Source: Eucommia ulmoides
Lineage: Eukaryota > Streptophyta > Magnoliopsida > Garryales > Eucommiaceae
Assembly (NCBI GenBank): GCA_016647705.1
Contig: CM028330.1
Location: 29,902,649 to 29,966,648, forward strand
DNA length: 64,000 bases
Direction: 5' to 3'
The translations under genes were made by a program, and so were the position numbers. The notes beneath the pieces were generated by a model. It saw nothing but the letters and a program-made list of their open reading frames with translations, was not told the DNA's origin and did not search any database. Shown piece after piece: positions 1 to 64,000 of the stretch. Positions within the stretch are counted from its first letter, which is position 1, and the number at the start of each line of letters is the position of its first letter.

Positions 1-532
1 CACAAATAACTTAGGCATACATTACTTTCATACACATGAGGAAACTTTGGCATCATACTTCACAAAATCCTATGGCATCCTGCATATCATTTAGCATCAG
101 GCAATCCTCAGATGTGTAATTCGTTCAACTTACCTCGCCAGTCACTGTACCAGTGTCTATCTCTAATAATGGGTCTAACTAACTCAGAAGTTAGATAATG
201 AGTCAACCTCACCAAATGTGTGTCTTGATAGATTGTTCCCATTACTACGAAACATTGAGTTGTATTAGAGTGTCTTTAGAGTCTGGCCTTGCTAAGATCT
301 AATCCAATTTTCCCAGATTTCAGTGAACCATAGAATCGTTCAAAATACTCCAAATTCAAATTCTCCAATGAAATAAATCAAGACAATGTAATTTAGAGGC
401 TCAAACAAACTACCAATCAAAGATAGCAATCAAATCTTAACTAGTTAATGCTTAGGAAAGAGACTCTATCCATTAGTCTAGGACAAGACTGTTGTTAACA
501 AATGTAGCTATCCTTATCTACAATAGGTTCAA

Positions 533-1015
533 TTCTTAGAATCACCAGCCCAGAAATACGTTTGACCTGATCCTTGGTAGATCACCAAGGTACGGAAGCA
601 ACCCAAGCGAGTTTGGTCAAAACAAAAAAAAAAAAAAAAGATAGAGGTATCAACGTCACGATATTCTCTTAGCCCTATGCTAGGGAACACCTTTGGAACA
701 ATTCTTTGACACATTCTCTGTTATCCAAAAAAATAAGAAATACCTAAGCCCGAAACTATATTTGACTAATCCTTGGTAGATCACCAATGTACGTAGAAAA
801 CCCAAGTGAGTTCGGTAAAAAAAAAAAAAAAAAAAGAGGTATCTGCTTCACGATATTCTCTCTAGCCTATACCAGGGCACACCTTAGGAATAGTCTTTTG
901 ACACATTCCTTGCTATTCAAACATATAGTGAATACTAGGGTAATAACTATGCATGACTTGATCCTTGGCAACACTGCCAAGGTACGTAGGAAACCTATTA
1001 AGGTTCGGTCATTCA
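533..1015 (+). repeat. Three copies of the ~70-bp hairpin repeat
   Basis: Copies near 533-612, 748-825 and 940-1015. The stem-loops read CCTTGGT-agatc-ACCAAGG in the first and CCTTGGCA-acac-TGCCAAGG in the third; the longer stem of the third keeps perfect pairing with different letters. Poly-A runs of 16-19 bases follow the first two copies. Confidence 0.75.
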
Positions 1016-1544
1016 ACTGTATGAACTCCTCTAGAAACAAGCTAAAGAGCATTCTTACAGTTTCCATCATCATACATAGATTGAATTTCGACTAGAAATC
1101 CAAAATTCTTTATGATTAGAAGGAGCGAAGGTTAAAAACTAATAGAAACCTAGCAAACTTGCATAACAAGCAATGACTTCTGATTATCTACGTTCTTCCT
1201 TCATCTCTAACCAAATAGTCGAGAGAACAAGCAACATAGGAAAAAAGGAAAATGAAGAGAAATATTGTCCAACCCTAAACAATCAACAATTCAGTAGTAC
1301 CATCCTACCTCAAGTAGTCAACGATTCAGGAAGTACCATACTACGCTAGATAGTTGGAGAATCTACCATACCATCCTACCTCAAATAATCAAAGGTTCTA
1401 CCATACCATCATACCTTTACGATAACTTACGATACGGATAAGCGAAAGTGGATTTCGAAACCAGTTTTATACGCCTAGAGATCACTGAACCAACGGTACA
1501 CAATACCTCAAATTCCCATGACTCTCACCTCCAAGAATACGGCA

Positions 1545-1555
1545 TTATTAGATAC
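1545..1555. repeat. Left target-site duplication of the Mutator-like element
   Basis: TTATTAGATAC, matching TTATCAGATAC at 22980-22990 with one difference. The TIRs begin directly inside these copies. Confidence 0.7.
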
Positions 1556-2603
1556 GAGTTGTTTACACAAATAATATATTTAAAAAAAAAAAAAAAGTGA
1601 AAAACATGTGTAAATCAACTTTAATACCAAACTTATGTTACCCCGGCGTTTAAAACACCGAGACCAAGGTCCCAATGTTCCGAACACCAGAACCTATTTA
1701 ATTTTTCATTTATTTATTTTCATGGTCTCAACATTCACAACGCCGGGACCTGATTAATTTTTTTTTCATGGTCCCAGCGTTCACAACGCCAAGACCTTTT
1801 AAATTACAAATGATGTATCACCGTTTGTTCAAAATGGTGATACACCATTTAGGTTGGTCAAATGGTAAATTTGTACCATTTGACCAACTAGCTTTGCAAT
1901 CTGCAAAGCTTTGCAGCTTGGTCAGTTTGACCTAGCTGGTCTCGGTACTGAGAACGTTGGGACCTCACCCTATATACCTACCCCATTTTGAGTTAAATTT
2001 GCCTCTTCCTCTATACTTCTTGTTGGCAGTGTCAGTTTATCAAATTTCACAATTTCACAGCTTCTTTCTCCTACTATAAAAGTAAGTTTAATTTATTTGT
2101 TAGTTTGATTACTATGTTTTCTACTTGTTTAATTATTTACTTAGTCTGTTTCTTAGTTAGTTAGTTTACTTATTTAATTTATTAATTAGTTGGTTAATTT
2201 AATTTGTTAGTTTAGTTGTTTAATTTTTTATTTTAGTTGTTTAATTAAAAACTATGCACTTTGGCCCCTCAAAGTATGCGTAAATTATACATGTGTGAGA
2301 AATTATAAATAGAAATATATTATAATATATTATTTTTTTAAAAAAAAATTAGTTAGTTAGTTACTTAATTTGAGTTTAATTTGTTAATTTAGTTGTTTAA
2401 TTAAAAAAATGTGCACTTTGGCCCCTCAAAGTTTGACAAATTACACTTGTGGAAAAATAGAAATTGAAATAGAAATTATAATAGATTGTTTTAAAAAAAT
2501 TGTTAGTTAGTTAATTAGTTTAAATTTTAAATTTTAAATTTAGTTGTTTAATTAAAAAATGTGCAGTTTGGTCCCTCAAGGTTTGATAAATTACACATGT
2601 CGG

Positions 2604-2677
<74 letters not shown>

Positions 2678-2990
2678 GTATTGTTTAAAAAAAAATTAGT
2701 TAGTTAGTTAGTTTAATTCATTAATTTAGTTGTTCAATTAAAACATGTACACTTCGGCCCTAAAAAAATATTAGTTAGTTAATTAATTTAATTTAATTAT
2801 TAGTTAGTTTATTTTTTTAATGTGTTAGGAAAAACTATTTTATTATTTTTTTTAAAATATATTTTAGTCTTTTAATATTTTAAAATGAATTTTAGTATTT
2901 CAATTAAAATCAAATTAATTGAATCTATCGAATTGAAACTAACTTGACATCGAATTTATATTCCATTGAAAATTAAAGTTAATTAAATTA
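1556..2990 (+). repeat. Left long terminal inverted repeat of the Mutator-like element
   Basis: Nearly 1.45 kb that reappears in reverse complement at 19415-22979. Shared landmarks are a block about the words ccggcgtttaaaacaccg (near 1643), gatgtatcaccgtttgttc (near 1811), a gccctatatacctaccc region with a possible TATA box near 1969, four units of a repeat with the word ggcccctcaaagt (near 2260, 2417, 2570, 2755) and an inner block near 2870-2990. The AT microsatellite at 2607-2674 is a local expansion. Confidence 0.8.
2607..2674. repeat. (AT)n microsatellite
   Basis: About 34 AT units inside the left TIR, replacing a shorter tract between two of the ggcccctcaaag repeat units. Confidence 0.95.
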
Positions 2991-3031
2991 TTGACTAAAT
3001 TAAAAACAAATAAGATGAAAATGATTGAAAA

Positions 3032-3466
3032 ATGTACACAGTGAGAGATATGTATCGTTCAATAGGACGTCATTGTCTTTTGGAAGACGAATTCTCATAC
3101 TCTTTAGATCCAAGAGTTCGTTACTCTTAACGGTGGGTTGCAAGGATGCAGAAAGAATACACTTATCATGTCAACCAAGTAAAGATTATGGTTGACGAAT
3201 GCAGACAATATAATATTCCAATAGTGCGTCAATTGGCCAGAACAATGTCAATAGACACGTCGCATAACCTTCAGATGGCATTGCATCGCTACCGTGAAGA
3301 AAATAACCTAATGAGAATTTGAATTTTTTGACACAAGCTTGAAATGATGGCACGTGAACGTCTTGAAAAAGGTTTGGTTGTTGAAGTACGTACTTACATG
3401 AGATGCACAAGAAAACCTCAATATCAGTCAAATATTAAAATGTCTGATGATGAGAGTAATGTTTAA
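3032..3466 (+). pseudogene. Unidentified ORF A of the Mutator-like element (decayed)
   Basis: One 145-codon frame from an ATG at 3032 to TAA at 3464-3466, just inside the left TIR. It begins MYTVRDMYRSIGRHCLLEDE and includes a helical, charged stretch (RWVARMQKEYTYHVNQVKIM, then RQLARTMSIDTSHNLQMALH) and the tail KMSDDESNV. Three in-frame stops (codons 33, 101 and 104 or so) show that it is no longer translated in full, yet the frame is otherwise kept over the whole length, which argues for a real former gene or exon. I do not recognise the family. Its place between TIR and the next ORF, on the same strand, suggests an element-encoded accessory protein or an exon of a larger gene with ORF B. 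Confidence 0.5.
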
Positions 3467-3746
3467 TGTTTTCGCATTGATGAATTATAGTTGAACTATG
3501 TATTTCCTTTGAAGCCTAATGTATCGTTTTTACGTTAAATTATAATAATGATAATCCTACCAAATAGCTGACTTTCTCTCTTTCAATTGATAGGTGGTGT
3601 TGGTTAGTTTTTTTTAGTTAAGCCCCGTGTACTTAAGTTCTAAAATATCATTTTTTAGTAATTATGCTATAAAAAAAATAAAATTGTAAACTCGTAATGT
3701 GTAGTATAATATTTGTAAATAAACAATTCTGCCTATAATTTTCGTG

Positions 3747-6245
3747 ATGTCTTCACATATTAATTCAAGTGAAGAAAACTCATTTGGTTTTTCAAGTGAG
3801 GACGACTCATATGGTGCTTGGGGTTGGCCTAGACCCTGGGATCAACAAAGATGTTGGGTTCTACAACCATATTATGACGACTACTAGAGTGATCAAGGCA
3901 CCAACCCGATAGACTATCGCGTCGGTCTACGCCAAGAATAGGAATACAGGGTGAATGAGAGTAACTGTAACGTCCTAGTTTCCCAAGGCCGCCACTGCGG
4001 TTTCTCCTATAGAGAATTCTACCCAAATAGTTCACCATTTATAAATAATTTACTATTATTATTATTTCCGCCGAACAACCAATATTTTGTTCTATAAATC
4101 CAATATATTTTATCAACTAGTGCGATATTTTTAATTTATATTTCACAAATCCAACAAATTAATAAATATAACTATTACAAGTTTAAATAGAAATTCTACT
4201 ACAATTTTATTATAATCGATGATGATAATTTTACCAAATAATCCATATTTTAATTAATAGAAATCTGATAAATTTTATAATGCGACGGTGATAATTATAA
4301 TAGTCGATTTCACCGATTATAACAGTAAATAATAATTACAATTTTTATAAATAGAAATTCAACTCCCGGAGCCGATTCGTCCTCACCGGCCCTGCAATCA
4401 AAACTGTGGGGTTGTGAGCCAACGCTCAGTAGAACTCCAACCCCTCTAATACGTGCATTTAATTAATACGACACGTAAAACACATTGACATGTTTTTCAC
4501 ATTGTCCAAATTATTTCATATAATTTAACTGGTAAAATTCCACAAAAATTTACCATAAATCACACAATGAGAAAATTAAATACATATGTTAAAAAAGTTC
4601 GAAATTCTACCTGTTCCGAATCTTTTGCCAGTCACGAGATAGGTTTTTGGTTTTTATTTGGGTTGGTTTTTTTTTTTTTTTTTCCCTTTTTTAATTTTTT
4701 TTTCTTCTTTTTTTTGCGTTTTTTGTTTCTGTTTTGAGGTCTCGCCGCCGCTAACGTTCTCTTTTTCACTAACTCTTACTCTCATTCCAATGATCACTAT
4801 ACCCACACTACCGGCACTGGACAACGCACACACACACCGACGATCCACACACACACATTGCCAACGAACGTACAACAAACACCTACCCACGAAATCGACA
4901 ACACCCACATACTCACCGGCTGACAGCACCTACTCCACTGATGACACATCCACGGGCCGATCAATACACACACACACAGAGCACATACACTGCCAAAAAA
5001 ATTAGGCAACACACACACACGATGATGTCGACGGCACCCCACCGGCCGAAACTCTCTCTCTCCTCACCAACTTCGGCGACCTCACCCCACGACGCAACAC
5101 ATACGGTCGGCGACGAGCAGGCACCACTGAAGAATAACCACCGACGATGAAACGATCAACTGACCGCTCACCATACCGTCGGACGAACGACAACACCACA
5201 CACCCACCGACACCGCCGACGATTGACAACCTACACACATACTCGCGACTCTCACACATACACGTATCCATGCCGCACACACTGTCGGTAGGACCTCTCC
5301 ACACCCCGTCAACCAACAACCACGATCGACGTACACACACACTCACGATCACCATATGAACAACCCACACCAACACCGTAGCAATTTGAACATACATACC
5401 CACGGCGCTCACACGAATAGCAACGATCAACCGATCGTAACGCTCACCGCCTCTATCGGCAGACCAAATAACACCACACACACACTTGAATGCCAATCCC
5501 CTGCACCTCACCGTCGACGAACACACCACCCCATATGATTGCCGACCACACACACCGCCTGCATACCGCCGGCGCCAAAACCCACTTCTCTCTCTCTCAT
5601 TCTCTTTTCAGTTTCTATTTTCCCTTCTATTTTTCCTCTGTGTGTGGGTGTGGATGTATATATATGTGTGTGTGTGTGTGCGTGTACACGAATCCCTCCG
5701 ACCGAACACGCGTCCCTCTCCCCTTTCGTTTTGATCTCTAATATATATATATAACGTTTTCCTTCATTAGGAAGGCAAAGGAAAAAATATTTATTTAAAT
5801 TACACTAATCCCCCTCAATTTTCTTTTAGTTATTAGTTAAACCCGAAATCTAAAATTAATATTTTGAAAATTGCAAATAAACCCCTAAAATTTTAAATTA
5901 AATAATAAATAACACAATCTACCCCGTTTTTTCTAAATGTGCCAAAATACAGCTTAAATTGTGCGTATAAAAAAGTTTGGGTCTTACAGTAACAACTTTG
6001 TATCTTGTATGAGAGATCTTAATGCACCAGTTCCATATCGTTGATGTCTTCTGAGGCCTAGACGATGTATAATTGATGACACAACCGAGATTGAAGATGC
6101 AGTTACACAAATTCGCCTAGAGAATAATCGAATGTTGTTGTGCATGAATAGAAATTATCTACTACAACTAGCCAACGAAATGGCTACTGCAAGCAACAGA
6201 GCACTCTCTCCAAATGAATACCATAACGTGATAAAGAACAATTAA
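3747..6245 (+). pseudogene. Unidentified ORF B of the Mutator-like element, split by a solo LTR
   Basis: The frame opens with MSSHINSSEENSFGFSSEDD at 3747 and continues SYGAWGWPRPWDQQRCWVLQ, acidic and aromatic. A solo LTR (3966-5988 plus its TSD) interrupts it; the same frame resumes at 5994 and ends ..NRALSPNEYHNVIKNN at 6243-6245, after a glutamine and asparagine rich helical part (IEDAVTQIRLENNRMLLCMN). Three in-frame stops are present outside the LTR. Total length without the LTR is about 157 codons. The family is not recognised; an element-encoded protein of a PMD-bearing Mutator-like transposon is the simplest reading. The conserved frame on both sides of the LTR shows that the LTR landed in a coding exon. 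Confidence 0.5.
3966..5988 (-). mobile_element. Solo LTR, chromovirus-type family (Del/Tekay-like)
   Basis: Bounded by TSD GTAAC (3961-3965 and 5989-5993). Read on the plus strand it begins TGTAACGTCC and ends GGTCTTACA, so the LTR itself lies on the minus strand as TGTAAGAC...TTACA. It contains a poly-T tract near 4668-4690, long CA-rich and TG-rich stretches (4800-5690) and no coding sequence. Same family as the LTRs at 16452-19348, 28849-31360, 35216-37800 and 60268-63459, judged by the shared start and the shared internal blocks. It inserted into ORF B of the Mutator-like element. Confidence 0.85.
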
Positions 6246-6775
6246 TTTTTGTCTATGGGGTACATGTCCAATGAAAAATAAAGAATTGTTTGCAGTTCAA
6301 TTGTCTTTTTAAGTGTTTTCTTGTCACTATTTTCATGATGTTATGTACTGTATTTCTTATGTATTGTCTTTGTTATGAGTTTCATAACAAACACTGTTAA
6401 TCATGTTTCTAATTTATGTAATTTTTTTCCTTGTTTTTATAATTAATTGTACTTGTTAACGTGTTTAATTTCAATATGATGTTTATGATTATTTTAAGTT
6501 GTTTTGCCTTTAATATTATACTCTTTCAATGTGCTCCATAATATATTAGGTGAAATAAATGAAATTATCCATTAGTTAAGTGATGTTTCAATTGATAGGT
6601 GTTGGTGTTTGTTATGTATTTTCTTCGTTACACCTTGTCTATATCATGTCTGCTTAAGAAAAATAATCTTTCAAATTGACGATGAATAAATATGTATATA
6701 CTAGTCTCCAAGATGGAGTAAAAAATACAACAAACGTGTATAATGATGTACATTGATATGTATTTACAAAGAAAG
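6246..6775. other. AT-rich spacer, nothing recognised
   Basis: Between ORF B and the central fold-back of the Mutator-like element. Low-complexity AT-rich DNA with no frame, repeat or RNA gene that I can support. Confidence 0.6.
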
Positions 6776-7045
6776 TTGTTGATCTACCGTGTATATTGCT
6801 TTGAAATGGATAAAGAATTTGAATGGGAGATCGATCAAGGTGTTTAAGATTCCGAAGAAATTGTTAAAAAGCATACAGAGTGGAAAGTGGTTGAAAATAT
6901 ATATATATATATATGCTCAACCACTTTCCACTCTGTATGTCTTTTAACAATTTCTCTGGAATCTTAGACACCTTCTCGATCTCCCATTCAAATTCTTTAT
7001 CCATTTGCGAAGCAATATATACGGTAGATCAACAACTTTCTAAAT
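6776..7045. repeat. Central fold-back (inverted repeat, ~120-bp arms)
   Basis: The left arm (about 6776-6897) starts agaaagttgttgatctaccg and contains cagagtggaaagtggttg; the right arm (about 6917-7045) is its reverse complement with some ten mismatches, and the spacer is a short (TA)n run. Both arms read as the same short peptide-like stretch (for example KEFEWEI), so it looks like the 3' end of a gene duplicated in inverse orientation. It sits between the plus-strand ORFs and the minus-strand PMD gene. Confidence 0.85.
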
Positions 7046-7380
7046 CTACACGCGTTACAAAAAAATGTATTTACTAACTATGTACATTCCTATATAACTA
7101 TGTAGAGAAAAAAAAAAGTATTTACATTCCTATTGGTAAACTTTCAACTATATAATTATGTACCACAACCCCTACGTCGGACGTTCCTTCACCCTCGACG
7201 TTGAGTAATAGAAGGTTCCTCAACCTTATCATGAACTTGTATAACTTGTCCAAACTCCATAAACGACTATTGCATCATCCCCAGGGTGGCATCCACGTCG
7301 TCCCCGAACCATGGCACCGGTGACACTTGTCTTTCCAATCTTGTGGATTGGATAAATGCCATCGGAAGAATCATGCCTGA

Positions 7381-8911
7381 TGCTAGGTGTAAAATACATA
7401 TCTAATTCTAAACCGAATTTGCCAGTTTTTGAGTACTTTATTGAAGTTTGAATATCGTTTTAGCTGTTTTTATTAGTCAGGAGCAGGGAAGTAAACAATC
7501 GGCAAACCGAGCGAAATGGTGCAAAAAGGGTAGCAAAAAAGATGAAAAAAAAAATGAGGTTTCAAATAACAGAGCAATTCCGCCTAGGCGAAGTTTCCAC
7601 CGCCTAGGATAAAATTTAGCAGAAAGATGCAAAAACTGAAGATTTGAAATCCGCCTAGGCGAAGTTTCCACCGCCTAGGAGAAAATCCATCAGAACGCTG
7701 GATGAACTGAACTGCTGCATAGAGCTGCACTGCTGTAAATCCGCCTAGGCGAAGTAGCTACCGCCTAGGCGGAATTCCGTCAAAAAGATAAGGAGCCAAG
7801 AAGTTAGTCCTCCGCCTAAGCGAAGATTCTACCACTTAGGCAGAATTCTAACCGACTTAACATCCGCCTAAGCTAAGTTTCTACCGCTTAGGCGGAAATC
7901 GCAGAACAGGTCCAAATATCTGTTTAGATATTTTTAAACCCCTAGGCCTATAAATACCCCTTGGCCACGTCTGAAACTTGTAGTGGAAGAACCCAAACCC
8001 TAGAAGAAAGATCTTAAGTTATATTTTGAAGATCAAGAAGGAGGTTCATCATTCGGATAACGAGGGATAACTTGCAGATCGATCATTAGTGACAGTAAAC
8101 CGTTTCACTTCCAGATTTGATCGTTTCTCTCTTGTTTTATTCTTTGTAATCACTTTTTCATATCTAAGAATGTTGAATCCCTCTTATTTTTCATGGTATA
8201 TGGCTAAGATCTTGTAGTAGTAGTTAAATGTTACTTAGGAGTAGTCGAAATCATGTAACCGTTTAGTTGAGTAAATTTATGTTACTTTAACGTGTTGTTT
8301 GTCTAAATCCAATTGTGTTTATTGTTATTCTTGATATTATGCTTGTATTGATAAATCGAGAATACAGGGTTTGACACTTGGGAGAGGTAACCCCGGCTTC
8401 AGACTAGGGTAAATACAACGTGGGAGGGCGTTAGAATGTATGCAACCCATGACGTTGGCTCAAAACTCACGCAACCTAGGGTCGTTAAGGCATTGAAGGG
8501 GACTTATTTGTTGACACGAAGTCGTGTAATCCCTCGTTTTACACTCGGAAGAGGTAGCGGAGGAGTTATTGATATAGAGGTTGTCGGATTAGATAAAAAC
8601 CATTATAGCTAACTAAATGAAATCGATTATGTAGTATATGAAAGAAATTTATACCTAAGTAATTAGTGTAATTAAAACTAACTTTATAGTTGTCATTTAT
8701 ATTAGTATAGTAATCAGAAAACAAACAAAATTTGATTAGTCGAGATAATATGAAACTATTGAAATCGCAATACTCAACCGAATTACCTGCCCTTCTGAGT
8801 GGAACGATATCCGATACTAAAATATCCATTATATTAAAACTAGACCTTGTACACTTGTGAGTAGTCCAATTACCGCGAGGAGGAAACATGGTGTGAATCT
8901 AAGCGCGTACA
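7381..8911 (+). mobile_element. Solo LTR, Athila-like family
   Basis: Bounded by TSD CCTGA (7376-7380 and 8912-8916). It begins TGCTAGGTGTAAAATAC and ends GCGCGTACA. The U3 part carries an array of CCGCCTAGGCGG-like palindromes (7561-7895), a TATA box TATAAATA at 7949-7956, and a leader block with the word gggtcgttaa near 8480. Related to the LTRs at 12369, 39871, 42988 and 55179 by the same order of landmarks, but one of the more divergent copies. It lies inside the PMD gene remnant. No coding sequence. Confidence 0.85.
7561..7895. promoter_or_regulatory. Array of CCGCCTAGGCGG-like palindromic words in U3
   Basis: About ten words, alternately spaced by aagtttccac-like linkers, upstream of the TATA box. 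The perfect form CCGCCTAGGCGG appears near 7761; others are near-palindromes such as CCGCTTAGGCGG. Function unknown. Confidence 0.6.
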
Positions 8912-10180
8912 CCTGAAGTTGACAAAATTTCGTCCATCACCGGAGTGATGAATGACAATGATGGTCGTATACCAAGCTACGATGCGTAATGTAAATAAAG
9001 GCCATGCATCTGGTACATATTGGATGACCCAGCATCATCGCCCATGTCGTACGTATAAGATGGTCCGGTATCGACACCCTTGTTGTACGCTGTAGAAGGT
9101 CCAACATCACCCACATTACCTGGATGGTAGGCGTCACAAATCCATAGCTGAGGAGAAGGCTGAGAAGTAAGCTGAGGAGATAGAGGAACGTCAACTGGCA
9201 CATAGCGCGGTACCTGACAGTACACCGCTGGTGCGGTGGCATGGTAGACGGTGGCATGGTAGACATCCTGACAAGTCTCTTGGTATGAGTCCACAAAGAA
9301 AGATGACTCAAGCGCATCAGATGCGATACTTCAGGATTCTACGAAACACATATGATCGTTAAGTTAATATATGAATAATAACAAGATAATCAAACTCATA
9401 TATGTAAATAGATGGTATAATCAATGTGATCATACCTCTAACTGCGCTCATCTTCCTCTTGCTAGATAACCGAACTTAGGTCGGTACCCAAGGTTAACCA
9501 AGAACCTTTGTGTGATTCTCTAATACATGTCCATGTATTCTTGGTCAACCCCTATCTGTTGCTCGAAGCTGCCCCACATCTAGTGCTCTTCGCCTATTCC
9601 ACGCAACTATATGTGCATGGTGCTTCTCAGTCCAATTCACACTGCAGTATACTCACCAAGTAATTTTGTGCAACTTTTTATTCATAATTACCGGCTAAGG
9701 AATCCCTTGCCGATAACCAAACTATCGTAGCACGGGCAAGGGATACATGTACTCGATGATCTCGTAGCAAATAAGGGGCAATGTTTCCATTCATATATCT
9801 TCTATATCTCTAGTATATAGAGGCAAAGTAGACAGGAGATAGGTATCCAAATGACCTGTAAAAAATATATAAATAAACAAATAAAAAAATTAAACTTTTG
9901 ATGTAAATAAATAACTACCCTCGTTATTCTGCAACCGATCTAACTGATCGCGATAGACCACCAAAACATACATCGATATGTTTTCCAAATTAAACTCAAG
10001 GGTCCACTTGTACCCCAAAAGTATAAACCATAAGTTTAATATCCATAAATAAATATCCATTACACGATAAATGAAATTAAAAGGAAAATACTAATTACTT
10101 ACCAGGAACCCCTTAGAGTGGCTGAGATTGTCAAGCCCTCACTACAGTCTAGCTCTCTGAATGATATATTATAATGGGGG

Positions 10181-11140
10181 TGTTGGCCCAGTGAGCTCCC
10201 CAAGAAGGGAGTGAATTGGGTAGATAAAAAAATTATCAGAGGAAAAATAATCAAAATAATTAATTCTAATTATAAATTAATTATTATCTTTATATAACAG
10301 CAGAATTATAATATCAACTAGGTTTACACCAAACAACAAAAATAAATAATAAAAAATAGCAGCACACCAAAAATTTATACTGATTCACCAAGCTACTATT
10401 GGCTAATCTAGTCCCTCAAGCTCCATAGAAAGTCGCACCCACTAAACTCAAGATTCCTTTAAAGTTAGGAACCAAACTATCACAAAGATTATTTTCACAG
10501 GCTCATAATCAACCTTTACAAATTCCTTTCCTCAAGCTCAGGATTACCTATACCGATAATTTTACCCTTTGCACTATCTCCAAAAGTCACATGACCTCTA
10601 TCCTTAGGTGTCAAAGATATAAATTTTCATTTGTCTCCTGTCATGTGTTGAGAACAACCACTATCCATGAATCATTTGTCCTTTCTTATTAAAGCTTTTA
10701 GAATAACCTGCAAGGAGCACCTCAAATAGTTCCTAAGTGGTACCCAGTCTAAGTGGGTCCGATCTTGTTAGTCGGGACAATTTTAGTTGCTTTTGGAACC
10801 TAAACTTGTCTACAGTTAGATATTTTAGCAAAACATCTACGAATATTATGCCCCACAACATTACATTTAAAACATCTAACAAGATCCTTGGCTTCAGAAA
10901 AGAATTTATGAAAATGTTTTTGTTTAAGATTTTTTTGAAATCCAATACTGGATTTATCAAAAATTCCACGTGAACTTCCCAAAATCATTTTCAAGTTATT
11001 TTCACCACCGGTGAATTTGAGAACAATTGAATGCAAATCCGTCAACTTGGATTTCAATTCATTGTTTTCAGATTCGTAGTCCATCACTTGCTTGTTTACT
11101 GTATTAATTGTACTTTGAAGGGCATTTATTTTAGAACACT
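10181..11140 (-). mobile_element. Fragment of a Maximus/SIRE-like Ty1/copia element
   Basis: Read on the minus strand: a gag C-terminal part (about 11087-10800) with GGENNLKMILGSSRGIF and the zinc-knuckle CFKCNVVGHNIRRC, a protease start with DSGCSQHMTGD and HVTFGDSAKGKIIGIGN (about 10690-10560), then sequence matching the 3' end of the copia LTR at 52598-54977, ending gggccaaca at 10181. Compare the same LTR end at 54960-54977. Broken, with several breaks; most of the element is absent. It sits inside the Mutator-like element next to the PMD gene. Confidence 0.75.
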
Positions 11141-11665
11141 GAACGTCTTAACAACCCTAGGTCACATGAGTCTTGTCCCAACGTTATTGATTGTCCACAA
11201 TCCTAACCCTGACCGGGTTATTGGATTGTGGCGTTTGTTTACACTAATCCGAATTTGGGGGTTTTCAAACCTCGTATTCTCCAATTATCTATCTAAGCAT
11301 GATAAACAAATAATATGATAATCACAATCAAACTACGAAGAACAAACATAAACGCAACACTGAAATCAACCAAATAACATATTTATAAATATTTTGTTAA
11401 TCCCTATACAATCCATATTTAGCCTATGGCCATATCCGTATTTACATGAAAGAATGAGCTAAACGTTCTCACAATATCCTAAGTTAAAGAAATAAGAGAA
11501 GAAATCGAAGAACTTCCTTGTCCAAAGATTTGATGCTAAGGACCGTTTAACGATCGCTTCGTCATCTTCTTTCACCTCGGGATGTGAGCTCTCCCTCTAA
11601 AACTACTCTATATACCCTTAGATATATTCTAATGGGATCAATATACCCCGGAACCCTTAGATATA
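11141..11665 (-). mobile_element. Fragment of an Athila-like LTR
   Basis: The reverse complement matches the leader and R/U5 part of the LTRs at 12369-14092 and 55179-56887: gagctcacatcccg, a gctaagttcttcgat-like block, and the gtgtttcgtttgtgtttgttcttcg and ggtcgttaagacgtt-like words occur in the same order. Neither LTR end is seen, so it is a partial copy between the copia fragment and the chromovirus. Broken. Confidence 0.65.
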
Positions 11666-11681
11666 AAACTACACTATATAC

Positions 11682-11928
11682 CCCGGATCGTTGCATATGC
11701 ATAATTATTAGCTGCATATTTTAACATCTAGGAAATAATGGGGTAAAATGTGTCATTCCTAATTTGATTTAAAATTTTAGGGATTAATTAGAAATTTCCA
11801 AAATATTAATTTTAGGTTTGGGTTTAATTAATAACTTAACAAGAATTGAGAAGAGAGATTTATGTAATTAAAACTAAAATAATAATATATATAAACAAAT
11901 GTGTAAATGATTTCATCCCACTACTGTA

Positions 11929-11980
<52 letters not shown>

Positions 11981-14900
11981 ATACGCTTCGAGAGAGTTCA
12001 AGAGAAAAGAAAAAAAATGGGAACACGAGGAAGTAGGTTAGCGTGGGGTGTGATCGTCACCTTTATCGTTGCCAGAGTGGTGTGTTCCTCCAGAAGGATG
12101 TGGGCGTGAGCGTCGTGTATGGGTGTGATCGGTGGAAGTGTATGCGGTTCATCTGCTCTGTTCGGTGGTGTATGTGTGTATGTTGTTTGCTGTTTTGTTA
12201 TCGTCGTGGGTGTGTAGGTGACGATGACTGTGTGTGGGATTTGTCTGGTATGTGCGATGTGCATGTGTGCCGTCGACATTGCGTGGGTGTGTGGGTAGTG
12301 TCGTTGGCCAGCTGACAGAGGGGGTACTTCGATCCGCCGTTCAACGTGTGTTTCGGTGTGTGTACTGTTGATAGGTGTGAAAAATCTATCTATTTCCAAT
12401 CCGAATTTGTTAGTTTTCTAATATGTTTATAGCTATTTTTATTATGTTTTAATTAGTTTTCATATTTTTTGTATAACTCAGGTGTGTGGGGAAAAAAGAT
12501 AAGAAACTGGAGCTAAAATGATGAGATCGAACCAAAGCGGTTCGAAGTTACAGTGGATAAACAAGCTCGGAGGCTAAAAGATGAAACAGGCCCACCGCTT
12601 AGGCGTCCAAACCACCGCCTAAGCGGTGAAGATGCTGAGAAGAGCAAAATGTTACTGACGGACGCTCGCCTAGGCGAAGATTCTATCGCCTAGGCGGAAA
12701 TCCAGCAAAGGATGCAGAAGGGCTACTGACAGCCGCTTGCCTAGGTGAAGTTTCCTTTACCTAGGCGGAATTTCAATAGAATGTTCTCCCAGTCCATCGC
12801 CTACTTCACCACCTAGGCGATCAGACCGAACAGACCGAACTCCGCCTAGGCACAATTTCCACCGCCTAGGCAGATTTGCCCTGCACAGTCTTCAGATATT
12901 TTTAGATATTTTTAGGATATTTTTGCTATAAATATCCCCTCTCCTCCCCCTTGGCCAAAGACTCTCTTGCCCCCGTGGATTTTTGATCCCCTTAGGCTAT
13001 ATCCAAGGGTATAGTTAGGGATTTTAGTGGTGGAGCTCGTATCCCGAAGTAGTGAAGACGGCGAATCAATCGTAGAGCGTTCTTAGCGATTTATCTTCGG
13101 ACGAGGCTAAGTTCTTCGATTGTTTTTCCTTATTTCTTTATCTTAGGAGTATGTGAGCATGTTTAGCTCGTTATTTTCTTGTATATGCAACTATGGCCTC
13201 GAGTTAAATATGGATTGTAGTAGGGATTAACACTATATTTATAATATGTTGTTTGGATGATTTCGGTGTGTTGTTTGTAATTGTTCTTCGTATTTTGATT
13301 GTATTTATTGTATTATTTGTTTATTATGTTTGGATTGATAAATGGAGAATACGAGGTTTTGACAAACCCCGGATTCGGATTAAGGTAAACAAACGCCACG
13401 ATTCTATAACCTGGTCGGGGTTTAAATCGTAGACAATCGATGACGTGGGGCAAGACACACGCTACCTAGGGTCGTTAAGACGTTGAGGGGGACCTCTTCG
13501 TTGACTCGAAGTTGCGTTGTATCCCTCGTTTTACACTCGGAAGAGGTGGCGAGGGAGTTTTAGAATGGAGATTGTCGATAGGGTAAATACAACGCGACGA
13601 TCGAATAACCCAGGAGGGAGTTGGATTATGTGCAATCAATGACGCTGGGCGAGAATCACGTGACCTAGGGTCGTTAAGACGTTGAGGGGGACTTCTATGT
13701 TGACTCGAAGTCATATATTCTCCCGTCTTACACTCGAAAGAGGTGGCAGTGGAGTTTACATACCGAGGTTGTAAAATAGATCGAACAATATAAACGCGAG
13801 TAAATCGGAATCGAACACGTATTTGTAAACACGTTAATCCCTAGGCAATTCTTCACCCTAAAACATATTAGCATATTAGTGTAGTTAATTTAGGTTATAT
13901 TAGTTTTAGTTTAATTAATTAATTACATTTGTTTTCGCCTAGATAAAATTAGGTCACGACAAATGCGGTATTCGATAGTAACGACAACAATCCCTGTGGT
14001 TATGATAACCCGATCTTAACGATCACACTATACTAAAACTTAGACCTCGTATACTTGCGAGAGTAAGTAGCGGTGTATTTTACACCCTATCAACTGTATG
14101 TGTGTGTTGTTCAGTGATCATCGTCGTCCATCATTCGTAGGGGGTGAGGGAGTCGTCGGTGGTGTGGGTGGTCGTCGGCTGTGTCGTTGGGTCGCTGGCA
14201 AAGTGTGTATGTATGTGTATGCCATCGTGTGCTGTTATGTGTTTGGGTATGCCGTTTGTTTGGTTGTTTCTCTATCTAGTGTGCATATTTTGGTGTATGT
14301 GGCCTGTTTATGGCCTTCCGTTCATTCCTGTTAGTGGGTGTATGTCGTCGTCGGTTAGTTTGGCCAGCGGTGAGTGAGAGTTAGAGAGAGAAAGCTTGTC
14401 GACGACGAGAATTTTAAAATAGAAACAGAAACGCAGAGTGGGCGGGTGATCGTTGGTGTAGGTTGGCCGGTGGTGGTGAGGAGAGCCGTTGGTGTAAGTT
14501 AGCCAACGGTGGTGAAAGGAGAGAGAGGAGCGTGTGGTCTGGACCAGGAACAGGAAACAGCGTAATCGCGGGGAAGAAGGAGAAAAAGGAAAAAAAAATT
14601 TACATAAACAACCCCAATAAAATCCAAAATCCATCTCGCGGCCGACAGATGATTCGGAGCAAGTAAAAATCTAAATCGACTACTATTTCGGTTAAATGGA
14701 ATTATTAGCGAATAGGATTATAATTTTGGAATCGTTAATTCTAATAAATGTTGTCACCGTCTATATTAACAAATACGTACAGTAATTATCAACGAAGCGA
14801 AATTAACCGAATAATAATTTTTCATAATAAAATGTGGGGACGGGAAAATTGTGAAACTTAGGGCTTGCATTGCATGAATAGGTTATTTTAAATAGATTAT

Positions 14901-15057
14901 TAATTTAAGCCCTATAACCATTAGGTTCGCAGGTACCGGCATCCCGATAGAGTGTGGTCAATAGCCATTTTGTAGAGCAGATAACCAGGTAAGTATACTA
15001 TCTTCTACGTGAATTTATGAATATTATTTTCGTATAAATTGTGAAAAAATATGGTTA
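11682..15057 (+). repeat. 5' LTR remnant of the chromovirus
   Basis: Aligns with 16460-18097 from cggatcgttgcatatgcata onward, including a (TA)n tract (11930-11978) and the TG-rich region, once the solo LTR at 12369-14092 is set aside. Several small frames in the TG-rich part are repeat sequence, not genes. Confidence 0.8.
12369..14092 (+). mobile_element. Solo LTR, Athila-like family (nested in the chromovirus 5' LTR)
   Basis: Bounded by TSD ACTGT (12364-12368 and 14093-14097); the sister LTR shows the uninterrupted site near 17106-17115. It begins TGATAGGTGTG and ends ACACCCTATCA. U3 carries palindromic words (12590-12880), TATA box TATAAATA near 12927-12934, and a leader with a roughly 190-bp block present twice in tandem (about 13360-13550 and 13560-13745). 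This two-block form is shared with the LTR at 55179. No coding sequence. Younger than its host. Confidence 0.92.
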
Positions 15058-15059
15058 GA

Positions 15060-16350
15060 CAGCAGCGTTACTTGCGACATTGACTCTGAGACCGACATTG
15101 ATCGACAATATCATTGAAGCACAGGAAACAGACGCCCAATTATAGAAGATCCGAATTGAAGTGAAAAATGGTCACAGAGCTGACCTATCATGTCAGGGAT
15201 GACGATGAGGCTTTGATGGTGGGAAATAGATTGTGTGTGCCTGATGATGCCAACCTGAAAAAAGATATCTTGGAGGAAGTGCACAGCCCAACATATGCAA
15301 TACACCCAGGCAGGACCAAAAGGTATCGGGATCTGCGAGAACACTATTGGTCGAATGAAATGAAACAAAAAATTGTTGAATTTGTTGCCAGATGTCTCAT
15401 TTATCAGCAAGTCAAGATCGAGCACCAATGTCCAAGTGGGTTATTGCAGCCTCTACCTATACTAGAGTGAAAATGAGAGCATATTACGATGGATTGCATT
15501 TCGGGATTACCCTGTACTCAAAACGGGCATAATTCCATCTGGGTAATCGTTGATAGGCTTACTAAATCTGCTCATTCTCTGGCAGTAAAAATGACGTACT
15601 CTCTCAATAAGTATGCCCAACTATATATTGATAAGATTGTTCAGTTACATGGTGCACCAGTTTCCATAATGTCGGACAGAGATCTGAGTTTTACCTCGAA
15701 GTTCAGACCGAGTCTCCAAACTACTTTAGGTACCAAACTGAAAGTCAGTACAACTTTTCATCCTCAGACTAACGGTCAATTAGAGCGTACGATTCAGATG
15801 TCGGAGGATATGCTGAGGGGTTGTGTTATGAAATTTCCTAGTAAGTTGGGATAATCATTTGACGCTAATGAAATTTTCCTAACAACTACCATTCAGTGAT
15901 CGAGATGGCATCGTATGAAGCGTTGTATGGCAGGAAATGCAGGACTCTAGTCTAACAGACTGAACCGAAATGGGAGAAAGAAAATTGTTGATGCTGGATA
16001 TTACTCAAATGACAGCAGACAAAGTAAAGGTGATTCAAAAAAGATTAAAGATTGCTCAGAATCGACAAAAGAGTTATGCTGACAAGCATAGGAAAAAGTT
16101 GGAATTTGAAGTGGGCGATCATGTGTTTTTGCATATATCCAGGTGGAAGGGCATAATGAGGTTCGAAAAAAAAAAGAAAAAAAGCTAAGTCTGAGATACA
16201 TCAGGCCATATGAGATTCTAGAACGGGTTGGTGCGACAGCATACCGACTTTTCTCACAACAAGAATTGTCCAGGTTACAGGACGTTTTCCACGTGTCAAT
16301 ACTTAGGAAATATGTGTCAATAGAGGAGGTGATGTGGGAATGAGAAGATG
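15060..16350 (+). pseudogene. Chromovirus integrase remnant
   Basis: The integrase of Ty3/gypsy elements joins element DNA to the chromosome. The remnant shows the zinc-binding region (LEEVHSPTYAIHPGRTKRYR, then CLIYQQVKIEHQ), the catalytic core (WVIVDRLTKSAHSLAV, APVSIMSDRDLSFTSKF, FHPQTNGQLERTIQ) and, after it, GDHVFLHISRWKG and a GPY/F-like module (RYIRPYEILERVGATAYRL, DVFHVSILRKYV). The order and the wording fit chromoviruses of the Del/Tekay kind. A clear chromodomain was not seen. Broken, with several breaks. Confidence 0.85.
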
Positions 16351-16451
16351 AGATAAAAAATAATAATAATAATAACAATAATAAATATCCGCACATGTTT
16401 AGCTAAGGTAACTAAAATTTCGGGACGAAATTTCTTTTAGGAGGGAAGGGT

Positions 16452-19348
16452 TGTAAGACTCGGATCGTTGCATACGCATAATCATTAGCTGCATTTTTGA
16501 ACATCTAGAAAATAATGGGGTAAAATGTGTCATTCCTAATTTGATTTAAAATTTTAGGGATTAATTAGCAATTTCCAAAATATTAATTTTAGGTTTGGGT
16601 TTAATTAATAACTTAACAAGAATTGAGGAGGGAGATTTATGTAATTAAAACTAAAATAATAATATATATAAACAAATGGGTAGATGATCTCATCCCACTA
16701 TTGTGCCTATATATATATATATACCATACACTTCGAGAGAGTTCGAGAGAAAATAAGAAAAATGGGAACACGAGAAAGTAGGTCGGCGTGGGGTGTGATC
16801 ATCACCTTTGTTGTCGCCGGAGTGGTGTGTTCCTCCGGCAAGATATGGGTGGGAGTGTCGTGTATGGGTGCGATCGGTGAAGGTGTATGCGATTCGTTTA
16901 CTCTAGTCGACGATGTATGTGTGTGTGTTGTTCCCTAGTTTGTTACCGTCATAGGTGTGTGGGTGACGGTGACTATGTGTGGGATTTTTCCAATGTGTGC
17001 GTTGTGCACGTTTGCCGTCGACGTTGCGTGGGTGAGTGTGTGGTGTCGTTGGCTGGCCGGCAGAGGAGGTGTTTCGGTCGGCCGTTCAGCGTGTGTTTCG
17101 GTGTGTGTACTATATGTGTGTGTTGTTTAGTGATTGTTGCCATCCGTCCGTCGTAGGGGGGTGAGGGAGTTGTCGGCGGTGTGGATGGTCATCAGCTGTG
17201 CCGTTAGGTCACCGGCAAAGTGTGTGTATGTCATCGTGTGCTGTTGTGTATTTGGGTATGTCATTTGTTTGGTTGTTTCACCGTTCAGTGTGTATATTTT
17301 GGTGTGTGTGGGTTGTTTGTGGCCGTCCGTTCAGTCCCGTTAATGGGTGTGTGTTGCCGTCAGTTAGTTCGCTCGGCGGTGAGTGAAAGTTAAAGAGAGA
17401 AAGCTCATCGACGAAGAGAATTTCAAAATAGAAACAGAAACGCAGAGTGGGTAGGTGATCGTTGGTGTAGGTTGGCCAACGGTGGTGAGGAGAGCCGTTG
17501 GTGTAGGTTGGCCAGTAGTAGTGAGGAGAGCCGCTGGTGTAGGTTGGCCGGCGGTAGTGAGGAGAGAGAGAGGAGCGGTGGTCTAGACCGGGAACAAGAA
17601 ACATTGCAGTCACGGGAAAGAAGGATGAAAAGGAAAAAACAAAATTACATAAACAACCCCAATAAAATCCAAAATCCATCTCGCGGCCGACGGATCATTC
17701 GGAACAGGTAAAAATCTAAATTGACTACTATTTTCGTTAAATGGAATTATTAGCAAATAGGATTATAATTTTGGAATCGTTAAGTCTAATAAATGTTGTC
17801 ACCGTCCATATTAACAAATGCATACAGTAATTATCAATGAAGTGAAATTAACTGAATAATAATTTTTCATCATAAAATGTGGGGACAAGAAAATTATGAA
17901 ACTTAGGGCTTGTATTACATGAATAGGTTATTTTAAATAGATTATTAATTTAGGCCATATTACCATTAGGTTCGTAGGCACCAGCGTCCCGATAGAGTGT
18001 GGTCAATAGCAATTTTGTAGAGCGGATAACCAGGTGAGTGTACTATCTTCTATGTGAATTTATAAATCTTATTTTCGTATAAATTGTGGAAAAATATGGT
18101 TATTTGAAATGGATGATTTTCTGATTTGTAGATCAAGTTGGTTTTGAAAAATGTTTTGTAGATGTAGATGGTTTCTAAAAGGGTGAAAAATGATTTGTTA
18201 GATCTAATTGGTTTCTAAAAGGGTAGAAAATGATGTTTTTTGGATCGATGGGTTGGTTTTAAAGGTGGGAAAAGAATTGTGGACCGAGTCATTTGTTTTT
18301 GAGGTGGAAAATGATGTTAGGTCCGACTATGCCATAGTATTTTCTTTTTGTAAGGGATGTGGATATTCTTCCCGTAAGGGATGTGGATTTTCTTCCCATA
18401 AGGGATGTGGATATTTTTCTCGTAAGGGATATGGATTTTCTTCTCTTAAGGGATGTGGATTGACCCGTCAGGGAGGGCAAACCCTATGGGTGGTATGGTA
18501 CCGTTGTAACTTCCGATCGTAAGATTAAAACGATCATATGGCTAGTAGAAGAATGGTATAGTGTATTGTAGTATACGATGAACTGACTGGATTGATTTGG
18601 GTTAGATATATTTTACTTTAAAATGGATTGGCATATAAATATATATATTACTTTGGTTGACCGGTGGGATATTTTATCTGGAATATTTGGACAGGTCGAT
18701 TTAAAATAATTTGAACTGGTTGTTTTAAAATATCTGGATTAATTGATCTAAAATAATCGAGTTGATTGATTTATAATGTTTGGATTGGATATTTTTAATA
18801 TATATATATATATATATATAGTGGTTTACTTCATTGGGGACTGGGATACTGGATTTTCATGCAATGTGTGATTTTATTATATCGGGTGTTTTAAATGCAT
18901 TATTTCTTTACAATGTAGACATAGGGGAATTGATTCCGAATGTGGTGTGCGATATGTGGTATTATCGTTATATTATTTCTTTTCATTGATGGCAGTGGAA
19001 CCGGGTATGTGATTATATTATTTTATATTTCGAAGTATGGTGTTTATTATTTATATTTGATCCATGAAATTTTTTTATTATTATAAAGACAGTACACCGA
19101 CAAAAGTTTTGGGGTGCAAGTACAACGGCTAGGTGCCCACTACTGGCACTAGGGAGAGTCCAGATGTAGTGTTGTGTTGGAGGTGAGTCGGTCGGACGTG
19201 AATCGTGGAAGGTTCAGGTATATATATATTTTATAAGAAAAATTTACAAGTAAGCGAGTGTGTTTGGATATTCGTGGGTTGGTCCGAGAACGTCAGGTTG
19301 ACATCACGCCCAGCCTCGGTTAACGAGTGCTCGAGGTGGGGTGCGACA
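16452..19348 (+). repeat. 3' LTR of the chromovirus
   Basis: Starts TGTAAGACTC right after the polypurine tract and ends GGTGCGACA; 2897 bp. It holds a TG-rich region (16830-17400), a 24-bp minisatellite (18350-18465), the inverted word GATCGT..ACGATC (about 18514-18534), and the ggcactagg block near 19145. This is the reference copy of the LTR family that appears as solo LTRs at 3966, 28849, 35216 and 60268. Confidence 0.85.
18350..18465 (+). repeat. 24-bp minisatellite with CCC-gtaa-GGG hairpins
   Basis: About five copies of taagggatgtggattttctt plus cccg; adjoining copies create CCCGTAAGGG or CCCATAAGGG inverted words. It lies at the place where the sister LTRs carry other hairpin arrays. 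Confidence 0.85.
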
Positions 19349-20316
19349 AATGTCACCTCAGGATGATCACCGACAATAGGGCACTTAAGCATGTAGATTT
19401 ACATATTTTTAATTTATTCAATAATTATTTTAACTTTAACTCTAACTCCAATATAAATTTCACGTCAAGTTAATATCCACTCGATAGATTCAATTAATTT
19501 GATTTTAATTGAAAGACTAAAATTTATGTAAAAATATTGAAAGACTAAAATATATTTATTTAAAAATAATAAAATAATTTTTCCAAACATATAAAAAAAT
19601 TAAACTAACTAACAAATTAAACATTTTTTAATTAAACAACTAAATTAAGAAATTAAACTCAAACTAACTATCGAGGTCTAACAATTTTTTTAAAACCATA
19701 TTGTAATTTATATTATCCTAATTTGTCACACTTTGAGGGACCAAAGTGGACGATTTTTAATTAAACATTTTTTAATTTAAAAACTAAATTAAAAAATTAA
19801 ACTAACTAACTAACAATTTTTTTTTTAAAACAATATATTAATTTATATTTTCCCACACATGTGTAATTTGCTCAAATTTTGAGGGACCAAAGTGCACAAT
19901 TTTTAATTACACATATTTTTAATTAAACAAGTAAATTAAAAATTAAACTAACTAACTAACAATTTTTTTTTTTTAAAACAATATATTAATTTATATTTTT
20001 CCACACATGTTTAATTTGCTCAAATTTTGAGGACCAAAGTGCACAATTTTTAATTACACATATTTTTAATTAAACAAGTAAATTAAATAATTGAAATAAC
20101 AATTTTTTTTTTTTAAGTGTATTAATTTATATTTTCCCACACATGTGTAATTTGCTCAAACTTTGAGGGGCCAAAGTGCAATTTTCAAATTTTGAAAAAT
20201 TGGAAAAATATAAATTAAAATATAAATTTCAATATATTGTTTTAAAATAAATTGTTTGTTAATTTGAGTTTAATTTTTTAAGTTAGTTGTTTAATTAAAA
20301 AATAATCAACTTAAAC

Positions 20317-20416
20317 TTATTAGAATTAGACTTGGAAATATCTTCTTTCTCATCTGCAATAATATATTGATTATTGCAGATGAAAAAGAAGATATTTCCA
20401 AGCCTAATTCTGATAA
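20317..20416. repeat. Near-perfect 100-bp palindrome
   Basis: Two 47-bp arms around a 6-bp spacer: the left starts ttattagaattagacttgga and the right is its reverse complement with three differences. It interrupts one unit of the TIR repeat. The following sequence (to about 20480) also differs from the neighbouring repeat units, so it is part of a small foreign insert. Confidence 0.9.
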
Positions 20417-20940
20417 CTTAAAGTCTATTATTGATGAAGTTGAAAACTTGCATTGGCTAAGTATTTATAACAAATTAAGCTCTTTATATATAATTGACAA
20501 ATTAATTTTATATTTTGAAAATATTATTTTATATAAGTTTAATATTTTATATTTTTCTAATTTGTCAAAGTTTGAGGGGCCAACGTGCATAATTTTTAAT
20601 TAAGCAACTAAATTAAAAATTAATCTCAAATTAACTAACAATTTATTTTAAAACAATATATTAAAATTTATATTTTCCCAATTTGTAAAATTTTGAGGAG
20701 GTCAAAGTGCATAATTTTTAATTAAATATTTTTTAATTAAACAACTAAATTCAAAAATTAAACTAACTAATTAACAATTTTAACTAAATTCAAAAATTAA
20801 ACTAACTAACAATTTATTTTAAAATAATATATTGAAATTTATATTTTCTAATTGACAAACTTTGAGGGGCCAAAGTGCATATTTTTTAATTAAACAACTA
20901 AATTCAAAAATTAAACTAACTAACTAACAATTTTTTTAAA

Positions 20941-21552
20941 GGGAAAAATACATTTTAAACCCTCTAGGTATTGGTACTTTTCTAAATGGTTCATCTCTGT
21001 TTGAGTGTTTCATTTTAAACCCTCTAGATATAATCACATTTTTATTTAGTACTTTCGCCAGAAATTCCATCTAAACTAACAGAATATAGGGACAAAATAG
21101 TCTTCTTACTTATTTTTAATTTTTTAATGATTTTTTTTTTTCTTTATCTCTCTCCTTCCCGATCATCTCTCTCTCTCTCTCTCTTCTTCCTTCCTTCTTT
21201 CTCTCTTTTCCTCCCTCCCTTCCTCCTTCATTTCACAAAGGTTGTTCACCCCTTGTTTTGAGGGTATTACACCCCTGTTAAAATAGGGGGTGTCCATAAC
21301 AGGGGGTGAAACGCCCCCTTAATAGTTGGTGGTTCACCCTCTGTTACGGGGGCTAGAATCACCCTCGTAACAGGAGAAGCACCCCATGTTACAGGGGTGA
21401 TTCTATCCCCTGTAACAGGGGCCAGTGGGGTAAGAGAGAGAGTGAGAGAAGTCAAAACAAAGAAAAAAGAAAAGAAAAATGTGTTGATACCTAGAGGGTT
21501 TAAAATGAAACGCTCAAACGAAGAGGGACCATTTAGAAAAGTGTCAATACCT
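20941..21552. mobile_element. Short TIR element (MITE-like)
   Basis: Opens GGGAAAAATACATTTTAAAC; a roughly 75-bp end segment (ggtacttttctaaatggttc ... accctctagatataatcac) recurs inverted at 21478-21550. The extreme right end is not symmetrical with the left, so it is clipped. The core (21240-21435) is an array of inverted words of the CCCCTGTTACAGGGG kind, preceded by a pyrimidine run with (CT)n (21135-21230). No coding sequence. The superfamily is uncertain because no TSD could be fixed. Confidence 0.7.
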
Positions 21553-22979
21553 AACTAACGAAAAAATTAAACAAGTGAACTAACTTACTAACAAAATAAA
21601 CAAACTAATTAACAAATTAAATAAGTAAAAACATAATAATTAAAATTAAACTAACCTCTAATGTTTTTTTTATGTTTAAAAAAATAAATAAATTAACAAC
21701 TAAACTAATTAATTAACTAACTAACTAACTATTTTTTTAAACAATATATTATGATTTATATTCTAATGTTTCTTCTCTTTGTTTTTATGGTGGAACCGTT
21801 TCTTAATATGAGTAAACATCAAATGGGATGTTCCAACCACTAAAAGTCTAATTTTTCTTTATAATTAGATTTTTTTGCCCACCAAATAAATAAATTTAGA
21901 GTGTAAAATCATGAACTATCTACTGTTTTGGCAAATAAAATTAATTTTTTCATAAACGTTTTGGGAATTTTTATTCTTGAAATATTTATAGGTTGAAAAT
22001 ACTTTTTGGTAATTATATCTAATGCGCCCTAACATAAAAATACCTAACTAACATTTTTTTGTAAACAATATATTATAATGTGTATTTAAATTTATATTTT
22101 CCCATAAATTGTACATTCTTTAATTAAATAACTAACAAAATAAATTAACTAACTAACTAACAAATTAAACAAGTGGACTAATTAACTAACTAACTAACTA
22201 ATTAACAAATTAAACAAGTAGAGGACTGCTAGTAACAAATAAACTAAATAAGTAAATAAGTAAAAAATATATTAATTAAACTAACAAATAAACTAAACAA
22301 AAAAATTAAAACAAACTTATATTTGTAGTAGGAGAAAAAAGTTGTGAAGTTATGAAATTTGTCAAATTTTGAAGAAGAAAATTAGGCAAATGAATGATGA
22401 ATACTTAGGTTAAATCGGGAAGAAAATGAAGGATGAACACTTAGGTTAAATCGGGAAGAGTATGAGAAAGGAGGCAAATGAACTCTTGGGAAGAGTATGA
22501 ATGAGGAATAAGGAATGAGGGATATGAGTTTACGTTGTTTATAGGTGTTTGGTCATGGTGTTCACAACGTCGGGAGCATTTTGTAGACTGCCCTTGCAAG
22601 CAGTCTACAAAGTAGCTGCAAAGGCTACCTACAAAGGTTGCCTTTGCAGCTAGTTGGTCAAACGGTACAAATGTACCCTTTGACCAACCTAAACGGTGTA
22701 TCACCGTTTTAAACAAACGGTGATACATCGTTTTTTATTTAATAGGTCTTGGCATTGTGAATGCCGAGACCATGAAAATATATATATATATATATTAAAC
22801 AGGTCCTAGGGTTGTGAATGCCAGGACCATGGAAAAAAAATTAAATAGGTCCCGATGTTCGGAACACTGTGGACCTTAGTCCCGGTGTTTTAAACGCCTG
22901 GTAACATAGGTTTGGTATTAAAGTTGATTTACGCATGTTTTCAGGATTTTTTTTAAATATAATATTTGTTTAAACAACC

Positions 22980-22990
22980 TTATCAGATAC
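22980..22990. repeat. Right target-site duplication of the Mutator-like element
   Basis: TTATCAGATAC; partner of 1545-1555. Confidence 0.7.
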
Positions 22991-24359
22991 TATTCTGGGA
23001 TCCAAATTCATCAAGAGGTCATAAAACCAGAAAACCACCACGCAACATAGGATGTCGGGCTTCCAACCACGAGAGAAGTAGGGTACACTTTAAAGTTACC
23101 TCCAGGATGGATATTTTGACAAGAGAAGAAGACCATCTGTAGCCAAAGATTTCCCAACTTCTGAATAAATAAGCCATGGAAGTCCCACCGAAGAATAGAA
23201 GCAATAGGATGCGATAATGCTAATCCCCCAACTCCGGTTCCTCTGGAGTAGGAAGGGTGAAAATCGACTCGCACACTAAGTTGTTATGCCAAATATGCAC
23301 TCCACTCCTCGCCTTTACTAGTATAGCACCTAAAGAGTCGGCTATCATCAGGTCATCGACTCTAAATGCCCAAATGGTCTCCTCAGCAAAATAAGTGGAA
23401 AGGGTAGGCACGTCATCCGAAATCTTGAGTGTCGATGTCCTGGGTCGACCTCGGGAGTGCTTTGGAGAACTCTCTTTAATCAAGATCTTAAGGGCTTTGC
23501 CTTTCCCATGCGAATGGCAAGGATGACGGCCACTGTCACTTGATTAACCAATGGCTGACATAATGTCATCTAAAAATAAAGTCAATGTTATCTTTAGGAT
23601 TTCGACTTGAGAGAAAAGTTGGAATCACTAAGATTCGTACATGACTTTTAGAAGACATATCAGACTCACCACTGTCTTTATTCCATAGAAACAATCATGA
23701 GTGGCCATGACTAATCTCTAACAATCTAGTATTGTTTGGTCATTAGGTGGCAAGGGATTAAGTTCATTACTCCAAGAGCAACGGTTGCAATTATACCTTC
23801 TTCATTGTAAGTGCGTGTCATTTATTACTTAAACTAGGGTATAATCAAGGAAACCGAGTTGAAAACTCCCGCCTCAACAAGTAAGACATACCAAATATTT
23901 GCCAGCCCATCTTACTCAGGAGAAATATCAAAATGCCAAACCCATACACTCCAAAGGACAAACAACAAATCCTAAAAGACAAAATGTACCATTAATCTAG
24001 TGTAATGAAAGATAACATCCAAGACTCTCTAAAGAAAAAATAAATGAGCTACAAGCCTTGACGACACAGGTAAGCACTCATGACCAGATACAATTCACAA
24101 AACTACATACCCAAGAGGTTGGGCCATCCGGTAAACTCCCAAATTCGCCACCTCGACAAACAGCGAGACAAACCGATTTAGCTTCACAATCTTGTAGCTA
24201 ATTAGTCTCCTCTCTAGTCCACTGGCTGGGGCATACTTCACACTGTTGCCACTCCAATCTATGACTAGGGAACATTTCATCCTATCCATGTTTTCCAAAT
24301 GGAAAAAGCGTCAATTTCATCTCACAACGAGAAACAAATGCGTCAATCATCGAAAAAAC

Positions 24360-26830
24360 TTTAGGAACTATGCGTCAACCTGATTCCCGACAGCGTCCAA
24401 GATACATAGAAAACCCTCGTGGGTTTGGTTAACAAAGTTGGACTCACCAAAAGACTTAGGAACTATGTGTCAGCCTAATTCTCGAAAACACCGAGGATAC
24501 CTAGGAAACTCTCACGGGTTTGGTTGACAAATTCAAACTCATCAAAGCCGTAATAACTACGTGTCAGCAATAAAAAACCCTCGTGGGTTCAATTAACAAG
24601 TCTAAACTCATCAAAGATGCAGGAACTATGTGTCAGCTTAATTCCATCAATGTTTAGGATATGTATGAGACCTCATGAGTTCGGTTGACAAAATCCCAAC
24701 TATATACGATGAACTATGTGCCGACCTGATTCTCAGTTATATGAGATATGTAGGCAACCTTTACTACGTTCGATCAAGTCCTTTAAGCTACAAACTATTT
24801 ATGCGCATTGAACTTGGTGTCAATCAAATTCCCTGTGCAAAACAAGAATACCTAGTAGCATTTTGACCAAATCCTTAGTACAACACCAAGGAACGAAATA
24901 AAATGAGGGACGAGTATAATCCTTATGATGCTCTCTCAGCCCTAAACTAGGGCCCATATCTAGTCCGTTAACTTTCCTAAGAAAAGATATATGTGTTCTC
25001 CTTGTTCTCCAAACAATAGACGATGCTCAAATTAGGAAACTATGTCAAATTTGACTCCTAACAAAACTTGGGATAGGCACAAAACCTTCTCCAGCCACCA
25101 TTGACAAAAATCCCAATTCAATCGAGACTGAATCATGCCATCAACAATAAAAATCCTCATGAAGTTGCGTCAAACCATACGACCCCCCATAGAGCTTCTC
25201 AATGACGAATCCCCCAATCAATTGGGATTGAACCATACTAAACATGACAATGACCTACCAATTCGGAGCTGACCATACTAGAATAACCTAGCCAAGGAAG
25301 AACTAGATGCTGACTAGAGTCATGGTAAACTCCAAGATGCATGAAACCTTTACAAGTTGGGTTGTCACCTTAAACAAAATTTCTCTATCCCCAACAAACT
25401 ACGCCTCGAACTGTCTTTGGTAGAATACCAAGGTATATAGGAGACATATGCTGGTCCGGTCAAAACTAGAGAGACGTCAGCAATCACGATATTTTCTCAG
25501 CCCTGTTTTAGGAGGCATCTCCTGAGAAATCCCTTAACTATCTTGGAATCTAAATACCAATCCTTTTGTTAAGAAGACAACAAAGAATGCCTATGCTCGA
25601 ACTACGCGTCCACCTGAACCTTGGTAGATCACCAAGATACGTAGGAAGCCCTTGCGGGTATAGTTAACAATCTGAGATATCACAGTGAGGGCCGAGCTAC
25701 ATTTTAACTAAATTCTGGACCTAGGAACTCAGTGTATGTAGGTAACCCAGGTGGGTTTCAGTCATTTGACAATTATCATCTAGAACAACAATACATGAAT
25801 AACCCAATGGGGGTTTCCGAACTAAAACAAACACTATAAATTGCACGCTCAGTTCCGAAAATAGAAGTGACCTATATGGGCTCTACCGCATCCACTAAAT
25901 GATCAAAAGATATTCCCGCAGCCCAGCTTGTGCTGGGGCACATTATATTTGGTTTCTTTATTAAGAATCTGTGATGGGACTCACCCCAACTAGAGCTGGG
26001 GAACATTATATCCGATTTCTCCATTGAAACTTCGGAATAAGAGTCACCCCAGCTATAGCTGAGGCACATTATATCAAATCCTCTCTTTGTAGAGTTTTTT
26101 GATATAAGACTTGTACCAATCCCAATCATAATCAATGCAAAATATTCAAAATTTTAAACTATAATCCCAATAAATGAATATGTATCATCAAGTCCCAGTC
26201 TACTATGGGGCACATTTTACTTGGGGTTAAATTTTCCCCAGGAAGTTTTCTAATCCTCGTTAAGAAATCCTAGGTGGGATGTAGCCAAGAAATTCCTCTA
26301 AGTGTTGACTTCCTTGAGGCTTTTCACCCGTTGTTAATTCTCTTAGTCATTTTCAATCTTTTATTGATATGACAACCTAGGATTTAGTTTCCCTAACCAA
26401 GAACCTATTCCACCAAATATAGATAAACTTTACGAGTGTAAACTACATTTGACCTAATTCTCAGTTAAGTCTGAGATATGTAAATGCCCCGATGGAGTTC
26501 GGTCAAGCCACCACAAAGATCAATCGTCGACCTTAGTCTCACACTAACCAAACACCCCAGAATTGGCTTCTCTAACACAAAACCATTCCACCCATTCTTT
26601 ATTTACTTTACCTGTTAGAACTATATGTGACCTGATTCTCATTAATTTGAGATATATAGGTAAAACCTTTAGAGTATGGTTACAACCAGTAGCTAGTTGT
26701 ATTTTATGGTTTCTAGAAAATAATATAGTGTAGTAGCAAAATTTACTTTACATGCCAGAACAACGTATGAACTGATCCTCATTAATTTGAGATATATAGG
26801 AAAACCCTTTGGGGTACGTTCACAACCGGT
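24360..26830 (+). repeat. Dispersed hairpin repeats, about 12-13 copies
   Basis: Each copy is about 70 bp: gaactatgtg..cctgatt, a stem-loop of 12-20 bases, then gatacgtaggaaaccc..gggttcggt. Copies near 24363, 24458, 24545, 24616, 24708, 25040, 25400, 25590, 25690, 26440, 26605 and 26750. Stems differ: CTCG/CGAG (near 24485), CTCA/TGAG (24732), CTTTGGTA/TACCAAGG (25408), TCTCAG/CTGAGA (26459) and TCTCA/TGAGA (26637). Intervening sequence is unrelated and variable. Confidence 0.8.
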
Positions 26831-27420
26831 AGCGAATTAACCGAGTATCATCCTCCTCACAAACAAAAGCCGATTTGATCGATCATCATCCTCCTCACAA
26901 ACAGGAGCCGATTGATCAGGCTTTATCCTCCCCACTACCTATTAGATTTGACCGACTATCATTCTCCTCAAAAAAAGGATCCAGTTGATTGATTATCATC
27001 CTCCTCACAAATAGGAGTCGATTGATCAGGTGCCATCCTTCCTCACAAATAGGTTTTGATTTGTCTAAGTATCCTCCTCCTCTCACATAGAAGCTAATGC
27101 GTCTAAGTATCATCCTTTTCATAAACAGGAGTCGGTTCGTCTAAGTATCGCCCTCCTCACAAATAGAAGCCGATTCATCTAAGTATCATCCTTTTCACAA
27201 TCAAGAGTCGGTTCATCTAAGTATTGCTCTCCTCACAAACAGGAGCCGATTCATCCAAGTATCGTCCTCCTCACAAACAGAGCTGATTAATCTAAGTATC
27301 ATCCTCTTCACAAACAGGAGCTGATTTGTCCAAGTATCATCCTCCTCACAAACAGGAGCCGATTTGTCAAAGTATCGTTCTCCTCACAAACAGGAGCCGA
27401 TTTATCAAAGTGTCGTCTTC
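26830..27420 (+). repeat. ~38-bp minisatellite with a CTCCT/AGGAG hairpin
   Basis: About 15 degenerate copies of catcctcctcacaaacagga plus gccgatttgtcaaagtat. The part CTCCT-cacaaac-AGGAG can fold; one variant reads CTTTT-cacaatc-AAGAG (near 27190), with both sides changed. Copies vary in length from about 35 to 41 bp. Confidence 0.85.
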
Positions 27421-28848
27421 ACCACGCCCTATAGGATTAGATATATCACCATCCTCCAGGAATGAAAATAGATAGGAGCCAGATGCATTACCATCCTACT
27501 AAAAATAGTCTCTAAAGGTTGATTGTTCGTCAATCATTCGAAGTAAACAATGGTAGAATTGATCAATCGTCATCCTCATTGAAACCTCTAGGAGCAAGTA
27601 TATTTCCATCCTTCAGTATAGATTTAAATACTTGTCTTTAGATTCCATGTCTAGAGGAACAAAATGTTTGTGTCTCCTTCTTTGTCATTACGAGTAAACT
27701 CACATAATAGAGAGGGGCAGCTATAAACACTACATTTTGTCTTGCCCAGTCAGTGTCAAATCAAGTATAAGCTCATATAAACTTCAAACTAAAATTTAAA
27801 GAGAATAAATTTCTAACTGAGATCACAATAGGAAATATCCAAAAACAACCAAAAAATATGACAAAAATGCAAAAATATTGAATTTGACAAAATACAGTTG
27901 AGTAAAAGTTTTTGGTTAAACTCGAAATCCATATGACTTAAGGAGGTCTAAAATGAATTTAATAAGGTTTGATTTTCATCAAATCATATTTATCATAGGT
28001 AAATATTAGTGTCTACCCTTAAAACATAGGACATTTCAAACAATTAACTCAATTACCCCACCCCGACTTTGAAATATTTACTTTTCACTGAATATTGTCA
28101 AATTTAACAGCAAAAATATTTATTTCCCTCGTGCATACCACATAAAATACCACAAATAAAAAATCCAAGACACATTAATCAAGGTTTGTAAAGGTCGTGA
28201 TAAAGCCAAAAATCGCAAAGTGATTTAAGGTGTAGGCTTGACTTGGATTTTCACTAAATTCAAATAGTCTTGACAAACCACCCTAGGCCCAAACAATCAA
28301 GGGGCTTAGCCAATATTTAAGGCCCAAAAACTAAGACATATAATGACCAAGAAGACTTCCTAGAAGTTGCCTACCCAAATGGCAAAGGAAGAGGACAAGA
28401 CACTTAGGGCACAACCAATTGTTATCGAAACCAAACCGATTCAGTTCGCCACCTAAGTAAGACATTCAATGAGCATTGAATGTCCATCCCATCAAGAATT
28501 AAATTCTTAGGATGACATGTCAAGACCAAAATCAAGGTAAGCAGATATTTTAAGCAAAATATCTTAGAAACTAACCGAAAGCCTTGAATCGTGACGACCC
28601 GTTACTGAAACCAAACTGATTGAGTAACCTCTAAGAAAAGAATTTAATGCACATACCATCAAGAATTAAATTATTAGGATGACATGGCATGGCTAGGTTC
28701 AAATGATTTAGATATTTTCACAAACATATCAAAGGCAAACTAGGCAACTTGGAAACCAACCGACGGTTACAAGAAAAATTCACCGGATTCCATCCAAGTC
28801 ATGACTCATCAATTTGCATTAAATGTAAAGTGAAACCTAAGGAATAGG

Positions 28849-31360
28849 TGTCACAACCCGTCCCGGAACCCCCGTCATCCTGAGGCTGGCGTGACTACAA
28901 CATGACATCACCAATACCCAAATAACCAAATAAATGACAATATACACCCACTGTATAATACAAACATCTACTATGGAGGACACACCCGTCTCGAAATTTT
29001 ACCAACTAAAAGTATTTATCCATGAACCTTTTATAGGTTTGCCTTTGACAACTTCTCTCAATCGCCTATATGACTCCATCACATAGCTCAACCTAGTGCT
29101 AGTAGGGGACCGACTCCTAGCTGTTGTACCTGCGAGTGTACTGCCTTCTTAGTAAAATATTTTTATAGTAATTATAAGTTATTCTGCAATATCTAAATAG
29201 ATCAAGCTTAAATATGCAAACATTACATAGCTCGCAAAAGTTTTCATAATATTAGCAGTAAGAATAAAACACTATATATAAGTTTCATGCAAAATCATTT
29301 AGTATAAGAATCATGCCAATCACCATGATAAGTAATAAATCACCCAGTATAAGCAAAATATCACATCTCAAAATATTATCTCAAACACACACACGCTAGC
29401 CAGCCCTAGTGATCGTTTTAACCTCACGATCGAGAGTTTGTAACGGTACCGTACCATCCGTAGGATATGCCTTCCTACGAACACCCATTACTCCGCCGAA
29501 GCGGATAATCACTGCGCAGTATAAATATCTAACATCACTCTACCGAAGCAGATAAACATCACTCCGCCGAAGCGGATAACATCACTCTACCGAAATAAAT
29601 AAATACTATGGCATCGTTAAATAAAATACAACATCATTAAATCACAACCCAATAAATATCATCTACTCAACATCGTCAAATCACCACGTCTATCTCTTTT
29701 CCCCAAAATCAACTTTTAAATTCAAGAATCATATTTTACACTTCCTTTTAAAGAAAACGTCTGATTTTTATCAAAACCACCTTTTATTTTTAGAAACCCA
29801 GACATTTTTAGCAAAACAGATGTTTTCTATTTTCTTTTAAAAACACCGTCTGATTTCACCAAATTAAAAAAAATCATTTTCAACTTCGTTTCAAAACCAT
29901 CGAAATCTTTCAAAAATCCAGTTTACCAACTCACCCAAATCCTGCTTGATCCATATTATTTATAGATTCATACAGTTTAAGTAACCACATATTTCATCAT
30001 ATATATACATAGCAAAATAGTTTGGCAAGAAGACAGTACACTCACCTCGATATCCGTTTTGCAAAACTGACACTGACCGCACTCTATCTGGACGCTAGTA
30101 CATGCGAACCTAATAGTGGCAGAGTCTAAATTAATATCTTATCTAAAACATCCTAATCATGCAATGCAGACCCTATATTCCAAATCGTTACTAATTTTAT
30201 GTACCACGTACTTAAAATTAATTAATCGTCACGAAATTATTATGATTTAGGATTTGTAACACTAACTAAAATTTAATTTAACGAGAATTAATAATCGATT
30301 GAAGTTTCACCTGTTTCCGAAACGTTTGGCGACCACGAGATGGGTTTTGGATTTTCCTGGGGTGGTTTATGCAAATTTTTCTTTTTTTTTTTTTTTTTTT
30401 TTCGCTTCTTCTTCCTTGTCTGCGCCTACGTCCGGTTTTGGAGATCGGCCGCCGAACACTGCTCCGACCACCAGACTCCCACAACCTCACACCACCGGAC
30501 CTCTAAAAATAACACACACACACAAACTCCCGATCACCGCCACCACTGTCGGCCAAACTCACGCCGCCGAAGCCGATGGCACCCCCCCTCTCTCTCTCCA
30601 TTCTCTACTCCGGAGATGACCACCAATACTGACTATATACACACAGAAAACACACACACACACCCCTGATCACGTACCCAGAACTGAACACTTACCTACA
30701 CAATCGGAACTCATACACCCACTCACTGGCGATAACACCGTGACGATCGCCGATCATCCTTGCCGTCTGCACACACACATACACACCGACGTCACTAAAG
30801 AACACACACACACAGTTTACATGCACCAAATACGACTGATCGGCCAACCGAAATAACACCCACCGGCGATCCCTCTCTTTCTTCGTTTTTCTTTTTTCCG
30901 TACCGGCGATCTCTCTCTCTCTACGGTTTGCTATTTTATTTTTTTTTCTGATTTTTGCTCCACCTCTCCTTCCCGTATGTATGCATGAATATATATATAT
31001 ATATGCACGAACGATCAGCCGCGTGTCTCTCCATCTCTCCATTTGATTACACGTCGTCGTCAATATGAGAATTTGCGCTACCGTCATTCGTATGAACATG
31101 GATCCTGATGAGATGATGAACATGGACCCTGATGAGATGATGTCATCTCTTCTTTATTATTGTTTTATTTAAATTACCCAAGTTCCCCCTCAATTTTTGT
31201 TAAGTTAATAATTAAACCCAAATTTCTAATTTTACTAGTTTGAACATTACAAATTAACCCTTAAAATTTTAAATCAAATAATAATTAGTGCCCTTTACCC
31301 CGTTTTTTTTTTTTTTTAAATATTATAAAATACGATTTCAATAAAAGCCAGTGTCTTACA
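28849..31360 (-). mobile_element. Solo LTR, chromovirus-type family
   Basis: Begins TGTCACAACCC and ends GTGTCTTACA on the plus strand, flanked by ATAGG (28844-28848) and CTAGG (31361-31365), one mismatch in five. It shares with 16452-19348 the inverted word ACGATC..GATCGT (near 29410-29440), the tacgg-taccgt block, the cctagtgctagtaggggacc block (near 29093) and the CA-rich region (30500-30800). It also holds a hairpin array (29500-29610) and a (TA)n run near 30991. Non-coding. It split the left Tat/Ogre-like LTR. Confidence 0.88.
29500..29610 (-). repeat. Hairpin array with CCGC-TTCG-GCGG stem-loops
   Basis: Four copies of catcactccgccgaagcgga plus taa (plus strand). On the LTR's own strand each reads TCCGCTTCGGCGGA, a stem closed by the C-TTCG-G tetraloop known for high stability in RNA. 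Confidence 0.8.
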
Positions 31361-31730
31361 CTAGGTTCAACGCATCTTGGCAGCATTTATGACAACCAAG
31401 CCGAAATAGTGGATCTAATCGACGTTTAGCCCCTAAAGCGAACCGAATCCATCCCATCAAGTCATAAATGCACCCATGTGTAAGGAATGCCATTGGTGGA
31501 GAGGTAATGATTGGAAAACGTTGGCAATCATTGGTATTGATTGCCAATGATTACCAAATTTTTTAAAAGATTTGGTAACCATTACTAAATATTTGAGAAT
31601 CTAGCCTTCTCTCCTAAATTCGTTCCAAGCCAAATTAAACAAATACAAGATCGCAAGTACCCTAGACAAAAAAACAATCCAAGGAAGAGGCTAGGATTAC
31701 CTGTGCATTGCCCAATGTGTAGGCCCCCAG

Positions 31731-31740
31731 CCTATAAATA
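31731..31740 (+). promoter_or_regulatory. TATA box of the left Tat/Ogre-like LTR
   Basis: cctataaata followed by ggggtgccctcttctc, a typical plant LTR promoter core. The right arm has the matching box on the minus strand at 37917-37926. Confidence 0.6.
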
Positions 31741-32679
31741 GGGGTGCCCTCTTCTCATTTTTCTCAAGATTTGAATGCCTAACTTCTCTCCCTAAACTCA
31801 AGCACATCTCTCGGGCCCGAGGCCTCTCAAGAGAAATTCTAAAAAACACATCGTTATTCTATTGAAATCTAGTCGTGAAAGGAATTCTTGAAGTTCTTAG
31901 ACAAGAATTTTAATGTTCGACAATCACCAATCAACACTGAGCTAAGGAGTAGAGGAGGAAGGCTACTTAGGGACGACTCCATCCCCCATGTAGGTTATTG
32001 TTCTTGGGTTCTTGGCTACGAACTCAAAGAATGGCGACCATCGATCAAGGCAAAAGAGGTAAACACTTAGGGATGACCACATTCCATAAGTAGGTATGTT
32101 TCTACAAAACCTCATATGATTCTTAGTTGATTTTGTTCATATTGTCTTGTATGTAGTAGGATCTTGTAAATAATATACTTGATTTAATGCTCTTAACCCA
32201 TAAAAATCAAACAAGCCCTAAGAACAACCTAACAAGCATTTGATTTTGTCAAGAACATCAAGCAAACACCTAATCTCAACCATAACAACCAAATTAGGGT
32301 TAAATAATACAAAAAACATTCAAGAGTATTGAAAACATTCCAAGACATTGAAAAACATCAACTCAGCCAACCACATGGTAAAAACGTGTGCGGATTCGAG
32401 CAAAATGACTATTCACACCATGAGTTGTACATAGTCTATGTGATTTTCCCCAAGAACATCATATTTCTTTTTAACATTTTAACTCACAACTCACACACAA
32501 ATACTAAATTAATCAAAGCAAAGAAGTTCGTTTGAGGTACTTGGCAAAATCAAATGTTTGTTTTAAGGTTGTAATTTATGTTTGTTCAACCAAAACTAAC
32601 TGATAATCAACCAAAAACTTAACTAAACTAACTCAGATTTAAACCAAAACCAACCCAACTTTCCAAACATAATAGGACT

Positions 32680-32960
32680 GAACTACATCAACCTGGTCTT
32701 TGGTAACCACCCTAAGTACGTAGGCAGCCCATAAGGGTTAGGTCACACCACTAATAATGAATCCAATTTTCAATGAGACAAGACTGAACTATGTCCGACC
32801 TGATCTTTGGTTACCACCCAAAGTATATAGGCAACCCATAAGAATTTGGTCACACATCTAATAATAGACCGTGTGCTTTCCCAAACCAGAATGAACTACG
32901 TGATGACCTGATTCTCATTTGAGACACGTAGGCAACTCACATGCGGGTTCGGTCACATAT
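32680..32960 (+). repeat. Three hairpin repeats in the left LTR
   Basis: Copies near 32680, 32780 and 32890, with loops CTTTGGT..ACCCTAAG, CTTTGG-ttacca-CCCAAAG and TCTC-attt-GAGA, each followed by gtagg-aaccc and a gggttcggtcaca-like tail. Confidence 0.8.
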
Positions 32961-33389
32961 CCAAACAACTTAGTCTTAGTTTGCATTTCATTTAGTGTAG
33001 CATGCATATTTACATATCTGTGTATATATAAACTGTTATTGGGTATCGTTGACTAGTTTTAGTTGTAGTATTTACCTGTTTTCCATTAAATCATGTCAAA
33101 AATACATTAAAAGAACAAAAACTCTAAAAAATAGAATTATTCTTGTTTAAGTAATCAAAGAAAACCACTTGGATAGTGTTTAACAGTGAATATCTATTTT
33201 GACTAAGGTACCATCTTCGGACTGGTGTCCTGGATTGTCTAACACCTTACCAAAGCATAATCGACTCCCAAATATAAAGAATATATTTGGTACAAAGACC
33301 TATGGAAGTTAAAACATGAGCCATTTCAAAACGAAAAATGAATTTTCAAAATCCCAGTGACCTAGCACACCATTTAACCCCATGCTAGG

Positions 33390-33589
33390 TGGTGATTCTG
33401 TTATTAACAAAATATCTCAGCCCAAGATATTTTTCAAAACCAACGCAATGAATGGATTTGGACGACTTAGAGAAGAAGGGATAAAACTTATTTTCATCCT
33501 CTTCCCGAGTCTCTACTTCTTCCGCTATCGAACTCTAGAGTGCGTCAAACTTCTTGGGCCGAGATTTTATATTGAAAATAAAGTCTCCA
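33390..33589. other. Junction between the two head-to-head LTRs, with two facing primer-binding-like sites
   Basis: tggtgattctg at 33390 (plus) and tggagactt on the minus strand at 33589 both resemble the tggcgactctg primer-binding sequence of Tat/Ogre elements (tRNA-Arg type). Between them lie about 100 bp of leader from each side, recognisable by the ctcggcccaaga-like word on both strands (33418 and 33552). No coding sequence. Confidence 0.5.
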
Positions 33590-34014
33590 CCTAGCATAGG
33601 GTTAAATGGTGTTCTAAGTCACTAGGATTTTAGAAATTTATTTTTCATTTTTAAAAGGCCTTTTTTTTTACTTCCAAAAGTTTGTGTACTAGAGATATTC
33701 TTTATGTTCGGGAGTCGATTATGCTCGAGGTAGATTTTACGCGCCCCAAGACACTCATCCATAAACGGTACCTTGGTCTAAATAATTATTCACTATTAAA
33801 AACTATCCAAGAAGTTTCCTTTGATTTACTTAAACAAGAATAATTTATTTTTTAAAAATTTTCCTTTTTTTATGTATTTTAACATGATGTAATGATAAAA
33901 CTAGTAAATACAACAGCTAATACTAATCAGCAACACCCAATAATAGTTTATAATATACAGAAATATAAATATGCAAACAATAATAAATGAAATAAACATG
34001 TTTTTCATTTTTTA

Positions 34015-34190
34015 TGAGACCGAACCTTATACAGGTCGCCTACATATCTCAAATTAATTAGAATCAGGTCCTCACGTAGTTTGTTTATGTAAGGGTGAAA
34101 CTAATTTTATTATTATTGGTGATTGAACACTTATGTAGGTTGCCTACATACTTTGGAGGATAACCAAAGATCAGTTCATTGAGTAGTTCA
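34015..34190 (-). repeat. Two hairpin repeats, minus strand
   Basis: Counterparts of those at 32680-32960. On the minus strand they read ctgatt..gagatatgtaggcgacc and actgatctttggttatcctc plus caaagtatgtaggcaacc. Confidence 0.8.
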
Positions 34191-34615
34191 TTCTTCTTAA
34201 GTTGAAAACTAATAGGTTGGGTGTTAGTTAAAAATTGGTCTAGTTTTTGTTAAAAAGTGGTTTGGTTATTAGTTTGTTTTAGTTGTGAACAACCGGAATC
34301 ACAACATTAATTAGTTATTATTAACTATTGTTTTAGTTGTGAACAACCTGAATGACAACATGATATGTACATAACCCTTTTATTTTGTTAAGAACACTTC
34401 AATTGAACTCATTGTTTTTGTTACTTTGTGTTAGTATGTAAGTTGTTTAGATATAATAAAGAAAAAATACCATATATTTATGCTAGTTCTACTTATAACT
34501 AAGAAAAACGGGAAGGTTTCTGAAGAAGAATCACACATATCATGGAAGGAATAGAGGCATTCCTTTTATCCCGAGTTTTTAGCCACTTGGGTTTGTCGGT
34601 GTAGTACATACGGGT

Positions 34616-34649
<34 letters not shown>

Positions 34650-35799
34650 CAGTTTACTAGCCTACCAGGCTATGATCTTGACGTTTAACATAAAGTAAAT
34701 CTGGTTGTTAATAGTTTATAGTTAGTATTAATAGCTAGTAAAGAGTTTGATTCAACATGTTCTTGAGAGAATCATTGAGAGTATGCACTACTCATAGTGT
34801 GATAATGGTTTTGTTTTGAATCCTCACATGTTCTTAATATGTTCTCCGAGGATTTGATGTTCTTGAATATTCTTGAATGCTCTTGGAATGATTTGGACAT
34901 AATTTGGTTATTATAACAAGAATTAAGTGTTTGTTTGGTTGTTTATGGGTTGTTTATGTTATATACATGATAATTAAGTGTGATTGCTATATGAACATAC
35001 TATGTACAAGAAAAACACATGAAGTTTAACTAAGGACAAGGGGGGGTTTGAAGAAAACATACTTACTTAAGGGATGTAGTCTTCCCTAAGTGATTACCTC
35101 TCTTTCCTTCTAGATCTTCTTGGTTTATCCTTGATCGGTGACCGTCTTCCTCTTGATTTATTGCTCCAAGAACCTCAAGATCAACCTTCGAGACCAGATT
35201 TTGGTAGAATAATGGTGTCACGACCCATCCTAGACACCCGTCATCCCAAGGCCGACGTGACAACAACATGACATTACCTAACTGACTAGACAACCACAAT
35301 TACGACAATATACAAAATCTAAATCTATACAACATATACATAATTCCATCTGATAGGGATACACCATCCCATATATAAGAACAACCAAACAAATCCCATG
35401 AACCTCACTTAAATTCATCTCTGACACCTCGCCTCAAAATTTTTCTCAAATGACTCTATCGCATGACCTGTATAACTCTATCTAGCGCAAGTAGGGGACC
35501 AACCGACTTCTAGCTATTTCACCTATGAGTGTACTGCCTTCTTAGTAAGAACATTTTATAATAATAATAATTCATTCTACAACATCTAAATGGATCAAGC
35601 GTAAGTATATAAATATCACATAGCTAGTAAAATTTCCATAATATAAGCAGTGCAAATAAATCGATATAGATAAGTTCCATTCAAATCTATCCAGTATAAA
35701 ATCATACCAATCCATCTAGTATAAAATCATACCTCACGATCAGGAGTTGCAACGGTACCATACCATCCATTAGGATATGCTTTCCTAAAAGAACAAATG

Positions 35800-35960
35800 A
35801 CCATCCGCCCGGACCACCCATCGGACAGGTCAAAATATCAATATCCACATGCCGGACCACCCATCGGCTGGATATAATATCAATAATCATCTGCCGGACC
35901 ACCCATCGGCAAGACATAACATCAACAACCGTCTGCCGGACCGCCCATCGGCAGGACATA
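35800..35960 (-). repeat. ~40-bp repeat array with TGCCG/CGGCA hairpins
   Basis: Four to five copies around ctgccggaccacccatcggc, each followed by aggacataacatcaa. Arms TGCCG and CGGCA enclose a 10-base loop. Same position in the LTR as the arrays at 18350, 29500 and 61006. Confidence 0.8.
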
Positions 35961-36734
35961 AAATCAATAACATCATCACCAACTACAACTTAATAAATAA
36001 TCAATGCTCTGCTGAAGCAGATAAAATCAATGGCATCATCAAATCAACAACAACAACGTCAAACTACTAGCCAAATGTAACGCCAAAATCAATAGATAAT
36101 CAACGCACATCAACCTCTATTTCCAAAACTAATTTTAAACCACAAAAATCATGTTGTTCACTTTCTTTTAAAAACCCACTGATTTCAATGAATCCTTTCT
36201 TTCCACTTTTCTTTAAAAACTAGCGAAAACCATATTTTCGAACACCGATATCTGCTTGATCCATATAAGTTAGAAAATTCATCCAAATTTTAAATAAGCA
36301 TATTTCTCCATCATATATATATGTGAAAATAGATTTGGCAAGAAGACAGTACACTCACGTAATAATCCGCTTTCAAAGGTTCCACCGACTCTGCTATCGA
36401 TCCTCTGGAAATCGGGAACCTATTCATGACAAGGTCTAAATTAATATTTTAGAGAAAATTAATCTAATCATGAAATAAAAGCCCTAAGTTCATTAATTTT
36501 TCCATTCCCCACGTTTTGTTATGTAAAAATATATTTCGACGAGTTTTAGCACCGTTAAGGTTTATTATTTAAACTTAAACCACATAAATGATCTCATTTG
36601 TTATATTCTTCATTTTGATATTTTAAGGTGAGAAACTAAATTTAGAAATCATAAAAGTAAATTAGAAATGTTACCCATTTCGAACCGATTGTCGATCTCC
36701 TTAAAAATTTTATTTATTTTTTGGTCTTGGCTTC

Positions 36735-36900
36735 CACTGCCGAGGCGCAAAGCCCACCGTCGAGGCGAAGATACACCTTCTCTACACACTGGTCTTCCAC
36801 CGCCTAGGCGAAACACCTACCGCCTAGGCGAACTCACCCTACTCTACTCTTTGTTGATTCACCGCCTAGGCGAACGCACTACCACCTAGGCAAACGCTCC
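36735..36900. promoter_or_regulatory. CCGCCTAGGCG word array in a chromovirus-type LTR
   Basis: Six to seven copies of ccgcctaggcgaa-like words separated by 12-40 bases, close to the form seen in Athila-like U3 regions at 7561, 12590 and 55395. Not seen in the sister LTRs at 28849 or 60268. Confidence 0.75.
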
Positions 36901-39489
36901 TCGATTCTGTTTCTGTTCTTCCCGAAAACCAGCCTTCTCTCTCTCTCTAATTCTTCACTGCCACCACCATCCAACCAACAAACGACGGAACCCACCACAC
37001 ACACAGACCCAGCAGCCCATACACTCACGCACAAAACTCCCACACGCACACAATATTATGCACATACACACACAAGGAAACACCAGCGGCGAGTTTCTCT
37101 CTGACTTACCACTGGCGACATCCCACCGGAGTGAACAACCACGCCGTCGATTGGACGGACAGCACACACACATCATACACACAATGAAACACACACACAT
37201 ACTCACGCTCAGAAATGCACACATACACACAATCATAGACACGATCATCACCACCACTGGCGACGAAACGACTCAACCCACACATATACCCACACTAAAA
37301 CAAACAGAGGAATCACCCACACACACACTTACCGATAGCGGCGACGATCACCCCAAATACCCATGCCGATGACGAGACACGCGCACCGATCCTCTCTCTC
37401 TCTCTCCTCCGGTTCTCCTCTCTCTCTGTTTCGTTTCCGTTTCTATTCTGTTTCCTTCTCATATTCTTTGTGTTTGTGTGGATGTATATATATATATATA
37501 TTTGTTATGGCAAAGGGGGAGCCCAAGTGGCCGGCTCCCAACCATTCATCCTTTTTTTTTTCTATTATATATATATAAATAGCTTCTTCAAGAAGCTTTG
37601 TTCAAATTCCACTTACACCCCTTTCATTTTAGTCTAGAATATTTATTTAACCCAATTCCTATTTTACATGTTTTGAAAATAACAATTTGACCCCTAAAAT
37701 TTTTAATTAAATAATTAATAACACTATTCCCACTGTTATTTCCGAAATGTTTTAAAATACAACTTAAATTATTCGCTTCAAGAACAATCGGGGTCTTACA
37801 AATGGTGTGTCATTCAAGAAATCTGCTTGAGAATCCTAGCACCCAAGACTTAGCTCGAGTTGTAGAAAGAAAAGCTAGTACTTCAAGTCTTGAGAAAATG
37901 AAGACCCCAATACTGGTATTTATAGGTTGGGGACCTGCGTATTCATCCATGCATAGGCTTAGCCAGCCTCTTCCTTGAGGAGTGGTTTGCGTAGGGGACT
38001 TGCTATCTTGTTTTGATCCTATTTAGCTTTGGATGAATTTGAGGTGTAAGGAAGAATTCTCAAAGATTTGGTAATCATTACCAAATAATTTCCTAGATTT
38101 GGTAATAATTGGAAATCATTACCAATCATTTCAATGCCTCAAATCCTATTGGTTTCACATGGGTTCATTAGTGGCACGATGTGACACTTCCAGTTCGGTT
38201 TATAGGCTAAGCGTACCGGTTAGTTTCACTACTTCGGTTTAGTTGCCATTAATGCTTTCAAGGTGCATTGTATTTAATCTCAATGATTCACTTGGAATTT
38301 AATGCACTATGATGACTCATTACTTGGTGATCACACATCCAGGTGTCTTCGGATCGAATCGGGTTAGTTTGCCTTGTAACCGACGGTTGGATTTCAAGAT
38401 TTCCAGTTAATCCTAAGATATTTTGAGACAATATCTAGATTCAATGAATCCACCCATTCCATGTCATCCCTAATCATTTAATTATTGATGGTATATGAAT
38501 TTAATGATCATTAAATTCATGGGTTAAGTGGCAAACCAAATAGGTTTGGTTTCGATAACTGGTAGTCACATTTTCAGGATTTTCAGTTAACTCTAAGATA
38601 TTTTGATCAAAAGATCTTGATACCTTGAATGTGAAATATCCATGTCATCCCAAGAATTTAATTTTTATGGGATGGACATTTAATGCACAATAAAATCCTG
38701 ACTTATGTGGCAAACCGAATTAGTTTAGTTTCGATAACGGTTCGTCACACCCTAAGTGTCATAGTTTCCGCCCTTAGATATTTATGTAAAGAATACATAA
38801 GGGTTTCTTGGTCATTTAAAATCTCCTATGTGGGAATTTAAATGATGGATAGGCCCTTGATTCATTGGGCCTAGGGTTGTTTGTCAAGACAACTTAGATT
38901 CGGTGTAATTCCAAACCAAGCCCAAGTCCTTAATCACCTTGTTGATTTAGGGCTTGTCATGACCTTTAAAATCCTTGATCATGGTTTCTTGGATTGTTTC
39001 TATATGGAATTTTATGAAATATAGATAATTAGAACAATTATGTTTTGTGTTAAACCGACAAAATTCAGTGATAATAAATGTTTCAGGTTTAGGGTAGCTA
39101 ACCAAGGTAATTATTTGAAATATCCTACAATTAAAGAGTATTTGATAAAAAAAAAAAAAAAAAAAAATGATTTTAATGAAAATCAACCTTTATAAATTTA
39201 TTTTAGGCCCTCTTAAGTTGTAGGATTTTCGAGGTTGACCAGAAACTTTTACTTAGCTGAATTTAGTCAAATTTAACAGTTTTCGTGTTTTCTTTTGTTT
39301 GTTTGTTGTTGTTTTTTTTTTTTTTTTTTTTTTTTTTTTGGTATTTTTGTATATTATACAGTGTGATCCAAGGTGGAAATTTATTTCTTATTTCCTAGAT
39401 TTAAAGTTTATCTGGACTTGTACTTGATTCGACAATAACTGGGCGGGACAAAATACAGTGGCTATAGCTTGATTGATGCATTTGCTATC

Positions 39490-41450
39490 TTAACTTCTTC
39501 CTTGACTTCATCGTAACTTAGTTATGGAATGTTCTCAACCAGGACGGTCCTGTACCGTCTAATATCAGAGGTAAAGGCCAGGTTAGCCAGCAAGTCTGCA
39601 TGCTTGTTCTCTTCTCTTGGAATCTTCTTGACGGGAACCTTAGAGACAAATAAAGAGCGTGGATTTACTTAGGTACGCCATCATCTTGGCTTCCTTTTCC
39701 TCTTATTCCCCATTGAACTAATTCTCTATTAGTATGGAATCGCAGTGGTGTTCAACCTCAATAGCACCAAGTTCCTTCAAAATTCTCAAAGACGAAATCA
39801 ATGCTTCATACTCGGCCTCATTGTTTGTTACTTTGAAACCAAGCCTTAGACAATACTCTAGAATGTCACCTGGTAGTAGAATATTACGTCGCTACTTTCA
39901 CCGTAAGTGTACGGGTCAAATTTTATAGAATGGGGAAAATTAAGAGTTGTCGTATCCACAAAGATTAGATTAAATTGTCACTGAGTAACACAATTATTAT
40001 AACCGAACTTTATTTAGGTGATAAAATTTGGATTTTTGTTTTTATAAAAAATATACGAAATTAACAATTAATTAAACTATAATACTAAGTATACTATATG
40101 GGAATAGATTATTTAGGGATTAAATTCATTTACGTATACATGTTTGATCCAATCTAGTTTACATTAATGACATTCAAATCTATCCAACAATCTAGGTATA
40201 GAAAACTAACTCACTACATCTCTCAAGTGTAAAGTGAATGAATATGTAACTTCACGTCAATACCGAAGTCCCCCTCAAGCATCTATAATACACTTGGTCA
40301 CATGAGTATCGCCCCAACCTCACAGATTGCTCACTTTCTAATGCCCTCCCGGGTCATTAGATCGTCGCGTTGTGCTTAAACCCTAATCCGAATTCGAGGT
40401 TACCTCTCCTAATTGTCAAACCCTGATTTCTCAATATATCTAAACAATCATATAAATGATTTGAAAGAATGGTAAACACAACCGAATAGGCAAGAACAAC
40501 TGTTAATGAAACAAAGATTAAAAAAATAACGTATATTAGTAAACTACATCAATCCCATAGATAATCAGTGTTTAGTTCTTGGCTATAACCATATATTCAA
40601 TGATAAACAATATATACATGTTCAAACAACCAAAAACAAGTTAAGAATAATTAAAAAACATAAGAGATAATAGCCATTATCTGAAGGTAACGTCCGTAAA
40701 AATCACTCCGATCTTGTTTCCTCTTCTCCAATTGAGTTTCTCCTCTTGGTTGGTTGAAAGCTCCTTTAAAACACTCCAAAAACACTCCCTAAATTTTCTT
40801 TGAATAATGGTAATGGATTGGAAACAAAAAGGGAACAAACAAAAATATCTAGAAAATATCTAAAACAGGTAGCTATTGACCACTACAACAGTGGGCATGT
40901 CGGTAGCCTTTTTGTTTTTTCACCGCTGTAGCAGTAAGCGATCAGAAGGATTTTGAACTCTCTGTTGTTTCACTGCTGCAGCAATGGGATGACCACTGTA
41001 GCGGTGAAACTGCTACTTTGAAACTTTGATCATTTTGATCGATTTTCCACCAATTTTCTCGTTTTTCGACCGTTTTTGCTCCTAACCCCTGTTTTGAACA
41101 AAAAAAAATAAAAAATTTAAACTTAATAAAAATACTCGAAAACTACCAAATTCAGTTTGGAAATAGATAAATAAAATTCACCTATCATTACCCTTGGGTA
41201 TGCAAATTACCACTTTGACCTCTCCACCTCCTTTGATTCAATAATCCGTCTATATGCCCCATCCAGCATTCAATCGAACCTTGGTCAGGGTTATGGGTGT
41301 GGTCCCTAAATGTTAGGCTTGTTCCTCTAGGAATGTAAATTTTGAGATAAAATCTACCAGCACCTACCCTTTGATGGTTGTGTGTGGGTGGCATTTAATA
41401 TGTAACTCCCCAAGCTCAACCGACCACTTTAGTAGTCATCCAAAGGTTTG
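39490..41450 (-). pseudogene. Tat-lineage RNase H remnant, split by a solo LTR
   Basis: RNase H removes the RNA strand during reverse transcription. To the right of the solo LTR: connection sequence VELGELHIKCHPHT and DFISKF, then the domain start around WMGHIDGLLNQ (41240-41260). To the left: LEYCLRLGFKVTNNEAEYEA (near 39790-39850), the most conserved part of the fold, then ADLLANLAF (near 39590). Broken; the insertion is described under 39871-41187. Confidence 0.8.
39871..41187 (-). mobile_element. Solo LTR, Athila-like family
   Basis: Plus-strand ends TGGTAGTAGAA and CACCTATCA; on the minus strand TGATAGGTGAATT...CTACCA. Flanked by TCACC (39866-39870) and TTACC (41188-41192), one mismatch in five. 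U3 words here are of the CACTGCTGTAGCAGTG kind (40915-41005). The leader block with ggtcgtt-like and gggtcattagatcg-like words is at 40290-40390. It lies within the RNase H remnant. Non-coding. Confidence 0.8.
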
Positions 41451-44389
41451 TGACTAATGTAATATAACCCCTTAAGGAGGCAACCGAAGGTCAAAAATAA
41501 ATTAAATCCTTCACAGCCGAATTTATACGGAGGCGAAATTTTCTCGCCTCCCAGGTACGTATTCTAAACCCCCCTTCATCAGCATCCTTTAATTTCATAT
41601 GTTGAGAATGATGATTGGGCCCCTGAGAACACTATCCGTTTGAAGTTTGGAAGTGATGTGTAGTATTGTATGTTAAATATTTTATTGTTTTCTTGTGTGC
41701 ATGTTTGTTTAAGTTAGTTTGTGTTTATTTGTTGTTGTTGTGTGCATGTTGAGTTTTGCATTCATCTGGGCCATTACCTGATGATGATATTACCCCCTAG
41801 TTATTTTTTAGGTCAAGGGTAATACCTATGCATATGTGTTTTGTGTGTTTGACAATACGTTTTGATGAAAATTATTGTAGATCCTAATTTGCATGAGTAC
41901 ATGGACTCAATGTATTTCGATTCAATTGATTTGAGGATAATTATCGATTAGCCAAACTGATGATAAATTAAGGATTCCAGAACCTAATTGAGGGGAATCT
42001 TGAGGCGAAATCCTAGGCGAGGTAGTTCAAGAGACGTGATTTAGGCATTCTTTTTGTCGGTTGAGCCTTTTTAAGCCTACCATGTTATATATTTATCCCT
42101 TGTAACCCTGCCGAAACCTAAATGCCAATTCAATTCTGAACACATAAGCAAATACCCTGTCCAGTTGATCTTTTTCCAAACCTATATCTCTGAATTAAAG
42201 GCACATTTGAGTGAATCAAGTTAGCATTCATATATGCTACTTGATGTGAGGGGTTGGGTTTAGGGAGAACTTCGGATTGGTTCGGTATTAATGTATTCAC
42301 TTGTCATTTTCTTCATCCTTTTTGCACACTCCTAAAATTGTAAAAATTCAAATAAGTTTGGGGGGTATGTTATGTGTCTAAAAAAAAAAGTTAAATTTCG
42401 TTTCTTTTGACAAGTGAGTACGTTGGTGTAAAATGTATGTTTATAATTGTTTCCAATTTTTCTATGGGGGTTCGAGAGTGAATGTGTTAAGCGTTGAGCC
42501 TTGGGTAACGTTAACCCATTTTCTATTCCGAAATACCCTTGGCCAAATATTCCAAAACTGAACCAAGTCCTTCTGATCTTTTTGAACGTCTAAGCCTACA
42601 TTAGTGGAGAGTGGACCCCAATCAGGCATATGAAAATCCTAGTCCTATACAGTCTAAGTCGTGAGTTTCATTGGTGGATAATCCAATCCGGTCTTGGATA
42701 GTTATATTATTGAGTCTCATACTAACACGTTTACAGGATCTAGAATGGCGTTTACCATTATTGAATGTCGAAATTCTAGAACACCATATGATGTGTTTTA
42801 CTGCCTGAACTCGATATGACTGGCGGTTGTTGAGGAAAAATGACTTGGTTGTTAGAAGAAGTCAAAACTCGCATATTGTTATATTTAGATTGTTTTTAGG
42901 TTGTTTGTTATTTAATTTCGTTGTGTTTTTCATTTTAGTGTGAGTGTTTTGCTCGAGAACTAGCAAAATTTCAAGTTTGGGGGTATTTGATAGGTGTGAT
43001 CTACCTATCTATTTTCAAACCAAACTAAGTTAGTTTTCCAGCGTTTTTATAGTATTTTATTACATTTTAATTACTTTTTATTCTTTTTGTATAAATCAGG
43101 TGTGTGAGGTAAAAAGGTAGGAAAATGGAATATAAACGATCAGATCGAACCAAGAACGATCGAAAAACAGTGGAAAAACAAGCATGAAAGTAAGATTCTA
43201 AAACGAAACCCACCACTGTGGTGTCAAATCTCCACTGCAGCGATGAAAATGTAGAGAGGGCCAATTCTTGGTGGACATCCACCTCCGCAACAGTGAAACT
43301 GTAGGATGGTCACCAAATCCACCGCTGTCTTCACCGCCTAGGCAATCACTTAACCAACCTACCCACCGCCGTGGCGATCACCTCTGCATAGATTACATTT
43401 TTTTTTAGATATGTTTAAGATATTTTCCCTATTTAAGCCATCATCCTCCCTCATTTTCAGCCCTCTCTTGCATGCTACCACCCTAAAACATATCTAGGGG
43501 TAGGTTGAGGAGTTTTAGGAGGAGAGCTCACAACTCAAAGGAGAAAAAGAAGAGGAAACGATTGTTAGACGATTCAAGCGCCAAATCTTCAGATATAGGC
43601 TAAGTTCTTTGGCTGCTTCCTTTATTTCTTTAACTTAGGAATTTGTGAGCATGTTTAGCTCATGCTTTATTGTAAATACGGTTATGGCCATTAGTTAAAG
43701 GTGGATTGTTTAGGGATTAACAATATATTTATAAATATATGATTCGTATGATTTCGATGTTTCGTTTATGTTTGTTCTTCGAAGTTTGATTGTGTTTATC
43801 ATTATTCTATGCATGTATGCTTGTTTAGATATATCAATAATACGGGGTTTAACACTCGGAGAGGTAACCCCGGCTTCGGACTAGGTTAAACACAACACAA
43901 CGATCCAATAACCCGAGAGAGAGTTGGAGAGTGTGCAATCGATGACGTTGGGGCAAGACTCACGTGACTTAGGGTCGTTAAGATGTTGAGCGGGATTTAT
44001 TCGTTAACACAAAGTTGCGTATTCTCTTGTCTTACACTTGGGAGAGGTGGTGGGGGAGTTTATGAACCGATATTGTCAAATAGGTTAAACACCGTAAACG
44101 TAAGTCAAACGAGATCGAACATGTATTTGTAAACCAAGTTAATCTCTAGACAATTATTTTCCCCAAAACATCTCATTATATTAGTATAGATAATTTAGTT
44201 AATTAGTTTAGTTTAATATAAATTTCATACATTCTTTTTAGCCTAAATAAAATTAGGTCATGACAATTATGGTACTCGATAATAACGACAACCAATCACT
44301 ATGGACACGATACCCTTACTCTCCCTACCTATACTAAAACTTGACACATACACTTGCGGTGAAAGTAGCGACGTATTTACGCGCTACCA
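41450..44389 (+). mobile_element. Athila-like element fragment: interior 3' part, polypurine tract and LTR
   Basis: The interior (about 41450-42987) aligns with 57280-59975 of the element at 55179 (shared taaggaggcaacc, ctcgcctcccagg, gattgaggggaa and gtgagtacgt words) without the PIF/Harbinger insert, so it shows the empty site for that insert near 41957. A purine tract aagtttgggggta precedes the LTR (42988-44389), which begins TGATAGGTGTG and ends GCGCTACCA. LTR U3 words include CACCACTGTGGTG (near 43205). No coding capacity is seen in the interior. Only one LTR present; broken. It lies between the RT and RNase H remnants of the Tat-lineage fossil. Confidence 0.8.
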
Positions 44390-44394
44390 ACATC

Positions 44395-45093
44395 AAAGAA
44401 CTATCGTAGGTCAGCCATGTGGTCCCTGACCATTTTTATTGTGACGATCATGCCGTCAATATAGACCTCCATGGTCTTTTTATGCAAGTCAGCAAACATC
44501 TTTTTCACCAGCCTTTGGTAGGTTGCTCTGATGTTCTTGAGGCCAAATGGAATGACCTTATAGCATTAAAGGCCCTTGTTGGTGATAAATGTCATTATCC
44601 CTTTCTTAGAAGGCTATATGCTGATCTGGCTATACCCTAAGAAAGCATCGAGAAAGCTTAGTGACTCGTAGATGACTGTAGTGTCCACAATCACATCGAT
44701 CTTTAGGAGAAGGAAACAGTTTTTTGGATAAGCCTTGTTGAGTTCAATGACATCTATGCACGTGCATCATTTTCTCATCTTTCAGTTTACTAAACAATGT
44801 CTTCCAACCAAAGAGAAAAGTTGATTTCTTCAATAGTGCTTGCGTCCAGTATCTTTTTAGATTTCTCTCCAATTTTGGCTTGCCTCTCTGGAATAAACTT
44901 TTATCATTTTTCTAGGTTGGGCCATGTACAACCATTGTATAGAGATATTGGAATCTATTACGGGTAGATCGGCATGCGACGAAGCAAACAAGTCGTGGTT
45001 CAATTTCAGTAGCTCAACCAGCTGGTCCTTTTTGTCCCCATTAGGGTTTTCTCGATCTGGACTATTCGGTTCGATTCCAACGGGTGTATCCAA
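44395..45093 (-). pseudogene. Tat-lineage reverse transcriptase remnant
   Basis: Copies element RNA into DNA. Visible parts in order on the minus strand: linker DQLVELLKLNHDLFASSHAD (near 44985-45040), DLNKAYPKNCFLLLKID (near 44690-44750), LSFLDAFLGYSQI (near 44640), VIPFGLKNIRATYQRLVKKM (near 44500-44560) with the conserved PFGLKNA-like motif, and the catalytic-loop region MEVYIDGMIV (near 44455). Broken, several breaks; the left side runs into the Athila-like fragment. Confidence 0.85.
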
Positions 45094-45476
45094 ACTTCTT
45101 TTGGTTCTTCGTCAAGACAATGTCGCGGTTAATTGGGTTGTTCAATTCGAGGGTCTAAGATGTCCCCTATTTTAGGGCCTTCCACTATATCCCCTAGTAA
45201 GAAGTCTTTATCGACCTACTTGTCCTTAGATTACTATTTGGTGGATTGTGCTTCTAGGATCCACATTTTAGCTATAAAGCACTCCCGAGCCACTTTTTGA
45301 CTCTTGTGTACCTCACTAATGCCATTTTGGGTTGGGAACTTTAACATCAGCTAGTACATTTATGTAACAGCCCTTAAGGCATTCAGGCACGATCTTTTGA
45401 TGATTTGTATTGTATGTCGATGGATAGTCCACTACCATGCATCGCGTGTCAATGGCGGAATGCTTTGGTTCCTTAT

Positions 45477-45800
45477 CTACTGTGATATGAAGCGTGATCT
45501 AGCCGAGGGCTTCCTAGTTTCTCCTCCGAAATTGACCAGAGAGGTTACCATCGGGTTCAGTTGGTTGCGGTTGATCCCCATTCTGTTGAAGGCAGTCAAG
45601 TAGAGTATTAACATTGAGTTGTCACTATCAACTAACATCCACCTCACATTGTCGTTGGCGATTTGCAGGTTAACCACCAATTTATGATCATGGGCCATGT
45701 GGACCCCTTGTAAATCATCTCTAGTAAAAGCAAGAGTCTCTCTCTCAGCTAGAGGCTTCTTCGAAAATTGGAACACATACTGCTTCGACAAGCGCTTTCT
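45477..45800 (-). pseudogene. Tat-lineage aspartic protease remnant
   Basis: Cuts the polyprotein in an intact element. Minus-strand reading shows LAFTRDDLQGVHMAHDHKLV, then VNLQIANDNVRWMLVDSDNS and NPMVTSLVNFGGETRKPS, matching the usual Tat order of a ..HDDALVV.. segment, the active-site loop region and a VGFGG segment. Lies between gag and RT as expected. Broken. Confidence 0.75.
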
Positions 45801-46183
45801 GTGCCAAGCACTAACTTTATACTTAGTCTTGGATGGTCCTCCAGAAGAGAATCCACCATAGATCGTGTGGATGTCACCTCGAACCTCATATCTTCCTCTT
45901 TATTTGTCAAGGCTTTGCTCACCTTAACCTCCTTCGGCGGTGAATCTTTTGAGGTGGCCTCTTCGAATGAACTATTATATCTCATTTTTAAGGTCATAGC
46001 TTCTATCAGTGGTGTAACCATGACTTCAGTGGAAGTCGCACCACTTGTCCATGATGATGGCCTTTCCTTGGCCCTTTATTGGTTGAGGCCGTTTGAGTAG
46101 TTTCTTATCATTGATCTGCATAAAGATCATTCCTAGTAGGGAGTTAAGCGTGTAGTTGGAGAAGTACCGAGGAGATCTATTTC

Positions 46184-47306
46184 TTACAAACTTTTTTTGA
46201 CGCTGCATCTTTTTGTCTTATTTACCATTTTCTTTGACTCGAAGTCATTTCTCTCGGACTTGTTGTTATCAAGCTCTTCAACTTTCTTCTTCTCATTGGC
46301 GTCTTCCTCTTTCTCGGCTCGGGCCCAATAGATGTCCTCTGCGATGATAAACTCGGTGGAGAATGATAAGGCCACGACCAAAGACGTCAATGGGGCACGG
46401 GCCATTTCCTGTAAGAAAGGGCTCGTTCGTACTGGTTCCATTAAGGCATCTACTTCTACCTCATCGTTGGGCTCTTCAATTTGATCGGACTCGTGATAGA
46501 ACCTTTCAGTATAGGCTTCCAGTCTTTCGTCCTTCCTTTGTCTCATTGACATAAGATGCAACGAGTTTTTGGCCCACTGTTTGCCATTCACAAACCCTTG
46601 TGTAAAAGTAACGCTAAAAGATTCAAAGAATTCAAAATTATCTGGCTTTAGGTCCTTGTACCATTTGCGCACTACACCAGAAAGGGTGACGTAGAAGACT
46701 TAGCGCTTCTTCTAGTTTGATGCCCTTCAAAGGTCCAAATGTGAATGGCAGGTGTCGAGTTCCTCCATTGGGTCGGAATCTCCCTAGTACTTCCCGATCT
46801 AGGATGACATCTCGAAATTAGTTGGGATTGTCTCTCACAGCACGCGCGTAGTAAACGAAGAAATATTCCAATTTATTATCTCGTAGATGTTCTATTCCTT
46901 TCCAATCTACTCAAGTTTTTCGTTGATGGTCTTGACCTGCTGATGCAAGTCTTTGTCGGCTTATTGATGTAGTTCAACGCTCTCCATGTAGATCATTCCT
47001 AGCTCCTATCGGAGGTCGCACTATGTGAGGTAGCATTTTTCTTCCTAATGCTGCGCACTCTGGGTTCTTCGTCCCACATCTAAGATGAGTTGCGCCTCAT
47101 TGATGGGTGGTGCAAACCCTTATGGAATAGGTGGCAGCAGAGGGAGTTGACTTGGATCAAACTGTCCAATAAAGTACCAAAAAATTTGGGAGAATCTCTG
47201 AGTTCTCTCGTTATTCCATCAAGAGTAATGGCAATCCCCCTGATGGGCCAACTTCGTCAGCAGCCCTACAGAGTGGTTGCCTCTTGCTTTCACCTTCGTT
47301 AGTCAT
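46184..47306 (-). pseudogene. Tat-lineage gag remnant
   Basis: Gag forms the particle in intact elements. The frame seems to begin MTNEGESKRQPLC near 47306. The Retrotrans_gag core is clear at 46672-46300: RKWYKDLKPDNFEFFESFSV, then SMRQRKDERLEAYTERFYHE, followed by a charged, lysine and glutamate rich tail (46184-46320). Broken, several breaks. Confidence 0.75.
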
Positions 47307-47394
47307 GATTCCAGACCTCACATTGACCATTTAATTAATGAAGTTTGTGAGAACAAAAGTATGTCATTCCCACAGAACACGTTACTTATGAGGT

Positions 47395-47877
47395 CCGGGG
47401 GGACAAAATGTCCTCTAGGTTTTTTCATTTTTCCTCAAGTGAGGTACTGGAAAAATAATGCACTGCGGGTGTTCCTGCTGGCATTGTACCTCCGGTGTAA
47501 GAATTAGTCGAGAGTTCTAAACAGGAATTTAGCTGTGTGGGTTTGATTGCAAAGAAATGTGTACCTTATACATCCTTTGTTCGGATATTTATAGGTGAGA
47601 GAAGACTTGTTTGGAAAGTCCTCCTTCATTCTCGGTGCACCATTATGGTGATTGTGTTGATCTCAAATTTGTTACTATAGAGATGGCGGTGATTGGTGGA
47701 GATCGTTGAGCCGTTACCTAGAGAAAGTAGTGGTCCTTTTCTTACCAAGAAGAGATAGTGCAGACAGATTTAGAGCAGGAGTGCGCTTTGTGACGCATGA
47801 ACCTATACGGGTGAGGAGAGGGGGTCGGGTCAATTTGGCAGATTTAGAGTCCCTGTGCCAGTCGTTTATTTGTGACA
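47395..47877 (-). repeat. Probable 5' LTR of the Tat-lineage fossil
   Basis: Minus-strand start TGTCACAAATAAACGAC at 47877, TATA box cctataaata (47587-47596) and an end near 47395 before the leader. No second copy is available in the window for comparison, so both ends are estimates. Confidence 0.45.
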
Positions 47878-48164
47878 CGTGACGTCCTTTTAGGTCCAAT
47901 CAAATTTTCCCTCGTCACTTTGGAATATGTTTATGCTATCCATTGTTGGTAGTAAAAATATTATATTTATTTCTTTATAAATTAATAAATAAATAATAAA
48001 AAATAACTAATTAAATACAAATATAAATTTAAAGTGTACAAAAAATAATTTTATTTAACCATTTTAGAAATAAAAATATAAAATTATTTGATGAAAATTT
48101 TCTTTGGAAAAACTTATATAATTCAATTTCATTCTTCCAATCCTCTCAAATTAATTCAATATTG

Positions 48165-48200
<36 letters not shown>

Positions 48201-49100
48201 CTAACTAAACTTGATTTATTATATAAATGGGCTAAATTATGATTTGATTTTTATAAATTTAGTAGGTATTCTATACCAACCATACAATATTTTATCCATT
48301 AATTTAACCAAACAAATCTTTTGGCCGTTTTGTTAAAATCTTTATTTGCCATATGAATGGATAAAAATGATAGACAGGTGGGGGCGGTTTCTTCAACAGA
48401 AGCTTTTCCTGAAAAAGGAAGATACGTACACAATGGGTATGGATGGATGGTGAAAACAGGATATCCCCAACCATTCATAACTCAGACTTGGTTCATTGAT
48501 TGGATAGATGTGATTGATGTAAATTGCATTTCAGCCCCTAATTATATTCAGTTTTATACTAGCCTGGTACTTGATAGATGTGATTGATAATAGACATGCA
48601 TAAATTACACTTCACTACCTAATATTATTCTGTTTTATACTAGCCTCTAAACTACAATTCTTCATAATCTGAACTCAAACTATGAACCTTTTCCGGTCCG
48701 GTGTACTATTGACAAGTAGGGTGGCAACGATCAGATTTGAATTCTAATTGTTTGAGCTCAGATTATGTACTTGAGTCTTGATTTATATGTTGAGTTTGAG
48801 AACTGAATTCAATTCAACGTTTAATTTTGTATTCGAACTTGTTTGTTTAATTATTCGAATAATTGTTCACAAGTTACAAAGTTTGGTTAGGAAAGTATGA
48901 TTAGATGGTGTTTGTCAATATTATTGAGGTGTTGATGAGCTTTAAGAAGGCAAGTTTCAAGTGTGGTTGTTTACAAATTGAGTTTTACTTGTTTATTACA
49001 TGGAACGAATTTAAAACAATTCACAGATCCGACAATGTATTAATTTATTATTTATATTTACTCGTTTTAGTCATTTACATCTATGTATATGTTGAATTTT
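47878..49100. other. AT-rich spacer, possible old host flank
   Basis: Contains a 34-base poly-A run (48165-48198) and an imperfect tandem duplication of about 110 bp around ttttatactagcct (about 48490-48650). A short plus-strand frame (48357-48587, starting MDKNDRQVGAVSSTEAFPEK) has no recognisable family and overlaps the duplication; I do not call it a gene. Confidence 0.5.
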
Positions 49101-49310
49101 GTTGTAATATTTAATATTTTCATCAATACATTTTTATCATTTAGCATTTTCTATTAATGTCATGTTGGCCAATTTAATATTTTCATTTATTTCATTAAGT
49201 AGTCCATTTATTCGGATCATATTCTTCTTAATTTAGCCTACAGTATGTCTATATAATAGAAGTCTTGATCTTTATTGTATACGATTATTACATAAAAAAA
49301 AATCTTACTA
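49100..49310 (+). repeat. Left direct repeat flanking the 29-bp minisatellite
   Basis: Shares with 50110-50335 the order ttttcatcaata, attttctatta, ggccaatttaata-like, attaagtagtccatttattcgg, atattcttct, and attgtatacgattattac. Roughly three-quarters identical by eye. Confidence 0.6.
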
Positions 49311-49609
49311 ACTAAATCTTTTTCAATTATCAAAACGTGCAAAGAGAAAATGAATAGGAGGCTTATGGGAAAAGGAGAATCCTAGCTCTTTGTGCCTCAC
49401 ACTACCTTCCGGCCACCGCCTTCTTGCAACGACGAATCTCTTTCCAATGACTGTCTTCCTGCGGCAGCAAACTTTCTTCCGGCCGCTGACATTGTTGGAC
49501 CTCTATTCATTGGTGGTACTACCTTCTCCTTCCCCTCAAGTTGGCCCTTCTCTCTAATGGTTTCTCTCACGACGGTTATTCGACTTCCAATTCTCGCACA
49601 TTGGTCGTC

Positions 49610-50010
49610 TAGTGTTCTAGTTGTTGTCATTAGTCGCGTTGACATTCTAGTTGTCATTGTAAGTGGCTTGGTGTTCCAATTGTCATCGTTGGTCGCAGAA
49701 CATTTCAAATGTCGCCATTGGTCACCCGGCGTTCCAGTTGTCACCGTATGTCGTCCAATGTTCTAGTTGTCACCGCATGTTGCTCAGTGTTCCAGTTGTT
49801 ACCGTTGATTGTCCAATGTTCTAATTGTAGCCGTATGTCACTCGACGTTTTAGCTGTCATCGTTGAGCGCCGATATTTCAATTCTTGTTTGATGTTTCAG
49901 TTGTCGACATTTGTCGTCTAACGTTCTAGTTGTTGCCGTTGCTTGTCCGACATTCTATTTGTCGTCATTGGTTGTCCAACGTTCTAATTATCAACTTTGA
50001 TCGCTAACAT
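49610..50010 (+). repeat. 29-bp minisatellite
   Basis: About 13 degenerate copies of gttctagttgtcaccgttgg plus tcgtccaat. Because 29 is not a multiple of three, frames crossing it (for instance 49392-49766 plus, 49397-49744 minus) rotate through the repeat and are not likely coding. Confidence 0.85.
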
Positions 50011-50109
50011 TACTTTCGTCTTATCTATGCCATTGTTCCCAGCAACAAACGTTATTACATTTTTACTATTTTCAAGGTAGGATTTTGAAATATTTTTGTC
50101 CCAATTTGA

Positions 50110-50335
50110 GAGTGTTAAAATATATAAAATTTTCATCAATATATAATTTCTTATTTAGTATTTCCTATTATTTTGGATATATTGACCAAATTATTAGTTT
50201 TCTTTATTTGATTAATTAGTCTATTTATTAGGGTAATATTCTTCTTGATTTACCACGTTGTGTCTAGAAAATATGGAATATAGAATCTTATTGTATAAAA
50301 TTATTACGTAATAAAAAAAATTCTTAGTTCCCAAA
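50110..50335 (+). repeat. Right direct repeat flanking the 29-bp minisatellite
   Basis: Partner of 49100-49310, in the same orientation, about 1 kb away. Confidence 0.6.
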
Positions 50336-50980
50336 ATCCTTTTAAGTTAAAGATGATAATAAAAGATAAAAACACAAAAGATCTCAATAGAAGTTTATAT
50401 ACATAAACAAGTACCTAAAATAAAATAAATATCTTTATGAGTTGGGGAAGAAAAGATGAGATTTTTTTATTTTTTATTTTATTGTAAAGTGTATCCGGAT
50501 TAAATTACGTATACCTCGATTAATCATCAAACTTGACGATGTTAGTAGTAATTGAATTCATTCTATTTCTATTGAAATTGATTCTCTTCTAGTGGTACAC
50601 CTAAATATATTGCAGTAATAAAGCATCCAAACAGTTGAAAATTGGACCGTGTATATTGACATGCATGTCCCAATTCAAGGGCTAAAGTCAAACTATTAAA
50701 ATTAATTGTTGAGGGCTGAAATGAAAATTATTCCAAGAGAAAGTGTGAAAACAGTCATTAACCCCCTCATTTTGAAATTTTGAAACAAGATATGAGTAGG
50801 TTGGGGGCGGGGGTTGGGGTGTCGCATGAAGTCTGAAAACTGAGCACACATTGGAGGAAACCTAATTGATGATGTAGCAAGTAGGCCACGTGAGGAGGAG
50901 CACTAACCACACATGACATGACCAACAAGTCCAAGAAAGTGACGCCCCTTCCCCATTTTTCCTCTTCTTGTAGTCCAAAG
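50336..50980. other. Spacer, nothing recognised
   Basis: AT-rich DNA, ending in the target site of the hAT-like element. A minus-strand frame at 50767-51063 runs into that element and has no recognisable family. Confidence 0.5.
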
Positions 50981-51629
50981 TAGGACTGACAAAACAGGTA
51001 ACAGGTCGTGTAACAGGTCATTACCCGATAACACGAAACACAATAAGACCCAAACACGAACACGACACGATAAGCTTATCGTGTCAGACTACCCAAACAC
51101 GAACACGACACGAAAATTATCGTGTCGACACGACACGACACGATAATTTTTCGTGTCACACGATGATACGAAACATATCAGGTAAACACGACACGATAAG
51201 ACCTGATAGGTTTCTATTATACATTAATCTACCCATTACACGTTAACCCATTACACGTTAACGACCTGTTAACCTGTTAACGACCTGTTAACCTGTTAAT
51301 TTAAAACCATCTTAACAAATTATTATATATATTAAGTATTAATTTGTAATATTTGATAATTTGGGAGGTGTAAAAATAATTTATTAAATTAACGGGTAAC
51401 CTATTGGGTCACAGGTTATTGTGTAACCTGAATACACAAAATTCTTATCGTGTCTTATCGTGTAACCTATTGGGTTATCAGGTTAACCTGATAACCTACA
51501 CTATTTCTTATCAGATTATCGGGTCTGACACGATAACGACCCGATACCTGATAAGCAAAACCTAGACCTGCTAATTTCGTGTCGGTCTCGTGTCGTGTCA
51601 TCGTGTAAATACCTGTTTTGCCAGCCCTA
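50981..51629. mobile_element. Non-autonomous hAT-like element
   Basis: TIRs TAGGACTGACAAAACAGGTA (left) and TAGGGCTGGCAAAACAGGTA (right, reversed), flanked by a perfect 8-bp TSD GTCCAAAG (50973-50980 and 51630-51637), as in the hAT superfamily. The interior is packed with cgtgtcgtgtcg and cacgacacgata words and ggttaacaggtta repeats in both orientations. No coding sequence. Confidence 0.9.
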
Positions 51630-51735
51630 GTCCAAAGGCCACTTTAGCGGCTCATGCAACTTGCCAACTTGAAGAGAGAGAGAGTATCGAGCTTATCAAC
51701 AGAAAAAACATAAATCATGGGGTTACGATAAGTAG

Positions 51736-52176
51736 TAGGGTGGTCATGGGCTTGGGCCCCGGGTCCGTCCAGTCCGAATAGTCCGGCCTTATTTTTTTTA
51801 GGGTTTGGATCTAGGTGTTAAGGCCCGATCAATTTTAGGATCGGATTTGGGTAAGGCCAAAATATTTTAGAGTCGGGGCCCGAAAAATAATTATAAAAAA
51901 ATTATATATGTATATATATATATATACACACACACACACATTCAACCATAAGGCTTCAGGCTTAGATTATTTTTTTTAGGGTTTTGGGTTAGGTTTTTTC
52001 AAGACTTTGGGCTTATTTTTGTAGGGCTTTGTGGGCTTATTTTTCTAGGGTTTAGGATTTTTTGTATAGGGCCGGCCTTTGGGTTTAGGTTTTTTTTATA
52101 GGGCCGGACCGGGCTCAGGCCTAGCAATTTTATATAATACCCTAGTCTAGGCCCGGCCCGGCCCATGACCACCCCT
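51736..52176. mobile_element. Probable non-autonomous hAT-like element (GGGCC-rich)
   Basis: Ends TAGGGTGGTCATGGGC and, reversed, AGGGGTGGTCATGGGC. The interior has many ggcccgg and gggcttatttt words and a (CA)n tract (51926-51940). No clear TSD was found, so the call rests on TIR form. Confidence 0.7.
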
Positions 52177-52597
52177 CACACATCCTTCGTCAGAAAAAAA
52201 TCAAACAATTTTATTTATAATGATTTTGATGTAATACAAAATTTAAAAATAAAATTGAATCATTGAGATTCTTTTCTTCTTAGATTTTTCCCCTTTTTAT
52301 CTTTTTTCATATCTCAAGATATGTAATCTAGTGAATATCTAACTTACTTCTTCTGCAGATAAAGATGACAAAAAAAAAAAAAAATTGCCGGGTAACTGTG
52401 AGAAACCGAACCGAATGATTCAGGTTAAAACGGACTAAATTGTTTGTTGGTTTTAAATTTAGCAATAGAAGCGATTTTTATTTTGATTTTGATTTTGATT
52501 TTGGTTTTTATTTTGGTTTTGATTTGGGATAGTAACTTCGTAATTGAACCGTGTAACCGAATGATTTTTATGTAGGATTAAAAATTATTATGCAGTT
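52177..52597. other. Spacer before the copia LTR
   Basis: AT-rich, with a (ttttga)n-like run (52470-52520) and the words gaaaccgaaccgaa (52412) and gaaccgtgtaaccga (52546), which may be a decayed short element. Nothing coding. Confidence 0.45.
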
Positions 52598-54977
52598 TGT
52601 TGATCCCTAGATTTTGATAAACAATTAAGTGTTGATATTTTTTGTGGAACTAATATGTTTGTTGAGTACTTTAGAAAGAGCTCCATATATTTGATTATAT
52701 TGAAAAAATCATGAAGAAAAAGTAAAGGGTGCAAAGATGGATATATTGAAGAAATGAAGCGTTGTGAAGACCTTGAACAAATTAGGTAGAAACAACTCTA
52801 TATTTTTATACTCTTAATGCAACCCGAATTAGGATCACACACGACACTATTAAATGAGATATCTTATGTGTGGTTTGAGATTGACATAATAGAAGTTAAA
52901 ATCCTAATTAAAGAGCACCTTATGTGAAATTGAAAATGAAAATTGACCTAATTAAAAATAAGGATTAAAGTATAAAAAGTTGAATTTTAAGGTTAATTCA
53001 GTCAACCGAGAAAAACAATCGGTTAACTGAATCAAACAGTATGTTTTGGATTAGAATTGTTGAAGGAAAAAACCACTCAGCTTTAATCAGTCAACTGACT
53101 AGAATGAATCGGTCAACCGTTTGAATAAGTGAGGTTTTTGGAGTAAAATGGCTTATCCTTGCATCGATTGGTCAATCGAACGAAGACAATCAATCAACCG
53201 ATTAGACCTTAGGTTTTGGCAGGGAAAGTCTCTAAAATAATCAGTCAACCAATTGGGAAGGAATCGGTTAACCAATTGGGTGGAAGCTTGGGAGGGAAAG
53301 GTCTCTACATTAATCGCTCAACCGAACGTGGGGTATCATTTAGCCGACTAGGGTTATGGTTTGGCCTGGTTTCAATACTATATCAATCGGTCAACCGACC
53401 TCCAAGGATCGATCAACCGATTGGTTCGGTTATAATTTCAAGGAACTTGATATTTGGGTAAAAAACTAACCATTTTTTATGATTTTAAGGGAGAGATTTG
53501 GGGGAATCTGATCTTATTAAAGATATGTGACATATATTTTAATATTCCTATAGATTTGGTCTCCATAATTTAAGATTTTCTTAATTTAAATAGTTAAATA
53601 ATTCCCTTTTTTTTTTTAATTGCTAATTGTGAAATATTTTATGGACTTATTTGAGAGATTTAAGAGTTATTTTTTTGGAGGAATACCCTAGAATTGAATG
53701 ATTATGTTATACGGAAAGAGTTCCTTTTAGAGACACATCTTTTGCAAAGTAGTCGTTGGAGGACTAGTTAACAGTCTATATATTTAGACCTGCGGTATTA
53801 AGGTTTAAACATATAAATAACATCAGTTTTGAGCTCTTCTAAGAGTGATATTTATGCTGAAATTTTTGTGAGAGATTATATATAAGTTATTGATCTAAAG
53901 CGTTGTTGATTTGGCGTAATCGACTTGTGTTATATTGCGATTCAGTTTCTATCTTCAGTGTTTTCCCGATGAGATCTTTTCAAACTATTGTTTTCTATTT
54001 TTATTTCATATTATTATTGTCTGCTTAGATTTAAGATTGTTAGAAAATCGTTTTCAAACTTAAGAGTCTGATTTTTTTTTTAAATTATTTTGTGTATTTA
54101 TCTGATTACGTGCTTTAATTTGTGCTGCCCACATTGATTATTAATCATATATTAATTTACCTCACATTGTATCTATCACTTTGTAAATTTTGGGACATTA
54201 ATCAAGTATATCTGTATTGAGGTGGTCGAAACTTCTTGTGGGAAGAAACCCATATTTCTCTATATTTGTGAGTTTGAGTAGATTAGACACGGTTGGGCCG
54301 CTGTCTAGTCAGGGTTCCTAGGGTTCGATTTTTTTTTTTTTTTTTGTGAAAAAAATTAGGGTTAGATATTTGTCCTAAGTAAAAAAGTTTGGTTATTCCT
54401 TTCCCTTGAAAAGAACTATGTTTTGATTCTCACTGCAATTGAATTAATTTGAGTGAATTATAAAAGTTCCATTCTTATCTAGGAAAATAATACTTGAGAG
54501 TGTGGTGAGGTTTGATCTTTAGCCAATTAAAAAGATTATGTTTTGATTCTTCCTTTAACAGAATTAAGTTAGTCTTAAACTTGGTAAAAAGTTAAGGTTA
54601 TTCTTTAGTCTTGGAAAAGAAAAATTGTAAAGGTTGATTCTGAGCCTAGTAAAAGAATCGTTGTAAGAGTTTGGTTCCTATCTCGTAAAGGAATTAGAGG
54701 TTTAGAGGTTGCGAATCTCTGTGGAGCTCAGGGTACTGAATTAGGCAAGGTTAGCTTGTTGAACTAGAATATATATCTTGGTGTGTTGCATTCTTTATTT
54801 TTATTATATTGTGTTTAGGTGTGCACCTAATTATAAACACTAATCCGCTGTGTAACGAATATAATAATTAATTTAGAAAAATTGATTATTTGATAATTAA
54901 TTGTTAAAGTTTAATTTGTTTAAATTTTTATAACTATCCAATTCACCCCCCCTCTTGGGTAGCTCATTTGGCCAACA
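52598..54977 (+). repeat. 5' LTR of the copia element
   Basis: 2380 bp, ending gggtagctcatttggccaaca. The part 54640-54977 matches the LTR end of the fragment at 10181-10500 (minus). An array of inverted words lies at 52990-53440. The left end is placed by the TGTTG/CAACA symmetry and is less certain than the right. Confidence 0.7.
52990..53440 (+). promoter_or_regulatory. Array of TCGGTCAACCGA-type inverted words
   Basis: About 12 words in the U3 part of the copia LTR: TCGGTCAACCGA (53394), CAGTCAACTG (53089), GGTTAACC (53267) and relatives, spaced 15-40 bases. Arms change together (CGGT..ACCG, CAGT..ACTG). Confidence 0.65.
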
Positions 54978-55039
54978 GTTGGTATCAAAACTGATTTGAC
55001 TTAACGCTCCCAATAGCCACACTAGGTGAGAGGCAGTCT

Positions 55040-55178
55040 ATGCACCGTCCACTTTTGTTTGTAGGTGATATCTATTCATTTTGGAAGGATCGAATGATTG
55101 CTTTTCTTCAAGCCACTAATTTTGATGTGTGCCTAGTTATTGAGGATGATCTATTCATTCCTAAAGAGAATGGAGTAC
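55040..55178 (+). pseudogene. Copia gag, first piece
   Basis: Opens MHRPLLFVGDIYSFWKDRMI and continues AFLQATNFDVCLVIEDDLFI, the familiar start of copia gag (RPPLF-G-NY-YWK-RM, then WEVIEDGPFIP). It follows the primer-binding site by about 60 bp and stops at the Athila-like insertion. Part of a broken element. Confidence 0.85.
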
Positions 55179-56893
55179 TGATAGGTGTGAAAAACCTATC
55201 TATTTCGAATCTGAATTGGTTAGTTTTCGAATATGTTTATAGTTATTTTTATTATGTTTTAATTAGTATTTATACTTTTTGTATAACTCAGGTGTGTGGG
55301 TTAAAAAGATAGGAAACTGGAGCTAAAATAATGAGATCGAACCAAAGCGGTTCGAAGTTACGGTGGATAAACAAGCTCGGAGGCTAAAAGACGAAACAGG
55401 CCCACTGCTTAAGTGTCCAGACCACCGCTTAAGCAGTGAAGATGCAGAGAAGAGCAAAATGTTACTGACGGATGACCGCCAGAGCGGAAATTCTACCGCT
55501 TAGGTGGAAATCTAGCAGAGGACGAAGAAGGGCTACTAACAGCCGCTCGCCTAGGCGGAATTTCTACCGCCTAGGCGAAAATCCAACAGAATGTTCTCCC
55601 AATCCATCGCCTACTTCACCGCCCAGGCGATCAGACTTAACCGACCTAACTTCGCCTAAGCGCAAATTCCACCGCCTAGGCGGATTTGCCCTGCACAGCC
55701 TTTAGATATTTTTAGGATATTTTTGCTATAAATATCCCCTCTCCTCCCTTTTGGCCTGTATCTCTCTCCTCTCTCTTGCATTTTTTAGCCACTTAGGCTA
55801 TAGTTAAGCCAAGGTTTAGGAATTTTAGGTGTGGAGCTCGCATCCCGAAGTGGAGAAGACGGTGAATCGATCGTTGAGCGTTCTTAGCGATTTATCTTCG
55901 GACGAGGCTAAGTTCTTCGATCGTTTTTCCTTATTTCTTTATCTTAGGAGCATGTGAGCATATTTAGCTCGTTATTTCATTGTATATGCGGCTATGGCCC
56001 CGAGTTAGATATGGATTTTAGTAGGGATTAACCTAAATATTTATAAATACGTTGTTTGGATGATTTTGGTGTTTCGTTTGTGATTGTTCTTCGTAGTTTG
56101 ATTGTATTTATCGTATTTTTTGTTTATTATGCTTGGATTGATAAATGGAGAATACAGGATTTTGACAAAACCCCGGATTCGGATTAGGGTAAACAAACGC
56201 CACGATTCTATAACCCGGTCGGGGTTTGAATCGTGGACAATCGATGACGTGGGGCAAGACACACGGTACCTAGGGTCGTTAAGACGTTGAGGGGGACCTC
56301 TTCGTTGACTCGAAGTCGCATTATATCCCTCGTCTTACACTCGGAAGAGGTGGCGAGGGAGTTTTAGAACGGAGATTGTCGATAGGGTAAATACAACGCA
56401 ACGATCCAATAACCCGGGAGGGAGTTGGATTGTGTGCAATCAATGACGCTGGGTGAGACTCACGTGACCTAGGGTCGTTACAACGTTGAGGGGGACTTCT
56501 CCGTTGAATCGAAGTCATGTATTCCCCCGTCTTACACTCGGAAGAGGTGGCGGTGGAGTTTATGTACCGAGGTTGTCAAATAGGTCGAACAACGTAAATG
56601 CGAGTAAATCGAAATCGAACACGTATTTGTAAACACGTTAATCCCTATACAATTCTTCACCCTAAAACATATTAACATAATAGTGTAGTTAATTTAGGAT
56701 ATATTAGTATTAGTTTAATTAATTAATTACATTTATTTTTCACCTAGATAAAATTAGGTCACGACAAACGTGGTGTTCGTTAGTAACGACAACAATCCCT
56801 GTGGATACGATAACCCGATCTTAACGATCACACTATACCTCGTATACTTGCGAGTGTAAATAGCAGCGTGTTTTTCCCGCGCTACCAAGTTTT

Positions 56894-56911
56894 TGGCGCC
56901 GTTGCCGGGGA
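56894..56911 (+). other. Primer-binding site (tRNA-Asp type)
   Basis: TGGCGCCGTTGCCGGGGA, a few bases after the LTR end; this is complementary to the 3' end of plant tRNA-Asp as used by Athila-type elements. Confidence 0.85.
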
Positions 56912-57806
56912 TTGTTTTGATGTTATTGTCGGAAAAACGCGGTAACGGCTCTGGACTTGAGTTTTAGATAGGAGAAGCAAGTGTTTCGTACTCCCGGGAT
57001 TGGAGATTTCGTTAGTATTGATATTGTGTGTAAATGACCTAATTTTACTTTAGGCATTTATTTTGTATATAATTTTTGTTTGTAGTTTTTTTTTTTTTTC
57101 TTATGCAGGGTACGTGCCGATGTTAGATCGATAGGTATTGATGCATTCCTTTCGACGGGATTCCAATCCGTTTTATGTTGTTTGGCTAAGCACATAAGTC
57201 GGTGAGGCGTTTCGTTGAGAGATTGAGCCAATCCAATGCAAAACCTCGCCAATCTTGAGGGCGTTCTAAGAATGTTGGGCCGGGGACATTAAACCATGCT
57301 CTACTTGGGAGGCAACCCAAGCAATTCTTTTTGTTCCATCCCATCCGACTTGATTCGGAGGCGAGATCCTCTCGCCTCCCAGGTAAGTGTTCTAAACACC
57401 CTTCGTCAGCATTCTTTAATTCCATATGTTGAGATTGATGATTGGGTTCGCTGAGGACACTGTCCACTTTGAGTTTGAGGGTGATGTGTAGTAGTAGTAT
57501 GTTAGTTTATGTGTCATCGTTTTCCATATTGCATGTGTGTTTAGGTTAGAATGTGTTTATGTTTTTGTGTTGTTATTATATGTTGAGTTTTGCGTTCATC
57601 TGGGCCGTCACCCAATGATGAAAATTACCCCTGGTTTTTTTCGAAGTGAAGGGTAATACCCATGCATGTGTGATTCTGTGTGCTTGACTATGCGTTTTGG
57701 TCAAAATTATTGTAGATCCTAATTTGCACGGGTACATAGACTCAATGTATAGTTATTCAATTGATTTGAGGACGATTATCGATTAACCAAATTCATGACA
57801 CATTAA

Positions 57807-58905
57807 CGGCATGTTTGGTTGGACGGAATGGAATGAGGGTGGAATGGAATAGAAGAAGTAATGGAATGAGAGAAGGAATGGAATGGAATTGTGAATGGAA
57901 TCACTATTCCATTATCTTGTTTGGTTGATATGGAATGAAAGAAAGAATAGAATAGTGCAATATAGTAAAATTTCCATTTTGCTCTTATAAAATTATTATT
58001 CCATTCTCTTCTTGGTTGGTTATAATAAAATTTTATTATATTTCACTATTCTATTCCTTTTCTCATTTTATTATATTTCACTATTCAACTCAATTTTAAA
58101 TTTTCGTTCTCTAATTTCTATTTTTGTTCTCAATTTTCAGTTTCTATTTTTTAATTTCTGTTTTTGTTCTCAATTTTCAGTTTCCTTTTTCAATTTTTTG
58201 TTCTCTAATTTTCTATTTTTTGTTCTCAATTTTCAGTTTATGTTCTCAATTTTTTATTTTTGTTCTCAATTTTCTGTTTTTATTCTCAATTTTCTGTTTC
58301 TATTCTCTAATTTTATGTTTTTGTTCTCAATTTTTAGTTTTCGTTCTCAATTTTTTGTTCTCTAATTTTATATTTTTGTTCGCAATTTTCAGTTTATGTT
58401 CTCAATTTTATGTTTCTGTTTTCAATTTTCTGTTCTCTAATTTTATGTTTTTGTTCTCAATTTTTAGTTTATGTTCTCAATTTCTTATTCTTTAATTTTC
58501 TGTTTTTGTTCTCAATTTTCGGTTTATGTTCTCAATTTTTCGTTTCTATTCTCAATTTTTAATTTCTGTTCTCAATTTTCTAGTTCTGTTCTCAATTTTT
58601 TGTTCTCAATTTTCTATTTCTATTCCCAACTTTCTGTTCACTAATTTTAATTTATGTTCTCTAATTTCTGTTTTTGTTCTCAATTTTCAAGAGCTTAATT
58701 ATAAGGGCTATCATGTAATTTAAGATATTGATTTCATTGGGTTGGAATCCCATTCCACCCTATCTCAAATGGAATCCCATTCCATCCAATTTCATTCCAA
58801 TGGAATCACAAAAGTGATTCCATTGGAGAACCAAATAACGGAATAGGAATCGAGGGCGGAATGCGATTCCATTCTGCCCTCGATTCCATCCAACCAAACA
58901 TGCCG
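57807..58905. mobile_element. PIF/Harbinger-like non-autonomous element with tandem-repeat core
   Basis: TIRs CGGCATGTTTGGTTGGACGG (left) and CGGCATGTTTGGTTGGATGG (right, reversed), flanked by TAA (57804-57806 and 58906-58908). The sister sequence near 41957 has a single uninterrupted taagg at the same place, which proves the insertion and the 3-bp duplication. Next to the ends are ggaatggaatgag-like repeats. The core is a 20-bp tandem repeat (58100-58690). The long open frames there (58012-58495 and nearby) are repeat read-through rich in F, S and L, not genes. Confidence 0.9.
58100..58690 (+). repeat. ~20-bp tandem repeat (tgttctcaattttctgtttt)
   Basis: About 28 degenerate copies, strongly pyrimidine-biased on this strand, filling the middle of the PIF/Harbinger-like element. 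Copy length varies between about 17 and 24 bp. Confidence 0.9.
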
Positions 58906-59980
58906 TAAGGATTCTAGAACTTGATTGAGGGGAAACTTGAGGTGAAATCCTAGGCGAGGTAGTTCAGGAGACGTGATTTAGGCATTCTTTTTTGTCGCTT
59001 GAGCCTTTCTAATCCTATCTTGTTATATGTTTATCCCTCGTTACCTTGTCGAAGCCTAAATACAAATTCAATTCTGAACACATAAACCAATACCACGGCC
59101 AATTGAATTCCTTCCAATCCTTTATCGCTGAATCTAAAGGCACATTTGAGTGAATCAAGTTAGCCATTGCAAAGGCTTCTTAATGTGAGTGGTTGGGAAT
59201 AGGGCGAACTTCAAATTGGTTTGGTATTTGAGTACTCACTTGTCATTTTTTATTTGTATTTCACACACCCTTTCAATTGTAACAATCAAATAAGTTTGGG
59301 GGTGTGTTCGTTGAAAATAAAAAAAATAAAAAATAATAATAATGTAATAATAAAAAACCAAATGTACATACGGTTTTTATTTCTGTTTCTTTTGACAAGT
59401 GAGTACGTAGGTCTTAAATGCATGTTCGAGATTGTTTCAAATCTTTCTATGGGGATTCGAGAGTGAATGTGCCAAGTATTGAGCCTTGGGTAACGTTAAG
59501 TTAACAACGTTAACCCGTTTTCTATTCCAAATTACCCTTGGCCAAATTAACCTTAACCGAACCAAGTCCTAATGATCTTCATGAACTACTAAACCTACAC
59601 TAGTGGAGAGTGGACCCCAATCAAGCTTATGGTAATCCTTAACTCGTGAATTTCGTTGGTGGATAATCCAATCCGATCGTTATATAGTTATATTATGGAG
59701 TCTCGCACTAACACGTTTACATGATCTGAAATAGCGTTTACCATTATTGCATGTCGAAATTCTAGAACATTACATACTGTGTGTTACCGCCCGAACTCGA
59801 TACTACTGGCGGTTGTTGAGGGAACAATAACTAGGCCGTTAGAAGAATTTAAAACTCACATGTTGTTATGTTTAGATTGTTTTTAGGTTGTTTGTTATTT
59901 ATTTCCGTTTGTGTTTTTTTCATTTTAGTGTGTGTGTTTGGCTCGATGACTAGCCAAGTTTTGAGTTTGGGGGTAAGTAC

Positions 59981-60267
59981 CTAAGAAGAAAGAGCAACTG
60001 ACCACTTTTGACAAACATAAACTTTCTATTAATTCTTAAGTTGTTAATATTCTATTTTGTTTTTTAGATGCTAATGAATATACCAGGATTTCAAGTTGTG
60101 GATCGACGAATAAAATATGGGACACATTGCAAATCACTCACGAAGGGACAAATCCGAAATAGTCCAAGATCAATGCCTTAGTCTGTCAATTCAAATTATT
60201 CAGAATAGGTAAAGTAGAATCTATTCTGAAGATGTATACAAGATTCAACAATATTTACAACAACCTC
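59981..60267 (+). pseudogene. Copia gag, second piece
   Basis: After the AGTAC repeat copia homology resumes: DANEYTRISSCGSTNKIWDT and QITHEGTN, then a segment like the usual MYTRFNNIYNNL before the solo LTR. This is the central UBN2-type gag region. Part of a broken element. Confidence 0.85.
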
Positions 60268-63123
60268 TGTCATAACCCACCCCGGACCCCCGTCACCATG
60301 GGGCCGGCGTGACATCGACCCGACGTCACCTGAGCGACAAACCAAACTAGAATGCGATAATATGCATTCATAATTATACAACAAAATCAGGCCATAAACA
60401 TCTTCTCTAACTAGGGACACACCCGTCCCTGAATTATAATAATAACAAAAAATAAAACAACAATGAACCTCTCCTGGGTTCGCCTCAGGCAGTACCTCCC
60501 AAAATACTCCCTCGTTATACCATCACCGGACTCTACCCAATGCCAGTAGGGGATCGACTCCTAACTGCTGCACCTGCGAGTATATTATCTTCTTAATAAA
60601 ACTTTTTAATTGGATCAAGTATATAACATATAAGCATCACATATCAAATAATAATATAACAATTGCATAATTTAAATGCCTGATACCATAAGGAAAACAT
60701 ATTTTTCCTGTCACCACAGAATCAACGTCTATATATATATTACCTCAACTAAGCAGTAAAAATCAACCCAAAAATTCAGCTAACCATATAGAATAACGAA
60801 ATCAGAACATACCAATCCAATATACAATAAAATATATAAATGTACTATTCCCAATCACCCTATGCAAGAAAACACCATTTCGCACCACAACACTTCACAC
60901 CTCATCACATTACACCCCAGGCTAGCCATGAGATCATTTTAACCTTACGATCTGGAGTTGCAACAGTACCGTACCACCCGTAGGATTTGCCTTCCTAACA
61001 GACACCCATCACTCCGCCAAAGTGGATAATCACTGCGCAGTATAAACGTCTAATATCACTCTGCCGAAACAGATAAACATCACTTTGCTGAAGCGGATAA
61101 TATCACTCTGCCGAAGCGGATCACATCACTTTGCCAAAGCGGATAACCTCACTCTGCGAAACAGATAAATATTATGGCATCGTCGAATCAATAATAACAT
61201 CATCAAAACATAACTCAATAATATCGTCTAATCAACATTGTCAAATCACCACATAATTTTTAAAATCATCTAATTTAAATACAACCATTTTCCATCATAT
61301 ATATGTATATACAAATAATCTGGCAAGAAGACAGTACACTCATCTCGATATCTGTTTTGCAAAACTGACACTGACCACACTCTATCTGGATGCCGATGCC
61401 TGCGAACCTAATAATGACAGAGCCTATATCAATATTTTATGTAAAATCACCTAATCATGTAATGTAGGCCCTAAGTTCCACATTCTTCAATTCCCCATAT
61501 TTTATTTATGAAAATTATTATTATTCTGATAATTTCATTCCATTAATTATTACATAAAAATCTTGTAATATGAACGATCCCAAATTTATTATTCTGGTTA
61601 CAAAATTTTTTATGCTAGAATTGAATTTAACAAAACTAAAATAAATTTAACTAAAAACGATATCCATTCCGAATCGTTCACAGGCTGCGAGATGGATTTG
61701 AATTTTTGTTGGGGTTATTTGTGCAATTTCCCCATTTCTTCCTTTTTCTTCCTTTTTTCTTTCTTTTTCTTTTCCCGCTTTTTCTTCTTTCCGTTCTTGC
61801 TTCTGTTTGCGTTTCCCGTTCAGCCCACCGCAGCCACCACTGGCCGACCAGCCACCCTGCCGGCGAGGAACACCCAAACGCCGACGCCGACAGCCGACCC
61901 AAATACGGAGTCACGCACACACTGCCTATACATACACCTACATAGTAGTAGCACACACATATACACCTACTGCTCTCTCTCTCTCTCTCTCTCTCTCTCT
62001 AACTTTCCAGTGACAACTTCGGTGATCTACACACACACATCGCCGAACGACAACATCACCGGACCAAATACACACTCCTACGTACAGGACACATACACGG
62101 ATGCACAAACCCACACACGGCCAACGGAAAACACACCCACTTCTCTCTCTCTCTCTCTCTACACTCTCACTCCGGCGACAACTCCTCACCACCATGCACA
62201 CACAACACACACATACACACCACCATTCACGTACCCACAACTAAACACATACATACCCATACACAGCAAGCATATAGGCACACACATGTACTAAGTCACA
62301 CACATACACGTACACACATACACACTGTTGGTAAAAATAGAGCATACACACACCGTGTCCATCGGAGGAACAACTGGAGAGACGACCTACACACACACAA
62401 TCGTACAAAAATCAAGCAGAGTACACATTACCGAACAACGGCGATGATTACGCACTACCGGACGAACGGCGATCCCATACCCACCGGAGCGAACCGCTCT
62501 TTCTCTCTCTGAAATTTGACGACGACACACACCCATAACACATAAACAAACACAAACCCACACGATTCGATCAAACCCACATACTGTCAGAAAATAAAAA
62601 TAAAAATAGGGCATATACCACACCGCCGAATATTTACCGACCAAACTCGCAACACTCATGCATGCACACACCCACCAAAATAATTAGAGAAATTACACAT
62701 ACATACTCACCAGCTCAACGATCATCAATGATTGGATAGCGATCAGCAACTCCCGCTCACCGGTGATGTTAAGAACGCACACTACCACATCGTCGATGAA
62801 CCACCCACCGGCCGAACCACCCTCGCTCTCCCCTGGGACTGACGATGATATCCACATGATCACGCACACACGTAACAGCCACGACCACACTGCCAGAGGA
62901 GCACCGATTCAAGAAAAATCTGACGACCCCCACTCCGCTCCTCTCTCTCTTTCTCTAGAATTTATCTGATTTTTCAAATTTGATTTAGGATTTTGATAAT
63001 TTGTACTGCATGAGAGAGTATTTATTGCATGAAATTAGAGGATAGATTTGATCTCCTCATGCCACGTCGCCTGTTTTCTCTTTCCCTGCCGCCCGGTGAT
63101 CTCACGTTACACACAGACCTTTC

Positions 63124-63161
<38 letters not shown>

Positions 63162-63459
63162 TTAAAAGAAAAAAAAAAAAGTTAAATTGTACTTTTCTCC
63201 CCCAATTTCCTTTAAGATCTTAATTTCAATAAATTTCAACTTTTAAAAGTTTCAAAAATTATAATTTCACCCTTAATATTTTCACCTTTTGATTTTAATT
63301 GTCAATTTAAATATCAAGTTTAAATTTAATGTTTCTAAATTTCCAATTTGACCCCCAACTTTTGATTTGAATGTTAATCAATAAAATTTTACTCCAAAAT
63401 TTTCTAATGCACTATAATGCAACTATTTATGATGTACGTCCTAGGATTTAGGTTTTACA
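60268..63459 (-). mobile_element. Solo LTR, chromovirus-type family
   Basis: Perfect TSD ACCTC (60263-60267 and 63460-63464). Plus-strand ends TGTCATAACCC and GGTTTTACA. It holds the caatgccagtaggggatcg block (60538), the ACGATC-like inverted word (60938-60955), a hairpin array (61006-61170), a pyrimidine tract (61730-61810), (CT)n runs (61974-61999, 62139-62160), long CA-rich stretches (62000-62680) and (GT)n (63128-63157). At 3192 bp it is the longest copy of this family here. CA-rich frames such as 61692-62294 are not genes. Confidence 0.92.
61006..61170 (-). repeat. Hairpin array in the solo LTR
   Basis: Six to seven copies of atcactctgccgaagcggat-like words, about 22-30 bp apart. Own-strand form TCCGCTTCGGC as in 29500-29610, more degenerate. 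Confidence 0.75.
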
Positions 63460-63464
63460 ACCTC

Positions 63465-64000
63465 AATAAACTCGAAAATCTCTATACTATGGAGGATAAA
63501 GTGCGAAAGATTATGAGATCATTAACTAAAGTCCGGGAGCCGAAAGTAACTGCGATAAAGGAAGCTAATATCTCATAGTCTATAATATTGATGAGCTCAT
63601 CGGCAACCTAATGACACATGAGACGGCTATTCGAGGATATCAGGACAAAACATGAAATATCAAAAAGAAGTCATTAGCGTTAAAAGTTTAGAAAAATGAA
63701 GAGGATGATAACAGTGATGTTATCAGTCTTGACAACAAGCAAGAAAAGGATGTGGCGCTTCTCACAAAGAATTTCAAAAAAATGACTCGATGAACATTCC
63801 GGGGAAAGAGAAATTTCAATATGAGTAATGTGGAATACTTCAACTGTCACAAGACTGGTAACTTTCAATCCAAATGTCCCGAGCCAGAGAAGAAAAAAGA
63901 GAAAAAAAGAAAAGAAAAGAAGAAGGTGAAAAAGAGTAAGAAAAAATTAATGAAAGTTACCTAGGATGACTTGGAGTCGAGTAGCACATAAAAATTGAGC
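63465..64000 (+). pseudogene. Copia gag, third piece, running off the window
   Basis: Shows MEDKVRKIMRSLTKVREPKV and TAIKEANIS, matching the copia NAELVRKILRSLPKSWEAKVTAI-EA segment, later DVALLTKNFKK, a zinc-knuckle relic YFNCHKTGNFQSKC (63838-63880) and a lysine-rich run (63885-63950). The acidic serine-rich stretch expected after the knuckle begins near 63965. Broken; continues past the window. Confidence 0.85.

Follow-up and report, generated by a model that had tools for sequence, protein, structure and literature searches.

One plant genome carries thousands of copies of a ~65-nt repeat, which probably represents a selected RNA fold that acts in cis in the 3′ region of a Tat/Ogre-like LTR retrotransposon. 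Sequence comparison revealed that each module has the potential to form four helices (P1, PK, P2 and P4), two of which cross.

Distribution of the repeat in the window and in the genome

The 64-kb window, i.e., the whole stretch of DNA analysed here, contains 19 copies of the repeat, as detected with the covariance model R1 (E ≤ 6.2e-5; trained on 44 rows, which include five of the 19). At E ≤ 5 there were 25 matches, and the six weaker ones (E 0.25-4.6) were left out of the count. The copies are located at 551-1015, 24363-26826 and 32678-32959 on the plus strand and at 34013-34191 on the minus strand, which confirms the ~18 copies that the initial annotation had placed in these regions. The 947-Mb genome from which the window derives was then searched with exact patterns, using the reversed patterns as controls. 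The gapped core GAACTAN{9,12}TGATN{14,34}AGGCAACC matched 2,600 times (reversed, 1), CTACGTN{2,5}ACCTGATN{8,25}TACGTAGG 774 times (reversed, 0), and TACGTAGGNARCCN{2,16}GGGTTCGGTC 550 times (reversed, 0).

Three copies are found at 551-623, 751-822 and 942-1015 (plus strand; R1 E-values of 2.8e-11, 2.5e-8 and 1e-13). A second type of hairpin alternates with the repeat in this segment. In the 3′ UTR region, R1 detected a tandem array at 24363-24435, 24458-24530, 24621-24691 and 24709-24780 (plus strand), with a truncated copy near 24552-24599 (plus strand; E 0.25, below the counted set). Homologous arrays occur elsewhere in the genome, many of them spaced 94-95 nt. Four further plus-strand copies lie at 25298-25368, 25394-25466, 25597-25670 and 25692-25768 (E 1.8e-6, 1.1e-6, 2.6e-10 and 6.2e-5), and three, also detected by R1 on the plus strand, at the distal end of the region (26438-26509, 26616-26686 and 26756-26826); a copy similar to the latter is present upstream of the 3′ LTR at another locus (L043, 4547-4610). 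Several window copies are damaged, e.g., the truncated one and 25692-25768, whose stem base is broken. The remaining copies are within LTRs: three in tandem on the plus strand (32678-32749, 32784-32856 and 32891-32959; E 1.8e-11, 2.2e-12 and 9.6e-15), and two on the minus strand (34013-34084 and 34116-34191; E 4.4e-14 and 1.2e-11) in a second, oppositely oriented LTR.

The arrays lie in the 3′ region of an LTR retrotransposon

Downstream of the last 3′ UTR copies we found 38-bp tandem repeats (26844-27411, plus strand; TRF: period 38, 15.1 copies, 72% matches), followed by a putative polypurine tract, the AGAGAGGGGCAG run at 27709-27720 (plus strand), which adjoins the start of the 3′ LTR of the left element (27722-33547, plus strand). 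The left edge of this LTR was placed by comparing the window with loci L043 and L044, and its right end is common to loci with differing flanks; it is apparently interrupted by inserted DNA at ~28.8-31.4 kb. A TATA-box-like TATATATAAAC sequence, the putative promoter, is located at 33023-33033 (plus strand), 67 nt past the last LTR copy, which places the array in U3. A second LTR copy faces the first (33548-39469, minus strand; apparently interrupted at ~35.2-37.8 kb) and mirrors it over about 1.4 kb (inverted homology at 32767-34208); hence, the minus-strand copies are homologous to the plus-strand copies of the first LTR. The two locations originally described, ahead of the polypurine tract and within the LTR, were thus borne out. 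Among 14 LTRs with a recognisable end, the arrays were on the strand of the LTR in all 14, and a TATA-like box, searched as a fixed expression, followed the last copy by 56-71 nt in 10. Being in sense orientation in both the 3′ UTR and U3, the arrays would be close to the genomic RNA's 3′ end.

Tat/Ogre elements are very long, Ogre elements are linked to a tRNA-Arg primer, and their polyprotein carries a gypsy reverse transcriptase together with an extra archaeal-type RNase H. Four of 13 scored LTR ends are followed by an 18-nt stretch that complements a tRNA-Arg(ACG) gene from the same genome at 13-17 positions; these four were first picked by eye, and the window's own LTR end lies outside the 13. 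The other nine, read as 3′ LTRs, showed 5-9 of 18. tRNA-Arg is named among the primers of non-chromoviruses (PMC6317226). One pair of LTRs, 76-81% identical in three pieces, is 15.5 kb apart. Of the ten ORFs of at least 80 aa in 7 kb of its interior, nine are on the opposite strand, so that the length of the element may be increased by nested DNA.

A survey of ORF pieces near the arrays yielded no pol or Gag tied to the element: at L039 a gypsy-type reverse transcriptase piece and the array were on opposite strands, at L042 a Retrotrans_gag piece shared the array's strand but was separated from it by kilobases, and L047 and L049 gave Copia domains. The proposed assignment to a Tat/Ogre-like element is supported by the primer site, the LTR spacing and the 3′ tandem repeats, all of which fit, though without a tied pol. 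In elements of the Tat lineage, the 3′ UTR is a hypervariable region of tandem repeats, which act as a source of satellites (PMC7004042). Like those repeats, the modules studied here are downstream of gag-pol, tandem and variable. The former are, however, described as tandem repeats, with the word "hairpin" absent from that paper, whereas our module has a conserved fold common to the 3′ UTR and the LTR.

Each module may fold into a pseudoknotted three-way junction

P1 is formed by CTACGT with ACGTAG, PK by GACC with GGTC and one adjoining pair, and P4 by ACCC with GGGT; P2 is the variable hairpin described in the initial annotation. PK encloses the hairpins P2 and P4, giving a three-way junction, and a segment 5′ of PK pairs with the linker between P2 and P4 to form P1, which crosses PK and generates a predicted pseudoknot. 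Since P1 and PK cannot coexist in a simple cruciform, a single-stranded nucleic acid, RNA being the simplest, fits better than a cruciform. Together with the sense-oriented arrays in the 3′ UTR and U3, this crossing leads us to infer that the module works as RNA. The hairpin first proposed to be selected as RNA or as a cruciform is thus sharpened to a set of four helices without fixed flanks, for which RNA is the better explanation.

Three typed class sequences were folded with RNAfold: two gave the PK-P2-P4 junction as the minimum-energy fold, and the third folded otherwise. The window sequence 32890-32956 taken alone gave a different fold (z = -1.08). Some unpaired letters are fairly conserved, namely GAA before P1 (66, 90 and 96%) and TGAT after the PK arm (83, 71, 91 and 79%). 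No Rfam 15 family matched the window at the gathering threshold; with E ≤ 5, four loci gave three matches, none of them ribozymes.

Pairing is kept while the letters differ between classes

Class majority letters were compared for 210 copies, among which five classes have at least four members. In the four largest (n = 77, 51, 42 and 29) all pairs of P1 (6/6) and P4 (4/4) are Watson-Crick, PK has 5/5 except for one G-U, and P2 has 5-6 pairs. The letters nevertheless differ between these classes in every helix: CTACGT/ACGTAG and CTACAT/ATGTAG in P1; TGACC/GGTCA, CGACC/GGTCG and CAGCC/GGTTG in PK; CTTTGG, TCTCA, TCCTTG and TCCCGG in P2; and ACCC/GGGT and ACCT/AGGT in P4. The flanks, taken at first to be constant, thus pair with each other and differ together between classes. 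The fifth class (n = 8) has parts of PK, P2 and P4 broken, and small classes break P1. With a finer cut into ten classes, Watson-Crick pairs numbered 55/60 in P1, 44/50 in PK, 54/60 in P2 and 38/40 in P4, versus 17/60, 12/50, 19/60 and 25/40 in the best slid register; a third cut into 11 classes gave 62/66, 48/55, 60/66 and 40/44.

The compensatory change proposed for the variable stem held up. Five consecutive Watson-Crick pairs in P2 were found in 74 of the 210 copies, versus 15.3 expected (maximum 28 in 1,000 rounds) when the 3′ arms were re-dealt among the 209 long-enough copies. Among the 100 of 774 matches listed, P2 pairs 1-5 exceeded re-dealt arms (z 5.3-8.6), but pair 6 did not (0.8). 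Five fully Watson-Crick 5-bp P2 stems each recur in three or more copies. Should these stems share one ancestor, any tree must include four or more compensated changes. The stem classes follow sub-families and array position.

Covariation statistics

Alignment A2 comprises 44 hand-thinned rows of well-kept copies. Paired cells amounted to 91.0% versus 86.2% after shuffling, and double-change cells to 83 versus 34.8 (0/500 shuffles as high in both cases). Slid registers were 16.8-43.8% paired, a comparison that leans toward the structure because it was drawn from the same rows. Pairs changed on both sides (10 versus 9.6; 261/500 shuffles as high) and further pair types (27 versus 25.6; 101/500) were not raised in A2, and these are the A2 measures least prone to false alarms. 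A comparison with a shuffled null, as suggested initially, hence gave a positive answer on the first two counts but not on the last two.

A tree-based dependence test, which has no direction, was applied to 142 copies with 110 control column pairs (95% point LR 10.0, maximum 12.6). P2 pairs 1, 2, 3 and 5 reached LR 17.2, 20.2, 19.8 and 12.1, and the P4 closing pair 15.9; P2 pair 4 was weak (10/110 controls as high; 47/170 with 210 copies). With 210 copies, where controls reach LR 20.6, P2 pair 1 and the P4 closing pair were each equalled by 9/170 controls. P1 pair G7-C2 had LR 19.8 (1/170 controls as high) and 64 Watson-Crick pairs versus 50.8 among the 100 of 2,600 matches listed (p 0.0005); pair C6-G3 was not raised in that set, nor in the tree test (44/110 and 111/170 controls as high). 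PK was weak (2, 37 and 30 of 110 controls as high; 32, 64 and 74 of 170 with 210 copies), and its outermost position, with 8/170 controls as high, was Watson-Crick in just 56/207 copies. In an R-scape-like simulation, five P2 pairs took ranks 1, 2, 5, 6 and 7 of 2,701, none of them at E < 0.05. Taken together, these comparisons suggest strong support for the pairing of P2, fair support for P4 (one varying pair), and moderate support for P1 and PK.

No excess of compensation was seen between nearest independent pairs (preserving:breaking 33:42 in P2, 17:34 in P1, 24:37 in PK, 4:19 in P4, which is below controls, and 1430:2007 in controls). This is what decaying copies would show, so the compensations are old. 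G-U and C-A mismatches were equally frequent (334 versus 347, p = 0.65; 33 versus 41 in a smaller set), with no wobble preference for sense RNA. Both results fit the neutral decay of dead copies and add no support. Independence of the stem changes, named beforehand as the point on which the proposal could fail, came out divided: the five recurring stems and the tree-test pairs above controls speak for it, whereas the classes track sub-families and the nearest pairs show no excess.

Possible functions and alternative explanations

Most likely, the tandem modules would adopt compact tertiary folds with a role in cis. As a first specific guess, drawn by analogy with the tandem xrRNAs of viral 3′ UTRs and put forward only tentatively, they would block a 5′-to-3′ exoribonuclease, so that the 3′ portion of the element's RNA is protected or trimmed. 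In class 1 xrRNAs a 5′ segment forms a pseudoknot into a three-way junction, and here P1 crosses PK(P2)(P4) in the class majorities, with the moderate support for P1 and PK given above; a class-1-type second pseudoknot, from a hairpin loop to downstream sequence, was not noticed on inspection by eye. Class 1a xrRNAs of mosquito-borne flaviviruses have a three-way junction and are mostly in tandem (PMC8571300), and plant-virus xrRNAD shows covariation in stems and pseudoknot (PMC6299227). Both are compact folds with a pseudoknot, located toward the 3′ end of an RNA, as is the fold predicted for our module, but the module resides in a retrotransposon, and the likeness is an analogy in fold. About as likely as the barrier, and within the same probable RNA fold, is a docking site for a protein (Gag in packaging, an export adaptor or translation factors). 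Tandem copies with fairly conserved unpaired GAA and TGAT resemble repeated binding sites, for which a position at the genomic RNA's 3′ end would be plausible; on the other hand, there is no known partner and no Gag tied to the element. We regard as rather doubtful the wider proposal that the modules are a very abundant new class of tandem pseudoknotted plant-retrotransposon RNAs, independent of viral xrRNAs, that stop 5′-to-3′ exonucleases or have an equally specific tertiary function.

A function at the DNA level, as U3 enhancer repeats (e.g., ACGT-core bZIP sites) or a cruciform, would account for the LTR array directly upstream of the TATA-like box, for the ACGT cores of most classes and for the equal mismatch frequencies. 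It is unlikely, because 11 of the 19 window copies belong to the 3′ UTR region and are separated by kilobases from the promoter in the LTR, and because the n = 42 class has lost ACGT from both P1 arms but still pairs, which argues against selection for a protein site with an ACGT core; the crossing helices oppose a simple cruciform. Repeats born of replication slippage and recombination, with classes inherited along sub-families and no selected function, would agree with the hypervariable Tat-lineage 3′ UTRs (PMC7004042), the lack of recent compensation and the A2 pair-type counts. We consider this improbable, since four helices stay paired across classes with different letters, well above slid registers, and paired and double-change cells in A2 exceed shuffles.

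A self-cleaving ribozyme appears very improbable. The HDV order is P1, P2, P3 hairpin, P1′, P4 hairpin, P2′, and the module (P1 5′, PK 5′, hairpin, P1 3′, hairpin, PK 3′) matches this nested double pseudoknot. The L1Tc retrotransposon reportedly carries an HDV-like ribozyme, and retrozymes, which are hammerhead ribozymes in plant LTR elements, likewise are structured RNA motifs within such elements. Against this, no ribozyme, hammerhead included, was among the Rfam matches in the window (gathering threshold) or the four loci (E ≤ 5). The linker letter at the would-be catalytic C (J4/2) is C in about 62% of copies, so that a conserved catalytic C is missing, as is a conserved L3/P1.1-like region; the loops of the hairpins vary from class to class. 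A cut so close to the 3′ end would presumably damage the genomic RNA. R2 mobile elements also carry HDV-like ribozymes (PMC3774820), but the hairpin matching the region highly conserved in R2 is here the most variable part, and the module is in the 3′ UTR and U3 rather than at the 5′ end as in R2 and L1Tc.

Structured cis-acting RNAs have been studied in viruses and yeast elements, and the literature searched contained no work on them in Tat/Ogre elements. The module described here offers a defined ~65-nt fold with a predicted pseudoknot, absent from Rfam, and is a concrete target for compensatory mutation tests. If it blocks exonucleases or binds a defined protein, it would provide a handle on RNA protection, export and packaging in large plant elements, as well as a ready tool.

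Copies of the motif

The window (G000:C6:29902649-29966648) lies within a 947-Mb genome. Reading of the sequence confirmed the copies of the ~65-nt motif that the initial annotation had placed at 533-1015, 24360-26830 and 32680-32960 (plus strand) and at 34015-34190 (minus strand). A position-weight scan that joins four anchor blocks by free spacers, and under whose trained weights shuffled windows reach about 23 bits, detected 172 distinct copies at ≥20 bits and 142 at ≥40 bits in the window and in other loci of the same genome (L001-L038). Since the scan scores letters of two of the proposed helices, P1 and PK, it is biased against detecting changes in them. Three exact gapped patterns matched the whole genome 550, 774 and 2,600 times, and their reversed controls 0, 0 and 1 times. 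Among copies of ≥40 bits, the start-to-start distance was 80-115 nt in 82 of the 95 spacings shorter than 400 nt. At one locus (L009, 1465-2500) the scan found three copies on the plus and three on the minus strand.

Other repeats were also observed. A second hairpin type, with arms such as CCCAGC/GCTGGG or GCCCT/AGGGC followed by CACATT or CACACC, is interleaved with the motif at 670-691, 863-885 and 25935-26230, and by eye its arms vary together. A further repeat is present as two 1.7-kb copies of 88% identity (12369-14081 and 55179-56874).

The motif is proposed to adopt a fold with crossing helices

In the proposed fold, P1 pairs CTACGT near the 5′ end of the motif with ACGTAG located 3′ of the variable hairpin P2, PK pairs GACC with GGTC near the 3′ end, and P4 is a second hairpin (ACCC..GGGT). 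PK encloses P2 and P4, and P1 crosses PK. The initial annotation had described a hairpin between constant flanks, or a cruciform. Among 210 copies the flank letters pair and differ together between classes, on which ground a simple hairpin with fixed flanks was rejected, and a DNA cruciform was rejected because P1 and PK cross.

The fold was evaluated on a MAFFT alignment of 44 copies, hand-thinned from 80 (A2). Standard pairs occupied 91.0% of its cells under the named structure, against a shuffled mean of 86.2, and both sides had changed in 83 cells against 34.8; in each case 0 of 500 shuffles were as high. Pairs in which a double change occurs were not in excess over the shuffles (10 vs 9.6; 261/500 as high), nor were further pair types (27 vs 25.6; 101/500). 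Slid registers were 16.8-43.8% paired. RNAalifold, which cannot draw pseudoknots, recovered P2 and P4 from A2 and paired other flank letters. A covariance model such as had been suggested, built from A2 (R1; it covers PK, P2 and P4, with P1 omitted), matched 19 copies in the window at E ≤6.2e-5.

Compensation between classes and tests on trees

Copies below 40 bits were excluded (172 to 142) from an R-scape-like null and from a first tree-based test. Copies below 40 bits and identical motifs were excluded (245 to 210) from a second tree-based test and from the nearest-pairs, class and wobble analyses; this set takes in most of 60 retrieved places, drawn from 100 listed of the 2,600 pattern matches.

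When the 210 copies were grouped by similarity and majority letters taken, five groups of ≥4 copies were obtained. In four (n = 77, 51, 42 and 29) P1, PK (with one G-U) and P4 were paired throughout and P2 in 5-6 positions, with letters that differ between groups; the fifth (n = 8) retained P1, and parts of PK, P2 and P4 were broken. With a finer cut into ten classes, Watson-Crick pairs filled 55/60 cells of P1, 44/50 of PK, 54/60 of P2 and 38/40 of P4, and in the best slid registers 17/60, 12/50, 19/60 and 25/40, respectively. All six positions of P2 vary by type, as do only one pair of P1, two of PK and one of P4, so that support for P1, PK and P4 rests on few pairs. Five 5-bp P2 stems, each fully Watson-Crick, recur in at least three copies each; if these stems have one common ancestor, this requires at least four compensated changes on any tree.

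Dependence was then assessed by a Pagel-type test, which has no sign, on a tree built with IQ-TREE, other column pairs serving as controls. In the 142-copy set, those of the 110 controls that scored as high numbered 0, 0, 0, 10 and 1 for P2 pairs 1-5, 0 for the closing pair of P4, 3 for P1 G7-C2, 44 for P1 C6-G3, and 2, 37 and 30 for three PK pairs. In the 210-copy set, with 170 controls taken from 493 possible ones (eight pairs were too conserved for testing), they numbered 9, 3, 1, 47, 6 and 119 for P2 pairs 1-6, 9 for the P4 closing pair, 1 and 111 for the same two P1 pairs, and 8, 32, 64 and 74 for the PK positions, from the outside in. In 100 separately listed pattern matches, some of which share genome places with the tree-test copies, P1 G7-C2 was Watson-Crick in 64 vs 50.8 expected (p 0.0005), and P1 C6-G3 was not raised (60 vs 61.7).

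In the R-scape-like simulation, whose null is fat-tailed, no pair reached E <0.05; P2 pairs held ranks 1, 2, 5, 6 and 7 of 2,701. Nearest independent pairs of the 210-copy set showed no excess of compensation, with P4 (4:19) below the controls. This outcome speaks against recent compensation. We think that the nearest-pairs test is dominated by decay after insertion, siblings each losing a different arm; the controls lean likewise. Most copies look old and decayed, blurring the pairs. Over 20 pairs and 210 copies, G-U cells (334) were about as frequent as C-A cells (347), which suggests that the present mismatches are set by decay and not by wobble on the sense strand. We conclude that support is strong for P2, fair for P4, and moderate for P1 and PK.

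Position of the arrays in the element

Homology between differently flanked loci ends at 33547, with a common end like GTGCGTCA. Thirteen LTR ends besides that of the window were scored against the genome's tRNA-Arg(ACG): four are followed by 13-17 complementary letters of 18 and nine by 5-9 of 18, and were read as 5′ and 3′ LTRs, respectively. At one pair of loci (L043/L044) a distance of 15.5 kb separates two LTRs, which are 76-81% identical in three pieces. The LTR of the window starts near 27722, directly after a purine run.

All 14 LTRs with a recognisable end carry two to four motif copies upstream of it on the same strand. In those loci the scans found no opposite-strand copies, except in the window, whose two LTRs face each other. 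The distance from the last copy to the LTR end is 520-683 nt, not counting one row of locus L011 in which a second LTR end is 1,139 nt away. A TATA-like box follows the last copy by 56-71 nt in 10 of the 14, and by eye three of the remaining four have a related TATAAAC or TATATAC. This places the LTR array in U3 and the second one, at 24.3-26.8 kb, in the 3′ UTR ahead of the 38-bp repeats, in agreement with the earlier placement before the polypurine tract and inside the LTR. On transcription, both arrays would come to lie close to the 3′ end of the genomic RNA. Unlike in the other LTRs examined, the array at L010 (1280-1535) directly follows a stretch that resembles an LTR end and PBS; this is perhaps a rearranged copy.

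The 38-bp tandem repeats (26844-27411), which separate the motif copies of the 3′ UTR from the LTR, are a possible satellite seed. Two LTR copies lie tail to tail as a 1.4-kb inverted repeat of 73% identity (32767-34208), the right one seemingly short of about 140 terminal bases. In both facing LTRs the interrupting stretches contain a direct repeat of 70% identity (28842-29321 and 35207-35712), so that the two insertions may be of related DNA.

Among the ORF pieces near the arrays (a gypsy-type RT on the opposite strand, a gag piece kilobases away, Copia domains), no gag-pol could be tied to the element. A gag fragment (Pfam Retrotrans_gag, E 3.9e-8) was found at 46184-46699 (minus strand). 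Between two LTRs on contig C3 and on the strand opposite to them, locus L045 (4935-5258, plus strand) gave a weak match to a plant mobile domain (E 0.0027, below the cut-off), which PMC6317226 reports for 57% of Ogre elements.

Relatives and putative function

No Rfam family matched in the window at the gathering threshold, and the three matches in four loci, at E 1.2-2.5, were chance-like. In collections without plants, two motif patterns had 0 matches in viral contigs and one had 0 in genome contigs; a further pattern matched 1 viral contig, and a looser one at least 118 genome-contig stretches, of which the 80 among the matches listed were all bacterial or archaeal by title. R1, run on these 81 loci (80 of the 118 stretches and the viral contig), gave five matches, the best (E 0.0039) being a bacterial hairpin that lacks both PK and P1; they were read as chance. 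With HDV-like ribozymes the motif has the topology alone in common, and their other hallmarks fail. A search largely of non-subscription literature yielded, among the papers listed, none that deals with a structured motif in the LTRs or 3′ UTRs of Tat/Ogre elements, and the word "hairpin" occurs 0 times in PMC6317226 and PMC7004042.

The unpaired GAA and TGAT letters are fairly conserved among copies. Roles exerted at the DNA level, or no function at all, were ranked lower than the two readings placed jointly first, which are the blocking of an exonuclease, a tentative suggestion, and the docking of a protein, held with the same reserve. With its crossing fold, tandem arrangement and location in the 3′ region, the motif would most resemble RNA modules that act by shape.
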